Made by a program: the position numbers and the translations under genes
Origin: Sphingorhabdus sp. EL138
GTDB lineage: Bacteria; Pseudomonadota; Alphaproteobacteria; Sphingomonadales; Sphingomonadaceae
Assembly (NCBI RefSeq): GCF_900258045.1
Contig: NZ_OGVD01000002.1
Location: 496,001 to 560,000, forward strand
DNA: 64,000 nt
Reading direction: 5' to 3'
The notes under the pieces: model-generated
Database searches by the model: none
Seen by the model: the letters and a program-made list of their open reading frames with translations, nothing else
What the model was told of the DNA's origin: nothing
Shown: in pieces, positions 1-64,000 of the stretch
Layout: each line of letters opens with the position of its first letter
Numbering within the stretch: the stretch's first letter is position 1

Positions 1-1119
1 CATGTCGGTGACCTGGCGGCCAACAGCGACCTTCAGGAGCTCGAGCAGCGGGGCCATAATGCCCGTCGTGCTCGGCCGGGACAGCAGATTAATGATGTGA
101 ATGACCTTACGCCGACCGAGCGACAGCAATTGGATCGTCGGGGCCGCAATGCACAAGTCGCACGCGGCGCGAGACAGGGGTATCAGAATAACGGTCATCC
201 TTCTGCACAGCGCAGCACTACACGCCACCAGCGTGGCCAGGCACGCACGCCGCGCGGCACGGATTTCCAGGGTGCAGCTTATCGCGAGCATGTTGGCCGA
301 CTGGCCGGAACCGGCAATCTGCAGGAAGTGGAACAGCGCGGCTATGATGCCCGTCGGGATCGGTCGGGACATCAAATTCGGGACGAATACGATTTAACAC
401 CAAACGAGCGTCGGGATTTGCAGCAGCGCGGACGTCAGGCACAGGTTACGCGTGGACAGCGCAATGGTTTCCGTCCAGTGGCGACGGGAACAACCGGTGG
501 CACCCGCCACTACCAACCGCGTGCAGGCTATCGTAACAATGGCTATCCGGGTGTGGGCAGAGCGCCAGTCCGCGGTCAGGGCGCGCGCAATATGAGCAGG
601 ACAAGCCGGATAAAATCCACCGCCAGAACCGGTTACGCCGCGACATCTCTGTCGAACAAAGTTTCGGCCATCGATATGGGTACAGAGGCCTTTGGTGGGC
701 ACAGCACCGGAATTGGCGAATATGGCGTCGACATGACTTTCGGTCAGGCGCAAACCTTTGCCAATGGCGGTGACCCTGTCATAGCCGCTGGGCGAGCGAC
801 AGAGCGGTTCGGACAGAATCTCTATGGCGCAACACGCGGTGTTGGCGAGTCCATCCGCGACCCGCGAAAAATCCCGCGCAACGTGAATCGCGCCGTGACA
901 GGTGTTGCCCGAACCGGCGTTGGCGCGGTGCAATATGTCGGTGAAACCGCTGTGAAAACTACGCGAGATGGCGCCCGGTTCATGACTGATCCCAAATATG
1001 CCGCCAAGCAGGTCAATCATGGCACAAAACAGGTCGGAAAGACTGTGAGCAATATCGGTAAGTCGACCTGCAAGGGTTTTTCCACGCTCTTCGGGCTCAA
1101 CAAGCGGAAGTGCAAATAG
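1..1119 (+). CDS. Partial repeat-containing basic protein, unknown function
   Basis: The frame is open from the first base of the window, so the N-terminus lies outside it; 372 codons are visible. An internal GTG at 97 is only an in-frame codon, because homologous sequence continues upstream of it. Two copies of a module of about 100 residues are visible: HVGDLAANSDLQELEQRG followed by DLTPTERQQLDRRGR, then HVGRLAGTGNLQEVEQRG followed by DLTPNERRDLQQRGR. The C-terminal 150 residues are Gly/Ala/Arg-rich with repeated VGK/VGE segments and end in a Lys/Cys-rich tail. No enzyme motif is recognised. The protein is very basic (Arg and Gln rich). It is followed after 33 bp by small exported proteins on the same strand, which suggests one transcription unit. 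The function is unknown. Confidence 0.75.
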   Translation, partial: HVGDLAANSDLQELEQRGHNARRARPGQQINDVNDLTPTERQQLDRRGRNAQVARGARQGYQNNGHPSAQRSTTRHQRGQARTPRGTDFQGAAYREHVGRLAGTGNLQEVEQRGYDARRDRSGHQIRDEYDLTPNERRDLQQRGRQAQVTRGQRNGFRPVATGTTGGTRHYQPRAGYRNNGYPGVGRAPVRGQGARNMSRTSRIKSTARTGYAATSLSNKVSAIDMGTEAFGGHSTGIGEYGVDMTFGQAQTFANGGDPVIAAGRATERFGQNLYGATRGVGESIRDPRKIPRNVNRAVTGVARTGVGAVQYVGETAVKTTRDGARFMTDPKYAAKQVNHGTKQVGKTVSNIGKSTCKGFSTLFGLNKRKCK

Positions 1120-1152
1120 GAGCGCTTATCCGGGCCGATCTGCTGAGGGAGA

Positions 1153-1518
1153 ATGAACATGACCAGCATTATCAAAACCGTTTCCGCTGCAACCCTTCTG
1201 ATAGCCCCGATGATGGCATCCGTCCGGAGCGCTCCGGCACAAGCCAGTGGAGCCACGCCCCAGTATCGCGCCTATTGCGAAGCCAAATATCGGACGGGCG
1301 CATTGAAAGGGGTCAAACCGCGTTGGAGCTTCGGCTACAACAGTCGCACAAAGCGGATGGAATGTCGGGAAGCGGACTCCATGGGGTTCAATACATCGGT
1401 CAAAGGCCGGACTTTCTGGATCAACCTGAATGAGCTGTGTCACTTCACGACGGGCCGGGCAGACTTTCACTGGCATGGAGAGGGTCGCGTTGCCTGCGGT
1501 CGGAATGACCACAGATGA
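1153..1518 (+). CDS. Small exported Cys-containing protein, single module
   Basis: 121 residues with an N-terminal signal peptide (hydrophobic core TLLIAPMMA, probable cleavage after APAQA). A second ATG at 1159 fits the GAGGGAGA ribosome site slightly better. The mature part contains YCEAKYRTGALKG, a central Trp, MGF and ends in HWHGEGRVACGR. These landmarks recur in the same order in the N-terminal half of the next gene (FCDGKYRTGLLRG, MGY, YHLHG, HCGR), so the two encode paralogous modules. The stop codon overlaps the next start (ATGA at 1515-1518), indicating translational coupling. The four mature-domain Cys could form two disulfides. Not recognised as a named family; export to the periplasm is inferred. 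Confidence 0.75.
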   Translation: MNMTSIIKTVSAATLLIAPMMASVRSAPAQASGATPQYRAYCEAKYRTGALKGVKPRWSFGYNSRTKRMECREADSMGFNTSVKGRTFWINLNELCHFTTGRADFHWHGEGRVACGRNDHR

Positions 1519-2327
1519 TTGTTTTGTTTCTCCGCCAAACTGCGCTGGTCGCGTTAAGTTTTTCCGCTTGCCTTGCGCTGTCCGGGATATTGCTTCCTGA
1601 GCCGGCACAGGCTGGAGGATCATCGATCAATCTTTCGAAATTCTGTGATGGCAAATACCGCACCGGTTTGCTGCGGGGGTTGCAGACCAAAATTGTTGCC
1701 AAGTGGGACTCCAAGCGCAAGAAATGGGGCTGCTACATTCCCCAGAAGATGGGATATGGCACTATTACTCCAGCCCATTACAAACCTCTTGGCTATGCTG
1801 AGGCCTGTCGCAAGTTCCGTGGAACTATGCAATACCACCTGCATGGAAGAACGCTGCATTGTGGCCGGGATACAGCACAGCGCAAACAGCCACCTCGCCA
1901 ACCTCCACCACCTCCACCGTCAGCCGGAAACGGGAGAGGGGAAGCCCAGTATACTGCACTGAGCATGTGCAACCGATCACGCACTGATACCATCTACGCG
2001 GCTTGGGTGTGGCACGACTGGGGCGAGAACCGGCGACGCAAGAACTGGCGTGCACAAGGCTGGATCCGCCTGCCTCGCGGTCGCTGCGAACGGATAGAGT
2101 TTCCGCACTATCGCAATGGTGATCCCTATGAGGATACGGTTTACCTCCATGCAACGTCGGACCGGGTGAACTGGGGCAAGGGTGACTATGCCTTCTGCAT
2201 GCATCCATCAGACTTTGACCATCTGGCTGCCGACAAAATGGCGTGCAAAGGGCCAGATCAGTGGTTGGCGGAGACGTTTGAATTCCAGTTAAATCCGGGA
2301 GCAGAAAATACGTTCAACTTCAACTAG
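1515..2327 (+). CDS. Exported DUF1036-domain protein with N-terminal Cys module
   Basis: 270 residues: signal peptide (about 1-33, ending PAQA), a module of about 90 residues related to the preceding small protein, a proline-rich linker (around 125-140), then a DUF1036-like domain starting near residue 147 (ALSMCNRSRTDTIYAAW, GWIRLPRGRCERI, YLHATSDRVNWG, YAFCMHPSDF). DUF1036 domains are small Cys-containing extracytoplasmic domains with no assigned activity. It starts inside the stop of the previous gene, so the two are made together. The gene is convergent with the response regulator gene that ends at 2361. The fusion of the duplicated module to DUF1036 suggests both parts act in the same periplasmic or surface process, which remains unknown. 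Confidence 0.75.
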   Translation: MIVLFLRQTALVALSFSACLALSGILLPEPAQAGGSSINLSKFCDGKYRTGLLRGLQTKIVAKWDSKRKKWGCYIPQKMGYGTITPAHYKPLGYAEACRKFRGTMQYHLHGRTLHCGRDTAQRKQPPRQPPPPPPSAGNGRGEAQYTALSMCNRSRTDTIYAAWVWHDWGENRRRKNWRAQGWIRLPRGRCERIEFPHYRNGDPYEDTVYLHATSDRVNWGKGDYAFCMHPSDFDHLAADKMACKGPDQWLAETFEFQLNPGAENTFNFN

Positions 2328-2360
2328 ACGGATTCGATTGGCCAGAGGGATGACTGAAAA

Positions 2361-2999
2361 TCAAGTCTGTTTCGCGCTGTCCAGCAACCCTTCGCGCAAA
2401 GCCAGCGCCAGCAATTCAGCGACGGAATGGGCTCCCAGCTTCCGCATGATGTTCGACCGGTGGTTGTCGACCGTATTCGCGCTGATACCGAGTCTTTCAG
2501 CAATCGTCCCGTTGGTTTCACCGCGCGCAATGGCGAAGAGGATTTGGGATTCCCGCTGGGTCAGTTTTTCCTGTTCTTTCTCTTCGGTCAGCAGATCGGC
2601 GACTTCCGGGGGCAGTCGCCGATTGCCTTCGCAAACCAGTTTAAGTTCGTGGGCAAGATTTCCGGAATTTGATGTTTTCAGAAAAATTCCATCCACACCA
2701 TTGTCCCAGGCTTGGGCCAACAGCTTGCGCGATGTCAGGCCCGTGAGTATGGCAATTCGCGTGTCCGGACACCATCGACGCACTTCCTCCAGTATCTCGA
2801 TACCCGTCACGTCGGGCATGGAGATATCGAGAAGGACAATATCTGGAGAAAGTTGTTTCGCTCTCTCCAGGCCCGCACCTCCATCTGCGCACTCAGCGAC
2901 GACAACGAAGCTACCGTGATTTTCGAGAAGCATCTTGATTCCCTGACGGACCACGTCATGGTCGTCCACGAGGATGATTGAATATGCTTTTTGCCCCAT
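2361..2999 (-). CDS. NarL/FixJ-family response regulator
   Basis: 212 residues. Receiver domain (about 1-125) with acidic pocket VDDHD near residue 11, phosphoacceptor D58 in VLLDISMPD, and a conserved Lys in FLKTSNSG. A LuxR-type helix-turn-helix follows (about 150-205: LTQRESQILFAIARGE and ISANTVDNHRSNIMRKLG). The start is fixed because the receiver fold begins a few residues after Met1, and AGGGA lies just upstream. The gene is divergent from, and overlaps by 22 bp, the histidine kinase gene, so each promoter must lie inside the other gene. The pair is almost certainly a cognate two-component system. Target genes are not known; a shared 18-bp dyad at two nearby promoters is a candidate site. 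Confidence 0.92.
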   Translation of the reverse strand: MGQKAYSIILVDDHDVVRQGIKMLLENHGSFVVVAECADGGAGLERAKQLSPDIVLLDISMPDVTGIEILEEVRRWCPDTRIAILTGLTSRKLLAQAWDNGVDGIFLKTSNSGNLAHELKLVCEGNRRLPPEVADLLTEEKEQEKLTQRESQILFAIARGETNGTIAERLGISANTVDNHRSNIMRKLGAHSVAELLALALREGLLDSAKQT

Positions 3000-5017
3000 G
3001 TCCCATCCCTGACCCGAACCGCCGGCAAGCTTTTCCTGTTGCGCTCAAGATTCTTGCCCTCTGCCTTCTTTCCATCTTTTTTGCCGGAAAACCAGCATTT
3101 GCCGTAAATAGTGAGGATGCGTCCGATTTTGTCGAATTGCGTCAGGATGATCCAAATCGTGAAATTGCAAGCTATATCAGTTATTTGCTCGACCCCGAAC
3201 AGAAGTTGACGCTTTCGCAGCTTCAACAGGACCAGGGAGAATTTCGCTTTCGGCAGGTCGCAAAATCGGAACCCAATTTCGGATTCCAGAAAGGAGCGAT
3301 CTGGCTGCGGCTGAAGTTGGGCAACACCGGCAATGAGGAATTGTCCCGTATCCTGGCCATCGAGACAAATTTTGTCAGCGAGATCGAAGTCTTTCAACAG
3401 GTCGGGGCTTCGACCCAAAGACTGATGAGGCAAAACACCGAGATGCCCTTTCGAACGCGCCCGATTGATTACCATCAACTGGCCGTGCCATTCTCAGTTG
3501 AAGCAGGTCAGCAGTCCGTCTTGTGGGTCCGGTATCGCACAAGCGGACTGACCGCTTTGCCCATGTCGATTGAAACGCTGAACAGTTTCAACTCAAGATC
3601 TAACCGGGAGATGGCTTTAAATTTCGGGTTTTACGGCATCATCGGCATGTTCCTGATCGCCAGCATAGCGGCGGCCATTTTTGCTCCGGCGCGTATCTTT
3701 ATATATTATTTCTTCTATGCCGCTGCCGTCCTGATATATATTTTCCATCGCGATGGATATGCGTTCCAATTCCTGTGGCCAGACTGGCCGCGCTGGAATG
3801 CTTTTGCTTCCCTTCCGCTGGCGGCGGCACTGACGGCTTTTGCCTCCCAGTTCACGCGCAGCTATCTGAACACCCGGGACGATTTTCCCGTTTATGACCG
3901 AATTTTGCTGGGGATCATCCTGCTGCAAGTTCTGATGGTTCTTGTGACGGTCTTTGTTGATAGTGAACTGATCAAGCAGCTGATGACGATCAGCATTACC
4001 CTGTGCGCGATGCTGTTTCTGACTGCGGGATTGTCCGCCTTGCGGACAAAGGGTCGAAGGGTACTCTTTTTCGTGATCGGCTGGTCAGGTATTGTCGTAG
4101 CGTCTTTGACTACCTTTACCGCTCATTGGCTTGATATTGAAGTGACCCGGTCGGCAACCCTGGATACCATGCGGACATCAATGATCTTTGATGCCTTCAT
4201 GATGGGCGTTGCTTGCGTCAGCGTTGTGTCGGAATTGCGCAAGGAGCGCGAACAACTGATGGTTCAGCGGGCTGCATCGGCGGAACGCAATTTCGAGCTT
4301 GCCGGAAGACTGGCCGGGCTCGAGCAGAAATATGAATTGGCACAGGCGATGGTTGAAAATTCCAACCGGATGGTCGCTAACACCACGCATGATCTTCGCC
4401 AGCCGCTGCATTCTCTGCGGTCCGTGATACACAATCTGTCGGACAAAAAGACAACCGATAAAAGTGAAATCGACCATATTGAACAGTCGCTCCAATATAT
4501 GGAATCGCTGGTCGAAGAGAATTTGAACCAGGCCAGCGAGGACCGCCGCCAGGTACCGGAAGCGCCGAACCGGCTGATGAGCGCATCACATATCCTTCAG
4601 GCTATAGCTACGATTTTTGCAAAAGAGGCGGAAGCCGCTGACATAAAACTGAAAGTCGTTCCGTCTTCCGCTCAAATGACGGCAAACTCTGTTGCGGTGT
4701 TGCGGATACTCAGCAACCTGGTCGCCAACGCCATTGCCTATGCACCCGGTGCGCGTATAGTTGTGGGCATTCGTCGCCGGAACACGCAGTTGATATTTGA
4801 AGTTCACGACACAGGTCCCGGAATGACGGCCGAACAGTTGAAAACGGCGAAAACGCGCAGTCAGCGGGGCGAGGAAATTTCTGCCGGCAATCCCGATGGC
4901 AAGGGCCTGGGCCTGTCGATTGTGAGTGATTTGACGGAACAAATCGGGAGTGTCTGGAAACTCAGTAGCGTTCCGGGAAAAGGCACCGTCGCACAATTAT
5001 TCCTGGATTCGCAATAG
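2978..5017 (+). CDS. 7TMR-DISM-type membrane sensor histidine kinase
   Basis: 679 residues. A hydrophobic signal segment (about 22-42) leads into an extracytoplasmic 7TMR-DISMED2-like sensor domain (about 50-195), seven predicted membrane helices (about 205-395), a coiled-coil (about 410-460), a dimerisation domain with phosphoacceptor H471 in THDLRQPLHSLR, and an ATPase domain with the N-box NLVANAIAYAPG, the G1 box DTGPGMTAEQ and the G2 box GKGLGLSIV. DISM sensors are thought to bind carbohydrates or other small ligands outside the cell. GAGGATG upstream of 2978 is a plausible ribosome site and lies inside the regulator gene; 2984 is a second possible ATG. The next genes encode exported proteins, which suggests control of an envelope function. 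Confidence 0.9.
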   Translation: MNMLFAPCPIPDPNRRQAFPVALKILALCLLSIFFAGKPAFAVNSEDASDFVELRQDDPNREIASYISYLLDPEQKLTLSQLQQDQGEFRFRQVAKSEPNFGFQKGAIWLRLKLGNTGNEELSRILAIETNFVSEIEVFQQVGASTQRLMRQNTEMPFRTRPIDYHQLAVPFSVEAGQQSVLWVRYRTSGLTALPMSIETLNSFNSRSNREMALNFGFYGIIGMFLIASIAAAIFAPARIFIYYFFYAAAVLIYIFHRDGYAFQFLWPDWPRWNAFASLPLAAALTAFASQFTRSYLNTRDDFPVYDRILLGIILLQVLMVLVTVFVDSELIKQLMTISITLCAMLFLTAGLSALRTKGRRVLFFVIGWSGIVVASLTTFTAHWLDIEVTRSATLDTMRTSMIFDAFMMGVACVSVVSELRKEREQLMVQRAASAERNFELAGRLAGLEQKYELAQAMVENSNRMVANTTHDLRQPLHSLRSVIHNLSDKKTTDKSEIDHIEQSLQYMESLVEENLNQASEDRRQVPEAPNRLMSASHILQAIATIFAKEAEAADIKLKVVPSSAQMTANSVAVLRILSNLVANAIAYAPGARIVVGIRRRNTQLIFEVHDTGPGMTAEQLKTAKTRSQRGEEISAGNPDGKGLGLSIVSDLTEQIGSVWKLSSVPGKGTVAQLFLDSQ

Positions 5018-5050
5018 TTCGCGGGGATGAGGGCTAGCAGGCCGAAGATA

Positions 5051-5068
5051 ATGGTGTGTTCACACCAT
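5051..5068. promoter_or_regulatory. 18-bp dyad, copy 1: ATGGTGT-N4-ACACCAT
   Basis: ATGGTGTGTTCACACCAT. The outer 7-bp arms are perfect complements with 4 bp between them. The site lies about 52 bp before the ATG at 5120. The same arms and spacing occur at 7820-7837, upstream of another gene. Such a site would fit a dimeric regulator; which protein binds it is not shown by the sequence. Confidence 0.55.
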
Positions 5069-5119
5069 GTAGGCCGGATGTCAAAGGGCCTATGATGCAC
5101 ATCTGTCAGGAGGTGTAAC

Positions 5120-6139
5120 ATGTGTATTTTTGTCGGAAGAAACTTAGCGGGCGCAATCATCAGTGCAGCTTTCCTGTTCGCACCTGCCCCGACTCTGGCC
5201 CAAAGCCTTCCGACTACAGAGAACGGCTTCTACATGATGCGGACGAATGCAGATGACCTTTCCGAATATGGATCAGTCGACAGCATGTGCATCGGCGAAA
5301 ATCATGATGATCTGATGGCCTTCAAGAATACTGGTGATGGTACGCTTGACTTTTTTGAGCTGAGAGAGGGGGAGCAGATTGCTCCAACCAAATTGAAACT
5401 GAGCGAACCGGATGCCGGGGTCAGCCAGATACGTTACAGGCTGATTGAACCGGAAAGTGATGAGGCTGTTGCTGAACTGCATTTCATAAATCCGGGCGCC
5501 TTGGGCGATCCGGCCCAAATATCCATGGTAACATTATCCAGCGTGCATGTTCCGCGGTATAATTTCACAAATCTCGACTGCCTGATGGGCAAGGATATTT
5601 TATATGCCGGTATCGATCAAAATTACAGGTTGACGGTGATGGTCGACGCAGAAGGCAACCTTTTTTTCCTGCTGAGCTCGATAACAGAACCCGGGGTGGC
5701 GATGAATTTGACCGGCGGGTTCTGGTCCTCTGGCAAGCGGGGAGAAATCATCTTTACCTTTATCGAGGGTAGCGCAGTGACAAGCATCAAGGCCGCCCCC
5801 CACCAGCGCATTGAATATCCGGCATGGCGAACCGCCAACCCGGATGGGCGTCAATATTCGGCAAGCCCTAAAGGATTTTTCGTGGCCGATATGGCAAAAC
5901 TGGGCAACAAGTCGAACCGATTGCCCTATGGGCTCGTCCTGCATTTTGAACGGCTTGAAATTTGCCGTCATCTTGCTGGTGAAGCCAGCGGCAACGCGGA
6001 ACGCAACAAGCAGGTAGCCGATAGCTGGAAAAAAGCAGGATGTGATCAAGCAAAGGTTCAACATGCCGGATATGTGAAGCAATTTTCCGGCAACAACGCG
6101 GTGTCAGAAATATTGAGAACGCATGGTACCGATTTCTAG
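5120..6139 (+). CDS. Exported protein of unknown function
   Basis: 339 residues with a clear signal peptide (hydrophobic core about 10-22, ending LAQ). The start is supported by AGGAGGTG eight bases upstream. The mature protein is largely predicted beta-strand, with few Cys and no catalytic motif I recognise. It has no membrane helix after the signal, so a periplasmic or secreted location is inferred. It lies 100 bp downstream of the DISM kinase gene on the same strand. An 18-bp dyad precedes it, so it probably has its own promoter. The next gene, 33 bp on, is also exported, so the two may be cotranscribed. Confidence 0.7.
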   Translation: MCIFVGRNLAGAIISAAFLFAPAPTLAQSLPTTENGFYMMRTNADDLSEYGSVDSMCIGENHDDLMAFKNTGDGTLDFFELREGEQIAPTKLKLSEPDAGVSQIRYRLIEPESDEAVAELHFINPGALGDPAQISMVTLSSVHVPRYNFTNLDCLMGKDILYAGIDQNYRLTVMVDAEGNLFFLLSSITEPGVAMNLTGGFWSSGKRGEIIFTFIEGSAVTSIKAAPHQRIEYPAWRTANPDGRQYSASPKGFFVADMAKLGNKSNRLPYGLVLHFERLEICRHLAGEASGNAERNKQVADSWKKAGCDQAKVQHAGYVKQFSGNNAVSEILRTHGTDF

Positions 6140-6172
6140 GATATGGTCATACACAACAGAAGCGAGGGAAAA

Positions 6173-7216
6173 ATGGGCAACAAAAGCTATGTCATCGGGG
6201 GGCTCGTTGCAGCCGCTCTTCTCACCATTTCTATCCTTATGCCGACAGCTGCATCGGACAGCAGAGCACATGCGTCGCCTGCTATTCCCGCCATGTTACT
6301 TCAAACAGTTGGAGAGGCCGAGAACCAATGCCGCATTGCTCGGCAAAGTTGCGAAATTGACTCCAATCGTTGCAAAGCAAATGAGCGATATGAGCAAAAC
6401 CGGACGGACCAGTGCAGGGCCAATATCGTTGGAAGATATGAAAACTGCAAGAACCGCCGACTGAGCACTTTGCCGGGACTTCGGGGCAATCTTAACAATG
6501 GCGGCCGCCCCAGCGCGAGTGAGGTTCAAAGATATAGAGATAGAGCTGTAATCAAAGCATGCGGGCGCAAGCCAACGCGCATTAGTATGCAGAGCAGTTG
6601 TCCGGCAAAAACAGGCGGATGCTACTCGCGCGGCTATTGTACCCAGCAATATCAACGTTGTTCATCAAATGCCTCTCTGCAGGACCAGTCAAACAACCAG
6701 CGTCAATCACCCGAACCCCTGCGACCCCCACAACAGACAGAAACTTACGTGCCGGCACCCCAAAATAGAACAGTTCCGCGAAAGCAATCCAAACCCTGGC
6801 GCAGCAAATATTCCTACAGAGTCACCAACACCTGTACGTCGCCGGTAAGAGCTGTGTTTGCAAGGACCGGCCGAAACAGGAATTCGGGCATTACGGTATG
6901 GGGATGGCATAAAATTTCCGCACGAGCCGACATGATTGTTGAATTGAACGGCTACGACCTGAAAGATTTTTACGCCTATGTTGACAATGGCAAGATACAA
7001 GGCTGGAAACGCAAGTCTGACATTTACTTGTCGGACAAAGCGGAGTTCCGCTGGTTGTTTAATCCGGGACAAGCTCCCAGAGATTTTGACATTAAGAGCG
7101 GCAAGCTAAGGAAAGTGCCGTTCACCTTTGTAGGAAACAGGCAATATATCGAAAGCAAGACCGGCGGCCCAAGCGTCCCTGAAATCAAAATCAAAAACTG
7201 TAAGAAAAAGAAATAG
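6173..7216 (+). CDS. Exported Cys-rich protein with DUF1036-like C-terminal domain
   Basis: 347 residues from the ATG at 6173, which has GCGAGGGA before it; an earlier in-frame ATG at 6143 lacks a ribosome site and would spoil the signal peptide. Order: signal peptide (about 5-28), a Cys-rich region with regularly spaced Cys (about 48-165: NQCRIARQSCEIDSNRC and later CYSRGYCTQQYQRC), a Pro/Gln linker, then a C-terminal domain beginning YRVTNTCTSPVRAVFA with WGWHKI and FYAYVDNG. That domain resembles the DUF1036 domain of the protein encoded at 1515-2327 in the order of the N-x-C, GW and aromatic positions. The C-terminus is Lys-rich. Function unknown; it probably works with the other exported proteins here. 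Confidence 0.7.
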   Translation: MGNKSYVIGGLVAAALLTISILMPTAASDSRAHASPAIPAMLLQTVGEAENQCRIARQSCEIDSNRCKANERYEQNRTDQCRANIVGRYENCKNRRLSTLPGLRGNLNNGGRPSASEVQRYRDRAVIKACGRKPTRISMQSSCPAKTGGCYSRGYCTQQYQRCSSNASLQDQSNNQRQSPEPLRPPQQTETYVPAPQNRTVPRKQSKPWRSKYSYRVTNTCTSPVRAVFARTGRNRNSGITVWGWHKISARADMIVELNGYDLKDFYAYVDNGKIQGWKRKSDIYLSDKAEFRWLFNPGQAPRDFDIKSGKLRKVPFTFVGNRQYIESKTGGPSVPEIKIKNCKKKK

Positions 7217-7326
7217 GTACAAGCCCGGACATGCTTGCTTTTGACCGGGGCGTAACCATCAGGCGGTTGAGGCCATCTAAAGGTCTCGCTCCGTTGCTGC
7301 CGGTAAAGCGGTAGCTCAGACAGAAT

Positions 7327-7758
7327 TTAGATCGGCCATCTGCGATGGCGAACAAGCCAGAATGCAGCACCTGCTGCAGCACCAATTGGACCAAGCGTGG
7401 CATAATCCTCGATGGCACGCATCACCGTTATCTGGTCACCGCGGAACAGGACCGGGATCCCGGCTGCAGCTCCGGTAAAGAGAAAATACCACAGCCTTGT
7501 GATCTTGCGGATTTCAGAAACAAGTATCGCGACCAGAGCGACAGGGGCGGCAAGAATCCCTGCCATGGCAGCGAATACAGGTAGATAGCCTGCCTGGTTC
7601 GCGATATCCTCACCCCAGGTCACGCCTTCCATGAGTGGTTGCCCGATCGCCATGATGCTGGAAATCAAAAATATCCCGAGCGAGGCAGCGAGGCAGGCGG
7701 CAAAATAGGCGAATGCAATGCGGATTAGTACCTTTATGCTTGTCATAATGGCGGCCAA
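7327..7758 (-). CDS. Small four-helix membrane protein
   Basis: About 143 residues with four predicted membrane helices and a short basic C-terminus (RHRRWPI). The start is ambiguous: a TTG at 7758 has GAGGAA at good spacing, while the ATG at 7746 has no clear ribosome site. No family is recognised. The gene points away from the upstream 7.76-8.08 kb gap, which contains the second copy of the ATGGTGT-N4-ACACCAT dyad about 60 bp before the start. It may therefore share a regulator with the exported protein gene at 5120. Confidence 0.65.
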   Translation of the reverse strand: MAAIMTSIKVLIRIAFAYFAACLAASLGIFLISSIMAIGQPLMEGVTWGEDIANQAGYLPVFAAMAGILAAPVALVAILVSEIRKITRLWYFLFTGAAAGIPVLFRGDQITVMRAIEDYATLGPIGAAAGAAFWLVRHRRWPI

Positions 7759-7819
7759 AGCAGGTTCCTCTCTTCACGGGTTCTTCGCACTAGCATAGCC
7801 CGGTCTTGACCGGCGGCGA

Positions 7820-7837
7820 ATGGTGTAAAGACACCAT
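7820..7837. promoter_or_regulatory. 18-bp dyad, copy 2: ATGGTGT-N4-ACACCAT
   Basis: ATGGTGTAAAGACACCAT; with the flanking A and T the arms extend to 8 bp (AATGGTGT/ACACCATT, 7819-7838). It lies about 62 bp upstream of the start at 7758 on the minus strand. The arms and 4-bp spacer are identical to the site at 5051-5068. The rest of the gap 7759-8078 holds a short stretch containing GGGACAAAGC that recurs near 25.3 kb, and nothing else recognisable. Confidence 0.55.
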
Positions 7838-8078
7838 TGTCGGCTAAGGAATGGAGGTCGCGAGCAGTTCAACTCCATCCCAATACTGAATGCCTATGCA
7901 TCATACAGTTTGGTGGATAACCAGTATTCCGTCTTTTTTGACTGGGTCTAACGTTCGCTTTTGGGACAAAGCAGCCGCACCCCTAATATCCGCTTTGTGC
8001 GCAAAAGCGGAGGTTCGACACCGCAAGTCAAATCATCTAGATTATCGGATCACAGTAGCATTATCAGCGAGATAAGGC

Positions 8079-8450
8079 ATGGCGTCCAACAAGGAAATCG
8101 TCAGAGAGTTTATCGAGGCATGGTCTCGGCTGGATGCTGATGCGCTAGTGGAATATTTCACAGTCGACGGTGTCTATCACAACATGGCCGCAACCCCGGT
8201 TTCGGGTCCTGACAGCCTGAAGCCGTTTATAGCGGGGTTTATCAGTAATTGGACAAGGACCGACTGGGATATTCTTAATCTGGTGGAGGACGGTGATATC
8301 GTCATCGCCGAACGTCTCGACCGCACAATGGTTGGCGATATCGCGGTAGACTTGCCTTGCTGCGGCGTGTTTGAGATGGAGAATGGGAAGATCAAAGTCT
8401 GGCGGGATTATTTTGATATGGCGACCTACATAAAGCCGCTTTCCGTATAG
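8079..8450 (+). CDS. Limonene-1,2-epoxide hydrolase-like protein (SnoaL fold)
   Basis: 123 residues, the usual length for a single alpha+beta-barrel domain of the limonene-epoxide hydrolase/SnoaL group. The catalytic set of limonene epoxide hydrolases (Arg-x-Asp plus a distal Asp) is matched by R79 and D81 in AERLDRT and D110 in WRDYFD. The water-binding Tyr and Asn are matched by Y33 and N35 in YHNMA. Epoxide hydrolysis is therefore plausible, but the substrate is unknown and many members of the fold are not hydrolases. It is a single gene between a long gap and the convergent GNAT gene, which ends 10 bp away. Confidence 0.8.
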   Translation: MASNKEIVREFIEAWSRLDADALVEYFTVDGVYHNMAATPVSGPDSLKPFIAGFISNWTRTDWDILNLVEDGDIVIAERLDRTMVGDIAVDLPCCGVFEMENGKIKVWRDYFDMATYIKPLSV

Positions 8451-8460
8451 GATTGCCTTA

Positions 8461-9087
8461 TCAATCGCCGTGCTTTCTGCACCATTGCTCTTTGGAAATT
8501 TCCCAGACCAGTGATGCACGCGTCGTGCCATCGTCGCGTTGACTCAGCGTTTCGCCCATCCGCTTAAAGCCTAGCCCATCCAGAAGGCGCGCGGTTCGAT
8601 GATTGTTCAGGGAGGCTGTTTCGCAGATCAAATCCAGGCCCAAAATATTAAACATCCAGTCAAAGCCCAGCTTTGCGCCCTCAATCCCCTTCCTTTTGCC
8701 TTGCCGGTCAGGATGTACGGCACCACCCAGTTCTCCCGCAGCCCATCGCGGCCAGATGCAAATATCCTGATAACCTCCAATCTCACCCTCAGAGTTGAAG
8801 TTCAGAAACAGCAGGCCTTCGCCCTTGCTCTGTTCCTCAGCATGTTTCGCTATAAAATGTTCTAACGCGTCAACAGTCAAGGGACGTGGCAGCGTATAAA
8901 TCGGAGCGCTGATTTGTGGATCGCTTAAGAATTCGTGGAACAGTTCCGCATCCTCTTTCACGGCAATACGAGACATCGCATTGTCTGTGGGCAGGGATTC
9001 CGCTCCCCGGACGGCAGAGCGGATTCTCTGTTCCTTTTCAGTCGAAATCCCGTTTCGCGTAAAAGGTATCTCTTTTGAAACGGTCAT
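8461..9087 (-). CDS. GNAT-family N-acetyltransferase
   Basis: 208 residues from the ATG at 9087, which is preceded by GGGGAG; an upstream extension to 9171 is open but has no start signal. The central part shows the acetyl-CoA binding pattern (HPDRQGKRKGIEGAKLGFDW) followed by LDLICETASLNNHRTARLLDGLGF, typical of RimJ/RimL-like members that act on protein N-termini or small amines. The acceptor is not predictable. It is transcribed away from the porin/NnrS operon. Confidence 0.8.
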   Translation of the reverse strand: MTVSKEIPFTRNGISTEKEQRIRSAVRGAESLPTDNAMSRIAVKEDAELFHEFLSDPQISAPIYTLPRPLTVDALEHFIAKHAEEQSKGEGLLFLNFNSEGEIGGYQDICIWPRWAAGELGGAVHPDRQGKRKGIEGAKLGFDWMFNILGLDLICETASLNNHRTARLLDGLGFKRMGETLSQRDDGTTRASLVWEISKEQWCRKHGD

Positions 9088-9262
9088 TATCTCCCCATCT
9101 TCGTATAAGAACTGTGCTGGTAAAATGGATCGAATTCTTATCCGACGCACATAAGCGAAATCAAATTTCACTTACCTTTTTTCCGATATCTGATTTGGCC
9201 TTGCAAGGATTCCCATATAGTCGATGCGGTCCCAATTCGAAAATAATGACTTCGCTCCGTTC

Positions 9263-9276
9263 TTGATATAAATCAA
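9263..9276. promoter_or_regulatory. FNR box upstream of porin-nnrS operon
   Basis: TTGATATAAATCAA is a perfect TTGAT-N4-ATCAA FNR/DNR-type site. Its centre is about 65 bp before the ATG at 9335; activation with the site at -41.5 would start transcription near 9311 and leave a leader of about 24 bases. Three more perfect sites occur at 12517, 12620 and 25201. Confidence 0.8.
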
Positions 9277-9334
9277 TTTCAACTACCCAAACTCTCGCTA
9301 GTTGGAAATTCCCAATTTCTCCGGGAGGAATATC

Positions 9335-10570
9335 ATGGTTCAAGTTTCCAAATATTCGGTTCTGCTTTTAGCCGTAGTGGTTATGCTCATTTTTCCGCAG
9401 CCAGTTCTGGCAGAAACAGGAGAAGACGAAACGCAGGTGATTGAACAGCTGAAGCCTTATGCGGATTTGCGATATCGTCTTGAAACCGTCGATCAGGACG
9501 GGCTCCCACGTAATGCAACGGCGTCGACCGTGCGGATAAAGGCCGGTATTGAAACAATTGAATGGCAAGGCCTCAGCGCCAAGCTGGAAATGGAAGCGAT
9601 TTCCAATGTCGGAGCGGAGAAGTTCAACGATACGCTGAACGGGAAGACACAATTTCCCGTGGTGGCTGATCCGGAGGATGTCGTGCTTAACCAGGCCTAT
9701 ATCCGCTGGCGGCATGGCGGGATCGTCGATGCCAAGGCGGGGCGGCAAGCCATCAATCTCGACAACCAGCGCTGGGTTGGTTCGGTCGGCTGGCGGCAAA
9801 ATGACCAGACTATGGATGCGGCGTTGGTGACCGTGACGCCTGCCAAGGGTTTTTCTGCGACCTATGGATATAGCTGGCGGGTCCAACGGATATTTGGGCC
9901 GGACTCACCGAGCGGAACGTTTCGGAACAATGATATCCATCTCATCCGGGTAAACTACCAGGCACCGGTCATCGGTAATGTTACCGCCTATGCCTATCTG
10001 CTGGATATCCCTGATGCGCGGGGTGCATCGTCGCAAACATATGGTGTACGCCTGGCCGGCAAGCAGGATTTGGGCGGTGCAAAATTGCTCTACACCGCGG
10101 AATATGCCCGACAGTCCGACTATGGACCCAATCCAGCCAATTTCCGGCATGATTATCTGTTGTTGGAGCCGGGAATTGCTGCTGGCCCGGTGACCGTGAA
10201 AGTCGGACTGGAAAGGCTGGAAGGTGACGGGGCCACCGCACTGCAAACACCACTGGCCACGCTGCACAAATTTAATGGCTGGGCCGATAAATTTCTCAAT
10301 ACCCCGGCAAATGGCTTACGCGATCTCTATGGTGACGTTATTCTCAAACCCGGTGGCCCTTCGTGGCTGAAAGGAACGACCTTCCGCGCGCTCTACCATG
10401 ATTATAAATCAACGCGCGGTAATCTGGACTATGGCACGGAATGGAATTTCCTGATTGCGCGTAGCTTTGGCAAGCATGTTTCCGTGTCATTAAAATATGC
10501 CGACTATGACAGCGATGGATTCGCGACCGATACGCAGAAATTCTGGTTCACTACCCAGCTTAAATTCTGA
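9335..10570 (+). CDS. Alginate-export-family outer membrane porin
   Basis: 411 residues from the ATG at 9335, with GGGAGGAA at correct spacing. Signal peptide (about 1-28, ending VLA), then a beta-barrel with alternating hydrophobic strands and a terminal aromatic residue (TQLKF) as expected for outer membrane proteins. The N-terminal part (KPYADLRYRLETVDQDG, TVRIKAGIETIEWQGL, AYIRWRHGGIVDAKAGRQ) is characteristic of the Alginate_exp family, members of which often sit near denitrification genes. Here it probably passes small anions or organic substrates rather than alginate, since no alginate genes are present. It overlaps nnrS by one base (TGATG), so the two are cotranscribed behind the FNR box. 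Confidence 0.85.
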   Translation: MVQVSKYSVLLLAVVVMLIFPQPVLAETGEDETQVIEQLKPYADLRYRLETVDQDGLPRNATASTVRIKAGIETIEWQGLSAKLEMEAISNVGAEKFNDTLNGKTQFPVVADPEDVVLNQAYIRWRHGGIVDAKAGRQAINLDNQRWVGSVGWRQNDQTMDAALVTVTPAKGFSATYGYSWRVQRIFGPDSPSGTFRNNDIHLIRVNYQAPVIGNVTAYAYLLDIPDARGASSQTYGVRLAGKQDLGGAKLLYTAEYARQSDYGPNPANFRHDYLLLEPGIAAGPVTVKVGLERLEGDGATALQTPLATLHKFNGWADKFLNTPANGLRDLYGDVILKPGGPSWLKGTTFRALYHDYKSTRGNLDYGTEWNFLIARSFGKHVSVSLKYADYDSDGFATDTQKFWFTTQLKF

Positions 10571-11760
10571 TGGCTGAAACAGAGCAAAGCCTCGGCGACA
10601 AGCGGGGGGCATATTCTGAACCTGCCTTTTTTAGCCATGGCTTTCGGCCTTTTTTCTTTTCCGCCGCGCTGTTCGCCGGGCTGGCCGTACCGCTTTGGAT
10701 GGCGGCCTTCACGCATGGATATCGGATCGGGGCAGATGGCAATGCACTGGGCTGGCACGCGCATGAGATGGTCTTCGGTTATGTCGGCGCCGTGGTCACG
10801 GGATTTATCATGACGGCAATCCCCAACTGGACCGGCCGATTGCCGGTCATGGGCACGCCACTGGCTTTGCTGTTCATGCTCTGGTTGACTGGCCGCGTCG
10901 TGATGTTTGTTGGTGGCAATGCTTTGGTGATTGCTTTCGTTGATTGCCTTTTCCTGTTTGCCGTTGCCGGTCTGGCCTGGCGTGAAGTTATCGTTGGCCA
11001 GAACTGGCGAAACCTGCCCATTTGTGCGCTGATCACCCTGTTGGCGGTCAGCAATATTGTCTGGCATGCGGAGCCAGCACTGAATCTGCCTTACCAGACC
11101 GGGCAGCGGTCGGCACTGGTGGTGATCACAATATTGATGCTGCTGATCGGTGGCCGCATCATCCCCTCCTTCACAACCAACTGGATGAAGAAGCAAGGCA
11201 TGTTGCCGTTGCCGACACCATTCAATCTGTTCGATAAAATGGCCTTGCTGATTTCCGCTCTGGTCATGACCTGTTGGATCATGGCTCCCACATCCATTGT
11301 CACGGGTTGGGGCTTTTTGATTATCGCGGCTTTGCATCTGGTTCGTCTTGTCCGATGGCGTGGATGGGCGGTAGTGCGCGACCCGCTCGTGTTGGTTTTG
11401 CATATCGCCTATATCTGGATTCCGGTATCTTTTGGCATGATCGGGTTCGCCATTTTGCAGCCTGAAATTTTAACTGCGGCTCATGCCTTGCATGCCCTGA
11501 CAACAGGGGCGATAGGGCAGCTCACCATGGCGGTGATGACGAGAGCCAGCTTGGGTCATTGTGGGCGGGAATTGCGCGCCGGGACCGGAACGGTGGCGAT
11601 TTACATATTGATATTCATTGGCGCACTTCTGCGTATCATTTTGCCATTTGGCGATATGGGTTACGCCCTGGCGATGTCGATTGCAGCTATGGTCTGGGCA
11701 TCGGGCTTTCTGCTTTTCGTGATGCTATACGGACCAATGCTATTCGCGCCGCGGCGTTAG
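10570..11760 (+). CDS. nnrS: NnrS-family membrane protein (NO-related)
   Basis: 396 residues with about 12 membrane helices. Family landmarks: GFRPFFF near residue 18 and WHAHEMVFGY (conserved His) near 60, then VVTGFIMTAIPNWTGR. NnrS proteins are haem- and copper-containing membrane proteins that accompany denitrification regulons and ease nitrosative stress; the chemistry is unsettled. The start overlaps the porin stop and the 3' end overlaps the convergent Crp-Fnr gene by 4 bp. Control by the FNR box at 9263 is likely. No nitrite or NO reductase gene is in the window, so any NO it meets is made by genes elsewhere or by other organisms. Confidence 0.9.
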   Translation: MAETEQSLGDKRGAYSEPAFFSHGFRPFFFSAALFAGLAVPLWMAAFTHGYRIGADGNALGWHAHEMVFGYVGAVVTGFIMTAIPNWTGRLPVMGTPLALLFMLWLTGRVVMFVGGNALVIAFVDCLFLFAVAGLAWREVIVGQNWRNLPICALITLLAVSNIVWHAEPALNLPYQTGQRSALVVITILMLLIGGRIIPSFTTNWMKKQGMLPLPTPFNLFDKMALLISALVMTCWIMAPTSIVTGWGFLIIAALHLVRLVRWRGWAVVRDPLVLVLHIAYIWIPVSFGMIGFAILQPEILTAAHALHALTTGAIGQLTMAVMTRASLGHCGRELRAGTGTVAIYILIFIGALLRIILPFGDMGYALAMSIAAMVWASGFLLFVMLYGPMLFAPRR

Positions 11761-12473
11761 CGTACCCCCAGGCCGATTTCAGGATCGTCGATCAGCGGAT
11801 TGGGGCAGGAAAATTTTTCGAGCGCCTGTTGGTCGTCAATATGCACGGTCGCCCCCTGCACCCCGACGCCATGCTTATTTAATGCACCGAAAGACCGGGA
11901 CAGGTTTTCAGGGGTCATGCTTAAAAGGGCAGCAATTGTTCTCTTGTCTGCCGGCAAGGCAAAACTGGAAGCGCCGTCATTCTCTTGCGCCAGACGCAGC
12001 AGATAGTTTGCAAGTCGTTCAAAAGCGGGCCGCAACTTGGTTTCCTTGTGCATTTTGACCATCTGACGATAGGCTTTTGACAATTCGGACGCGATCGCAA
12101 CGGCAAATATCTTGTCTCCGGCAAAATGGCGCCGGATATGCTCGGCCGGGATCATCAGCAATCGCGATGCAGTCAGTGTTCTGGCTGACATCAGGCAAAC
12201 GGCATCAATCAACACCGCAGCGAGAATGAATGCTGAAGTGGGCTTCACGATCGCCATGCTGGTTTCACGTCCGTCATTGCGGGCGAAGAGTTCAGCCGAT
12301 CCCTCAACCAATATGTAAAGGAAATCAGCGCTGTCCCCCTCACGGATCAAATCGACCTGCGCCGGGAAATTCTGAAGAAAAGCGACCGATACCAGGTCTT
12401 CGAAATTTTCATCTGCCATGCCGAAAAACATCGGCAGATCGCGCACCGCGGAAATATCTTGTGAACGCATCAA
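11757..12473 (-). CDS. Crp-Fnr family regulator, DNR/NnrR-like
   Basis: 238 residues: cNMP-type sensor domain (about 10-125), dimer helix (about 126-150) and winged helix with recognition helix TPENLSRSF. This carries the E-x-x-S-R set (E189, S192, R193) that reads TTGAT half-sites in FNR/DNR proteins. Only two Cys are present (about 93 and 222) and none near the N-terminus, so it cannot hold the FNR-type iron-sulfur cluster. This points to the DNR/NnrR group, which responds to NO through haem; haem binding is not visible in the sequence. Perfect TTGAT-N4-ATCAA boxes lie upstream of its own gene, of narK, of the porin-nnrS operon and of the acyl-CoA dehydrogenase operon. It is the obvious candidate regulator of these. 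Confidence 0.88.
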   Translation of the reverse strand: MMRSQDISAVRDLPMFFGMADENFEDLVSVAFLQNFPAQVDLIREGDSADFLYILVEGSAELFARNDGRETSMAIVKPTSAFILAAVLIDAVCLMSARTLTASRLLMIPAEHIRRHFAGDKIFAVAIASELSKAYRQMVKMHKETKLRPAFERLANYLLRLAQENDGASSFALPADKRTIAALLSMTPENLSRSFGALNKHGVGVQGATVHIDDQQALEKFSCPNPLIDDPEIGLGVR

Positions 12474-12516
12474 TTTTCATTCCCCGATTCGCTATTGCAA
12501 AGCTTCTTGGAGTCGA

Positions 12517-12530
12517 TTGATTTATATCAA
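12517..12530. promoter_or_regulatory. FNR box next to the Crp-Fnr gene
   Basis: TTGATTTATATCAA, a perfect TTGAT-N4-ATCAA. It lies 44 bp upstream of the Crp-Fnr regulator start (minus strand) and 182 bp upstream of narK. It is too close to the regulator gene for a long leader, so autoregulation, activating or repressing, is the simplest reading. Confidence 0.75.
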
Positions 12531-12619
12531 GTACTGATTTGAAAGAAACTAAAATCGATATGGAAATCGGATAAATCACCAAGCGACATTTTTCCTTATT
12601 TTCAGCAGTTTTGCATTCT

Positions 12620-12633
12620 TTGATGCAGATCAA
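12620..12633. promoter_or_regulatory. FNR box upstream of narK
   Basis: TTGATGCAGATCAA, a perfect TTGAT-N4-ATCAA centred about 85 bp before the narK ATG. Activation at -41.5 would place the start of transcription near 12668. It would drive narK and, by tight spacing, narGHJI and the parvulin gene. Confidence 0.8.
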
Positions 12634-12711
12634 AGCCGCAAAACTGGTGTCCACTGAAACCAATGCCAAATCAGAGGGCAAGCGGTCTTCTGACATTGAT
12701 GGGGACATGTC

Positions 12712-15456
12712 ATGCAAGATATCGCCAGCGTAACATCAAGACAGCAACATAAAGCGTTGGGGATGAGCACCTTCGCTTTCACCATCTGTTTTGCGGTTTG
12801 GACCATATTCTCGATTATCGGAATCCAGATCAAAGAAGATCTGGGGCTATCTGATACCCAGTTTGGCTTGCTTGTCGGCACACCGATTCTGACCGGATCA
12901 CTTTCCCGTATATTCCTCGGCATCTGGACCGATCAATATGGCGGTCGGCTGGTATTTTCATTGACTATGTTGGCTGCGGCCCTCGCGACTTTTCTGCTCT
13001 CTTGGGCGGATAGTTATATCGTGATGCTCATCGCCGCATTGGGCGTCGGCCTCGCCGGCGGCAGTTTTGCGGTTGGCATTGCCTATGTCTCCAAATGGTA
13101 TTCGCAAAAAAAACAAGGAACTGCGCTCGGTATTTTTGGTGCTGGCAATGTTGGTGCGGCAGTTACCAAGCTTTTGGCACCTCTTGTGCTGGTCGCTTAC
13201 GGCTGGACTGCGGTGGCGCAGGTCTGGGCAGCGGTGCTGGCTGCAACAGCAATCTTTTTCTGGTTCACGACCGAAGACGATCCGGAAATACAATCTCGCA
13301 AACAGAGCGGCGAAAAACCGCGTTCGGCGTTGATGCAGCTGGAGCCGCTGAGGAATCAACAGGTTTGGCGTTTTGCCCTTTACTATTTCTTCGTGTTCGG
13401 TGCCTTTGTCGCGCTAGCGCTTTGGTTACCACATTATCTGATTGATGTTTACGGACTAGACATCAAGACGGCCGGTTTGCTTGCGGCTGCCTATTCCATA
13501 CCGGCGAGCCTGTTTCGTGCCTATGGCGGCTATTTATCGGATCGCTATGGCGCACGCAAAGTGATGTACGCTACTTTCGGCGTGTCGCTGATTTGCCTTT
13601 TCATGCTGAGCTATCCGGAGACGGATTATATCATTCACGGCATCCGGGGGGAGATTAAATTCTCGACTTCCATGGGGCTGGTTCCCTTTGTCGTGACGAT
13701 TTTTGTTCTCGGTTTTTTCATGTCGCTGGGCAAGGCGGCGGTCTACAAGCATATTCCGGTCTATTATCCGGAAAATGTCGGAAGCGTCGGCGGCCTTGTC
13801 GGCATGATCGGCGGGCTGGGCGGCTTCATTTTGCCTATCGCCTTTGGGGCCATGAATGATCTCACCGGTATCTGGACGAGCTGCTACATGCTACTCTTCG
13901 CGCTGGTTGGTATCGCGCTGGCGTGGATGCACTTCTCGGTGCGTCAGATGGAACATAGAGCCATCGGCGAACACATATCTGAACTGCCCGAATTCCCCGA
14001 AATGGAAAATGTCCAGAGCGCATCAGTACACAAAAAGACCCACGCCACTGGCAAAGTGCTGGAGGAATGGGAGCCGGAGGACGAAGAATTCTGGGTGGAT
14101 AGGGGAGCGAAAATTGCTCAGCGCAACCTGTGGATTTCCATTCCCTGCCTGTTGCTCGCTTTCTCCGTCTGGCTGGTCTGGTCGGTGGTGGTCGCCAAGC
14201 TGCCGTCCATTGGTTTCAACTATACGACCGACCAGCTCTTCTGGCTGGCGGCCTTGCCGGGTCTTTCCGGCGCAACGCTGCGCATATTCTACAGTTTCAT
14301 GGTACCAATATTCGGCGGCAGGCTTTGGACTACGCTAACCACGTTGTCATTGATGATACCGGCATTTGGTATCGGCTATGCGGTACAAAATCCGGAAACA
14401 CCCTATTTCATCTTCCTGACACTGGCGCTGCTCTGCGGTCTTGGTGGTGGTAGTTTCGCTTCCTCCATGGCCAATATCAGCTTCTTCTTCCCGAAGCGGC
14501 AGAAAGGAAACGCGCTGGCGCTCAATGCCGGTCTGGGCAATGCCGGTGTATCCGTCATGCAATTTGTGGTGCCGATTGTCATCACCGCTGGCGTTTTTGG
14601 CGCCATGGGCGGCGAGCCTCAGGCGCTGGAAGGTGGCGGTCAGCTGTGGATGCAAAATGCCGGGTTCATCTGGATCCCATTCATTCTGATCAGTTCTGTG
14701 CTTGCGTGGTTCGGCATGAACGACATCGCTTCTGCAAAAGCGACCTTCTCTGATCAGGCCGTGATCTTCCAGCGCAAGCATAACTGGATCATGTGTTTCC
14801 TCTACACAGGGACATTTGGGTCATTTATCGGCTATTCTGCTGGTTTCCCACTATTGTCAAAAATTGCCTTCCCCGATGTGGACTCGCTGCAATATGTGTT
14901 CCTTGGGCCATTGGTTGGTGCGGTTTCGCGCGCGGCAACCGGCTGGATTGCGGACAAATGGGGCGGTGGACGAGTCACCTTCTGGACATTCCTGCTCATG
15001 ATCGCGGCGGTAGCTGGTGTGCTCTATTTCCTTGGTATCAAGGAACAGGAAGGTGCATTCTGGGGCTTCTTCGCGATGTTCATGTTGCTGTTTTTCGCAA
15101 CCGGCATTGGCAACGCATCAACCTTCCAGATGATTCCAATCATCATGCGTAAGGAAGTCGGACGGTTGATGCCTGAGCTGCCTGCCAATGAGCAGCTTCG
15201 CAATGCAGAGAAGGAATCGGCAGCGATTATCGGGTTCACGTCCGCCATCGCTGCTTACGGGGCGTTCTTCATCCCGAAAGCCTATGGTAGCTCGATTGCG
15301 ATGACCGGCACGCCCAACGCGGCGCTCTGGGGCTTCCTGATCTTCTATGCTGCCTGCGCCTTCGTCACGTGGAATTATTACACCCGGCGGGGCAGCCTGC
15401 TTCACGACATCGAGCGGGGCAGAGAAGCCGCCGCACCTATCCCGGCTACCGCCTGA
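12712..15456 (+). CDS. narK: Fused double nitrate/nitrite transporter NarK1-NarK2
   Basis: 914 residues: two complete major-facilitator units (about 15-420 and 470-895, roughly 12 helices each) joined by an acidic linker that includes EEWEPEDEEFW. Both halves have the nitrate signature rich in Gly and small residues (GLGGGSFASSMANISFFFP in the second half, GLAGGSFAVGIAYVSKWY in the first). Fused NarK proteins are known from Paracoccus and other alphaproteobacteria, where one half behaves as a nitrate/H+ symporter and the other as a nitrate/nitrite antiporter. It is the first gene of the nar operon, 13 bp before narG, behind a perfect FNR box. The start is the ATG at 12712. Confidence 0.93.
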   Translation: MQDIASVTSRQQHKALGMSTFAFTICFAVWTIFSIIGIQIKEDLGLSDTQFGLLVGTPILTGSLSRIFLGIWTDQYGGRLVFSLTMLAAALATFLLSWADSYIVMLIAALGVGLAGGSFAVGIAYVSKWYSQKKQGTALGIFGAGNVGAAVTKLLAPLVLVAYGWTAVAQVWAAVLAATAIFFWFTTEDDPEIQSRKQSGEKPRSALMQLEPLRNQQVWRFALYYFFVFGAFVALALWLPHYLIDVYGLDIKTAGLLAAAYSIPASLFRAYGGYLSDRYGARKVMYATFGVSLICLFMLSYPETDYIIHGIRGEIKFSTSMGLVPFVVTIFVLGFFMSLGKAAVYKHIPVYYPENVGSVGGLVGMIGGLGGFILPIAFGAMNDLTGIWTSCYMLLFALVGIALAWMHFSVRQMEHRAIGEHISELPEFPEMENVQSASVHKKTHATGKVLEEWEPEDEEFWVDRGAKIAQRNLWISIPCLLLAFSVWLVWSVVVAKLPSIGFNYTTDQLFWLAALPGLSGATLRIFYSFMVPIFGGRLWTTLTTLSLMIPAFGIGYAVQNPETPYFIFLTLALLCGLGGGSFASSMANISFFFPKRQKGNALALNAGLGNAGVSVMQFVVPIVITAGVFGAMGGEPQALEGGGQLWMQNAGFIWIPFILISSVLAWFGMNDIASAKATFSDQAVIFQRKHNWIMCFLYTGTFGSFIGYSAGFPLLSKIAFPDVDSLQYVFLGPLVGAVSRAATGWIADKWGGGRVTFWTFLLMIAAVAGVLYFLGIKEQEGAFWGFFAMFMLLFFATGIGNASTFQMIPIIMRKEVGRLMPELPANEQLRNAEKESAAIIGFTSAIAAYGAFFIPKAYGSSIAMTGTPNAALWGFLIFYAACAFVTWNYYTRRGSLLHDIERGREAAAPIPATA

Positions 15457-15469
15457 ACGAGGATCCGAA

Positions 15470-18400
15470 ATGAGCCATCTTCTCGACCGATTAAATTTTT
15501 TCAGCAAAACCAAAGCGCCCTATGCCAATGGCCATGGTGTCACGACCAGTGAGGACCGGCGCTGGGAGGATGGCTATCGCAAGCGGTGGCAGCATGACAA
15601 GATTGTCCGCTCCACCCACGGCGTCAATTGCACTGGCTCCTGTTCATGGAAAGTCTATGTGAAGGGCGGGATTGTTACCTGGGAGACGCAGCAGACGGAT
15701 TATCCCCGGACGCGGCCAGATATCCCCAATCACGAACCGCGCGGTTGTTCACGCGGTGCGAGTTATAGCTGGTATATCTACTCCGCCAACCGGGTGAAAT
15801 ATCCGTTGATCCGCTCGCGGCTGATGCGGCTATGGCGCGAAGCACGCAAAACAATGGAACCGGTGGCGGCTTGGGCATCGATTGTCGACGATAAGGCAAA
15901 ACGCGACAGCTACACCAAAATTCGCGGCCATGGCGGCTTCATCCGTGCCAAATGGGATGAGGTTACGGAAATCATAGCGGCGGCCAATGCTTATACGGCG
16001 AAGAAGTACGGCCCGGACCGGGTGATCGGATTCTCGCCTATTCCGGCAATGTCGATGGTCTCGTATGCCGCAGGTTCGCGCTATATGTCACTGCTCGGTG
16101 GCACATGCATGTCCTTTTACGACTGGTATTGCGATTTGCCGCCCGCCTCTCCGATGACCTGGGGCGAGCAGACCGATGTTCCGGAAAGCGCCGACTGGTA
16201 TAATAGCGGATTTCTGATGCTCTGGGGCTCGAACGTTCCGCAGACGCGCACGCCAGATGCGCATTTCTATACCGAGGCCCGCTATAAGGGCGCGAAATCG
16301 GTTGTTGTTTCCCCCGACTATTCGGAAGCCGCCAAATTTTCCGACATGTGGCTACACCCGAAACAAGGAACTGATGCCGCCCTGGCAATGGCCATGGGTC
16401 ATGTCATCCTACGCGAATATCATCTCGACCGGCAGGCAGAATATTTTGAAGAATATGCCCGCAAATATTCCGACATGCCGATGCTGGTCCGGTTGGTCGA
16501 AAAGGATGGTCACTTCATTCCCGAGAGGTTGCTGCGTGCATCGGAGTTCAAGGATGCGCTGGGCGAGACAGAAAATGCTGAGTGGAAAACCGTTGCCCAT
16601 GACGAACTGAGTGGAAAAATTGTCGTTCCAAACGGCACTGTCGGTTCGCGCTGGAGCGAAAAAGGTAAATGGAATCTTGAGGAGAAGGAAAGCGGGGGCA
16701 AGGAAACCAAGCTCAAGCTGACCAATATTCTTGAGGATGATCATGACACGGTTGTCGATGTAGCCTTCCCCTATTTCGGCAATCGTGATCATGATTATTT
16801 TAAAGGGACGGATCATCCCGACAAGCTGATCCGGCGCATTCCGGCAAAGCGTGTGGAATTGGCTGAAGGCGATACATTGGTAGCGTCTGTCTATGACCTC
16901 TTCATGGCCAATTACGGGCTCGATCGCGGTCTGGGCGGCGAGAATATTGCCAAAACCTTCGCCGAGAACGAACCATATACTCCGGTCTGGGCCGAAGAAA
17001 TTACCGGCGTTCCGGCGGACAATATCATCACCGTTGCCCGCGAATTTGCAACCAATGCAGAAAAGACCCGCGGCAAGTCGATGGTCATTCTCGGTGCCGG
17101 TCTCAACCACTGGTATCATATGGATATGAACTATCGGGGGATTATCAATCTCTTGGTTATGTGCGGCTGCATCGGGCAATCTGGCGGCGGCTGGTCGCAT
17201 TATGTGGGACAAGAAAAATTGCGTCCACAGACCGGTTGGCAACCACTGGCCTTCGCGCTTGATTGGGCGCGGCCACCACGGCACCAAAATTCGACCAGCT
17301 TCTTTTATGCGCATAGCGATCAGTGGCGTTATGAGACGCTAGGTGTAGATGAAATCCTGTCGCCTACAGCGCCGGAAGGCGAGATGAGCGGTTCGCTAAT
17401 CGACTTTAATATCCGCGCCGAACGCATGGGGTGGCTGCCGTCGGCACCACAGCTCAAAACCAATCCTCTGGAAGTCGCCAAAGCGGCTCGGGCCGTGGGT
17501 AAAGAGCCCAAGGATTATGTCGTCGATGGCCTAAAATCGGGCGAACTGGAATTGAGCTGCCAAGATCCTGACGATCCAGCCAACTGGCCGCGCAACCTGT
17601 TTGTCTGGCGCTCCAACCTGCTTGGTTCTTCCGGCAAGGGTCATGAATATATGCTCAAGCATCTGCTTGGTACTGAACATGGTGTGCAGGGCAAAGACCT
17701 TGGCGAAATGGGGCATGAGAAACCCGAGGATGTCAAATGGCATGACGATGCGCCCAAGGGAAAACTCGATCTGGTCGTGACATTGGATTTCCGCATGTCC
17801 ACGACTTGCGTTTATTCGGATATCGTGCTGCCGACCGCGACCTGGTATGAGAAAAACGATCTCAACACCTCGGATATGCACCCATTCATTCACCCGCTCT
17901 CAGCGGCGGTAGACCCGGTCTGGGAGTCCAAGTCTGACTGGGAAATTTACAAAGCGATTGCCAAGAAATTCTCTGAAATTGCGCCCGAAGTTCTGGGTGA
18001 GGAAGAAGACGTCGTGATGACGCCCATCCTGCACGACACGCCGGGCGAAATCGCCCAGCCGATGGATGTGAAGGACTGGACGAAGGGTGAGGTTGACCCC
18101 ATTCCTGGCAAGACCATGCCGCAGGTGACAGTGGTCGAACGCGATTATCCCAATCTCTACAAACGTTTTACCGCGCTTGGCCCGTTGATGGACAAGGTGG
18201 GCAATGGCGGCAAAGGCATTGCCTGGCAGACGGCGCATGAGGTTCAACATCTGAGAGACCTCAATGGCGTTGTTACCGAAGAAGGTCCGACCAAGGGCAT
18301 GGCCAAGATCGAGTCCGACATTGACGCGACCGAGGTCATATTGATGCTTGCACCGGAAACCAATGGCGAGGTTGCGGTCAAGGCATGGGAAGCACTGGAA

Positions 18401-19222
18401 GAATTTACCGGGCGCGATCACAAGCATCTGGCGCTCCCGAAAGAGGACGAGAAAATCCGCTATCGTGATGTCGTGGCGCAGCCGCGCAAGATCATCTCTT
18501 CGCCGACATGGTCTGGCATAGAAAGCGAGAAGGTTTGCTATAATGCTGGCTATACCAATGTTCATGAGTTGATCCCGTGGCGGACATTGACCGGGCGGCA
18601 GCAACTCTATCAGGATCATTTGTGGATGCGCGCCTTTGGCGAAGGCTTTTGCGTCTATCGTCCGCCGATTGATACCAAAGCGGTGCAGCCGATGCTCGAA
18701 CGGGCGGAGGGGCAAAAACATGTCGTGCTCAACTTTATCACGCCGCACCAGAAATGGGGTATCCACTCGACCTATACCGACAATCTGTTGATGCTGACGC
18801 TATCGCGCGGGGGACCTATTGTCTGGATGTCGGAAGTGGATGCCGAAAAAGCCGGGTTAGTCGACAATGACTGGGTTGAAGCTTTTAACAGTAACGGTGC
18901 CCTATGTGCCCGTGTCGTTGTGTCACAGCGGATGAAAGAGGGAACCCTCTTCATGTATCACGCGCAGGAAAAAATCGTGAATGTGCCGGGATCCCAGATT
19001 ACAGGCCAGCGCGGCGGTATACATAACAGCGTGACCCGTGCCGTGCTGAAACCGACGCATATGATCGGTGGCTATGCACAGCAAAGTTACGGCTTCAACT
19101 ACTACGGCACGGTCGGTTCGAACCGCGATGAATTCGTAATCGTGCGCAAGATGACCGATGTTGATTGGCTGGATGGAGAAAAAGACCGGCTACCCCCTGA
19201 TACAATGGAGGCGGCGGAATGA
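15470..19222 (+). CDS. narG: Respiratory nitrate reductase alpha subunit
   Basis: 1250 residues from the ATG at 15470 (an open extension to 15347 overlaps narK and lacks a ribosome site). Catalytic molybdenum subunit of membrane-bound nitrate reductase, cytoplasmic face. Cluster ligands H50, C54, C58 (THGVNCTGSC) and C93 (RGCSRG) are all present, as is the molybdenum ligand D222 in YDWYCDLPPASP. The HGVN...C pattern is of NarG type (His-liganded FS0). There is no twin-arginine leader, which agrees with a cytoplasmic-facing enzyme. It overlaps narH by 4 bp. The length matches the family (about 1250). Confidence 0.97.
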   Translation: MSHLLDRLNFFSKTKAPYANGHGVTTSEDRRWEDGYRKRWQHDKIVRSTHGVNCTGSCSWKVYVKGGIVTWETQQTDYPRTRPDIPNHEPRGCSRGASYSWYIYSANRVKYPLIRSRLMRLWREARKTMEPVAAWASIVDDKAKRDSYTKIRGHGGFIRAKWDEVTEIIAAANAYTAKKYGPDRVIGFSPIPAMSMVSYAAGSRYMSLLGGTCMSFYDWYCDLPPASPMTWGEQTDVPESADWYNSGFLMLWGSNVPQTRTPDAHFYTEARYKGAKSVVVSPDYSEAAKFSDMWLHPKQGTDAALAMAMGHVILREYHLDRQAEYFEEYARKYSDMPMLVRLVEKDGHFIPERLLRASEFKDALGETENAEWKTVAHDELSGKIVVPNGTVGSRWSEKGKWNLEEKESGGKETKLKLTNILEDDHDTVVDVAFPYFGNRDHDYFKGTDHPDKLIRRIPAKRVELAEGDTLVASVYDLFMANYGLDRGLGGENIAKTFAENEPYTPVWAEEITGVPADNIITVAREFATNAEKTRGKSMVILGAGLNHWYHMDMNYRGIINLLVMCGCIGQSGGGWSHYVGQEKLRPQTGWQPLAFALDWARPPRHQNSTSFFYAHSDQWRYETLGVDEILSPTAPEGEMSGSLIDFNIRAERMGWLPSAPQLKTNPLEVAKAARAVGKEPKDYVVDGLKSGELELSCQDPDDPANWPRNLFVWRSNLLGSSGKGHEYMLKHLLGTEHGVQGKDLGEMGHEKPEDVKWHDDAPKGKLDLVVTLDFRMSTTCVYSDIVLPTATWYEKNDLNTSDMHPFIHPLSAAVDPVWESKSDWEIYKAIAKKFSEIAPEVLGEEEDVVMTPILHDTPGEIAQPMDVKDWTKGEVDPIPGKTMPQVTVVERDYPNLYKRFTALGPLMDKVGNGGKGIAWQTAHEVQHLRDLNGVVTEEGPTKGMAKIESDIDATEVILMLAPETNGEVAVKAWEALEEFTGRDHKHLALPKEDEKIRYRDVVAQPRKIISSPTWSGIESEKVCYNAGYTNVHELIPWRTLTGRQQLYQDHLWMRAFGEGFCVYRPPIDTKAVQPMLERAEGQKHVVLNFITPHQKWGIHSTYTDNLLMLTLSRGGPIVWMSEVDAEKAGLVDNDWVEAFNSNGALCARVVVSQRMKEGTLFMYHAQEKIVNVPGSQITGQRGGIHNSVTRAVLKPTHMIGGYAQQSYGFNYYGTVGSNRDEFVIVRKMTDVDWLDGEKDRLPPDTMEAAE

Positions 19223-20763
19223 AGGTACGTGCACAAATAGGCAAGGTCCTGAACCTTGATAAATGTATCGGCTGTCACACTTGCTCGGTCACCTGCAAGA
19301 ATGTTTGGACCAGCCGCGAAGGCATGGAATATGTCTGGTTCAATAATGTCGAGACCAAGCCCGGTATCGGCTATCCCAAGGACTGGGAAAACCAAAAACA
19401 GTGGAATGGCGGCTGGGAACGACAGCGCAACGGTCGGATACGCCCCAAAATGGGTGGTAAATGGCGGCTGCTGGCGAAGATTTTCGCCAATCCGGATATG
19501 CCGGAAATTGACGATTATTATGAGCCATTTACCTTCGATTACGAGCATCTGCAAAATGCGCCGGAGATGAAGGCGATGCCCACGGCGCGTCCGCGGTCGC
19601 TGGTGTCGGGAGAGCGGATGGAAAAAATCAACTGGGGACCAAATTGGGAAGAAATTCTTGGTGGGGAATTTTCCAAACGCTCTGAGGACTATAATTTCAA
19701 AGGCGTCGAGAAAGAGATTTACGGCGAATTTGAAAATACCTTTATGATGTATCTGCCGCGTCTGTGCGAGCATTGCCTCAACCCGACCTGCGTGGCGGCT
19801 TGCCCATCCGGTTCTATCTACAAGCGCGAGGAAGATGGCATTGTCCTCATAGATCAAGAGAAATGCCGCGGCTGGCGGATGTGTGTGTCGGGCTGTCCAT
19901 ACAAGAAAATCTATTATAACTGGAACAGCGGCAAGTCAGAAAAATGCACTTTCTGCTATCCCCGTATCGAGGTGGGCCAGCCGACGGTCTGTTCGGAAAC
20001 CTGTGTTGGTCGCATCCGTTATCTCGGTGTGATGCTCTATGATGCAGATCGCATTGAAGAAGCGGCATCGGCCGAAGACGAGCAAGATCTCTATCAGGCG
20101 CAGCTTGATATTTTTCTCGATCCCAATGATCCCGAAGTGATTGAACAGGCGCGTAAGGACGGTGTCCCGGAGGCATGGCTGGAATCCGCGCGCAAGTCGC
20201 CGGTCTATAAGATGGCGATGGAATGGAAGGTCGCTTTCCCGCTACACCCGGAATACCGTACTCTTCCAATGGTCTGGTATGTGCCGCCGCTCTCACCGAT
20301 CAACTCGGCGGCGGAAGCGGGCAAGATCGCGGTTAGTGATGATATGCCTGATGTCCGATCACTGCGTATCCCCTTGCGCTATCTCGCCAATCTCCTGACC
20401 GCTGGAGAGGAAGAACCGGTTGCACTATGTCTGGAACGGATGCTGGCGATGCGCAGCTATATGCGCGCCAAGACGATTGACGGCGTGATCGCAAGTGATG
20501 TTGCCGAGCGGGTTGGCATGACACCGGCACAGATCGATGAAATGTATCATGTCATGGCAATCGCCAATTACGAGGATCGTTTCGTCATTCCGACCAGCCA
20601 CCGGGAAGATGTCGAAGATGCCTTTGATGAGCGCGGGGCCTGCGGCTTCTCGTTCGGGAATGGCTGTTCCGGTGGTTCCACGGAGACAAATCTGTTCGGT
20701 ACGCCCAAGCGCAAGAAAATCCAGACGCCGTCCGATGTTTTTGCCGGAGGAGACACAAGATGA
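19219..20763 (+). CDS. narH: Respiratory nitrate reductase beta subunit
   Basis: 514 residues. Iron-sulfur subunit passing electrons from NarI to NarG. Cys groups: C16-x2-C19-x2-C22-x3-C26 (KCIGCHTCSVTCKN), CEHCLNPTCVAACPSG, CRGWRMCVSGCPY and CTFCYP with CSETCVGR. The Trp in CRGWRMC replaces a Cys and marks the site that holds a [3Fe-4S] rather than [4Fe-4S] cluster, as in characterised NarH. The start ATG overlaps the narG stop (ATGA), and narH overlaps narJ in the same way, so stoichiometric coupling is expected. Confidence 0.97.
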   Translation: MKVRAQIGKVLNLDKCIGCHTCSVTCKNVWTSREGMEYVWFNNVETKPGIGYPKDWENQKQWNGGWERQRNGRIRPKMGGKWRLLAKIFANPDMPEIDDYYEPFTFDYEHLQNAPEMKAMPTARPRSLVSGERMEKINWGPNWEEILGGEFSKRSEDYNFKGVEKEIYGEFENTFMMYLPRLCEHCLNPTCVAACPSGSIYKREEDGIVLIDQEKCRGWRMCVSGCPYKKIYYNWNSGKSEKCTFCYPRIEVGQPTVCSETCVGRIRYLGVMLYDADRIEEAASAEDEQDLYQAQLDIFLDPNDPEVIEQARKDGVPEAWLESARKSPVYKMAMEWKVAFPLHPEYRTLPMVWYVPPLSPINSAAEAGKIAVSDDMPDVRSLRIPLRYLANLLTAGEEEPVALCLERMLAMRSYMRAKTIDGVIASDVAERVGMTPAQIDEMYHVMAIANYEDRFVIPTSHREDVEDAFDERGACGFSFGNGCSGGSTETNLFGTPKRKKIQTPSDVFAGGDTR

Positions 20764-21476
20764 CCAAGACTTTCAAAATCCTCGCCGCACTGCTGACCTA
20801 TCCTACGGCTGAAATTCAGGAAGCGGTGCCCGATTTCCTGCCGCTGCTGAAGGAGGAGGCCCTTGTTCCTGCGGCCTTTATCAAGCGTTTGAAACCATTG
20901 ATTACCGAATATCAAGAACGTGATCTGCTCGACTTGCAGGAACGCTATGTGCTGCTGTTTGATCGCACGCGCTCGCTGTCGCTCCACCTGTTCGAGCATG
21001 TCCATGGTGAGAGCCGGGATCGCGGGCAGGCAATGGTCGATCTCAAAGCCATGTACGAAGAAAACGGGTTGATCATCGATTCCACCGAGCTTCCTGACTT
21101 TCTGCCACTATTCCTCGAATTTCTCTCGATCCTGCCTTGCGGAGAGGCGCTGCAAACACTGGGCGAGCCGGCTCATGTGATTGCTGCGATCGGGGAGAGG
21201 CTGGCCAAGCGGGATAGCAGCTATGCTGCCGTCTTGGGGGCGCTTGGCCAGTTAGCGGGACCGGCGGACGCCGAAGTCATGGAGGCTTTGCGCAAGGAGC
21301 CGGATGATGATCCGGAGGATCTGGACGCGCTCGACGAGGCATGGGAAGCAGAACAGGTAACATTCGGTCCGGGTTCTCCCGAAGAAGGCTGCCCCAAGGT
21401 CGCCAATATGCTCGATAATCTAAGGGCGGAAATGCCCGGCGATGCAAAGCAAGACGGAGGCGCGAACAATGGCTGA
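20760..21476 (+). CDS. narJ: Nitrate reductase delta subunit, molybdenum cofactor assembly chaperone
   Basis: 238 residues, all-helical, with the NarJ/TorD-family signature HLFEHVHGESRDRGQAMVDL near residues 77-97. NarJ binds the NarG N-terminus and is needed for cofactor insertion and membrane attachment; it is not part of the final enzyme. The C-terminal third is acidic (PDDDPEDLDALDEAWEAEQV), as usual in the family. It overlaps both neighbours (ATGA with narH, 8 bp with narI). Confidence 0.95.
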   Translation: MTKTFKILAALLTYPTAEIQEAVPDFLPLLKEEALVPAAFIKRLKPLITEYQERDLLDLQERYVLLFDRTRSLSLHLFEHVHGESRDRGQAMVDLKAMYEENGLIIDSTELPDFLPLFLEFLSILPCGEALQTLGEPAHVIAAIGERLAKRDSSYAAVLGALGQLAGPADAEVMEALRKEPDDDPEDLDALDEAWEAEQVTFGPGSPEEGCPKVANMLDNLRAEMPGDAKQDGGANNG

Positions 21477-22164
21477 ATTTTTGAACCATCTCGTTTTCGG
21501 CATCTATCCCTATATCGCGCTGGCGGTACTCGCGATTGGATCGATCATCCGCTATGATCGCGAACCCTATAGCTGGCGTTCCGGATCGAGCCAGCTCTTG
21601 CGACGCAAGCAATTGATGATTGGATCACTATCATTTCATCTTGGCGTGTTGGTGATTTTCTTTGGTCACTTGGGCGGCCTGCTTACACCAATTGCACTAT
21701 TCGATGCACTGGGTATCAGCCATGGTGCCAAGCAAGTAATGGCAATTGTTGTCGGCGGCGTTGCGGGCGTGTTGGCTTTTTTCGGTGCGAGCCTGCTTCT
21801 TCACCGCCGACTATTCGACGCCCGTATCAGGCGATCTTCCAGCTTCTCCGATATCATGATCCTGTTCCTGCTTTGGCTGCAACTGGTGCTCGGCATTGGA
21901 ACGATCTTCGTTTCGCTCGATCATCTGGATGGCCATGAAATGGTCAAGTTCATGAATTGGGCGCAAGGGATATTTACCTTCCAGGCAGATGCTTCATCCT
22001 ATGTTCTGGATGCCCATCCGATATTCAAGGCTCACTTGTTCTTGGGACTGACCATATTCCTTATCTTCCCCTTCACCCGGCTGGTGCACATGCTATCCGC
22101 CCCAGTGCGTTACATCTGGCGTTCCGGTTATCAAATTGTCCGTAGCAAAAAGGCGGCTCTGTAA
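21469..22164 (+). CDS. narI: Nitrate reductase gamma subunit, cytochrome b
   Basis: 231 residues from the ATG at 21469; five membrane helices. The four haem-b ligands are visible: H57 and H67 in SFHLGVLVIFFGHLGG, and H189 and H207 near the C-terminus (KAHLFLGLTIF and RLVHMLSAP), positions almost the same as H56, H66, H187 and H205 of E. coli NarI. It takes electrons from quinol at the periplasmic side. It overlaps narJ by 8 bp and the following parvulin gene by one base (TAATG). Confidence 0.96.
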   Translation: MAEFLNHLVFGIYPYIALAVLAIGSIIRYDREPYSWRSGSSQLLRRKQLMIGSLSFHLGVLVIFFGHLGGLLTPIALFDALGISHGAKQVMAIVVGGVAGVLAFFGASLLLHRRLFDARIRRSSSFSDIMILFLLWLQLVLGIGTIFVSLDHLDGHEMVKFMNWAQGIFTFQADASSYVLDAHPIFKAHLFLGLTIFLIFPFTRLVHMLSAPVRYIWRSGYQIVRSKKAAL

Positions 22165-22973
22165 TGGAAACAGCACAAGCCCCCATATTCTCCGTTAATG
22201 GAATGGAAATTACGCCCGAGGCAATCGCAGTGGAAGCGCAAAACCATCCATCGGACAATCCTGACGAGGCCTGGTCAGAGGCTGCGCGCGCGCTGGCAAT
22301 CAAAACCTTGCTGCTGGCAGAAGCTGACCGGCTGTCCATCGAAGCCTCCCTCATTGATGATGCGCAGGGCCGTACATTGGCTCCAGACGATGCTCGGATC
22401 GAAGCCCTGTTGGAACAGGAAGTGACGACGCCCGATGCCGATGAAGAAACCTGCCGGCGCTACTATGACCAGCATATCGATCAGTTCAGTAGCCCCGACC
22501 TGGTCGAAGCGTCGCATATTTTATTTGCAGCGCCAGAGGATGATAAAAAACGTTATGCCAAAGCGGAATTGAGCGCCATTGATACCATTTTAGAGCTAAG
22601 GGATCACCCTGAGCGTTTTGCGGCATTGGCGGAAACCCTCTCAGCCTGTCCCTCGGCAAAACAGGCTGGCAATCTGGGGCAGATTGGTCCTGGCCAGACG
22701 GTGGAAGAGTTTGAAACTTTCCTGTTCAACCTTGAACCAAACCAAATATGTCCGGTTCCCGTAAAGACCCGCTTTGGTGTTCACGTCATCAAAGCTGGAA
22801 GGAAAATTTCCGGAGAAACACTGCCATTCGAAGCCGTGCAAAGTAAGATCGCTGATTATCTTGAAGAATCCAGTTGGCGGCGCGCGGTGGCGCAATATCT
22901 TAAAATATTAATCGGCAATGCTGATATTTCCGGCTTGGACATAAAGGGCAGCAAAGGTCTGTTGGTACAATAG
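22164..22973 (+). CDS. Parvulin-type peptidyl-prolyl isomerase in the nar operon
   Basis: 269 residues. An N-terminal helical arm (about 1-100) is followed by a parvulin domain (about 108-215: EASHILFAAPEDD, then GNLGQIGPGQTVEEFETFLF and PVKTRFGVHVIKA). No signal peptide or membrane helix is visible, so it should act in the cytoplasm, unlike SurA or PrsA. Genes of this kind close several nar operons and are thought to help assemble the reductase; a NifM-like role is an analogy only. It starts within the narI stop, so cotranslation is certain. The operon ends here; the next gene is convergent with an 11-bp gap and no clear terminator. Confidence 0.88.
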   Translation: METAQAPIFSVNGMEITPEAIAVEAQNHPSDNPDEAWSEAARALAIKTLLLAEADRLSIEASLIDDAQGRTLAPDDARIEALLEQEVTTPDADEETCRRYYDQHIDQFSSPDLVEASHILFAAPEDDKKRYAKAELSAIDTILELRDHPERFAALAETLSACPSAKQAGNLGQIGPGQTVEEFETFLFNLEPNQICPVPVKTRFGVHVIKAGRKISGETLPFEAVQSKIADYLEESSWRRAVAQYLKILIGNADISGLDIKGSKGLLVQ

Positions 22974-22984
22974 TCAGGATCGGC

Positions 22985-23842
22985 TCAGTAGACGGGTGGA
23001 GGACTCCAGCCGGCCTTGCTGAGCTGATTCAAATTATCCGGAAGTATCGGATCATAGGGCGCATCATAGTTAAACGCGGCTTGCTCTTCGGTCCAGATAT
23101 TCACATGTTTGCCGCCGACAAACCGGATCAAAGAAACACTACCCCATCGTGATCCAAATGGTCCATGTGCGATATCGGGCGGTCGCCAAAAATAGGCACC
23201 AGGATGCATGGTCCCTTGCGGTCCGGTCAATGCTCCGGAGATGATATAGGCTTCTTCTACAACGGGGTGGATTTCCTGAGGACCCCATCCCCCTTGCGGT
23301 GAAGCTTGCGGTAGGATCAGGGATAGAAACGTGCGCTCTCCCGTTTCGGGATCGGTGCGCAAGTCTTTTCGCGAAATTCCCAGATGTTTCAGATTTGGGT
23401 CATTCAGGGTCATGTCCCAATCCATCTCTGCGACATCAAGATGCCGGATCGCCTTATCCGCTTTTTCGGCCTGTCCATCTCCTGGCTGAGCGATCAATGT
23501 CGGTTCCCTATTGTAAAATGCGAGCAATACACATCCATGCGGCGATCGCATTTCATGGCGGGTCCAGCCGGCCGGCAGATAAGCGTAACTGTCCGCCGGA
23601 TAGAAATGCTCATCCATTTCCAGCGTGCCTTCAAGAACATAAAACTCTTCGTCCGCCGCAATATATTCAGGCCCTTGGCGCGACCAGCCAGCGGGATAGC
23701 GCATCAGCGCCGAACAGGCGCCATCCTTGGGATCGCGGCTCAACAACTTATATTCCGCGTCGGCGCGCGCCAGCCCGCTACCAATGCGCTGCCATGGCAA
23801 GACCTGCGACTGGATAAATTCGATATGGCCGCGATCAAGCAT
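22985..23842 (-). CDS. Bicupin protein paired with acyl-CoA dehydrogenase
   Basis: 285 residues from the ATG at 23842 (an extension to 23896 has no start signal). Two cupin domains: the first about 45-125 ([35 protein letters not shown]), the second about 185-265 ([33 protein letters not shown]). His and Glu residues in both could bind metal. Bicupins of this type (DUF4437-like) include small-molecule dioxygenases and binding proteins; the substrate is unknown. The gene overlaps the stop of the acyl-CoA dehydrogenase by 8 bp, so the two proteins are made together and probably act on one pathway. A perfect FNR box lies upstream of the pair. Confidence 0.8.
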
Positions 23843-25091
23843 GTTGTCGCCACTCCCGCATACGTTCCTGATGCTCCCGAAACTCCAGCCGCGCAATTGT
23901 TCTCAAATGTACTTCATCAGGCCCGTCAGCGATGCGCAGAGAGCGCATTCCGGCATAAACATGGGCCAATCCAAAGTCATCTGACAGCCCCCCGGCACCG
24001 TGCGCCTGGATTGCCATGTCGATGACTTTTAAAGCGGTTCGGGGAGCCGCCACCTTGATCATCGCGATTTCCCGTTTGGCCTCCTTGTTGCCGACTTTGT
24101 CCATCATGTCGGCCGCTTTCAGACAAAGCAGACGCGACATTTCTATATCCATTCGCGCTTCGCCAATATGCTGCTCCCAGATCGACTGATCAGCGAGACG
24201 CTTGCCAAAGGCGACACGGGACAATAGCCGGTCAGCCATCGCTTCGATTGCCCGTTCGGCGGCACCGATGGATCTCATGCAGTGATGGATACGACCTGGT
24301 CCTAGACGACCCTGCGCTATCTCAAATCCACGACCTTCACCCAATATCATATTGGAGGCCGGCACACGAACGTTGCGCATCACAATTTCTGCATGGCCAT
24401 GCGGCGCGTCATCATATCCGAGAACTGGCAGCATCCTTATGATTTCCAGTCCGGGTGCATCCATCGGAACCAGAATCTGTGACTGCTGGAGATGGCTGGA
24501 AGCCTCGGGATTAGTTTTTCCCATCACAATTGCCAGCTTGCAGCGAGGGTCTCCAGCGCCGGAAGACCACCATTTCCTGCCGTTGATGATATAACTGTCA
24601 CCATCCCTCACAATGGAGGTTTGGATATTGGAGGCATCAGAAGATGCAACATCGGGTTCGGTCATAAGAAAGGCTGAACGAATCTCACCATCGAGAAGCG
24701 GGCGAAGCCACTTTTCTTTCTGTTCCGGCGTCCCGTATCGATACAATACTTCCATATTGCCGGTGTCCGGTGCGGAACAGTTAAATGCCTCTGATGCAAA
24801 CATCACACGTCCCATTTCCTCCGCGCACAATGCATAATCCAGATTGCTCAACCCAGCGCCACGATAATTGTCCTCATCATGTTCGGACGGCGGCAAGAAC
24901 AGGTTCCAGAGACCATCGGAATAAGCTCTGGCTTTCAATTCTTCCAGAAAGCCCGGAATTTCCCACCGTTTGGGATTGTTATGATCGATATGATCGCGAT
25001 ATTCGGGTTCTTTTGGAAGGGCGTAGTCTGTGATAAATTCCCTTACGCGGTCACGCCAACGTAGCTGCTGTTCAGAATGGTTGAAATCCAT
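23835..25091 (-). CDS. Acyl-CoA dehydrogenase family flavoprotein
   Basis: 418 residues, standard three-domain acyl-CoA dehydrogenase: FAD-binding segment [15 protein letters not shown] near 145, [12 protein letters not shown] near 176, C-terminal helical domain with [18 protein letters not shown] near 390. The GPDEVH ending resembles ACAD10/11-like and FadE-type large-substrate members rather than short-chain enzymes. It oxidises an acyl-CoA to the enoyl-CoA and passes electrons to ETF; the chain is not predictable. First gene of a two-gene operon with the bicupin. The unit stands alone with no other beta-oxidation gene but has a perfect FNR box 110 bp upstream, which suggests use under low oxygen or NO. 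Confidence 0.9.
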
Positions 25092-25200
25092 CTCGCTTCT
25101 GCTCCCATTTTTCCGAGCAGAAAATCGCCAGCTGCGTGATCAATCGGCAGGCTATATTGCTGCGGTGAAAAACAGCATAGTCCATTTGCCGAATATATAT

Positions 25201-25214
25201 TTGATCCTGATCAA
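25201..25214. promoter_or_regulatory. FNR box upstream of the acyl-CoA dehydrogenase/bicupin operon
   Basis: TTGATCCTGATCAA, a perfect TTGAT-N4-ATCAA. Centred 117 bp upstream of the start at 25091 (minus strand); activation at -41.5 would start transcription near 25166. The remaining gap up to 25383 holds a small hairpin (TCCGCT...AGCGGA around 25307-25329) with GGGACAAAGC that resembles sequence near 7.96 kb. Confidence 0.75.
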
Positions 25215-25382
25215 AAGGTTCAAATTCGAAGCCGAACGATTGATGTATGGCCTTCCTATAAATGAAGTGACTTAGACCTTTGAACAAATCACAAAGCAAA
25301 CCTAATGTCCGCTATCGGGACAAAGCGGAAATAAGGACCGTTGCCGGAAGTTGAGGTCGTCATTGCGGCAAGGATCGGCTCG

Positions 25383-26120
25383 TTACGAACAATCCGCCAC
25401 AACGAGACAATAGCCGATATCCAGATATTCTTCCTGCAACAAATGACCATATTTTGCTTCCCAGACGCCGGAGGCCAGATCATCCTCCAGCCGTTTCATG
25501 GGCTCTGTCACGTCATCCAGTTTCGCGAAGGTCGATATGGCGGATCGAACAGCTTTATCGAGATAGGCCTGCGGTCGCCGCCAATAGGCACCCAGAAAAC
25601 CATCCGTGCAGTCATGGGGGACCGCGACAGTCTCTACAGTCATCTTGCCCAGAATCTTTTCAAAGGCACCAAGCTTCGGCATGATCGGCTGATCGAGAGC
25701 AATGATCTCCGGTATATAGTCCGCCAGCCAGAAGTAGTCGGATTCTGGATCGAAGGTCAGTATCGCCACCGGGCCTCTGGAAACACGGCGCATCTCGTGC
25801 AACCCGGCATCAAAATCCGTCCAGTGGTGCACCGTCAGGACAGCCATTGCTGCGTCAAACTGTTGGTCCTCAAAAGGGAGATCTTCGGCAACACCTTGAT
25901 ACGCCTTTGCCGCCTCCGGTGGGCGTTGGTGGATCATTTCGGCGGAAGGTTCCAGCGCAGTGACCACCCGGTCGGTCGGTTCATAAGACCCCGTCCCGGC
26001 CCCGACATTCAAAACCGATTGCGCTTTGCCCAGCGCATCATGGATGGTCTTGGCAATTCGGGGGTCCGGCTGACGACGCCGGGCATAGCCTTTGCCGATT
26101 TGATCATAGAGCGCTGTCAT
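25383..26120 (-). CDS. SAM-dependent methyltransferase, class I
   Basis: 245 residues. Motif I VLNVGAGTGSYEP (about residues 36-48), acidic motif II VTALEPS, motif post-I GVAEDLPFEDQQFDAAMAV, which together place it among UbiE/Methyltransf_11-type small-molecule methyltransferases. The substrate is unknown. It is a single gene with no operon partner: the GFA gene begins at 26561 and ends at 26160, leaving 40 bp between the two. An imperfect FNR-like sequence (TTGATATAAGTTAA, two mismatches) occurs before the start but is not convincing. Confidence 0.88.
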   Translation of the reverse strand: MTALYDQIGKGYARRRQPDPRIAKTIHDALGKAQSVLNVGAGTGSYEPTDRVVTALEPSAEMIHQRPPEAAKAYQGVAEDLPFEDQQFDAAMAVLTVHHWTDFDAGLHEMRRVSRGPVAILTFDPESDYFWLADYIPEIIALDQPIMPKLGAFEKILGKMTVETVAVPHDCTDGFLGAYWRRPQAYLDKAVRSAISTFAKLDDVTEPMKRLEDDLASGVWEAKYGHLLQEEYLDIGYCLVVADCS

Positions 26121-26159
26121 TGAAGCAGTTTAGGCAGGGTTTTGATATAAGTTAACATG

Positions 26160-26561
26160 CTAGCCCTGAAATTCCCTTTTATGTTGTTTGCCTTTGTCGC
26201 AAATTGTGTCCCAAGCGGCTTTCGAATCCACCCAAATATGATGGGAAACTTGCAAATTCTTTGCATCTTCCGACAGCAAGCCCACGGGAATAAACATATT
26301 CATTTCGTCATTGCTTCCGGGCAACGCTGACCCGCAATTCCGGCAGAACCAGCTTTCCCAGTCGGCATCCGGTTTTTTCCAGCTTGCAACCTTTTCCTGT
26401 CCGGAAGACCATCTGAACCGGTCTTTCGGAACAATGGAAACCGCAACACCGTTATTTCCCGACCATCTGCGGCAAATTGAGCAGTGGCAGACATAAATGT
26501 CCTTGAGGTCCATCGCGATTTCAAAAGATACCGCACCGCAATTGCAATGTCCTTTCAACAT
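26160..26561 (-). CDS. GFA/CENP-V-domain zinc protein
   Basis: 133 residues from the ATG at 26561 with AGGAG about 10 bases upstream; a GTG at 26570 is too close to that site. Zinc-binding Cys pairs are arranged as in the glutathione-dependent formaldehyde-activating family: HCNCGAVSF, VCHCSICRRWSG and FCRNCGSALPG. Members are small enzymes or binding proteins; true formaldehyde-glutathione activity has been shown for few, so the role is open. It is unlinked to the formaldehyde genes near 59-61 kb. Confidence 0.85.
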   Translation of the reverse strand: MLKGHCNCGAVSFEIAMDLKDIYVCHCSICRRWSGNNGVAVSIVPKDRFRWSSGQEKVASWKKPDADWESWFCRNCGSALPGSNDEMNMFIPVGLLSEDAKNLQVSHHIWVDSKAAWDTICDKGKQHKREFQG

Positions 26562-26627
26562 GACTGACACTCTCCTTCTACGAACGGTAAATTATCTATA
26601 CATATGCAGCTCAAATAGGACGTATAT

Positions 26628-26667
26628 AAATGCTATTGTTTTTCTACAAATGCTATTGTTTTTCCAC
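26628..26667. repeat. Tandem duplication of a 20-bp unit
   Basis: Two adjacent 20-bp copies starting AAATGCTATTG and ending TTTTTCTAC or TTTTTCCAC, with one mismatch. They lie in the 26562-26887 gap, 67-106 bp upstream of the GFA gene, and could alter promoter spacing or simply be a slippage product. Confidence 0.7.
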
Positions 26668-26759
26668 AGCGCGATCTGGCGGTATTTCGTACAGTGTTTC
26701 CAAATTACGATTTTGAACAAATCGTGCCGGAGAGTCGATTTCGTACAATGCAGATGATG

Positions 26760-26851
26760 TAAGTTGCGCTAAATAGATTCGTGGAACGGCAAATGCGACC
26801 CACTGTTCCAACGCCCCGCTCGGCTCCTCAAGTCGGCGGGGCTTTTCTTTT
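26760..26851 (+). ncRNA. Candidate small RNA ending in a terminator
   Basis: No coding frame is visible here. A stem TGGAAC/GTTCCA (26782-26787 with 26805-26810) is followed at once by a GC-rich hairpin, GCCCCGC (26813-26819) with GCGGGGC (26836-26842), and a T-rich run TTTTCTTTT. This is a rho-independent terminator read on the plus strand, yet no plus-strand gene precedes it. A short noncoding transcript is the simplest explanation. No promoter or known RNA family is recognised. Confidence 0.35.
26813..26851 (+). terminator. Rho-independent terminator without an upstream gene
   Basis: Stem GCCCCGC/GCGGGGC plus TTTTCTTTT on the plus strand. The minus-strand gene ending at 26888 lacks a T-run on its side, so the terminator belongs to a plus-strand transcript. 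Confidence 0.6.
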
Positions 26852-26887
26852 ACGTGTGCTATGGTGCCGTCGTGGCAATTGCAATCA

Positions 26888-27334
26888 TCATCCGTAAGAG
26901 CGTTTTGCCTTGCCGCGCAAAATGATTTTTCCGAAAACCCAGCCGCCAAATGCCCCGGCGACAACTTGCGAGATAAAGCCGAGCGTGGAGCGGGCGCCGC
27001 TAATGGGTACCGTCTGAAACATGATATACATGAGTCCTAGCGCCGTTCCCATAGCTGCGGCTCCGGCTATTGGATAGGCGATGTTTGACAGTTTCGGCAA
27101 AAAGCGTTTCAAAATCGCGGCGATCAGGAAGGCGATCAGAAAAGCGGCGAGAATGATCACCAGATATAATCCCATGTTCGAGATATCGAACATCGTCATG
27201 TTGAAACGGTCACCAAAGCTGATCGGGACGCCATGGGCATTCATGACAAACTGCGAGTTCAGGATGGATGCCAGCAGATAGGCCGCGATGCCGCCGCCGA
27301 GCAGTCCGAGCAAAAACCTGATTGTTGCCGCCAT
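26888..27334 (-). CDS. Small membrane protein, four helices
   Basis: 148 residues with four predicted membrane helices separated by short loops and a basic tail (GKAKRSYG). The start is the ATG at 27334, with GGAGGA a few bases before it. No family motif is recognised. The gene is divergent from the sugar dehydrogenase gene (start 27459), with 124 bp between them. Inner-membrane location is inferred from the helices; function unknown. Confidence 0.7.
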   Translation of the reverse strand: MAATIRFLLGLLGGGIAAYLLASILNSQFVMNAHGVPISFGDRFNMTMFDISNMGLYLVIILAAFLIAFLIAAILKRFLPKLSNIAYPIAGAAAMGTALGLMYIMFQTVPISGARSTLGFISQVVAGAFGGWVFGKIILRGKAKRSYG

Positions 27335-27458
27335 TTCCAGTCCTCCTGTTTCGGATAAAGTCTAGCCGCTTTTATAACCCGATCAAGTCCAATGAAGACA
27401 GTGGACAAACGTGATATGATATTTGATAGATTGCGATTATCTCTTGGGGGACTTTTCT

Positions 27459-28655
27459 ATGCGCAATGCTCTTTACCTTCTGGCCATGGGTCTGGTGGTC
27501 GCATCCTGTTCCAATCAGGGGGCTTCGACATCGGGAGAGAAGAGCAGCCAGCTGGCAGGGCGGGTGGATGCCGCGCCGGTCAATTACCGGTTTGAAACCG
27601 TTGCCGATGGTCTGGATCATCCATGGTCGCTGGCATTCCTGCCAGACGGCGACATGCTGGTGACCCAGCGGACCGGCAAGCTACTGCACATTGGCAAAGA
27701 CGGAAAGCAGCAGACAATCTATGATTTCAATCTTGGCGAGAAACTCCCTAAGGTTCATTTTGGCGATGGCATGCAGGCCGGTCTGTTTGACGTTGTCCTG
27801 CATCCGCAATTTGAAACCAGCCGGTTTGTCTATATTTCCTATGCGGCAAAACAGGGTGATGATGAAAACACCTTGCTGTTGATGCGGTTCGAACTGGCCG
27901 ATGATGGCGCTGTGCCAAAGCTTGCCAACGGCAAACAGCTGTTCGCCGCCGCGCCTGCCCGGATACAGGGCAATCATTATGGTGCCCGCATCGCTTTTCA
28001 ACCGGATGGCACGTTGTTGATGCCGGTCGGGGACGCCTTTCATTTCCGCGAAGAGGCACAAAATCTCGATAATCATTTCGGCAAAATCGTCCGCCTTAAT
28101 GACGATGGGTCGGTGCCGGAAGATAATCCCTTTGTCGGCAAGCCGGGCGCAAGGGCAGAAATATGGTCCTATGGTCACCGCAATCCGCAAGGCATTATTG
28201 TCGATGCGGATGGCCGTGTCCTTGAAAATGAGCACGGTCCTGCTGGCGGCGACGAGATTAACGAGATTAAACGCGGCGCCAATTATGGCTGGCCCACGGT
28301 CACCTATGCGCTTGACTATTCCGGCGGCCGGGTATCGCCGTTTGAAGCGCTGGACGGAACGGAGCAGCCGCTGGTGCATTTCACGCCCTCCATCGCGCCT
28401 TCCGGTTTTGCACAATATGCAGGCGAGGCTTTTCCCGATTGGCAGGGCGACCTGTTCCTCTCTGCATTGGCGCTCAAACATGTCCGTCATGTTGAGATGA
28501 ATGCGGATGGATCGCTCGGGAAGCAGCAGGAGCTGTTCGGAGAGCTAAATGCACGCTTCCGCGATGTCCGCACCGGCCCGGACGGTCATCTTTATTTGCT
28601 CACCGAAGATCAAAGCGGGCCCAACAGCAAAATTTTGCGGATTGTGCCGAAATAG
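27459..28655 (+). CDS. PQQ-dependent sugar dehydrogenase-like lipoprotein (Asd/YliI family)
   Basis: 398 residues from the ATG at 27459 (GGGGGA upstream); a longer frame from 27423 would spoil the lipoprotein signal. The lipobox VVASC puts a lipidated Cys near residue 17. Six-bladed beta-propeller with family landmarks GLDHPWSLAFLPDGDMLVT, SYGHRNPQGIIVDADG and NEHGPAGGDEINEIKRGANY. Members are soluble aldose sugar dehydrogenases using PQQ in the periplasm. Whether this strain makes PQQ cannot be seen here. Single gene; the next gene converges after 95 bp. Confidence 0.88.
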   Translation: MRNALYLLAMGLVVASCSNQGASTSGEKSSQLAGRVDAAPVNYRFETVADGLDHPWSLAFLPDGDMLVTQRTGKLLHIGKDGKQQTIYDFNLGEKLPKVHFGDGMQAGLFDVVLHPQFETSRFVYISYAAKQGDDENTLLLMRFELADDGAVPKLANGKQLFAAAPARIQGNHYGARIAFQPDGTLLMPVGDAFHFREEAQNLDNHFGKIVRLNDDGSVPEDNPFVGKPGARAEIWSYGHRNPQGIIVDADGRVLENEHGPAGGDEINEIKRGANYGWPTVTYALDYSGGRVSPFEALDGTEQPLVHFTPSIAPSGFAQYAGEAFPDWQGDLFLSALALKHVRHVEMNADGSLGKQQELFGELNARFRDVRTGPDGHLYLLTEDQSGPNSKILRIVPK

Positions 28656-28750
28656 ATCGCTGTTGGTGTCACCGCGGTGGGTTGCCTTCAACCAAACATG
28701 GTTGTTTTACAGCCAAGTCATAGAAGGTGCGCCAGACTCTCGTGTCCTTA

Positions 28751-29905
28751 TTATTGTCGCATCCAGGCGGCGCCGTTTGACAAGCGCCATTTCAGCTGCC
28801 CCGGTAAACTGATCGCGTTAGGGCGTTTTTTGTCAATAAAGATCGTTCCGCTTCGGTTCCACGCGGCCTGACCAAAGGTTTGTCCCGGTTTTCGGCCGGG
28901 CATCTTTGCTGCAAATTCGAATCCGTCTTTGGCCCAGATCTGCCAAGTGGCGCCATTTACTCCGGCAAGTTTCCAGCCATTTAATATTTCCATGCCTTCT
29001 TCATAACCATAGTAACGCATGCGTTCATTGCTGCTACCGATATAGGCGGAGACAGTGCGATCAGCACGCAAGCGGAACGTTATGGAACCACCATATTCAC
29101 GGTTAACCCAAGTTCCCAGGATTGGTGCCCAAGCTTTACAGTCACCCGCGTTCATCGGATCAATTTGACCATCAATTCGCTCGCAAGGATCAAGTTCAGC
29201 AGGCGGGGCGGTCGGTTCACCGCCAATATCATCTAGTTCGACGACCTCACCGCCGCTGTCCGTGTCGCCTGTGTTTTTCTTGTCTTCACATTTCTTTCGA
29301 GGAGCGCTCTTTGCCCTTTTATATTCTGACTTCGCCGACAGATAATCATCATAAGCACCGCCAACATTAATTTTGCTTTTGGTGCCAGCTAGTGTCGCGG
29401 CATCCGACCGAGACTTATATTGGCGCACGAGTGATCTAAAGCGACTAAGTAGCTGGTCAGCTTCATCGTTCTTACATTTCTCCCGCAGATCAAAGATATA
29501 TTTCGACAACAAAGTTGGCTCATATCTGAAACTTGAAAAATAAGAATATCGTGTCACCAGATCATGCGCGGCGGAGATGTCCGCAAAACGCTTTGCCGCA
29601 TAAACCCGTCTTTCTTCGGTTTGATAAGACCGATTAGGAGAGTAAAACTCGGACTGTTTTTGCAATATATCAAGATAGTCGTATAGCTCTTTCCTTAGCG
29701 TCAAATATTCAGCTAAACTGATATTCTCGATCACCGCAGCAACGCGTTGGCCGAATGCTTTCTTAACGCGTGTAACAGCCGGCCCGTCTGTGGTTTTCTT
29801 TTTTGTGGGCGCTTTTTTTGTCTGCGCATGGACGGCTGCACCATGGGAAGCTGGAACCGTTGCCAAGAGTGTCCCAATCATAACAAGTGAAAAACATCTG
29901 AACAT
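28751..29905 (-). CDS. Exported protein of unknown function
   Basis: 384 residues from the ATG at 29905, with GGGAGA upstream. Signal peptide (about 1-26, ending VHA), then a Lys/Thr-rich segment, a helical Tyr/Arg-rich region (about 60-200), an acidic linker with Pro (about 215-245) and a C-terminal domain of about 130 residues rich in Gly and Trp (GTWVNREYGGSITFRL, NGATWQIWAKDGFEF, AWNRSGTIFIDK). That domain looks like a small beta-barrel or lipocalin-like fold, but I cannot assign it. Divergent from the DUF294 gene. Confidence 0.65.
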   Translation of the reverse strand: MFRCFSLVMIGTLLATVPASHGAAVHAQTKKAPTKKKTTDGPAVTRVKKAFGQRVAAVIENISLAEYLTLRKELYDYLDILQKQSEFYSPNRSYQTEERRVYAAKRFADISAAHDLVTRYSYFSSFRYEPTLLSKYIFDLREKCKNDEADQLLSRFRSLVRQYKSRSDAATLAGTKSKINVGGAYDDYLSAKSEYKRAKSAPRKKCEDKKNTGDTDSGGEVVELDDIGGEPTAPPAELDPCERIDGQIDPMNAGDCKAWAPILGTWVNREYGGSITFRLRADRTVSAYIGSSNERMRYYGYEEGMEILNGWKLAGVNGATWQIWAKDGFEFAAKMPGRKPGQTFGQAAWNRSGTIFIDKKRPNAISLPGQLKWRLSNGAAWMRQ

Positions 29906-29998
29906 AACTTGTCTCCCATTTTCGAAGCTAAGACGACCGATTCCACCGGTCAATCGTGGCAATGATCATTGAAAAAGCATTTTTTCTAAGAGACTGCT

Positions 29999-30014
29999 GT
30001 GTGACAAATCACAC
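29999..30014. promoter_or_regulatory. Candidate operator GTGTGA-N4-TCACAC
   Basis: GTGTGACAAATCACAC: perfect 6-bp arms, 4-bp spacer, in the divergent region between the genes starting at 29905 and 30156. The half-site TGTGA is that of CRP, but the CRP spacer is 6 bp, so a Crp-Fnr relative with a different spacing would be needed. Confidence 0.35.
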
Positions 30015-30155
30015 TTCTTCGAACAACTCTCAGCAAACGGATAGGTTGACAGCAATGGTAAATTTTCTTCGGTCCGCTTTCGGGATCAAGTACTCATACC
30101 TTTGGCCAATAGTTTATTGCGCTCATGTCGTACAAAATGCGTTGAGGAGGTTTCC

Positions 30156-32027
30156 GTGGAAGTTGACGAAGTCGTTTTATTTCTGGGCCGGCATGCACCG
30201 TTTGATGCGCTTTCTGCGGACGTTATCAGCGCACTCGCGCGGAGGGTTGAGGTCCGCTATTTCCCGCGAGAGGCAATGATTATTGATGCCGGCAAGGAAA
30301 ATCACGTGCTCGGCATCGTCCGGTCCGGAGCGGTGGAATTGCGGTTGGGTGGGACGGAGCTGAACCATCGGCTGGGAGAGGGCGGTGTTTTTGGCTATCC
30401 CTCGCTGCTCCATCACGAACGTACGCGCAATCAGGTGATCGCGCATGAAGACAGTCTTATCTATCAGCTTCCCAAGCCGGACTTTCTGAAACTACTTGAT
30501 GACCATGAAGCGCTTCGGGGGTTTTTCGCCAAGGACGAGGCCGAGCGGTTGCGTCTGGCGGTTGAAGGTTTGCGGCGATCTGAAACGGGACATGGTGAAG
30601 CGGCGATGATCGCGGTCAAGCTGGGCAGCCTTATGCGCCGGAATGAGGTGGTTACAGCCCGTCCGGATGACAGCATCAGTGATGCCGCGAAGCTGATGGC
30701 GCGCGCTGATGTTTCCACCCTGCCGCTGACCGATCAGGGCAGGTTGGTGGGGATCATCACCGACAAGGATTTGCGCCGCCGGGTGCTGGGACAGGATGTG
30801 CAGCTTGACGAACCCGTGTCCCGCGTGATGACGCCGGACCCGATCACGATGTCGCTGGAGGACGATCTGTTGTCCGCCATGCTGATCATGTCGCAGCATA
30901 ATATCCATCATCTGCCAATCGTGAACGATAGCGACGAGATTGTCGGCGTTGTCAGCTCCAGCGATTTGCTCAACCGGTTCGGCATGAACGCGCTGCAGGT
31001 GGTGGCGGAGATCAAGGCCGCTGGCGATGCCGCGGCGGTGGCGAGAGCAGCACGGCGTGTGGATGCGGTATTGGCCCATCTGATTGAATCGGGCGTCGAT
31101 GCCGATCATGTCGCGCGTTTCGTCTCAAATATCGGCGAGGCAACTCATCGCCAATTGCTGAAACTGGGCGAGGAGCAGTTGGGGCCGCCGCCGGTTCCCT
31201 ATGCACTGGTTGTATTCGGTTCGCTGGCGAGACAGGAGCAGGCGGGAGGATCGGATCAGGATAACGGTTTCATTCTGGATGACGGCTATGATGAACAAGC
31301 GCATGGCGCTTATTTTGAGAGGCTCGCGACCTTCCTGTGTGATGGTCTGAACAGCGCTGGCTATATCTATTGCCCAGGTGATATCATGGCGACCAATGAC
31401 AAGTGGCGGCAGCCCTTAGCGGTCTGGAAAGAGCGTTACCGTGGCTGGATTGACAATCCTGATCCGGAAAATGTGCTTAACACCACCATCTTCTTCGACA
31501 TGCGATGTGTGGCGGGTGAGGAAATACTAGTGGACAGCTTGCGCGAGCAGATTTTTGCGTGGAGTAGCGCCAACAGGATATTCCTGTCGTTCATTGCAAG
31601 GGCCGCAGCGCATACCAAGGTTCCACTTGGTTTTTTCCGCAATTTCCTGTTGCAGCATGACGAGAAAGAGGGTGATGTCCTTGATTTGAAGCATCAGGCG
31701 ATTGCGCCGGTGGTCGATATTGCCCGAGTCTATGCGCTGGCATTGGGACTGAGCGAAGTGAATAGCGAAGAGCGCCTGAAGAAAGCAGCGGAACAACGGG
31801 AACTCAGCGAAGAAGCGGTTTCGGATATTGTCGACTCTTTCGAGTTTATCCGCAGCGTCCGGTTTCGCCATCAATCGGAGCAGATCAGACAAGGCGCAGC
31901 GCCAACCAACAATCTCTCCCCCGCGCTGTTATCCCGGTTTGAACGAGAGCATCTAAAGGACGCGTTTCGCGTGATCCGCGACCATATGGATATTGTCAGC
32001 CGCAAATATGCCGGCAATATCCAGTGA
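30156..32027 (+). CDS. cNMP-binding / CBS pair / DUF294 nucleotidyltransferase-like protein
   Basis: 623 residues from a GTG at 30156 with GAGGAGG six bases upstream; a frame back to 30102 exists but has no ribosome site. Order: cyclic-nucleotide-binding-like domain (about 5-125), two CBS motifs (about 155-275), DUF294 nucleotidyltransferase-like domain (FGSLARQEQAGGSDQDNGF, with the G-S and D-x-D-type motif of the Pol-beta fold) and a helical C-terminal DUF294 domain. Relatives accompany acetate symporter and acs loci and are thought to be regulatory, possibly as uridylyltransferase-like sensors. It overlaps the exonuclease gene by 4 bp (GTGA). Confidence 0.88.
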   Translation: MEVDEVVLFLGRHAPFDALSADVISALARRVEVRYFPREAMIIDAGKENHVLGIVRSGAVELRLGGTELNHRLGEGGVFGYPSLLHHERTRNQVIAHEDSLIYQLPKPDFLKLLDDHEALRGFFAKDEAERLRLAVEGLRRSETGHGEAAMIAVKLGSLMRRNEVVTARPDDSISDAAKLMARADVSTLPLTDQGRLVGIITDKDLRRRVLGQDVQLDEPVSRVMTPDPITMSLEDDLLSAMLIMSQHNIHHLPIVNDSDEIVGVVSSSDLLNRFGMNALQVVAEIKAAGDAAAVARAARRVDAVLAHLIESGVDADHVARFVSNIGEATHRQLLKLGEEQLGPPPVPYALVVFGSLARQEQAGGSDQDNGFILDDGYDEQAHGAYFERLATFLCDGLNSAGYIYCPGDIMATNDKWRQPLAVWKERYRGWIDNPDPENVLNTTIFFDMRCVAGEEILVDSLREQIFAWSSANRIFLSFIARAAAHTKVPLGFFRNFLLQHDEKEGDVLDLKHQAIAPVVDIARVYALALGLSEVNSEERLKKAAEQRELSEEAVSDIVDSFEFIRSVRFRHQSEQIRQGAAPTNNLSPALLSRFEREHLKDAFRVIRDHMDIVSRKYAGNIQ

Positions 32028-32716
32028 AACTGGGCTGGCAAAACTGGTTCCAGGAAAAACGCTTCACCGCGCAATGGGAACACACGAAGCAAGCGGCGCA
32101 GGGAACCCCGATGGCGGATTATTACGACGCCCCTGTGGCGACCGATCAGTCGCTAAACGACGCACCGCTGATCGCGCTCGATTTTGAAAGTGACGGTCTG
32201 GAGGAGGATGCCCAGCTACTTGAAGCTGGATGGGTTGCCGTTGAGGGTGACGCTGTGAAATTGAGCAGCGCCCGGCGTTTGCGTATCCGTGCGGAAAGCA
32301 GGCTTCAGGGCTCGGCGGTGGTAATTCATCGGATTACCGACGATGCCGCAGCCGAAGGACAGTCAGAGCAGGATGTGTTGCTGGCGCTGCTGGGTGATCT
32401 GAAAGGAGCGGCGATCATCGCTCATGCGGCTATCATCGAACAATCTTTTCTGAACGCCGCTTGCCTGCGCTGTTTTGGTGTGCCTTTCGTCGGGCGGTTT
32501 ATCTGCACCATGCAACTGGAAGACAGATGGTTTCCCAAAGAACGGACAGCAGACGGCCTGAGATTGGGTAAGTTACGGGCGCAATATGGTTTGCCCTATT
32601 ACCGGGCGCATGATGGCCTGACCGACGCGATGGCCTGCGCTGAACTGTTTCTGGCCCAGTGCGCGCGGCGACGGACCGAAAATATGTTGTTGGCAGATGT
32701 ACTTATGCGCGGCTGA
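32024..32716 (+). CDS. DEDD-family 3'-5' exonuclease-like protein
   Basis: 230 residues starting at a GTG that overlaps the previous stop. ExoI motif ALDFESDGL (D-x-E), ExoII region AHAAIIEQSFL with Glu where DnaQ has Asp, ExoIII region YYRAHDGLTDAMACAELF (His and Asp). The Glu in ExoII may be usual in this acs-linked branch; activity is not assured. DnaQ-like proteins recur in these symporter/DUF294 clusters with no explained role. Probably cotranscribed with the DUF294 gene; the symporter genes start 131 bp later. Confidence 0.8.
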   Translation: MKLGWQNWFQEKRFTAQWEHTKQAAQGTPMADYYDAPVATDQSLNDAPLIALDFESDGLEEDAQLLEAGWVAVEGDAVKLSSARRLRIRAESRLQGSAVVIHRITDDAAAEGQSEQDVLLALLGDLKGAAIIAHAAIIEQSFLNAACLRCFGVPFVGRFICTMQLEDRWFPKERTADGLRLGKLRAQYGLPYYRAHDGLTDAMACAELFLAQCARRRTENMLLADVLMRG

Positions 32717-32731
32717 ACACCTCGGGTCCGG

Positions 32732-32754
32732 ATATTAGACCCCCATATTAGACC
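32732..32754 (+). promoter_or_regulatory. Direct repeat ATATTAGACC x2 upstream of the symporter genes
   Basis: ATATTAGACC at 32732-32741 and again at 32745-32754, 13 bp apart start to start, 94 bp before the symporter small-subunit ATG. A related TATAGACCA lies in the acs promoter dyad at 41091-41105. It may be bound by the NarL-type regulator encoded at 38413-39051. Confidence 0.35.
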
Positions 32755-32847
32755 AAAGTCTCTCTATCAAAATTCTCCATCTCCACTAACCTTCTCGATA
32801 ATGGCCGGAAACCGGTCATGACGTGAAACAATAAAGGGGAGGATGCC

Positions 32848-33174
32848 ATGACTGACAATGATCCATCGGTCCCGGAGCCGAATGACGCCGATAATGTCAA
32901 CGGACCGGAACCAGACACCGAAACAAACTCCAATGAAAAGGCCTATTGGTCAGAGAATATCAGGTTGCTCTGGACATTAATGGCGATCTGGTTCGTCGTA
33001 TCCTTTGGCGCGGGAATATTGTTCCGCGATTTCCTCGATCAGTTTTCGCTGGGTGGCTATCCGCTCGGTTTCTGGTTCGCTCAACAGGGCTCCATCTACG
33101 TCTTCGTTCTGCTCATCTTCTACTACACGTGGAAGATGAAAAAGATCGAACGCAAATATGATCTTGATGACTGA
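32848..33174 (+). CDS. Sodium/solute symporter small subunit (DUF4212)
   Basis: 108 residues: an acidic N-terminus of about 30 residues, then two membrane helices (LLWTLMAIWFVVSFGAGILF and a second near 70-95) and a charged C-terminus. The pattern (YWSENIRLL, LGGYPLGFWFAQQG, KIERKYDLDD) is that of the DUF4212/TIGR03647 small subunit that always pairs with a large SSS-type permease. The start ATG at 32848 has GGGGAGGA. The large subunit follows 11 bp on. Confidence 0.92.
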   Translation: MTDNDPSVPEPNDADNVNGPEPDTETNSNEKAYWSENIRLLWTLMAIWFVVSFGAGILFRDFLDQFSLGGYPLGFWFAQQGSIYVFVLLIFYYTWKMKKIERKYDLDD

Positions 33175-33185
33175 GGGGGGCTGAC

Positions 33186-34961
33186 ATGGATACGCAAACA
33201 CTCATCTATATTTTCGTCGGTCTTTCTTTCTCGCTATATATCGGCATCGCGATATGGTCACGAGCAGGATCGACCAAGGAATTTTATGTTGCGGGTGGCG
33301 GGGTCAATCCGGTCGTCAACGGCATGGCAACCGCAGCCGACTGGATGTCGGCGGCAAGCTTTATCTCGATGGCGGGTATCATCGCCTTTTCCGGCTATGA
33401 TGGCTCGGTCTATCTGATGGGCTGGACCGGTGGCTATGTGCTGCTAGCGCTGTTGCTCGCACCCTATTTGCGCAAATTTGGGCAGTTTACGGTGCCGGAC
33501 TTTATCGGCACGCGCTACTATTCCAAAGCCGCACGCGTGGTGGCGGTGATCTGTCTGATTTTCATCAGCTTCACCTATATTGCCGGGCAGATGCGCGGGG
33601 TCGGCATCGTCTTTTCCCGGTTCCTTGATGTGCCCATCACCATGGGCGTGATCATCGGTATGGCGATTGTCTTCTTTTATGCTGTGCTGGGCGGGATGAA
33701 GGGCATTACCTATACGCAGGTCGCGCAATATTGCGTGCTGATCTTCGCATATATGGTGCCGGCTTTCTTCATCAGCTTCCTGGTCACCGGCAATCCGATC
33801 CCGCAACTGGGACTGGGCTCTACGGTGAATGACGGGTCGGGGCTTTACGTGCTGCAGAAACTGGATCTGGTGCTGCAGGACATGGGCTTCGGCGCCTATA
33901 CGGACGGGTCGAAATCGATGATCGACGTGTTCTGTATTACGGCGGCGCTGATGGTCGGCACGGCAGGATTACCGCATGTTATCGTGCGCTTCTTTACCGT
34001 TCCAAAGGCTTCGGATGCCCGTAAGTCGGCTGGCTGGGCACTGATCTTCATCGCCTTGCTCTACACCACCGCTCCTGCGGTTGGCGCTTTTGCCCGGATC
34101 AACTTTATCGAAACGGTTGACCAGACGGAATATGCCAAGGCACCCGCCTGGTTCAAAAACTGGGAAAGCAACGACCTGATTGCCTGGACCGATAAAAATA
34201 GCGACGGCAAGATGGAATATCGCTCTGGCAATGCCTTTGCCGGAAGCCCCGAGTTCACCGGTGAAACCGGTGCAAGTGGTGAGCGGTTGATTGCTAATAC
34301 GGTCAATCCAGACAGCGAAAATGAAGTCTATGTTGATCGCGACATCATGGTGCTCGCCAATCCGGAAATTGCCAATCTGCCCGGCTGGGTGATTGCTCTG
34401 GTCGCGGCTGGCGGTCTGGCGGCGGCGCTGTCAACGGCGGCGGGCTTGCTGCTGGTGATCTCGTCATCGATCAGTCATGATCTGCTGAAGAGTACCTTCC
34501 GCCCGCAAATCACCGAAAAAGGCGAGTTGCTGGCAGCAAGGATAGCGGCGACGGCGGCGATTGTCGTGGCCGGCTATCTCGGCATCTATCCTCCGGGATG
34601 GGTGGCGCAGGTGGTCGCCTTTGCCTTCGGTCTGGCGGCAGCGTCTTTGTTCCCGGCCATATTCATGGGCATCTTCTCAAAGTCGATGAACAAGGAAGGG
34701 GCGATTGCGGGCATGGTCAGCGGACTGGTGTTCACCTTCAGCTACATCGCCTATTTCAAGCTGGTCGCACCGGACGCCAATGTCGCAACCAACTGGCTGT
34801 TCGGCATCTCTCCGGAAGGCATTGGCGTTGTCGGTATGATCCTCAATTTCGTCATTGCCATAGCTGTGTCGAAGATGACGGATTCACCGCCTATTGAAGT
34901 GCGCAAGCTGATCGACTCGATCCGCGTTCCGCGCGGGGCCGGAGATGCGGCAGCGCATTGA
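33186..34961 (+). CDS. Sodium/solute symporter large subunit, probable acetate uptake
   Basis: 591 residues, about 13 membrane helices, SSS family of the VC_2705/ActP-like branch (GVNPVVNGMATAADWMSAAS near residue 40, GTAGLPHVIVRFFTVP near 258). A long hydrophilic insert (about 310-395) is typical of this branch. It works with the DUF4212 subunit. Its neighbours (acetyl-CoA synthetase, SSS-sensor kinase, regulator) point to acetate or a short carboxylate as substrate. A strong terminator follows at 34999. Confidence 0.9.
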   Translation: MDTQTLIYIFVGLSFSLYIGIAIWSRAGSTKEFYVAGGGVNPVVNGMATAADWMSAASFISMAGIIAFSGYDGSVYLMGWTGGYVLLALLLAPYLRKFGQFTVPDFIGTRYYSKAARVVAVICLIFISFTYIAGQMRGVGIVFSRFLDVPITMGVIIGMAIVFFYAVLGGMKGITYTQVAQYCVLIFAYMVPAFFISFLVTGNPIPQLGLGSTVNDGSGLYVLQKLDLVLQDMGFGAYTDGSKSMIDVFCITAALMVGTAGLPHVIVRFFTVPKASDARKSAGWALIFIALLYTTAPAVGAFARINFIETVDQTEYAKAPAWFKNWESNDLIAWTDKNSDGKMEYRSGNAFAGSPEFTGETGASGERLIANTVNPDSENEVYVDRDIMVLANPEIANLPGWVIALVAAGGLAAALSTAAGLLLVISSSISHDLLKSTFRPQITEKGELLAARIAATAAIVVAGYLGIYPPGWVAQVVAFAFGLAAASLFPAIFMGIFSKSMNKEGAIAGMVSGLVFTFSYIAYFKLVAPDANVATNWLFGISPEGIGVVGMILNFVIAIAVSKMTDSPPIEVRKLIDSIRVPRGAGDAAAH

Positions 34962-34998
34962 TACTCTCTGGTGATATTCTCCCCTCCCGAGAGGAAAG

Positions 34999-35027
34999 GG
35001 GCGGCGCTTGGCGTCGCCCTTTTTATT
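34999..35027 (+). terminator. Rho-independent terminator after the symporter gene
   Basis: GGGCGGCGC (34999-35007) pairs with GCGTCGCCC (35011-35019) around a 3-base loop, with one G-T pair, followed by TTTTTATTT. It separates the symporter genes from the sensor kinase gene. Confidence 0.8.
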
Positions 35028-35053
35028 TGCTTTAAGCGGCGCAGGAGAGAATT

Positions 35054-38000
35054 ATGATCTTGTGGATCGCGCTGGCCGTTTCGGTGCTGTATTCCGTAGG
35101 CCTTTTCTGGCTGGCGTTAAAGGGCGATGGCGGACGTATCTCTCTTGGGCCGCGCGCAAAATCCTGGATCTATGGATTGTCGCTGGCGGTCTATTGCACC
35201 AGCTGGACATTTTATGGCGCGGTCGGCACGGCCTTGTCCAGTGGGTGGCATTTTTTGCCCATCTATCTCGGTCCGATACTGTTGTTCACGCTGGGCTACG
35301 GCATTGTCGCCCGGACATTGCAGCTCGGCAAATCGCATCACAGCACATCGATCGCCGACTTTCTCTCCACGCGCTACGGGAAAAGCGGGGCCGTGGCCGC
35401 GTTGGTCACGATTATCGCAACCGTGGGCCTTTTGCCCTATGTCGCTTTGCAGTTAAAATCTGTTGGCCAGACCCTGTTCGCGCTGTCGCCGGATATCGGT
35501 GCAGCGGTGAATCCGGATGATGTCGTACTCGGCGTCGCCGCTATCATGGCCCTATTCTCCATATTGTTTGGCGCGCGGCAGATTGATCTCACGCAGCATA
35601 ATCGCGGGATGGTGTTGACCATCGCCGCCGAAGCTATTGTAAAGATGCTGGCCTTGCTAGCCGTCGCTCTTTTCGCGCTTCTTCTGTTCGCCGGAAACAA
35701 CGCCATGCAGATCGATGTGACAAGCGGCTTCAATGATATTTTTCACGCGGATCAGTTCGATAACCGTTTTATCGTACTGACGCTGATTTCAGCCTGTGCA
35801 GCCCTGTGTTTGCCGCGCCAGTTTCACATGATCATCGTCGAAGCCCAGAAAGACAAGCCGGATCGATTGATGCGGTTTGTTTTCCCCGCCTATCTTGTTC
35901 TGATCGCTCTGGTTGTTTTCCCCATCACCCTGGCGGGAACGTCGCAGCTATCCGCCGGTCAGATACGACCAGATATGTTGATGCTGGCTTTACCGCTTAG
36001 CATGGGGGCTGACTGGCTTGCCATATTGGTCTTTATAGGTGGTTTTTCTGCCGCTACCGGGATGGTAATCGTCACGACCGTGGCGCTATCGGGTATGATT
36101 ACCAATGACTTGATCGTGCCGCTTTTCTATCGCCGCAAAACCAATCATGCGGCGCTTGGCCAGTCATTATTGTGGATCCGCCGGCTGACTATCATTGGAC
36201 TACTATTCTTTGCCTATCTCTATTACCGCACGATTAGCAGCGCCTCGACATTGGCCGGATTGGGCACCGTTTCTTTCGCCGCCGTTTCGCAGTTTGCACC
36301 CGGATTGATTGGCGGACTGTTCTGGAAGCAGGGCAACCGGATCGGGATGATCGCCGGACTCATATTGGGCTTTTCGGCATGGCTCGCGTTGCTGATTGTG
36401 CCGACCTATCTGGATGCCAATCCGATTGTCCAGATTGCCGAGGACAGGCTGGTATCGGCGGTCATTATCAGTCTGGCTCTTAACATTGCCGCTTACGTAA
36501 TATTCTCGCTCAACAGCCAGACGAATATCATCGACAAGGCGCAGTCGGCCGCTTTCGTAACGATGGAATATCGTTCAGCAGATGGCAGCCGACCGCTAGA
36601 GAAAATGCGCGTTGCGGATTATCGATTGCTACTGCGTCAGTTTGTTGGTGATGAACGCAGCCGTGCGGCCATGCAGGATTTGGGGCATCAGATAGGTCGG
36701 ACTTACTCTGATTTGGACCCAGCCGATAACAGCCTGATTGAAATGGTCGAACGACAGCTTTCCGGTGTGCTCGGCGCTTCTTCTGCCCGAGCCATTATCG
36801 GTTCGACCATGGAGGGCGATCCGATACCGCTGGAACAGGTGGTTGCGATGTTTGATGAAACCTCTCAGCGCTTGCAGTTTAGCGGCGAGTTGCTGCAGAC
36901 AGCGATTGAGAATATTGATCAGGGTGTCGCGGTCGTGGACAATGACATGCAGCTGGTTGCTTGGAACAGCCGCTATGTTGACATGTTTTCACTGCCAAAC
37001 GATCTGGTTACCATTGGGCGGCCGATATCTGATCTGATCGGTTATAATTTACGCCGCAATGGCATGGAGCAAGATCAGGTTTCTCTGGCGGTGGCCAAAC
37101 GGCTCGACCATATGCGCGCAGGCCGAAAACATGCCCAAGAGCGCGAGCAGGCGGATGGCCGGATATTGCGAATATCGGGCAATCCCACGCCAACCGGCGG
37201 TTATGTCACGAGCTATTCCGATATCACGGCAGACAGGCGATCAGAACAGGCGCTGGAGGCCAAGGTTGAGGAACGCACCAAACAGCTGACCGATGCCAAT
37301 AGCGCGCTGGAAAAAGCAACCCGGTCTAAAACCCGCTTTCTGGCGGCGGCCAGCCATGATCTTGTACAGCCCCTGAACGCAGCCAGGCTGTTTACCTCCG
37401 CGCTCGACGAGGAAATCGGCACGCAGCAGCCTAGGGCCAAAAAACTGGCGCATGATATTGATCGGTCGATCGAGATGGCGGACCGTTTGCTTCGCGCTTT
37501 GCTCGACATCTCCCGGCTGGATGGTGGCGGCCTGCAACCGAAAATATCCAGATTTTCCCTTGGCCCGCTATTTGATGACCTGCGGTCGGAATTCAATCGG
37601 GTGGCAAAGGAAAAAGGGCTGAAACTGCATGTAGCTGACACGGATCTTTGGGTTGAAACGGATCGCAATCTGCTGCTCAGCATTCTCCAGAATCTTGTCT
37701 CCAACGCTGTGCGCTACACCGAAAATGGTTCCGTTTCTCTTGAGGCAAAAGGTGAGGCCGATGCCGTCGATATCCGTGTCAAAGATACGGGGGTGGGGAT
37801 CGAGAAAGCACAATATGAAAAGATTTTCGAAGAGTTTCAGCAAGTGGGATCGCATATCAAGCGGGAAGGGGCCGGTCTGGGGCTGTCCATCTCTCAACGT
37901 ATTGCCGCTTTGCTTGATACCGCCATCGCGGTTGAATCCAAACTTGGCGAAGGCAGCAGATTTTCTCTGCGCTTCCATCAGGTCGAACCGCAATCCAGTG

Positions 38001-38410
38001 CCAGCAAACCAGTCAAAAGCGGAAAGTCGAATACTTCAGAACTTGCTGGCAGGACCGTGCTATATATCGATAATGATCAGGATGCGCTGGACGCGCTATC
38101 CGCATTACTGGAACGTTGGGGCTGTGACATCAAAACCGCTTTGGGGCCGGATGAGGCGTTTGAAGCTTTCGATCAGCCGCCTGACCTCGTGATTTTCGAC
38201 TATCAGCTGGATGGCGGCTGGACCGGCGACCGATTGTTCGAAAAGCTGATCGACAAATGGCAACAGCGCCCGCCGGGCATTTTGGTAACGGCGGAAGATA
38301 CTGATCGCACCAGTCAGGCAGCAGACACGTTGAATGTGGAGCGCCTGATCAAGCCCGCTCCGCCAGCGGCGCTCCGCGCGCTGGTCAGCCAGTTGTTAAG
38401 AAAAGCCTGA
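35054..38410 (+). CDS. Hybrid histidine kinase with SSS-transporter sensor domain (MxtR/CbrA-like)
   Basis: 1118 residues. An SSS-transporter-like sensor of about 13 helices (1-500), a PAS domain (about 610-720: AIENIDQGVAVVDNDMQLVA), a coiled-coil, a dimerisation domain with phosphoacceptor H768 in AASHDLVQPLNAARL, an ATPase domain (LVSNAVRYTENG, DTGVGIEKAQYE, GAGLGLSIS) and a C-terminal receiver with D1049 in LVIFDYQLDGG. This layout is that of MxtR in Pseudomonas and related acetate or carboxylate sensors. The next gene, convergent after 2 bp, is the likely partner regulator, as in MxtR/ErdR, which controls acs. Confidence 0.92.
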   Translation: MILWIALAVSVLYSVGLFWLALKGDGGRISLGPRAKSWIYGLSLAVYCTSWTFYGAVGTALSSGWHFLPIYLGPILLFTLGYGIVARTLQLGKSHHSTSIADFLSTRYGKSGAVAALVTIIATVGLLPYVALQLKSVGQTLFALSPDIGAAVNPDDVVLGVAAIMALFSILFGARQIDLTQHNRGMVLTIAAEAIVKMLALLAVALFALLLFAGNNAMQIDVTSGFNDIFHADQFDNRFIVLTLISACAALCLPRQFHMIIVEAQKDKPDRLMRFVFPAYLVLIALVVFPITLAGTSQLSAGQIRPDMLMLALPLSMGADWLAILVFIGGFSAATGMVIVTTVALSGMITNDLIVPLFYRRKTNHAALGQSLLWIRRLTIIGLLFFAYLYYRTISSASTLAGLGTVSFAAVSQFAPGLIGGLFWKQGNRIGMIAGLILGFSAWLALLIVPTYLDANPIVQIAEDRLVSAVIISLALNIAAYVIFSLNSQTNIIDKAQSAAFVTMEYRSADGSRPLEKMRVADYRLLLRQFVGDERSRAAMQDLGHQIGRTYSDLDPADNSLIEMVERQLSGVLGASSARAIIGSTMEGDPIPLEQVVAMFDETSQRLQFSGELLQTAIENIDQGVAVVDNDMQLVAWNSRYVDMFSLPNDLVTIGRPISDLIGYNLRRNGMEQDQVSLAVAKRLDHMRAGRKHAQEREQADGRILRISGNPTPTGGYVTSYSDITADRRSEQALEAKVEERTKQLTDANSALEKATRSKTRFLAAASHDLVQPLNAARLFTSALDEEIGTQQPRAKKLAHDIDRSIEMADRLLRALLDISRLDGGGLQPKISRFSLGPLFDDLRSEFNRVAKEKGLKLHVADTDLWVETDRNLLLSILQNLVSNAVRYTENGSVSLEAKGEADAVDIRVKDTGVGIEKAQYEKIFEEFQQVGSHIKREGAGLGLSISQRIAALLDTAIAVESKLGEGSRFSLRFHQVEPQSSASKPVKSGKSNTSELAGRTVLYIDNDQDALDALSALLERWGCDIKTALGPDEAFEAFDQPPDLVIFDYQLDGGWTGDRLFEKLIDKWQQRPPGILVTAEDTDRTSQAADTLNVERLIKPAPPAALRALVSQLLRKA

Positions 38411-38412
38411 GG

Positions 38413-39051
38413 TCAGACCGATTTTACTTCGGGCAGTTCCACATCAAGCTGTTTGGCGACGAGCACAGCCTGGGTCCGGTTGACCACGTCTAGCTTTCGG
38501 AAAATTGCGGTGATATGGGCCTTCACCGTCGCCTCGCTAATTTCCATCTGATAGGCGATTTGCTTGTTCAGCATGCCTTCACTGACCAGATTCAAAATCC
38601 GCCTTTGTGCCGGGGTCAGGCTGGCCAGCTTCTCGAACAGAATGGCGTCGTCGTCATTGTCGATAACGTCCGCATCAAACCAGACATCGCCATCCCTGAT
38701 TTGGGCGAGGGCTTCGCGCATGACATCCAGATCAACAGATTTGGGGATGAAACCCGATGCCCCCAGGCTTTGGCAGGCACGGACGACACGGCTTTCTTCG
38801 CTGGCCGACACCACGACGACAGGAAGCGCAGGAAAATCGTGCCGGAAATCCAGCAGGGCGGTCAGTCCGTCGCTATCTTCCATATGCAGGTCGAGCAAAA
38901 GCAGGTCCGCCGGTTCTGCATTTACTGCATCACGGGCCGAGGCCACGGTTTCCGCTTCCACCAGTTCAGCTTGCGGCCATAATTTCAGCACCGCCTGACA
39001 GAGCGCGCCCCTGAAGAGGGGGTGATCATCGGCGATAATGATGCGGGCCAT
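38413..39051 (-). CDS. NarL/LuxR-family response regulator, ErdR-like
   Basis: 212 residues: receiver domain with D54 in LLLDLHMED and ADDHP near residue 7, then LuxR-type HTH (LTPAQRRILNLVSEGMLN, ISEATVKAHITAIFRKL). It lies 3 bp downstream of acs on the same strand, so the two form an operon. The sensor kinase gene is convergent. By analogy with ErdR of Pseudomonas it should activate acs and acetate uptake; this is inferred from position and family. Confidence 0.9.
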   Translation of the reverse strand: MARIIIADDHPLFRGALCQAVLKLWPQAELVEAETVASARDAVNAEPADLLLLDLHMEDSDGLTALLDFRHDFPALPVVVVSASEESRVVRACQSLGASGFIPKSVDLDVMREALAQIRDGDVWFDADVIDNDDDAILFEKLASLTPAQRRILNLVSEGMLNKQIAYQMEISEATVKAHITAIFRKLDVVNRTQAVLVAKQLDVELPEVKSV

Positions 39052-39054
39052 GGC

Positions 39055-41019
39055 CTATCTGTTCATCCTTCCTTCGATGAGCGTGTCGACGACCGAAGGA
39101 TCTGCAAGTGTCGAGGTATCGCCGAGGCTTGCATATTCATTCTCTGCTATCTTGCGTAATATGCGGCGCATGATTTTGCCAGAGCGTGTCTTGGGAAGAC
39201 CCGGAGTGAAGTGGAGATGATCGGGGGTCGCAATGGGGCCGATCTCGGTACGCACATGGTTCCTGAGTTCGGCGGTGAATGCATCATCTGCTTCCTCACC
39301 TGCATTCAACGTGACATAGCAGTAAATGCCCTGGCCCTTGATATCATGCGGATAGCCGACCACGGCCGCCTCGGCGACTTTAGGGTGTGAAACCAGCGCG
39401 CTTTCGACTTCGGCTGTGCCCATACGGTGGCCGGAAACATTGATCACATCATCGACCCGGCCGGTAATCCAGTAATAGTCATCACTGTCGCGGCGGCACC
39501 CGTCACCGGTGAAATATTTACCCTTATAGGTGGCGAAATAGGTTTGAATGAAGCGTTCGTGATCACCATAGACGCTGCGCGCCTGACCCGGCCAGCTGGC
39601 GGTAATGCACAAGTTTCCATCTGTGGCGCCATCCAGTACAGCGCCTTCATTGTCGACCAGCTGCGGCTTGATGCCGAAGAAGGGCTTGCCGGCACTACCG
39701 GGCTTCATCCCATGGGCGCCGGGCAGGGTGGTTATCATGACACCGCCAGTTTCGGTTTGCCACCAGGTATCGATAATGGGTGATTTGGCTTCACCCACGA
39801 CGTCATAATACCAGCGCCAGGCTTCCGGGTTAATCGGTTCGCCCACTGTGCCCAGCAAGCGAATGGAAGAACGGTCATGAGCTTTAACCGGCCCATCGCC
39901 TTCCCGCATCAGCGCTCGGATAGCCGTCGGTGCGGTATAGAAGATATTGACCTTATGCTTGGCGACCACTTGCCAGAAGCGGCCGTGGTCGGGATAGTTG
40001 GGCACGCCTTCAAACATAACCTCGGTCGCGCCGTTGATCAGAGGCCCGTAAACGATATAGCTATGTCCCGTGACCCAGCCGATATCCGCAGAACACCAGA
40101 ATACCTCGCCCGGTTTATAGTCGAAGACATAGTGGAAGGTAGTGGCCACCCATACGGCATAGCCGCCGGTAGTATGGAGCACGCCTTTGGGTTTTCCGGT
40201 CGAGCCGGACGTATAAAGAATGAACAGAGGATCTTCCGCATTCATCGGTTCGCACGGGCAGTCTGATGGCACATCGGCAGCCACTTCATGATACCAGTGG
40301 TCGCGGCCCTCGGTCATCGCGATATCGCTGCCGGTATGATTTATGACCAGCACCGCATCAACATCCGCGCCGTCCTTCTCCAGTGCAGCATCAACATTAC
40401 TTTTTAGAGGCACTGGCTTGCCGCCGCGTAGCCCGGCATCAGCGCATACGACAAACTTGCTCTGACAATCTTCAATTCGTCCGGCCAGCGCATCGGGAGA
40501 GAAGCCGCCAAATACCACCGAATGGATTGCACCAATGCGCGCGCAGGCCAGCATGGCTACCGCGCCTTCGACGATCATCGGCATGTAGATGGTTACCCGG
40601 TCGCCTTTCTTCACGCCTAGTTTTTTGAGCGCGCCTGCCATGCGAATGACTTCAGCCAGCAGTTCGGCATAGCTCAGCGTCCGGTCAGCCCCGGCAGGAT
40701 CATCCGGTTCAAAGATCAAGGCTGTTACATCTCCCCGGCCGGCTGCTACATGCCGGTCCACCGCATTGTGGCAGATGTTGAGAACCCCGTCTTCAAACCA
40801 CTTGATATCTACAGGATCATAAGACCAGTTTGCTATCGTCGCGGGGGACTGCATCCAGTCCAGGCGTTTGGACTGCTTGGACCAAAAAGTGTCTGGATCA
40901 GAGAGACTCTGGGCGTACAGGTGATCATATTCTGCGGCTGTACAATGGGTCTCGGCATCCTGCCGCGGAGAAGCAATGATTTCAGGCTCATCCTTTGTTG
41001 CTTCCAAACTGTCTGACAT
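39055..41019 (-). CDS. acs: Acetyl-CoA synthetase
   Basis: 654 residues, the usual Acs length. Three ATGs in a row follow GGGAGG; the third (41019) has the best spacing, and the open frame to 41106 is not needed. AMP-forming acetate:CoA ligase: ATP-binding loop [22 protein letters not shown], and the conserved acetylation site Lys in [13 protein letters not shown] near the C-terminus. It turns acetate into acetyl-CoA for scavenging. First gene of the acs-regulator operon, divergent from the DcaP-like porin gene. A dyad TGGTC-N5-GACCA is centred between the two starts. Confidence 0.96.
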
Positions 41020-41090
41020 CATCATCCTCCCGCTTATATGGTTTTCCACGCGATTATATTCGAAATAGCTATCCGTATTGAATGCGACAT

Positions 41091-41105
41091 TGGTCGTATA
41101 GACCA
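41091..41105. promoter_or_regulatory. Dyad TGGTC-GTATA-GACCA between acs and porin genes
   Basis: TGGTCGTATAGACCA: 5-bp perfect arms around GTATA. It lies 72 bp from the acs start and 65 bp from the porin start, so one regulator could act on both. TATAGACCA resembles the repeats at 32732-32754 before the symporter genes. Confidence 0.35.
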
Positions 41106-41169
41106 TTGGCTAATTTTCTTCTCCCTGATCGCCTGACATCCTCAATCAAAATAACAGAGAGGATGGATC

Positions 41170-42582
41170 ATGGCGCAAGCTGGAAAGAATGTCATCAGGG
41201 GGATGTTATTATCTGCGACGATACTGGGCGCTTCTCCTGCATGGGCGCAAAATAGCGATGTGGATGCACGGCTGGACCGACTGGAGGCTTTGGTTACGGG
41301 TCTGATTGAACGAATGGACGCGAAGGATGAAGCCGGTTCTGCCAGCGACATCGCTGCGGCCGAGCAGGCAAGGCAGGCTATTGATGAGACGAGAGCGCTG
41401 GCGGAACGGACGACAGCAGTGGAAAGCAGGATTGCTGAGCAGGCCGCGGTTACGCAGAAAGTCGCCGAGCAATCCGATGATGCCAATGGCTTTAATGTCG
41501 GCAAAACGCGCGTGACCTATGGTGGCTATGTGAAGCTGGACGTGATTACGGAGCGGACCAGCGGCGGCCAAGTGCCTTCGGGCAGCATAGCAAGAGATTT
41601 CCTGATTCCCGGAGCAATCCCGGTTGGTGGCGAAGCTTCTGGCTTTGACACCGATTTCAGCGCACGTCAGACCCGTTTTTTCCTGAAAACGGAGACCGAC
41701 GTCGGCGATGATCACAAGATCGGTTCCCATATCGAGCTGGATTTCATGGTCACAAGCGGTGGGGATGAACGAATTTCCAACAGTTTCGCCCCGCGTGTCC
41801 GACAGGCTTACATAACCTTTGACAACTGGCTGTTCGGCCAGACCTGGTCGACTTTTCAGGATGTCAGCGCCTTGCCGGAAGCGATGGATTTTATTGGCCC
41901 CACACCCGGCACCGTTTTCGACCGGCAGCCTATGATCCGCTATACAAATGGCGGTCTCCAGATCGCTCTCGAACAGCCCGAAACCACGATTACAACACCG
42001 ACGGGCGCTAGGATTGTCGCCGGTGATGACAGCCTGCCGGACATGGTGGCGCGCTATAACCACAAAGGTGAATTTGGTCATCTGACCGCGGCTGCGATCG
42101 GCCGTGTGCTGCGTGTTAACGAGGATGATTTCGGTCTGATCAATGACAGCAGCTTTGGATATGGGGTCAGCCTGTCCGGTAAGTTAAACGTCGGCGAACG
42201 TGATGATTTCAAATTCATGGCGACAGCTGGCGAGGGGCTGGGGCGCTATATCGGGCTTAACATAGTCAATGACGCGGCCGTGCGCGCAGATGGCTCTCTG
42301 GCTCCGATTGCGACCTATTCCGGTTTTGCTGCCTATCGCCATTTCTGGAACGACAAGTGGCGCTCCACACTCTCCGGGTCATACTTCAAGGCGGATAACC
42401 CGGTCTTGCTGACGACAGGTCTGGTAACCGATGAAAGCTGGAACGTGTTTGGCAATCTGGTCTACTCTCCAGTTGTACCGCTCGATATCGGCATCGAATA
42501 TATGTACGCCAAACGCCGGATCGAAGATGGCGCTTCGGGCAATTTGCAGAAAGTCCAGATGTCGGCAAAATACAAGTTCTGA
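41170..42582 (+). CDS. DcaP-like outer membrane porin
   Basis: 470 residues: signal peptide (about 1-26, ending AWAQ), an N-terminal coiled-coil (about 30-100: DARLDRLEALVTGLIERMD), then a barrel beginning VTYGGYVKLDVITERTSGG, with RFFLKTETDVG and ending in SAKYKF with terminal Phe. DcaP-type trimeric porins carry a periplasmic coiled-coil and admit dicarboxylates and other acids. Position opposite acs fits uptake of acetate or related acids through the outer membrane. Confidence 0.88.
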   Translation: MAQAGKNVIRGMLLSATILGASPAWAQNSDVDARLDRLEALVTGLIERMDAKDEAGSASDIAAAEQARQAIDETRALAERTTAVESRIAEQAAVTQKVAEQSDDANGFNVGKTRVTYGGYVKLDVITERTSGGQVPSGSIARDFLIPGAIPVGGEASGFDTDFSARQTRFFLKTETDVGDDHKIGSHIELDFMVTSGGDERISNSFAPRVRQAYITFDNWLFGQTWSTFQDVSALPEAMDFIGPTPGTVFDRQPMIRYTNGGLQIALEQPETTITTPTGARIVAGDDSLPDMVARYNHKGEFGHLTAAAIGRVLRVNEDDFGLINDSSFGYGVSLSGKLNVGERDDFKFMATAGEGLGRYIGLNIVNDAAVRADGSLAPIATYSGFAAYRHFWNDKWRSTLSGSYFKADNPVLLTTGLVTDESWNVFGNLVYSPVVPLDIGIEYMYAKRRIEDGASGNLQKVQMSAKYKF

Positions 42583-42782
42583 GGCTTGCTGCGTCGCGAC
42601 AAGTCAAGTTGGCGTGGCTCGCCCCAAAAATGCACATATGGCTCCTGTGGACGCATGTGAGGTCGCACTGGCAGAGTAGGCACTTCAACTATTAGGTCAG
42701 CTGTTTAGACGAATATGGATTGAATCAGACTTGCATTTTACTGGCGATGCTGCTGCATAGACTTGCAAGCTTGAGGGGGCAT

Positions 42783-43358
42783 ATGACGATCATATCACGC
42801 AACCATGCGTTGGCCGCTGGCGGTCTGGTTCTACTCACTCTGGTGATATTGTTCGGTATGGACCGCCCACCTATTTGCGAGTGTGGCAATGTGAAATTGT
42901 GGCACGGGGCAGTGCAGTCGGCGGAAAACAGTCAACATCTTTCGGACTGGTACACGTTCAGCCATATCATTCATGGTTTTCTGTTCTATGGTCTCGGTTA
43001 TTGGTTGTTCCGCAAGCGACCGGAGGCGGCAAGACTGGGTCTGGCTTTGTGCCTCGCGATATTCATTGAAGGTTTCTGGGAAATCCTTGAAAACTCACCG
43101 ATTATCATCAATCGCTATCGTGAGGCGACTTTTGCTTTTGGCTATGCGGGAGACAGTATTGTCAACTCCATGGCGGATATCGGCTGGATGACATTGGGTT
43201 TCATCGCGGCCCGCCGGATGCCGGTAATGGCCACGGTTGTCGTCGCCGTGATTTTCGAACTGTTGGCGCTCTACGCAATTCGGGACAATCTCACGCTCAA
43301 CGTGTTGATGCTGACCTTCCCGATTGAAGCAATCAAGGTCTGGCAGGGCGCGGCCTAG
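42783..43358 (+). CDS. DUF2585 (UPF0314) membrane protein
   Basis: 191 residues from the ATG at 42783, which has GAGGGGG upstream; an ATG-like extension to 42720 has no ribosome site. About five membrane helices, with the family stretch [15 protein letters not shown] near residue 34 and [13 protein letters not shown]. Function unknown in the family, which is confined mostly to alphaproteobacteria. It overlaps the convergent small gene by 4 bp. The 200-bp gap before it (42583-42782) shows nothing recognisable. Confidence 0.85.
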
Positions 43359-43627
43359 GCCTCCGGTTTTGCAGGCTCCGTGGGAGCAGGTGTGCCTTGG
43401 ATATCGATAACCTGTTCCGATGCAGGAAGCTCTTCTTCTGTTTCCCTGGATCGGTCATAAAGCGCTTTGGCAACCATAGCACCGCCTACGAGCAACGCAC
43501 CGGGCAGAGAGCGGGTCGCGATACGCGCTGCCAGCACGCCTACACCAAAGCCGAGCAAGCCGGTTCCTTGGCCACGTTTTCGCGCTTCATTGCCAATCAA
43601 AACAGAGACGATTTCACGCACCGCCAT
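43355..43627 (-). CDS. Small membrane-associated protein downstream of fumC
   Basis: 90 residues from the ATG at 43627 with AGGAG upstream. One or two hydrophobic segments with Gly ([30 protein letters not shown]) and an acidic, Pro-rich tail. It overlaps the end of fumC by 14 bp and is translated in the same direction, so it is coupled to it. Not recognised as a named family. Confidence 0.65.
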
Positions 43628-45044
43628 GGGATGCTCCTGAGCTGTTACCAATCATGTTTTCAGCTTTAACATGGGTATCATATGTTTCTTCGTCAACAAG
43701 GCCAAGGTCCAGAGCTGCCGCGCGGAGTGTCATCCCGGTTTCATGAGCATGCTTCGCAATTTTGGAGGCGTTGTCATAGCCGATGACCGGCGCCAGCGCC
43801 GTGACCAGCATCAGCGAATTTTCAACAAGCTCGGCGATGCGTTTCTCATTGGCTTCCAGTCCATCGACGCAGCGTGTGGCAAAGCTCGACATGCCGATAG
43901 ATACGATTTCAATCGATCGCAGGACGTTTGCGCCGATCATAGGTTTGAAAACGTTTAGTTCCAGATGTCCCTGTAAGCCGCCAACCGTTACCGCCTGATG
44001 ATTCCCGATAATTTGCGCGGCCACCATGGTCAGCATTTCGCACTGCGTCGGATTGACCTTGCCGGGCATGATTGAGCTGCCCGGTTCATTGGCGGGCAGA
44101 CTGAGTTCGCCAAGTCCGGACCGCGGGCCGGAACCGAGCAGGCGTATATCATTGGCGATTTTGGTGAGTGAAACGGCGAGAACATTCAGCGCACCCGATA
44201 GCTCCACCATCGTATCATGCGCCGCCAGTTCCGCAAATTTGTTATGGGCCGAGGTAAATTTCAGGCCGGTAATCTTGGCAATTTCCCGCGCCATATGGTC
44301 GCCAAAATTTTCTGGTGCATTCAAACCAGTACCCACAGCAGTTCCACCCTGTGCCAGTTGATAGAGACGCGGCAAGACCGCCCCTATTCGGTCGCGGGCA
44401 GCCAGTAACTGCGCGGCATAGCCGGAAAATTCCTGCCCCAGTGTCAATGGGGTCGCATCCTGCAAATGGGTCCGGCCGATTTTGACAATGGCTTTCCAGT
44501 CCTGCGCCTTTTGGGCTAGCGCGTCATGCAATTGTTCCAGCGCGGGAAACAGTTCGACCTCCAGCGCGCGTGATGCGGCGACATGCATGGCGGTCGGGAA
44601 ACTGTCATTGGAAGATTGCCCGCGATTGACGTGGTCGTTGGGATGGACGGGGTCTTTACCGCCGCGCGTGCCGGTCAGGCTTTCGTTGGCGATGCCCGCG
44701 ATCACCTCGTTGACATTCATATTCGTCTGGGTACCCGATCCGGTTTGCCAGATGGTCAGCGGAAATTGGGTATCAAAGGCTCCGGAGCGCACTTCTTCGG
44801 CCGCTTTCGCAATGGCACCGGCAATTTCGGGGTCGAGTCCGTGAATGCCGTTTACGCGTGCAGCCGCCTCTTTGACGGTGGCCAGTGCGTGAATCAGCCG
44901 GATCGGCATGCGCTCATGGCGAGGGAATGGAAAATTTTCGATACTGCGCTGCGTCTGCGCGCCCCAATAGGCGTCCTTGGGGACTTCTATCGGACCAATA
45001 CTATCGGATTCTGTGCGGGTGGCTTTCGAAGGGGCGCCTGACAT
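43614..45044 (-). CDS. fumC: Fumarate hydratase, class II
   Basis: 476 residues. Fumarase/aspartase superfamily signature [16 protein letters not shown] and [12 protein letters not shown] and the [14 protein letters not shown] region are all present. TCA-cycle interconversion of fumarate and malate, oxygen-stable, no iron-sulfur cluster. The first residues ([15 protein letters not shown]) are variable; the start at 45044 is reasonable. Seven bases separate it from the sspB stop upstream, so sspB-fumC-small gene form an operon. Confidence 0.96.
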
Positions 45045-45051
45045 CAGGCGA

Positions 45052-45537
45052 TCACTTCTTTTTGCCGAAATCCACCGTTACAACGTTGGAACCATCATCG
45101 ACTGTCTCAATCGTTTCCTGATCCCCGTCATTTTGTGCCGGTTCATGGCTATCAAGATCGCCTTCGACCTCATCTACCTGAAATTGCAGGGCAAAATCGA
45201 CGGCAGGATCAACAAAGGAGGTAATCGCGGCGAACGGGATATGCAGCATGGAGCTGATCTGGTTAAAGCTTAGACCCACCTCAAACCGGTCTTCGCTGAC
45301 GGACAAGTCCCAATAGCGGTTTTGCAGCACTATGGTCATTTCATCCGGGAATTTCGCAATCAGGTGATCGGGGATATCGACACCCGGTGCGCGGGTCTTG
45401 AATGTGATGTAAAAATGATGTTCGCCGGGCAGACCGTTGGTCTCTACTTCACCGAGAACCCGGCCAACCACAGCGCGCAGAGCTTCCTGCACAATTTCGT
45501 CATAAGGAATCAGGCTATCGGGGGCACTGTCATTCAT
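45052..45537 (-). CDS. sspB: SspB-family ClpXP adaptor (alphaproteobacterial)
   Basis: 161 residues from the ATG at 45537; an open frame to 45639 gives a non-homologous leader. The fold region LPYDE-like start ([17 protein letters not shown]), [15 protein letters not shown] and [18 protein letters not shown] matches the alphaproteobacterial SspB group. SspB delivers ssrA-tagged proteins to ClpXP; the acidic linker and the C-terminal segment [10 protein letters not shown] correspond to the ClpX-binding tail. Divergent from hisB (126 bp). Confidence 0.92.
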
Positions 45538-45663
45538 AGCTACTTGGTGGCGCGAACACGGGGCAGGGTCAAGGGGATTTGCACAATTTTCGTCAACTGT
45601 GATATTTCTGATTTTGCAGCGAAATTCTTGCCTGATCAAATCCAGCCTTTATAGGCATCAACC

Positions 45664-46257
45664 ATGAGAACAGCGACCATAGAGCGAAATACCAAGGAAA
45701 CCGAGATTTTCGTCGAGTTGAATCTGGATGGAACCGGGCAATATGACGTGTCGACCGGCATCGGTTTTCTCGACCATATGATCGAGCAATTCTCGCGCCA
45801 TTCGCTGATTGACCTGAGGCTGAGGGTCAAAGGGGACCTGCATGTTGATCAGCACCACACGACTGAAGATAGCGCCATTGCGGTGGGACAAGCCATTGGT
45901 CAGGCGCTGGGCGACAAGGCCGGGATTGTGCGCTATGGCAGTACCTATTCGCCGATGGACGAGACATTGAGCCGCGTCGCACTGGATATTTCCGGTCGTC
46001 CATGGCTGGTCTGGAAAGCTGGATTTACGCAGGAGCGGCTAGGCGAAATGGATACGGAGCTGTTCAAGCACTGGTTCCACAGCGTTGCCGATGCGGCTGG
46101 CATCACGCTGCATATCGAGCTGCTCTATGGTGAAAATAACCATCATATAGCTGAGAGTATCTTCAAAGGCTTTGCCCGGGCGATGCGCCAGGCGGTTGAG
46201 CGCGACCCGCGCAAAGGGGACGCTATTCCTTCGACCAAAGGCCAGCTTGGTGGCTGA
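45664..46257 (+). CDS. hisB: Imidazoleglycerol-phosphate dehydratase
   Basis: 197 residues, monofunctional form. Metal-binding His patterns [13 protein letters not shown] and DQHHTTED and the second half [23 protein letters not shown] are intact. Sixth step of histidine synthesis. First gene of hisB-H-A-F; hisH starts at a GTG inside its last codons. Confidence 0.96.
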
Positions 46258-46870
46258 AACCATAGCGCTTATCGATTTCGGCGCCGGTAATTTACACAGC
46301 GTGCATAATGCACTCAAGGCAACTGGCGCGTCCGGCGTTGTTGTGACCTCTGACCCAGAAGTAGTCGCTGCGTCGGATCGTATTGTTTTGCCGGGTGTCG
46401 GAGCTTTTGGTGCCTGTCGCGATGCCTTGGCGGGCATTGATGGGATGATTACGGCGCTCGAGCAAAGGGTGCGGCAAGAGGGCGCACCGTTTCTGGGTAT
46501 CTGCGTCGGCATGCAATTGCTCGCCGACAAGGGTATAGAATTTGGCGAGCATCAAGGGCTTGGCTGGATTGGCGGCACGGTCCACGCGATCGAAGCGCCT
46601 TCTGCGGACATCAAAATTCCGCATATGGGCTGGAATGATGTAACCCCCACGACGGGCCATGATTTATTGGAAGTCGGCGAGGCCTATTATCTCCACGGTT
46701 ATCATTTTGACGCTGCCAACGCCGCCGACATTTTCGCAACAACCTTTCATGGCAGAACGCTGGTTTCTGCCATAGGCCGCGACAATATTGTCGGTGTGCA
46801 ATTTCATCCGGAAAAAAGTCAGGCCTATGGGCTGGCCTTCCTGAAACGCTTTTTGGAGTGGAAACCATGA
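46250..46870 (+). CDS. hisH: Imidazole glycerol phosphate synthase glutaminase subunit
   Basis: 206 residues from a GTG at 46250 ([16 protein letters not shown] follows at once, as in other HisH); the longer frame to 46172 is out of family. Catalytic Cys in [15 protein letters not shown] and His-Glu in VQFHPEKSQ. Supplies ammonia to HisF. Overlaps hisB by 8 bp and hisA by 4 bp (ATGA). Confidence 0.95.
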
Positions 46871-47592
46871 TTGTTTTTCCTGCCATTGATCTGAAATCCG
46901 GCGAGGTCGTGCGCTTGGCCGAGGGGGATATGGATCGCGCTACCGTCTATGGTGACAATCCTGCGGAACAGGCGGGTCTGTTCGCGGAGGCAGGCGCCGA
47001 GCATATTCATGTTGTCGACCTCGACGGAGCTTTTGCCGGATCCCCGCGCAATGCAGAAGCGGTTGAAGCGATTGTCGGCAGCTTCCCCGGCTATGTGCAA
47101 CTGGGCGGTGGGATCAGGAACAGAGAAACCGTGGAGCGCTGGTTCGAACTGGGTGTGGCGCGGTTAGTCATTGGAACGGCGGCGCTGAAAGACCCGGAAT
47201 TTGTGCGCGATATGGCGAAGGAATATGAAGGCGGCATCGTCGTTGCAGTCGATGCGCGGGACGGCATGGTAGCCACGGAAGGCTGGGCCGATGTATCGAA
47301 AGTCAGTGTGAGAGATATGGCACGGCGCTTTGAGGATGCCGGAGTCGCGTCTCTTCTGTTCACGGATGTGGGCCGCGACGGTATGCTGACTGGATGCAAT
47401 ATTGAAGCGACTGTCGATCTGGCACGCTCAGTCGATATTCCCGTGATCGCCAGTGGCGGGGTAAAGGGTCTCGATGATGTTCATATGCTCAGCCAGTTTA
47501 CACAGGATGGCATTGAGGGCGTGATTACCGGCCGGGCGCTCTACGACGGGCGGCTGGATCTTGCGACGGCCATTGCTATGGCGAATCGGTAG
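46867..47592 (+). CDS. hisA: ProFAR isomerase
   Basis: 241 residues from the ATG at 46867 ([17 protein letters not shown]). Beta/alpha-barrel with catalytic Asp near residue 8 and Asp in VAVDARDG and VGRDGMLTG. Fourth step of histidine synthesis. The start overlaps the hisH stop, and hisF begins 2 bp after its stop. Confidence 0.96.
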
Positions 47593-47594
47593 AC

Positions 47595-48362
47595 ATGACC
47601 GTCCGTATCCGCGTCATACCCTGCCTCGACGTTGCCGATGGCCGCGTCGTCAAGGGCGTCAATTTTGTTGACCTGAAAGATGCTGGTGATCCGGTGGAGC
47701 AGGCGCGAGCCTATGACGCCGCGGGTGCGGATGAGCTTTGCTTTCTAGATATAGGTGCAAGCCATGAAAAGCGTGATACGATTATCGATGTGGTGCGGCG
47801 GACCGCCGAAGTCTGTTTCATGCCTGTCACAGTGGGCGGCGGCGTAAGAACGGCGGATGATGCCCGCGCGTTGCTCATGGCCGGGGCCGACAAGGTTGCG
47901 GTAAACAGCGCGGCCGTTTCGCGGCCCGAAGTGGTCAGTGATATAGCGGGCCGTTTCGGAAGCCAGTGCATGGTGGCCTCAATCGACGCGCGGCAGGTTG
48001 ACGAAGGACGCTGGGAAATATTCACCCATGGCGGGCGTACGCCCACCGGCATTGACGCCCTGGAACACGCCGTGCGCATGGCGGAGCTGGGGGCAGGGGA
48101 GTTGCTCGTCACCTCCATGGATCGTGATGGTACACGTGATGGTTATGATCTGTCTCTAACCAGGGCCATTGCCGATGCTGTGTCCATTCCCGTGGTTGCT
48201 AGCGGCGGGGTAGGAAATCTCGATCATATGGTCGACGGTGTGATCAAGGGCGGTGCCAATGCAGTGCTCGCTGCCTCGATTTTCCATTTTGGACAGCACA
48301 GTATATCGGAGGCACATGATGCCCTTCGTGCTGCCGGACTGCCTGCACGCGGCAGTAGTTAA
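47595..48362 (+). CDS. hisF: Imidazole glycerol phosphate synthase cyclase subunit
   Basis: 255 residues. [21 protein letters not shown] and later [13 protein letters not shown] are the paired barrel motifs with the two catalytic Asp. Works with HisH. In relatives hisE follows directly; here two PEP-CTERM genes come between, and no terminator is visible after hisF. Confidence 0.96.
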
Positions 48363-48554
48363 GACATAGTCTGAAGTTGATCCAAACTGAGACAATCTGA
48401 AAAAAGACTTTGTTAACCATCTATTTTTACAAAATATTAATCCTGTTTTTGCATTAACGGTTTTTAAACCATTTGCCTGCTGATGGCAGTTAATGGTCTG
48501 CTTGAAACAGATAAGCCCACTCGGCAAATGAGGATTGGGCAGGTGAGGGATGAG

Positions 48555-49244
48555 ATGACAATTATTCGTACAGCATTGATTGGCACAATATCAGCTTTGA
48601 CTATAGCAGCGGTTCCGGCGCACGCCATTTATCCGATCCAGTCGAGCGATACGCAATCGCAGGGTGGAAAACGCGGTGGCTCCAGCGGTGGCAAAGGCGG
48701 ATCATCAGGTTTTGGTGGCAGCTCTGGCAGTTTCAGCTCAACCAGCACGGGCGGATCGACTTCGACATCGTCCGGTGGTTCTTCAACCAGCGGCGGTTCC
48801 ACATCAACCTCAACCGGCGGAACGACTTCTGGTTCGACATCGACTTCGAGCGGCAATTTCTCCAGCACATCGACAGGCGGATCGACCTCCACCTCTTCGG
48901 GCGCGATATCGACTTCGTCAGGCGGCGTTTCGACATCTACGGGGGGGGTATCAACTTCAACCGGCGGTGTTTCAACCTCCACCGGCGGCGTGTCTACTTC
49001 AACCGGTGGCTCATCCAGCTTTGGCGGATCGAGCAGTTCTTCGAGTTCCAGCAGTTCTTCCTCCAGCAGCTCATCCAGTAGCAGTTCTTCCAGTTTTGGC
49101 GGATCAACGGGCGGGCATCCTGGCGGTTCGACCGGTGGGACACCTGTTCCGGAACCGGGCGTCATGATCCTTTTCGGACTGGGTGCTGGCGGTCTCGCTG
49201 CCGGGCGTTTGATGCGGCGGCGCAAGAACAAGCAACCGGACTGA
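48555..49244 (+). CDS. PEP-CTERM protein, Ser/Thr/Gly repeat type
   Basis: 229 residues from the ATG at 48555; upstream in-frame codons to 48483 would ruin the signal peptide (about 1-24, ending PAHA). Almost the whole mature chain is low-complexity: GGSTSTSSGG-type units, four GGVSTSTG-like units near residues 125-150, then a poly-Ser run. The tail has the PEP-CTERM sorting form: VPEP, a hydrophobic helix and RRRKN. Such proteins are cut and moved to the surface by an exosortase, and the Ser/Thr-rich bodies are usually heavily glycosylated extracellular-matrix parts. A G8 run at 48941-48948 could slip. Terminator at 49271. Confidence 0.88.
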   Translation: MTIIRTALIGTISALTIAAVPAHAIYPIQSSDTQSQGGKRGGSSGGKGGSSGFGGSSGSFSSTSTGGSTSTSSGGSSTSGGSTSTSTGGTTSGSTSTSSGNFSSTSTGGSTSTSSGAISTSSGGVSTSTGGVSTSTGGVSTSTGGVSTSTGGSSSFGGSSSSSSSSSSSSSSSSSSSSSSFGGSTGGHPGGSTGGTPVPEPGVMILFGLGAGGLAAGRLMRRRKNKQPD

Positions 49245-49270
49245 CATTTCGAGCTCTATGGACTTTGAGG

Positions 49271-49294
49271 AAGGAGGCCGCGCTGCCTCCTTTT
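49271..49294 (+). terminator. Terminator after the first PEP-CTERM gene
   Basis: AAGGAGGC (49271-49278) and GCCTCCTT (49285-49292) with a 6-base loop and trailing T residues. Confidence 0.65.
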
Positions 49295-49434
49295 CTGCTT
49301 CCGATGTAGTGCCAGCGAGTGTCCCAATATGAGACAGAAGCAGTGATGGTTAATGTCGGTTTAACTTACAATTTTGGCATAGGCGAAAATCTGTTAACCA
49401 CTAAGGCTGTTGGTCACCGCAGATCCCGGGCTTT

Positions 49435-49449
49435 TGGCAGGAGATTTGC
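49435..49449 (+). promoter_or_regulatory. Sigma54 (-24/-12) promoter
   Basis: TGGCAGGAGATTTGC within TTGGCAGGAGATTTGCTT. GG (49436-49437) and GC (49448-49449) are separated by exactly 10 bp, and the context differs from TGGCACG-N4-TTGC at one position. Transcription should begin near 49461, 40 bp before the ATG at 49502. PEP-CTERM genes are reported to be under the PrsK/PrsR sigma54 system in some bacteria, which fits. Confidence 0.65.
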
Positions 49450-49501
49450 TTAACTTGTCTATCAACTGTTTTTGATTTTCCGCCATACCCCGGGGGCAAG
49501 T

Positions 49502-49783
49502 ATGAAATTGATGAAACTAACCATATTGGCTGGCGCGGCGGCGATGGTTTTGGCCGCCAGCCCCGCTGCAGCGTTAGGGTATATCGATGGCGAAGGCGGG
49601 CACGAGGCGTCAACGAGTTTGACCAGCTCTGCTGAAACCTTATCAACCAGTTCTTCTCCCAACAGTTCTTCATCAGCTGGCATAAAGATTCCGGAACCAT
49701 CCAATATATTCATGCTGGCACTAGGCATTGCTGGCCTTGTTGCAGGGCGTTACGCGGCGCGGAAAAGGCGCGATAGGTTTTAA
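49502..49783 (+). CDS. Small PEP-CTERM protein
   Basis: 93 residues from the ATG at 49502 with GGGGGCAAG upstream. Signal peptide (about 1-24, ending AAA), a short Ser/Thr-rich body (about 25-58) with almost no other features, and the C-terminal sorting signal IPEPSNIFMLALG followed by a helix and RYAARKRRDRF. Its body is only about 35 residues, so it is unlikely to be an enzyme; it resembles small surface or matrix proteins of the exosortase class. Preceded by a sigma54 promoter and followed by a terminator, so it is an independent unit between hisF and hisE. Confidence 0.85.
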   Translation: MKLMKLTILAGAAAMVLAASPAAALGYIDGEGGHEASTSLTSSAETLSTSSSPNSSSSAGIKIPEPSNIFMLALGIAGLVAGRYAARKRRDRF

Positions 49784-49830
49784 CAGTTCGTCACCATTGG
49801 CGCGCAGATCCTGGATCTCGCTGCGCCATG

Positions 49831-49871
49831 AAAGGGCCGTCATCGGGGGATTAGACGGCCCTTTCCTTTTG
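49831..49871 (+). terminator. Strong terminator before hisE
   Basis: AAAGGGCCGTC (49831-49841) pairs perfectly with GACGGCCCTTT (49854-49864) and a T-rich run follows. Transcripts from the PEP-CTERM gene should end here, so hisE needs its own promoter. Confidence 0.8.
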
Positions 49872-49937
49872 GATAATCGGTATCGGCATGCTGCAAAGGC
49901 TTGACGCCTGTCCCCTTGCTCGCGCAAACGAGCGCTC

Positions 49938-50255
49938 ATGACTGATATTTTGCAAAAGCTGGAAGCCACCATTCGCCAGCGCCGCGATGCTGATCCGACA
50001 AGTAGCTATGTTGCCAGCCTGCACGCAAAAGGCCGTGCCAAAATGGCTGAAAAGCTTGGCGAGGAAGCGGTCGAAGCAGTTATCGCAGCGGTGCAGGACG
50101 ATAAAACGGAGATGACAGGAGAAGCAGCCGACGTGCTGTTTCATCTGATGGTGTTGCTCGCCGATATGGACTTGTCCATTGATGATGTGCTGGCCGAACT
50201 GGCCCGCCGCGAAGGCCTGTCTGGCATAGCTGAAAAAGCCTCAAGAAAGGACTGA
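49938..50255 (+). CDS. hisE: Phosphoribosyl-ATP pyrophosphatase
   Basis: 105 residues. MazG-like helical pyrophosphohydrolase with EKLGEEAVEAVIAAVQDD and EAADVLFHLMVLLAD, which carry the metal-binding Glu and Asp. Second step of histidine synthesis. Cotranscribed with the HIT gene (3-bp gap). Confidence 0.95.
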   Translation: MTDILQKLEATIRQRRDADPTSSYVASLHAKGRAKMAEKLGEEAVEAVIAAVQDDKTEMTGEAADVLFHLMVLLADMDLSIDDVLAELARREGLSGIAEKASRKD

Positions 50256-50258
50256 TCC

Positions 50259-50639
50259 ATGGCGATTGATGCAACCGAGCCTTATGATGATGACAATATT
50301 TTCGCCAAGATCCTGCGCGGGGAAATACCTAACAAGACGGTTTATGAGGATGACCATGTTCTCGCCTTTCACGATATCAATCCACAGGCGCCGCATCACA
50401 TATTGGTAATTCCAAAGGGCAAATATGTCAGTTGGGATGATTTTTCAGCAAAGGCCAGCGAGGCGGAAATCGCAGGCTTTGTCCGCGGTGTCGGTCATGT
50501 CGCTCGGGTAGCCGGGATGGTTGAGCCCGGTTATCGGTTGCTCGCCAATATCGGACATGACGGGCATCAGGAAGTGCCACATCTCCATGTGCATATATTC
50601 GCCGGAAAACCACTTGGCCCGATGTTGATGAGACGCTAG
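50259..50639 (+). CDS. HIT-family hydrolase (HinT-like)
   Basis: 126 residues. The histidine triad is PHLHVHIFAGK near residue 107, with the usual N-terminal IFAKILRGEIPNKTVYED. HinT-type enzymes cleave purine nucleoside phosphoramidates. In several alphaproteobacteria this gene follows hisE, as here. Confidence 0.93.
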   Translation: MAIDATEPYDDDNIFAKILRGEIPNKTVYEDDHVLAFHDINPQAPHHILVIPKGKYVSWDDFSAKASEAEIAGFVRGVGHVARVAGMVEPGYRLLANIGHDGHQEVPHLHVHIFAGKPLGPMLMRR

Positions 50640-50697
50640 ACACAAGAGAAACCAAGTCGCTTAAACAGCGCACAGAGTATTTAGGGGAGTTTCGGAT

Positions 50698-52131
50698 ATG
50701 GCAGGATCAGCAGCACCGGGTGGAGAAGGCTGGTCGTCGAGATGGGCCTTTGTGCTCGCGGCGGTCGGTGCAGCAGTCGGCCTTGGCAATATCTGGCGGT
50801 TTCCTACCCTGGCGGGGGAAAATGGCGGGGGTGCGTTTGTGCTCGTCTACATCGGATGCATTGTTTTGATCGGCCTGCCGATGGTGCTTTCCGAGATATT
50901 GATCGGTCGCCATGGACGTAGCGATGCCTTTCATAGTGTGGTCAAAGTCGCGGAAGATTCGAATGTCAGCAAAAACTGGGGCGTGTTCGGTGGTATTGGA
51001 ATACTCAGCGCTTTTCTGATCCTGACTTTTTACAGCGTCGTAGCGGGCTGGGTGCTTTACTATGTCGGGGTGATGGGCGGCGATTTTCTGGGCGCGCTCT
51101 TTTCCGGCGACCCGTTTGCCGGCGCGCTCGCATCTGAAAACCCAGAGTCCATACCTGGCAGAATGACCGACCTTTTCGGCAATATCCCGCTGCTGCTGGG
51201 TATGCACACTCTGTTCATGATATTGACGATCTGGATCGTTGCACGTGGCGTCACGGATGGAATTGAAAAAGCGGCGACTTATCTGATGCCGACATTTTTC
51301 GTTCTGTTGGTGCTGATTACGCTTTATGGTGCCTTTACCGGTGAATTTGCAAAGGCCCTGGCCTTTCTGTTCACCCCGGATTTCAGCAAATTGACGCCCT
51401 CCGTTATTAACGATGCGCTCGGACAAGCCCTGTTCTCGATGAGTGTCGCGTCTGCTGCGCTGATTACTTATGGCGGCTATGTATCCAAGGAAACCAGGCT
51501 GGCCCCCACCGCTGGTATGATTGCCTTTGCAGATACCGGCGTTGCCCTGCTCGCGGGCTTGATGATCTTCCCGATTGTCTTTGCAGTGGGCTTGGATGCT
51601 GCCGCAGGACCGACACTGGTTTTCCAGTCACTACCAATTGCTTTTCACACCATGCCAGCCGGTTCGTTGGTTGGGTTGTTATTCTTCGTCCTGATTTTTT
51701 TTGCTGCCCTGACCAGTTCGATTTCCTTGCTGGAAGGCGTGGTCGCCTGGGCAATGCGCAGATTTGAATGGAGCCGCGCTGCCACGGCTTGGCTATTTGG
51801 CGGATTTGTATTCCTTATCGGGGTGGCCTGTGCACTGTCTCTCAATGTCTGGAGCGATGTCCGGTTGCTTGGTTTCTGGCCGATGTTCGAAGAAAAGAAT
51901 ATTTTCGATACGATTGATGACTTTGTTTCCAAAATACTGCTGCCGACGACGGCCTTTCTGACGGCCGTATTCATCGGCTGGCGTGCGGACAAGAAGCTGG
52001 TTGAGGCGGAAACAGGACTGGAAGGTTCCCTGTTCGGAATCTATCGTTTCCTGGTGGCGTGGTTGGCTCCGATCGGCGTGCTGCTGATTTTTGTCTTCGC
52101 GGTGTTTCCGAACCTGGTCGGTCAAGGATAG
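50698..52131 (+). CDS. Sodium:neurotransmitter symporter (SNF) family transporter
   Basis: 477 residues, about 12 membrane helices, of the LeuT fold. Signature near residue 25: AVGAAVGLGNIWRFP, then GGGAFVLVYI. Bacterial members take up amino acids or related compounds with Na+. The start ATG at 50698 has GGGGAG. The next gene, yacG, begins 3 bp after the stop. Confidence 0.93.
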   Translation: MAGSAAPGGEGWSSRWAFVLAAVGAAVGLGNIWRFPTLAGENGGGAFVLVYIGCIVLIGLPMVLSEILIGRHGRSDAFHSVVKVAEDSNVSKNWGVFGGIGILSAFLILTFYSVVAGWVLYYVGVMGGDFLGALFSGDPFAGALASENPESIPGRMTDLFGNIPLLLGMHTLFMILTIWIVARGVTDGIEKAATYLMPTFFVLLVLITLYGAFTGEFAKALAFLFTPDFSKLTPSVINDALGQALFSMSVASAALITYGGYVSKETRLAPTAGMIAFADTGVALLAGLMIFPIVFAVGLDAAAGPTLVFQSLPIAFHTMPAGSLVGLLFFVLIFFAALTSSISLLEGVVAWAMRRFEWSRAATAWLFGGFVFLIGVACALSLNVWSDVRLLGFWPMFEEKNIFDTIDDFVSKILLPTTAFLTAVFIGWRADKKLVEAETGLEGSLFGIYRFLVAWLAPIGVLLIFVFAVFPNLVGQG

Positions 52132-52134
52132 GCA

Positions 52135-52338
52135 GTGGCTGGAGTAAAACAATCAAAATGCCCGGTATGCCGCAAGCCGAAGTCGGTGGATTTCGCGCCG
52201 TTCTGTAGTGCAGGCTGCAAAGATCGCGATTTGCTCCAATGGCTGGGCGAGGGGTATAAAGTCCCCGGACCGCCGGTTTCACCCGATCAACTGGCCGATC
52301 ATTTTGCGGGAGAATCAGGCCGTGATGGAGAGTCCTGA
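52135..52338 (+). CDS. yacG: DNA gyrase inhibitor YacG
   Basis: 67 residues from a GTG. Zinc site C-x2-C and C-x3-C in CPVCRKPKSVDF and FCSAGCKDRDLLQWL. YacG binds gyrase B and inhibits it. It may be cotranscribed with the SNF transporter, with 3 bp between them. Confidence 0.9.
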   Translation: MAGVKQSKCPVCRKPKSVDFAPFCSAGCKDRDLLQWLGEGYKVPGPPVSPDQLADHFAGESGRDGES

Positions 52339-52436
52339 ACCAGTGCAATAAAACCGCCATTTTTGGGGTGGACAAGCCATGCAAGCCCCGACTATAGCGA
52401 CGCTTCCAATTCGGCGGGAACAACATCCCGCCCGTT

Positions 52437-52512
52437 GCCCGAATAGCTCAGTTGGTAGAGCAAGCGACTGAAAATCGCTGTGTCGGTGGTTCGAATCCGC
52501 CTTCGGGCACCA
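52437..52512 (+). tRNA. tRNA-Phe (GAA)
   Basis: Full cloverleaf: acceptor GCCCGAA/TTCGGGC, anticodon stem AGCGA/TCGCT around loop CTGAAAA with anticodon GAA (52470-52472), T-arm GGTGG TTCGAAT CCGCC, and encoded CCA. It marks the edge of the accessory region, whose recombinase ends 200 bp downstream. No duplicate of its 3' end was seen in the window. Confidence 0.97.
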
Positions 52513-52557
52513 CTTTTTTCCCAAGATTTCAAAGTTTCGCGCACGGCGCGCAGTATG

Positions 52558-52577
52558 AGGGATTTATCCCTATTTTT
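52558..52577 (+). terminator. Weak terminator after tRNA-Phe
   Basis: AGGGA-TTTA-TCCCT followed by ATTTTT. The stem is short. Nothing else is recognisable in 52513-52714. Confidence 0.4.
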
Positions 52578-52714
52578 CGGTTAGTTAGCAGGTAGCGAGG
52601 CTTGAGGTTTGTCGCGAGAGACCATTTGGCAGCCGCGATATTGAGGCAAAATAGCTAAGTGTCTCGATGGCCCAAATATTGGAGTCCAGATGCACATTTA
52701 GATTTCGGGAGTTT

Positions 52715-54340
52715 TTAAGCTGAAGTGAACCCAAACATTTTACGTTGATCGGCCCAGTCTAGTGGAATTTTGTTGATGCGCATGATCTTGCGTCCGGTGA
52801 GATCAGGTGGCTGTGTTCCATCGACTATCGCAGAGATAATATCGGGGGCCATGAAGCTTAACCTGACAAGCTGCTGCAAATGCCGCTGCTTGTAGTGATT
52901 GACCATCGGGGAGGGTATTCCTCGAACCAAAAGGTCCTGGGCGGCAAATGCATGAGCAATCAGTCTTAGCAGAACAGGATCTGGTTCGCGCTTGATTGGT
53001 CCATCGTCCGGTGCAATTGCCAATCTTACCTCTGAGCCTCTGCTGACCATTTTTGCTTTGATTGACAGCTTGATTGATTGCTCCTGATTGGGAGGTGTAA
53101 ACTCAATTTCGATTGCCCCCTTTTTTGCCGCAACACGAGCTCTCCAATCAAGCAACAATCTCCGTTGATCGCTGATAGACATTGCGGGAAGATCGATTGA
53201 GGTTTGGCGATCTCGATCTATCTGAGTTTCTAATTCTTGTGCGCCATCGACCTTGGAGAAGCGACATGTCCTGAGTTGCTTTGAGATTGCATTGATAACC
53301 AGATGTTCGACTTCCCCCGCAGGCATTCGCCATTTGGTTGATTTGTCTCCCGGTTGAGCGCGTGTGACATAATAGCGATACCGTTTTGATCCCTTGGTTG
53401 CATGAGCCGGTGTCATGGGTTTCCCATCTGGGTCTGTAATCATACCGGTCAATAAACTTGGATTGCGGCTTTGTTTCCCTAATGCGTTGTCCTTGCGATT
53501 AGTGCGAAAAATCGACTGGACGCGATCAAACAGCTCTTGGGTGATGACAGGCAGGTGGACTCCATCATAGATTTTGTCCTTGTGCCTCATTTTGCCGATA
53601 TAGACCGGATTCTGAAGAAGATGCGTCAGAGTGCCCGTCTTGAAGAATATGCCACCGACTTTCTTTCCGGTTTTCCACTTTCGTTCACGGGTTTTGATGC
53701 CTTCGGCGGCCAGTTCATCGACCAACTGAGGTACTGATTTGATCTGAGCATATCGCTCAAACATATGACGGACCGTTTTTGCTTCGGACTGATTGATCAC
53801 CAGCTGGCGATCCACAACATCATATCCAAAAGGTACGCCACCACCCATCCACATGCCCTTCTTCTTTGACGCAGCAACTTTGTCCCGGATCCGCTCGCCG
53901 GTGACTTCGCGTTCAAATTGCGCGAAAGACAGAAGCACATTCAAGGTCAATCGACCCATACTGGTGGTCGTGTTGAACGATTGGGTGACGCTGACAAAGC
54001 TGGCTTCATGTTCGTCCAGTATTTCAACGATCTTGGCAAAGTCGGCAAGACTGCGTGTCAGTCGATCTACTTTGTAAACGACAATGATATCGACTTTTCC
54101 TGCTTTCACATCATCCAACAACTGGGAGAGGGCAGGGCGGTCCATATTGCCGCCAGACCAACCGCCATCGTCATAGAGTTCAGGAACAGCTTCCCAACCT
54201 TCGCTGGCCTGGCTCAGTATATAGGCCGCACATGCCTCGCGCTGCGCATCGAGACTGTTAAAGTCCTGCTCCAGACCATCTTCGGTCGATTTGCGCGTGT
54301 AGATGGCGCAGCGCTTTCGAGTTTTTTTAGCTTCGGACAT
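52715..54340 (-). CDS. Large serine recombinase
   Basis: 541 residues. An N-terminal resolvase domain (1-150) has the nucleophile S18 in CAIYTRKSTEDGLEQDF and the usual helix VVYKVDRLTRSLADF. It is followed by a recombinase domain (GGGVPFGYDVVDRQL) and a zinc-ribbon-like or coiled-coil part. Large serine recombinases integrate phages and islands at specific att sites. The start overlaps the DUF2924 gene by 14 bp, and DUF3489, DUF2924 and recombinase form one operon on the minus strand. This trio recurs in alphaproteobacteria. It may be an integrase of an element now lost or still present; no att pair was identified. Confidence 0.92.
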   Translation of the reverse strand: MSEAKKTRKRCAIYTRKSTEDGLEQDFNSLDAQREACAAYILSQASEGWEAVPELYDDGGWSGGNMDRPALSQLLDDVKAGKVDIIVVYKVDRLTRSLADFAKIVEILDEHEASFVSVTQSFNTTTSMGRLTLNVLLSFAQFEREVTGERIRDKVAASKKKGMWMGGGVPFGYDVVDRQLVINQSEAKTVRHMFERYAQIKSVPQLVDELAAEGIKTRERKWKTGKKVGGIFFKTGTLTHLLQNPVYIGKMRHKDKIYDGVHLPVITQELFDRVQSIFRTNRKDNALGKQSRNPSLLTGMITDPDGKPMTPAHATKGSKRYRYYVTRAQPGDKSTKWRMPAGEVEHLVINAISKQLRTCRFSKVDGAQELETQIDRDRQTSIDLPAMSISDQRRLLLDWRARVAAKKGAIEIEFTPPNQEQSIKLSIKAKMVSRGSEVRLAIAPDDGPIKREPDPVLLRLIAHAFAAQDLLVRGIPSPMVNHYKQRHLQQLVRLSFMAPDIISAIVDGTQPPDLTGRKIMRINKIPLDWADQRKMFGFTSA

Positions 54341-54791
54341 CGGCTGGTACTTTCGGTTTGTAGCCGCTTCGCTTTTTCAATCCAAAGAAGCGTGGCCCTG
54401 ACCAATGCGCGCCCGTTATCTCGCGCGCAATATGACTGAGACTTGCATAACGCCGGCCTTCAAACTCAAAGCCATCATCGCAAACCAGCACATGATAGCT
54501 TTTATCATTCCATGATCGCACTAGCCTCGTACCGTTCTTCAAAGATATGCCGTGTGCGGGATCAGCTTTACCCGTTCGTTCGATACGATTTTGCAATCGT
54601 GCAATTTCTCGTTTGGTTACACCAGAGAGCCGGCCATGAACGCGCTCTTGCAATCGATTAGCGATTCCGCGTCGGAGTAGGTCGGGTCCGATATCGGGTG
54701 CAGAAGATCGAAAGGTATCTCGCCACATGGAACGCAGTCGGGCAGGGGGCATAGTTATGAGTTCAGCCAACTGCTGCTCGAGTCCGGTCAT
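54327..54791 (-). CDS. DUF2924 protein of the recombinase cassette
   Basis: 154 residues, basic. Contains LITMPPARLRSMWRDTFR, RNRIERTGKADPA and GTRLVRSWNDKSYHVLVCDD as in DUF2924, which is found next to serine recombinases in alphaproteobacteria. No activity is assigned; a role as DNA-binding helper is a guess. It shares 4 bp with DUF3489 (ATGA) and 14 bp with the recombinase. Confidence 0.85.
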   Translation of the reverse strand: MTGLEQQLAELITMPPARLRSMWRDTFRSSAPDIGPDLLRRGIANRLQERVHGRLSGVTKREIARLQNRIERTGKADPAHGISLKNGTRLVRSWNDKSYHVLVCDDGFEFEGRRYASLSHIAREITGAHWSGPRFFGLKKRSGYKPKVPADVRS

Positions 54792-55030
54792 AATGCTGCC
54801 CGCTGCGTATCATGATCGGGCGCTTGTGTAATCTGGTAGGTGGTCCCGTCATCGGCCCGTTGTTCGCGTGCGAGGACAAATCCCTTTTTGCGAAGGCCAG
54901 TCAGGAATGCACGAACACTGTGCGGCTTCCACTTCGTTGCTTTGCAAATCTCATCAATGCTTGCGCCTTTGCCGCGATTGAGCAGGGCAATGACTTTTGC
55001 GGATTTGGTTTGTGGTTTTGATGGTGCCAT
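54788..55030 (-). CDS. DUF3489 small winged-helix-like protein
   Basis: 80 residues from the ATG at 55030 with GGAG upstream (an open frame to 55072 has no start signal). Contains KSAKVIALLNRGKGASI and CKATKWKPHSVRAFLTGL, a short helix-turn-helix that resembles DNA-binding excision factors. It is the first gene of the recombinase operon. Confidence 0.82.
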   Translation of the reverse strand: MAPSKPQTKSAKVIALLNRGKGASIDEICKATKWKPHSVRAFLTGLRKKGFVLAREQRADDGTTYQITQAPDHDTQRAAL

Positions 55031-55142
55031 TTTGGGTCTCCAGCTTGGCGCTGGACTATCCAGCGCTTCCACTGACGCGGGGCCGCAGATCGCTCAATAG
55101 AGCGGGCGGCGTGTCACGGCGTTCGCGCAACACCAACAGCAA

Positions 55143-55182
55143 TGCTCGAATAAACACCGAAGTCCAGTCGTTTATTCGAGCA
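55143..55182. repeat. 40-bp dyad with perfect 13-bp arms
   Basis: TGCTCGAATAAAC (55143-55155) and GTTTATTCGAGCA (55170-55182) are perfect reverse complements separated by 14 bp. The dyad lies between the recombinase operon (start 55030, minus) and a small gene (plus). It could be an operator, a recombinase binding or crossover site, or a hairpin. No T-run follows. Confidence 0.7.
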
Positions 55183-55222
55183 GTTAGAAAAGCTGCATGT
55201 GGACTTTCGAAAAGAGTCGAGC

Positions 55223-55450
55223 ATGAGTAGGAGCATGGCTGATGATGACGAAATTGATCCGATCAAAGTGCGAACCGGACTATTTGCGCTGGTCACCGCA
55301 AGACTTGAAGATGCACATCAAATCGCAGTGAAAGGGCAAGCGGCCAGCGTCGGTAATCGCGATGTCAGCGGCTTGGTCATTGAACTGCGTTCGCTGCTCG
55401 ACGAGATCAACGTCCAACTTGATGCGCTCGATTTGATGCACGATCGTTAG
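55223..55450 (+). CDS. Small hypothetical protein
   Basis: 75 residues from the ATG at 55223; a second ATG at 55235 is too near its AGGAG. The sequence is Leu/Val/Asp-rich and helical (KVRTGLFALVTARLEDA, LVIELRSLLDEINVQLDAL). It has no signal peptide, and no family is recognised. It is the first gene after the 40-bp dyad. It might be a small regulator, but nothing proves it is translated. Confidence 0.5.
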   Translation: MSRSMADDDEIDPIKVRTGLFALVTARLEDAHQIAVKGQAASVGNRDVSGLVIELRSLLDEINVQLDALDLMHDR

Positions 55451-55535
55451 TTTCCGAATTTGAGCCGATTGCTGACTGTCTTCTTTCGAGTGGCCCCCTA
55501 TCAAAGCTGCCGTTCGGCAAACGACCCAACTACAA

Positions 55536-56180
55536 TCATACGGCAATCATTCGAAACTTCTTAGGCGTTAGATTTGTCGCCTGTCTGAACTGGCGCGTGA
55601 AAGAGCTTTGATCGCTATATCCAGCTTCGAGAGCAATTTCGGCGATTGGAAGGTCAGTTTCACGGAGCAGTCTTTGCGCTCGATCTACGCGCTGCTTGAT
55701 GATCCATTGTCCCACATTCAGTCCGTAGATTTGCTGAAAACGCCGGTTCAATTTGAACTGCGACATGCCGGTTCTCTCTGCCATCTGTATAACCGAAGGG
55801 GGGGGCGGGAAAGTTGGTCAGCACCCAGTCAATTGCACCTGCCACATCGTCAAATTCACTGCGCGATACATTGGGAGATTGTAGATCTTTCGAAATACCG
55901 ACGACGCCAATGATGTTGTGTTGATCGTCGAAAGTCGGTTGCTTTGCGGTCAAGCACCAGCCAACTGTCCGGTTCGGATAAACGTGCATTTCCAGCCGTT
56001 GCACGATGGATTGGCCTGTTCGCACAACCGATCGGTCCTGCTTCTCGTAGCTGCTGCCCAACTGTTTGCCGAGTATTTCAGACGGGAGGCGACCGATCAG
56101 CTGCGATTTGTCCGTGCGACCGGACCGTTCGACAAGCGTTGTGTTCGCTGTTGCGGGAGTATTTATGATTGTTTCCGGCT
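55536..56180 (-). pseudogene. Frameshifted PAS-AraC regulator remnant
   Basis: The distal part (55536-55784) encodes an AraC-type HTH (MAERTGMSQFKLNRRFQQIY, then LLRETDLPIAEIALEAGYSD). The proximal part (about 55790-56180) reads in another frame as a PAS-like domain (EMHVYPNRTVGWCLTAKQPT, IIGVVGISKDLQ). They join at a run of eight Cs on the coding strand (55798-55805 on plus). With seven Cs the frame continues through PAPPSVIQMAERTG into the HTH. The upstream PAS frame opens after a TAG and has no usable start, so the N-terminus is missing too. It is either decayed or phase-variable; I favour decay. Confidence 0.7.
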
Positions 56181-56384
56181 ACGTCAACAGACGCCTCTCC
56201 AACTGACAGCTAAAGTTCGCTTCTCTAATTGGTTTTTATCAAATTCCCTGTTTGGTTACTGGTTATCATCTGGGTCACGCTTCTTTGCGCAGTCTATGAA
56301 GATAGCTGCATGCATGTATAAGATTGGTTATCGGAGTGCTTTGCTTTCGGACACGCTTTGTTGGCGCAGCGGACATAAACGGCA

Positions 56385-57031
56385 TCATCCCCATACCAAC
56401 ATCCAGATGCGGTGGAGGATGACGGCTAACTTTCTAGCAACGGCCACGGTTGCACGCCGTCCTTTGGTTTTAACCAAATGCATGCCCCGTGTCTTGAGCG
56501 GGGACATGGCGCTTGCTCTACTCAGCAGCAAATTTGCTGCTGAGTAGAGCGCCGAGCGGACATCTGCATCACCAGCTTTGAATATACGTCGGTGGTTATC
56601 ACTATCGCCTAACTGGAAGCGCCCGGGTGTTAGACCGAAGTGCGCTCCGACAAGCCGTAGCGAGGTAAATCGCGATGGATCATCAATGGCTGCCTTGAAG
56701 TTCAAGGCTGTCACCGCTCCAACACCGGGCGCTGTCACCAACAGTATACAGGCCGGGTCTTGGGAAGTGAGCAGCTTCACACGCCGATCAAGTTCCTGAT
56801 AGCTGGCAAGTAACACCTGCTGCGCATCCAGCATCTGCAGAAGCGCAAAGACCAGAGCATCATCGGCTGTACTGCTTCGTCAAAGCTGTGATGGGCCAGC
56901 GCAGATGGGAAACGGATGCCAAACACCTTGAGCAACCCGCGTATCTCGTTCTCCAGATCAATGCAGGGGCGTAACATTGCCTTGCGGCTCGTCAGCAATG
57001 TTCGGACGTAGTGGCTTTCTTTGCTCTTCAT
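56385..57031 (-). pseudogene. IS110-family transposase remnant
   Basis: Two frames cover the middle and C-terminal parts of an IS110 transposase: 56777-57031 (SHYVRTLLTSRKAMLRPCI, then RGLLKVFGIRF) and 56385-56834 (LVTAPGVGAVTALNFKAAID, LVGAHFGLTPGRFQLG). The latter is the Transposase_20 domain. The N-terminal RuvC-like DEDD part is absent, and a frameshift near 56875 separates the rest, so it is not functional. A 36-bp perfect palindrome lies inside it (56515-56550). Confidence 0.8.
56515..56550. repeat. 36-bp perfect palindrome inside the IS110 remnant
   Basis: The 18-bp half beginning GCTCTACTCAGCAG and ending CAAA is followed directly by its exact reverse complement. It lies in the coding sequence for SALYSAANLLLSRA of the transposase C-terminal domain. 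The centre is AAATTT. Confidence 0.9.
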
Positions 57032-57119
57032 ATGTACCGGGAGATATCAACCCGAACGCACCACTTGTGCAATAGCCTTGTATTCATAACCTTAAGATAA
57101 ACGATTTGAATGGTTCATC

Positions 57120-57845
57120 ATGAAAAATTTCCTGACGCAGATTGCGATAGCTTTGTACATCGTTTCGGCCCTTGCAGGGTGCAACGTTGTCATAGACAAT
57201 GACATCATTGAAATGGACGACGTTTCAGTAGATGCCTTCTCTGAAAAAGAAGAGCAACTCACTCAGATCGATAGTTTGATTACTCCAATTGAACTAGTCG
57301 AAAATGATGATGAGTATATGCGGTATAGACTTCGAGGAAATGGCAAGTATCTATTTATAGAAGGGACCATTAGCTCAAGGTTTCCATGGAAACTCGAGCA
57401 AATACTTAATCACTCATCGGGCATTGAGTGGCTGATCTTAACTAATGTCCCAGGAAGCATAGATGATAGAGCAAATCTAGAAGGAGCTAGAATAGTTCGT
57501 CAGCATAGCATTAACACCTACATTCCGCAGGGTGGCTCGGTCGCATCAGGTGGAACTGATCTATTTGCTGCTGGAGTAGAACGAGTTGCTTTTGAAGATG
57601 CGAAAATTGGCGTCCATTCTTGGGGCGGTACAAATTGGAAAGGCGAGATGATAGAAGGGAAAGGTTTTCCCAAAAACCACCCAGATCACCAACCCTATCT
57701 AAATTATTACAAGGAAATGGGTATTCCAACAGATTTTTATTGGTTTACACTTGAAGTGGCTGGTGCTCACGATATTCATTACATGAACTTTGGAGAAATC
57801 GAAAGGTTCCAACTAGCCACCGAAATACGTTCTAGACGTAAATGA
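57120..57845 (+). CDS. Lipoprotein with ClpP/crotonase-like domain (COG3904-like)
   Basis: 241 residues. Lipobox ALAGC near residue 21, then a domain with IEGTISSRFPWKLEQIL, GGSVASGGTDLFAAGVERV, AKIGVHSWGG and FYWFTLEVAGAHDIHYMN. The SGGT-containing turn and the GVHSW stretch match periplasmic ClpP-like proteins of the COG3904 type, whose catalytic Ser is not clear here. It is AT-rich compared with its neighbours and is flanked by remnants, so it is likely acquired. It may be a peptidase-fold binding protein rather than an active protease. Confidence 0.65.
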   Translation: MKNFLTQIAIALYIVSALAGCNVVIDNDIIEMDDVSVDAFSEKEEQLTQIDSLITPIELVENDDEYMRYRLRGNGKYLFIEGTISSRFPWKLEQILNHSSGIEWLILTNVPGSIDDRANLEGARIVRQHSINTYIPQGGSVASGGTDLFAAGVERVAFEDAKIGVHSWGGTNWKGEMIEGKGFPKNHPDHQPYLNYYKEMGIPTDFYWFTLEVAGAHDIHYMNFGEIERFQLATEIRSRRK

Positions 57846-58211
57846 TTGAGATATCTTCGAAATGAATAGATACAACTGGTGGTTGTGATAATACCTGCAA
57901 ACTCCCTTTAAATTTTGAAATATAAGACTCCGCAAGTCTTTAAGAGTTGGATTTCTTATGGCGGAGGATGTGCAATAGTAGGGCGCAAGATCACATCGCC
58001 GATACGATTTTAGACGCGGTGAAATGGGCTAAATTGGAAATATTTTCCGGCGAAGTCAAAAATTACTATGCTGAATGCGGTAAAGAAATTCCTAAAGCCT
58101 GGCACCAGGTCTCATCAAATACAATGACGATGGTCGCCAGTCAGCCAGTTCGTCAGGCTGCTCAGATTTGTTGAACGTAGACCGGCCTGAAAGCAAGGAC
58201 AACCGACTACT
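57846..58211. other. Gene-poor, AT-rich stretch with a weak open frame
   Basis: This gap holds an open frame of 75 codons from a TTG at 57947 on the plus strand (SRAQDHIADTILDAVKWA), with no ribosome site and no recognised family. It may be a fragment of a decayed gene. A short hairpin AAGACT-CCGC-AAGTCTT occurs near 57926. Nothing else was seen. Confidence 0.4.
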
Positions 58212-60373
<2,162 letters not shown>

Positions 60374-60432
60374 ACAAACGTTGCGATTGCGCCAATCGCG
60401 GCGCGATCATATGAGCCAAAGAAAGATGTGGG

Positions 60433-61272
60433 ATGAAACTGGAGAATACGAGGGCTCACAAGAGTTTTGGTGGCTGGACAAAGCATTATATACACCGCTC
60501 GAACGTGCTGAACTGCGACATGAAATTTGCGATTTATTTGCCTCCCCGAACTGCAAACGATCAAAAGGTGCCTGTACTATATTGGCTTTCAGGCCTGACC
60601 TGTACCGATGAGAACTTCATGCAGAAGGCTGGCGCACAGCGCATCGCCGCCGAGCTTGGTATTGCAATTGTCGCACCGGACACCAGCCCGCGCGGCTCAG
60701 ATGTCCCTGATGATGATGGGTATGAGCTTGGCCAAGGAGCTGGCTTTTACGTCAATGCGACGCAGGCTCCCTGGAACCGTCACTACCATATGTACGATTA
60801 TCTGTTGGATGAACTGCCCCAGTTAATCGAAGCGACTTTCCCAGTCAGTGACAAACGATCAATCTTTGGTCACTCGATGGGCGGTCATGGCGCATTGGTT
60901 CTCTCCCTGCGTAATCCCGATCATTTCAAATCTGTCTCAGCTTTTAGCCCCATCAGCAATCCAACAAACTGTCCTTGGGGTCAAAAGGCATTCACAGCAT
61001 ATCTTGGCGACGACACCGCCAAGTGGGCCGAATATGATGCGGTTCTATTGATGGATGGTGCGACCGACTTTACACCTATGCTCGTCGATCAAGGCGGAAC
61101 TGATGAGTTTTTGAAAGAGCAACTGAAACCTGAAGCCCTTGAAGAAGCAGCGTTAGCCAGCGGTTATACCTTAGAACTTAATCGCCGCGAGGGTTATGAT
61201 CATAGCTACTATTTTATCGCTAGCTTTATGGAAGATCATTTGCTGTTTCATGCTCGGTATTTGAACACATAG
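60433..61272 (+). CDS. frmB: S-formylglutathione hydrolase
   Basis: 279 residues. Alpha/beta hydrolase of the esterase D family: catalytic S148 in IFGHSMGGHGA, D224 in DQGGTDEFL and H257 in GYDHSYYFIA. LYWLSGLTCTDENFMQK is the family's N-terminal motif. It splits S-formylglutathione to formate and glutathione. A frame in the +2 direction is a shadow. The stretch after it holds no clear gene. Confidence 0.95.
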   Translation: MKLENTRAHKSFGGWTKHYIHRSNVLNCDMKFAIYLPPRTANDQKVPVLYWLSGLTCTDENFMQKAGAQRIAAELGIAIVAPDTSPRGSDVPDDDGYELGQGAGFYVNATQAPWNRHYHMYDYLLDELPQLIEATFPVSDKRSIFGHSMGGHGALVLSLRNPDHFKSVSAFSPISNPTNCPWGQKAFTAYLGDDTAKWAEYDAVLLMDGATDFTPMLVDQGGTDEFLKEQLKPEALEEAALASGYTLELNRREGYDHSYYFIASFMEDHLLFHARYLNT

Positions 61273-61324
61273 CGCACGTCTGTATTTTGGCTGTACCAGT
61301 AAACTCTGCGCAATTTTGGCGCTT

Positions 61325-61618
61325 TTAAGGGCTAACAATGAATGGCATCACTTTGATGGACTGCCGCTTGGAGCTGTTGTGTTTCTCAGCCTCGTCCACG
61401 TACTTGCCGATATGTTGCGATGAAAATGCCATATGCTGCAAAAGTACTGGCTGTCTTTCACTGATGCTATTTCGTTCAGCTATGTCTTTCTTGGTCTCCT
61501 TCCCAAGATCGTATTGGGCACGCGCTCCTTTCCGGACACTCTTGGCAGCGTGGCAGACATCCTGCAGCACAGTCCTTTTCAACCGTTGTTGATCGGTCTT
61601 GAAGTGTTCTAGTGCCAA
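61325..61618 (-). CDS. Doubtful small open frame, unidentified
   Basis: 97 codons from a TTG on the minus strand (ALEHFKTDQQRLKRTVLQ, then GARAQYDLGKETKKDIAE). The helical, Lys/Gln-rich composition looks protein-like, but no ribosome site, family or conserved start is visible. A second minus frame (61476-61766) overlaps it. The region 61273-61762 may be a decayed gene. Confidence 0.25.
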   Translation of the reverse strand: MALEHFKTDQQRLKRTVLQDVCHAAKSVRKGARAQYDLGKETKKDIAERNSISERQPVLLQHMAFSSQHIGKYVDEAEKHNSSKRQSIKVMPFIVSP

Positions 61619-61762
61619 AGGCCCTGACCACGGACAAATCGTTCAAGAGTAGGCATTCTACATTAGGTCCAAACCTTGCTGATTTTTCATACTGGTAGTT
61701 ACCGGTGAAAGTGAACCATTCAGTTGAATGGCGTACTGCTCTGCTAAAAATAGTATATGCCG

Positions 61763-62242
61763 TCATGAACGGGGGGTAGGAACAATCGTGGCTCTACTAA
61801 GAGCAATCTCGTTGCCGCTCTCATCAACCAAAGCCACCTTCAGCAGTTTTCCAGTTTCTTTGTCCCTGATCTGGATAGGTGTTTCTTCTTCAAGCGCGTA
61901 TTTCTCGCCCCATTGAGAGAGTGCCAAGAGCGTCAGCGCCAAGTCATTGCCCATGGGAGTGAGAACGTAGGCGTTGCGAGCCCGGCTCCCTGGCTCCTGA
62001 TATGGCCGCTTCTCCATGAGCCCGTGTGCCACCAACTTGGCTAATCGGTCGGTAAGCATCGATCGCGGTGCGCCCAAATCAGCGCGCATATCATCATATC
62101 GCCGAACTCCGTAAAATGCTTCGCGCAAAATTAGCATGGTCCACTTGTCGCCTAAAAGTTCGGCGGATTGGGCCATCGGACACAATTCTTTTGGAACAGC
62201 GGCGCGTCGGCGGACAGAATTTTTTGAGGTTGAGTTTGACAT
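61763..62242 (-). CDS. HxlR-family transcriptional regulator
   Basis: 159 residues. Conserved HxlR core: LCPMAQSAELLGDKWTMLIL, RYDDMRADLGAPRSMLTDRL, LVAHGLMEKRPYQE. Members sense aldehydes, quinones or oxidants, some with a conserved Cys; here the Cys in CPMAQ is a candidate. Divergent from the monooxygenase gene, with CGGTATCAG repeated at 62244 and 62282 in the gap. Confidence 0.9.
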   Translation of the reverse strand: MSNSTSKNSVRRRAAVPKELCPMAQSAELLGDKWTMLILREAFYGVRRYDDMRADLGAPRSMLTDRLAKLVAHGLMEKRPYQEPGSRARNAYVLTPMGNDLALTLLALSQWGEKYALEEETPIQIRDKETGKLLKVALVDESGNEIALSRATIVPTPRS

Positions 62243-62243
62243 T

Positions 62244-62290
62244 CGGTATCAGGTAGCGCATATGAGGCTGAATTCAAAATACGGTATCAG
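62244..62290. promoter_or_regulatory. Two direct CGGTATCAG repeats in the HxlR/monooxygenase gap
   Basis: CGGTATCAG at 62244-62252 and 62282-62290, 38 bp start to start, filling the 63-bp intergenic region. They are candidate binding sites for the HxlR regulator. Confidence 0.4.
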
Positions 62291-62305
62291 CTAGGTAGAG
62301 ATGTA

Positions 62306-63616
62306 ATGAAAACCAGTCAATCAAACCCTCACGTCGTCATCATCGGCGCTGGCCCAGCCGGGCTAGCGACAGCAAAGGCCATGCTGGACGCGGGGTTCAC
62401 TGTCAGCGTCTTTGAGAAAAACAACGATGTGGGAGGGATATGGAATCCCGCAGCAGAAAATTCGCCAATGTATAATTCGGCGCATTTCATAGCGTCGATC
62501 GGTCTATGGACGTCGCACTTCGAAGGGTTCCCATTCCCACCCGGTACGCCGCATTACCCAAGCAATTTACAAGTATTTAACTATCTGAAATCATTCGCCG
62601 AAGCTGAAAATCTATATAAGTATATCGAGTTCGATACGCAGGTCACTAATATTTCACCGATCGGCCAGAACCGCTGGCAAATCGAAGCATCAAGCAGAAC
62701 TTTTGAAGCAGATGTTGTGATTGTATGCAGCGGCACCCTTTGGACGCCCGTCACACCGCATTTTCCCGGCGAGTTTGACGGCTCGGTGCGACACGCACAA
62801 ACTTACAAGGATCCTTCTGAGTTCGAAGGCAAAAATGTCCTAATCGTCGGGTGCGGCAATTCCGGTGTAGATATTGCTTGTGATGCCGCGCGTACTGCAA
62901 AGAGCACATATTTGAGTATGCGCAGGGGCTATTGGTTCTTTCCAAAATTTGTCATGGGACAGCCACTGAGCGAGTTTTTCGCAAGCGACGAAGACAAGCC
63001 GGAATGGATGGCAGGGCTCGATTTTCCTAAATTGCTCGAGCTCGTCGCTGGCGATCCAAGTAAGTTCGGATTGCCGCGTCCGGACCATGCGCCTTTGGCG
63101 AGTCACCCGATTATGAATTCCGAGATTTTGCACCATTTTGGTCATGGGCGAATCTCACCACGTGGCGAGATCGAAAAATTGGACGGTCGCAAGGTTCTCT
63201 TCGAATCAGGTGAAGTCGACCAAATTGATGAGATTATTTGTGCGACAGGGTATCAGACAGACTTGCCTTTCCTCGCCGATAACCTGGTCGAGATGAATGG
63301 CGGTACTCGTCCTGATTTGCTGATGACAGCTTTTCACCCGAGCGCCGCGAACCTCTATTTCAACGGTATGATCGAAACCAATGGCGGGGTATTTGGATTG
63401 TTTTCGAAACTCGCAAACTTGCTTGCGTCGATAATCGCCGCCCGCGCCGAGGGTCGCCTGAGTGACGCGGAATTGTCGCGTATGGTGACAGAGGCTGACG
63501 CGATTTCCAAAACACCAGGCAAAATCCAATCTGCGAGACATGTCGGATATGTAGATACAGCGCTCTTGGTCAAAGCCATGATGAATTTTCAATCGCAGTT
63601 GCACCCGAAAGCGTGA
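62306..63616 (+). CDS. Flavin-containing monooxygenase-like oxidoreductase
   Basis: 436 residues. FAD motif IIGAGPAGLATAKAM near residue 13, a second NADPH-binding motif LIVGCGNSGVDIACDAA near residue 176, the intervening FMO/BVMO-like stretch FPGEFDGSVRHAQTYKDP, and a distal ATGYQTDLPFLAD motif. N- or S-oxygenase, or Baeyer-Villiger type; the substrate is unknown. It is next to an HD-domain lipoprotein and a formaldehyde cluster, so a small nitrogen or C1 compound is possible but unproven. Confidence 0.85.
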   Translation: MKTSQSNPHVVIIGAGPAGLATAKAMLDAGFTVSVFEKNNDVGGIWNPAAENSPMYNSAHFIASIGLWTSHFEGFPFPPGTPHYPSNLQVFNYLKSFAEAENLYKYIEFDTQVTNISPIGQNRWQIEASSRTFEADVVIVCSGTLWTPVTPHFPGEFDGSVRHAQTYKDPSEFEGKNVLIVGCGNSGVDIACDAARTAKSTYLSMRRGYWFFPKFVMGQPLSEFFASDEDKPEWMAGLDFPKLLELVAGDPSKFGLPRPDHAPLASHPIMNSEILHHFGHGRISPRGEIEKLDGRKVLFESGEVDQIDEIICATGYQTDLPFLADNLVEMNGGTRPDLLMTAFHPSAANLYFNGMIETNGGVFGLFSKLANLLASIIAARAEGRLSDAELSRMVTEADAISKTPGKIQSARHVGYVDTALLVKAMMNFQSQLHPKA

Positions 63617-63644
63617 CACCAAATCAAATTGAAAGGAATAGAAA

Positions 63645-64000
63645 ATGACGCGATCGCAATCCAAGGCTGTTCTTTTTTCGGCCATCGCCGCACTAGGCTT
63701 GGTTGGATGCGCAAATTCTTACGCTCTCCCGTTAGATCGGGAAGTAGCTAAAGAAGTGCAGTTTCCAAGCACGCCTGCGACTCAGCTCGCCGAAGATTTG
63801 CTGAATTCATATAGCGGTGAGGTCATGGTCGGGCATGTGAAGCGCTCCTATCTTTTTGCCAAGGCATTTGCAGAGAAAGAACAATCTACATTCGATGAAG
63901 AACTCGTATACATTGCCTTACTCTTGCACGATCTCGGGCTTGAAGATCCATATGACAAAGGCGGGGATTTTGAGCAAAATGGTGCTCAAGGGGCCTATGA
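63645..64000 (+). CDS. Partial HD-domain lipoprotein (cyanamide-hydratase-like)
   Basis: Starts at 63645 with GGAATAG about seven bases upstream and runs off the right edge; 118 codons are visible. Lipobox LVGC near residue 23, then GHVKRSYLFAKAFAEKE and LLLHDLGLEDPYD, which carry the H...HD metal-binding signature. The spacing resembles cyanamide-hydratase-type HD proteins. It follows the monooxygenase gene after 28 bp, so probably one operon. The missing C-terminus prevents a firm assignment. Confidence 0.7.
   Translation, partial: MTRSQSKAVLFSAIAALGLVGCANSYALPLDREVAKEVQFPSTPATQLAEDLLNSYSGEVMVGHVKRSYLFAKAFAEKEQSTFDEELVYIALLLHDLGLEDPYDKGGDFEQNGAQGAY

Follow-up and report, generated by a model that had tools for sequence, protein, structure and literature searches.

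In Paracoccus, published work describes dual control of the nar genes by oxygen and by nitrate or nitrite, and NarR, which acts in that system beside FnrP, is described as the nitrate/nitrite sensor. The first paper on NarR is reportedly that of Wood et al. 2001. Among other regulators of the CRP/FNR family, Pseudomonas DNR and Paracoccus NNR are described as haem-based sensors of NO, while the FtrB regulator of Caulobacter is reported to act downstream in the FixK hypoxia network. The arrangement of regulator, nar genes and FNR boxes is already in print for Sphingopyxis granuli TFA, where FNR boxes are reported before narU and a divergent ftrB 'similar to NarR'; sections 15 and 16 of that account take every box as an FNR site and contain neither spacer classes nor helical phasing (PMC7713065). 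Related background is found in parts of PMC8139620, PMC3541799, PMC4771820, PMC3751524, PMC6472365, PMC5398030, PMC1274295 and PMC4999443.

Paralogues of the FNR family that share the ExxSR recognition set are usually said to recognise one box, and how their targets are kept separate is an unsolved problem. Here we describe a nar locus within a 64,000-nt stretch of the Sphingorhabdus sp. EL138 genome (the window), which is likely to be a nitrate-respiration module run by two CRP/FNR-family regulators, a NarR responding to nitrate or nitrite and a cysteine-bearing FNR responding to oxygen. If spacer class and helical phase do part the targets of the two proteins, the box list of a genome could be divided by regulator without experiment, and alphaproteobacterial nitrate respiration would gain a testable promoter rule.

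The locus and its boxes

The locus resembles the Paracoccus narR-narKGHJI loci (L037, L038) in having a regulator without iron-sulfur cysteines divergent from a fused narK-narGHJI, with two boxes in the gap and 47% identity between the regulators. It differs in that a porin-nnrS pair with a box of the same class lies behind the regulator, and in that profile searches of this genome gave no match to nirK or nirS (TIGR02376, PF02239). In comparison with S. granuli TFA, as far as it is described in parts of the account, there are two boxes here rather than three before narU, and one cysteine-bearing FNR was found rather than two; in both, ccoN, a flavin monooxygenase and the operon of an acyl-CoA dehydrogenase have FNR boxes (PMC7713065). 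The features are as follows.

9263..9276, no strand: exact box TTGATATAAATCAA with an A/T spacer; its centre precedes the porin ATG by ~65 nt; putative NarR site
9335..10570, + strand: outer-membrane porin (Opr/Porin_4-like), by profile matches
10570..11760, + strand: nnrS, overlapping the porin stop (PF05940, 349 bits)
11757..12470, - strand: NarR/FtrB-type CRP/FNR-family regulator (PRK09392, 318 bits; 47% identity to the P. denitrificans protein)
12517..12530, no strand: regulator-side exact box with an A/T spacer; its centre precedes the regulator ATG by ~53 nt; putative NarR site
12620..12633, no strand: narK-side exact box with the spacer GCAG; its centre precedes the narK ATG by ~85 nt; putative FNR site
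12712..15456, + strand: narK, two fused nitrate/nitrite transporters, by profile match
15470..19222, + strand: narG (TIGR01580, 2166 bits); start codon picked by eye
19219..20763, + strand: narH, by sequence; matches annotated Tistrella narH
20760..21476, + strand: narJ, by sequence; matches annotated Tistrella narJ
21469..22164, + strand: narI, by sequence; matches annotated Tistrella narI; start codon picked by eye
22164..22973, + strand: parvulin-type peptidyl-prolyl isomerase, by profile matches
22985..23842, - strand: bicupin (Cupin_7/DUF4437), by profile match; start codon picked by eye
23835..25091, - strand: acyl-CoA dehydrogenase, by profile matches
25201..25214, no strand: exact box with the spacer CAGG/CCTG; its centre precedes the acyl-CoA dehydrogenase ATG by ~116 nt; putative FNR site

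A pattern scan of the window for TTGAT-N4-ATCAA recovered all four perfect boxes of the original prediction, at 9263, 12517, 12620 and 25201, and the genes that it had placed behind them (porin-nnrS, the regulator, a fused narK-narGHJI-parvulin and acyl-CoA dehydrogenase-bicupin) were borne out by profiles and sequence. A fifth exact copy, absent from that prediction, lies at 3465-3478 within the reading frame 2978-5017, and is given no role on account of its intragenic position. The five exact sites compare with 0.13 expected, and none of 100 dinucleotide shuffles reached at least five. When up to two mismatches were allowed there was no excess (43 window matches against a shuffle mean of 37.8, with 23 of 100 shuffles reaching 43), so only near-perfect sites are informative.

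The full-genome scan that the prediction had proposed gave 13 exact sites in 3.66 Mb (four contigs), against one for the reversed pattern. With one mismatch allowed the counts were 248 and 27, which makes the reversed pattern an imperfect background and the genome-wide excess of exact copies only moderate. By inspection, three of the 13 exact sites are intragenic and the other 10 lie in non-coding DNA or at the edge of a gene, an enrichment of P ~1e-7 against a non-coding share of ~12%, the window fraction serving as a stand-in for the whole genome. The boxes before the porin, the regulator, narK and the acyl-CoA dehydrogenase are kept in relatives.

Two spacer classes and a second regulator

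The comparison covered 77 regulator-narK gaps: of 95 loci, 15 were dropped and a further three were taken out as belonging to duplicated genomes. A box is present on the regulator side in 73 of the 77 gaps, on the narK side in 70 and on both sides in 66. Spacers consisting wholly of A and T occur in 61/73 regulator-side boxes, 7/70 narK-side boxes and 0/21 ccoN boxes, the last set being those of 30 ccoN loci with a box at up to one mismatch (the orientation of one locus, L155, may be off). Leave-one-out classification assigned 138 of 143 boxes to the correct class, and 14 of an initial set of 15 ccoN boxes fell on the FNR side; the window sites 9263 and 12517 lean toward the NarR class by only +3.3 bits. 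The porin box, at up to one mismatch, was present in all six loci examined, with an all-A/T spacer in four. These differences suggest two kinds of box, one belonging to NarR and the other to a separate oxygen sensor, and we infer that 9263 and 12517 would be bound by NarR, and 12620 and 25201 by FNR. The difference between regulator-side boxes and narK-side or ccoN boxes is possibly new; no description of a NarR operator was found in the limited collection of literature searched.

The distribution of the A/T class across genomes points the same way. Only two such boxes, 9263 and 12517, occur in the 3.66-Mb genome. A clear narR orthologue (42-100% identity) was found in nine of 119 family genomes, all nine being among the 10 that by reading carry narG; two 25%-identity matches were not counted. 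Boxes of the A/T class are present in eight of these nine genomes, all 14 of them lying ≤11.2 kb from narR, and in 11 of the 110 genomes without narR, while each of six plasmid records has one, in the narR gap. Beyond the sphingomonads, in 18 narR-bearing genomes whose narR-locus positions were matched to coordinates by hand, 16 of 36 A/T-class boxes are away from narR and four narR gaps have none. Because narR gaps served to define the class, its presence there is partly circular and its absence elsewhere is the informative part. Of the 10 narG genomes only G081 lacks narR, and since no box lies in the surroundings of its narK out to 700 nt, it cannot separate the two regulators.

A candidate for the oxygen sensor is encoded on another contig (G000:C4, near 263953-264663), beside ccoN. 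This second ExxSR protein has an N-terminal cysteine cluster, shares the E, S and R residues with the window regulator and scores 236 bits against the FnrL model, under its cut-off of 300; an exact box lies between its gene and ccoN, and the flavin monooxygenase of this genome also has one. Because of this second protein and the two box classes, the claim of one regulon under a single regulator had to be given up.

The same data bear on a simpler account, in which the four boxes are ordinary FNR sites throughout, FNR runs nar, porin-nnrS, the acyl-CoA dehydrogenase and the regulator gene, and the regulator uses other or weaker sites. It draws on the shared E, S and R residues and on the S. granuli account, parts of which read the narU-ftrB boxes as FNR sites, report ftrB 2.97-fold lower in an fnr double mutant, and list as FNR targets ccoN, the acyl-CoA dehydrogenase and the flavin monooxygenase, all with exact boxes here too (PMC7713065). 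Boxes with an A/T spacer could well be bound by an FNR of the E. coli type also. We nevertheless hold this account to be unlikely, given the two spacer classes, the lack of the A/T class at ccoN and the restriction of A/T boxes to the nar locus in sphingomonad genomes with narR. Furthermore, the regulator-side box is only 11-16 nt from the regulator start in 11 relatives, from where activation of the regulator gene is implausible.

Helical phasing of the promoter boxes

In the window the narK-side box at 12620 is 103 bp from the regulator-side box at 12517. Across the Alphaproteobacteria the two promoter boxes hold helical phase: the distances between them, 93, 103-104, 112-115 and 134-138 bp, share one phase at 10.5 bp (R 0.85). 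A tree-aware test found no match in 5000 random placements, but it treats 12 segments as independent although the distances form only four classes; the cautious figure is P 0.0023, from a four-cluster test.

Two conserved boxes together with an FNR gene fit the prediction that full nar expression needs both FNR and NarR. In the two-regulator module, FNR, sensing oxygen, would occupy the narK-side box, which is spaced for activation near -41.5, and also the acyl-CoA dehydrogenase box. NarR would occupy the A/T-spacer boxes, at the regulator side and before porin-nnrS. From the regulator-side box, some ten turns upstream and on the same DNA face, NarR may then aid FNR in activating narK-narGHJI. 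More generally, we see an even chance that the NarR operator differs from the FNR box by its spacer alone (TTGAY-WWWW-RTCAA, typically TTGAT-AWWT-RTCAA), and that in alphaproteobacterial nar promoters it is paired with an FNR box whole helical turns away (~93, 103, 114 or 136 bp), which would let nitrate and oxygen be sensed jointly from one DNA face.

The regulator-side box might instead serve autoregulation of the regulator, its phase with the narK box being a leftover of shared ancestry. In many relatives, as here, the box centre is 44-60 nt before the regulator start, which fits a box serving the regulator's own promoter. The distance to that start, however, ranges from 11 to 104 nt and is unphased (R 0.14 at 10.5 bp), in contrast to the phased distance to the narK box, with the reservation that regulator and narK starts in relatives were inferred from tblastn edges or alignment, which blurs the box-to-start measure. 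Four gaps, moreover, have boxes at both the 114 and the 136 positions, and we regard this explanation as quite improbable.

Other promoter elements were also sought. Possible bending by IHF between the boxes was considered: of 66 gaps, 26 have an IHF-like match, where shuffles give 6.7. Of these matches, 21 represent one T-rich element that is conserved at 35-36 bp from the narK box, and are thus not independent. Sigma-70 consensus promoters near the boxes showed no excess (5 against 3.9 in shuffles).

Identity of the regulator

The window regulator contains PF00027 and PF13545 and scores 318 bits against the NCBIfam FtrB model PRK09392 (cut-off 211), compared with 342 bits for its P. denitrificans counterpart; its score against the Caulobacter FtrB model NF050815, 211 bits, is under the cut-off of 300. 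Its identity to the counterparts in P. denitrificans and P. pantotrophus is 47% over 96%. The Paracoccus records are unannotated at this gene, and the name narR there rests on position: the regulator is divergent from narK-narGHJI here and in all six plasmid records examined (two Paracoccus and four other named). The protein belongs to the NarR/FtrB family and looks like a nitrate/nitrite regulator rather than an NO sensor; by analogy with Paracoccus it most likely senses nitrate or nitrite.

The recognition set of the original prediction is present as E188, S191 and R192. Its statement that the N-terminal Cys of true FNR is missing also agrees with the alignment, in which no N-terminal cysteine pair appears and none of 90 relatives, the window protein included, has at least two Cys in the first 30 residues. 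Its 'DNR-like' label and proposed NO or haem sensing were not supported. Like the window regulator, DNR and NNR are CRP/FNR proteins without N-terminal cysteines and with an FNR-like box, but they are distant in sequence, the Pseudomonas DNR chain matching at 51 bits. Among the 90 relatives the alignment has no conserved His or Cys column; the commonest candidates, His at position 52 (63%) and Cys at position 133 (61%), are Tyr and Ala in the window regulator. R97 is shared by 88 of the 90. An AlphaFold2 model (mean pLDDT 90) matched CRP/FNR proteins in general in Foldseek, with DNR (3dkw) at rank 25, a match too general to point to one ligand.

That a DNR-like NO or haem sensor is the sole regulator of the four sites, as could be read from the NO-linked nnrS downstream of the porin box, from DNR being among the matching PDB chains and from the haem ligands of DNR-type proteins following no simple fixed motif, is very improbable in view of the much closer match to NarR/FtrB, the lack of a conserved His or Cys, the lack of nirK and nirS matches and a Paracoccus haem NO sensor that is described as a different paralogue, NNR/NnrR. 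The predicted signal is corrected from NO to nitrate/nitrite.

The acyl-CoA dehydrogenase site

An acyl-CoA dehydrogenase match was present in 90 of the 119 genomes, and boxes were checked for 30 matches. None lay within 300 nt of the 27 more distant homologues examined. The nar loci of the relatives examined contain no acyl-CoA dehydrogenase/cupin pair, yet the box is kept before the two closest orthologues (77-79% identical).

Exact boxes in the window and genome

Four exact TTGAT-N4-ATCAA boxes lie at 9263, 12517, 12620 and 25201, precisely where the original prediction had placed them, and this four-site observation is thus confirmed. The four are probably split between two regulators. The features concerned are:

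3465-3478: additional, fifth exact box, within a sensor-kinase-like reading frame (2978-5017)
9263: box before the porin-nnrS operon
11757-12470 (-): CRP/FNR-family regulator of 237 residues, ATG at 12470
12517: regulator-side box of the regulator-narK gap
12620: narK-side box, before fused narK-narGHJI-parvulin
23835-25091: acyl-CoA dehydrogenase gene
25201: box before the acyl-CoA dehydrogenase/bicupin operon

The window thus holds five exact boxes against 0.13 expected, and none of 100 shuffles gave five or more; with two mismatches allowed the window count shows no excess, and no sign of a role was found for the box at 3465-3478. Across the 3.66 Mb genome there are 13 exact boxes versus one for the reversed pattern, in itself a moderate excess, because the reversed pattern also recurs once one mismatch is allowed (27 matches, against 248 for the box). 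Position is a stronger point than count: inspection puts 10 of the 13 outside coding sequence or at the edge of a gene (the non-coding share of the window is about 12%). Among the genes with an exact box in front are ccoN, nar, three acyl-CoA dehydrogenases and one flavin monooxygenase. Two further exact boxes on contigs 2 and 3 (positions 1501-1514 of extracted loci L003 and L006) stand about 15-20 nt before the starts of acyl-CoA dehydrogenases confirmed by Pfam, too close to the start codons for class II activation; repression or chance may explain them.

Much of this layout has a precedent. A paper on Sphingopyxis granuli TFA (PMC7713065) describes three FNR boxes upstream of narU, with a divergent ftrB 'similar to NarR', and further FNR boxes before ccoN, an acyl-CoA dehydrogenase operon and a flavin monooxygenase. 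The two genomes are alike in having boxes at ccoN, nar/narU, acyl-CoA dehydrogenase and flavin monooxygenase, so that the layout is already known and an acyl-CoA dehydrogenase has been described as an FNR target before.

Identity of the two regulators

The regulator combines a CRP/FNR sensor domain with a DNA-binding domain, and its top NCBIfam model is FtrB PRK09392 (318 bits, cut-off 211). Proteins of P. denitrificans and P. pantotrophus that are 47% identical to it are likewise divergent from fused narK-narGHJI and reach 342 and 335 bits with this model; the name narR is given to them by position, since both Paracoccus records are unannotated there. The same divergent layout recurs in Tistrella, P. 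zhejiangensis, Marinovum and Rhizobium jaguaris. We therefore reassign the regulator to NarR/FtrB. The Paracoccus literature describes NarR as a nitrate/nitrite sensor controlling nar jointly with FnrP, and a narR mutant that hardly denitrifies from nitrate but does so from nitrite.

Clear orthologues occur in nine of 119 genomes of the window's family (two 25%-identical matches were set aside), all among the ten counted with narG, a count that takes in G116 (narG truncated where the contig stops) and G007 (narG over several frames). The tenth, G081 (L072), has a nar operon without narR and no recognisable box in the 700 nt before narK. In G007 (L070) the narK-narGHJI matches are broken across several frames beside an intact regulator, through decay or sequencing errors.

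The original prediction had taken the regulator for a DNR-like sensor of NO or haem. Its structural points hold across 90 aligned relatives (from 92 extracted, two of which were empty and dropped): E188, S191 and R192 of the ExxSR recognition set are invariant, and no relative has two Cys in the first 30 residues. The sensing claim is not supported, as the alignment has no conserved His or Cys column, the commonest being position 52 (His 63%, Tyr in the regulator) and 133 (Cys 61%, Ala in the regulator), and the NirK and NirS nitrite reductase models find no match in the genome. R97, present in 88 of the 90 where DNR has an aligned Gln, is a candidate pocket residue.

Five CRP/FNR-family proteins in the genome exceed the Pfam cut-off. 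One, on contig 4, looks like a [4Fe-4S] FNR because of its N-terminus (MMNNCEQCVVKNKAIC) and recognition helix TIETVSR, scoring 236 bits on the FnrL model, under the cut-off of 300; one of the 13 exact boxes lies between its gene and ccoN (TIGR00780 match). Judged by sequence, this protein and the window regulator can both be expected to recognise TTGAT half-sites. Of the proposed small regulon, the sites stand, but assignment to a single regulator probably does not.

Two spacer classes

Regulator-narK gaps were drawn from 95 loci (15 + 80), of which 15 with an unusable narK end or unusual gap were dropped. The remaining 80 contain 128 exact TTGAY-N4-RTCAA boxes versus 0.08 in mononucleotide shuffles. 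After removal of three loci from genomes counted twice, 73 of 77 gaps have a regulator-side box, 70 a narK-side box and 66 both. An all-A/T spacer is found in 61 of the 73 regulator-side boxes and 7 of the 70 narK-side boxes; among ccoN boxes, our FNR yardstick, found in 21 of 30 family loci, it never occurs. In leave-one-out trials, 138 of 143 gap boxes were assigned to the right class from their spacer and flank bases alone. This score places 9263 and 12517 in the regulator class by a modest margin (+3.3 each) and gives FNR-class values for 12620 (-11.3), 25201 (-10.4) and the ccoN box (-8.2). TTGAY-WWWW-RTCAA has exactly two copies in the genome, 9263 and 12517, both reading TTGATATAAATCAA toward their genes. 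All six loci examined have the porin box, with no more than one mismatch.

A/T-class boxes occur in eight of the nine family genomes with narR, where none of the 14 copies is more than 11.2 kb from that gene, and in 11 of the 110 without (19 copies, six in one genome), an association that is partly circular, the class having been defined on narR gaps; its informative part is that, among the 119 family genomes, those with narR lack such boxes elsewhere. A further 24 narR-bearing genomes and records were matched by hand. The six plasmid records (6.84 Mb) have exactly one A/T-class box each, always in the narR gap. In the 18 genomes the total is 36: the gap holds 15 of them, spread over 14 genomes, another 5 are no more than 13 kb away, and the other 16 lie elsewhere. 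The link is therefore strong in sphingomonads and weaker outside.

Two individual boxes were seen near nar clusters. In G087 (L064/L219, contig 1, 450439) an extra A/T-class box lies, by eye, between divergent moaA-like and mobA-like genes; moaA and mobA are molybdenum cofactor genes, and a NarR link to cofactor supply is possible. In G116 (L218, contig 169, 11441) an A/T-spacer box precedes, by about 60 nt, a second CRP/FNR-like gene adjoining the cluster.

Helical phase and proposed mechanism

Centre-to-centre distances of the paired boxes are 93 (3 gaps), 103-104 (6), 112-115 (33) and 134-138 (24), sharing one helical phase (R 0.85 at 10.5 bp, 0.89 at 11). Random placement on the tree gave equal phasing in 0 of 5000 trials, and with the four distance classes as sole data P is 0.0023. 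At 10.5 bp no phasing was found from narK box to narK start (R 0.22), regulator-side box to narK start (0.17) or box to regulator start (0.14), although start codons are known with less certainty than boxes. In four gaps (L104, L108, L116, L131) both positions, 114 and 136, are occupied by boxes, as if the site had moved by two turns. In the literature searched we found no description of the spacer rule or the phasing.

The sites, the regulator family, the conservation, the spacer classes and the phase were observed; from there on we infer the pairing of proteins with boxes, the ligand and joint activation as follows. FNR would most likely occupy the narK-side box. That box is centred about 85 nt ahead of the narK ATG, a position compatible with activation near -41.5 if the leader measures about 44 nt; in S. 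granuli the narU box is at -42.5 (PMC7713065). NarR, with nitrate or nitrite as its presumed signal, would assist from the same DNA face at the regulator-side box, some ten turns further upstream, and would act by itself at porin-nnrS. The first NarR paper reportedly found NarR to be without a sigma-contact residue, a loss that would agree with a regulator working at a distance.

Upstream of acyl-CoA dehydrogenase, the box is shared by the window gene and its two closest orthologues (77-79% identical; one box with a mismatch); none of 27 homologues of 65-70% identity has it within 300 nt. In G078 the gene is divergent from the cupin with the box between, and the nar operon is about 7 kb away. 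Orthologues (L215, L216) lie near nnrS in G078 and G039, in the latter also near an apparent oxygen-independent ribonucleotide reductase, by eye. Finally, a conserved T-rich element (near CATTTATTTCGTTA), putatively IHF-like, keeps a constant distance of 35-36 bp from the narK-side box, on its upstream side, in many loci (L040, L041, L112-L118 and other gaps).
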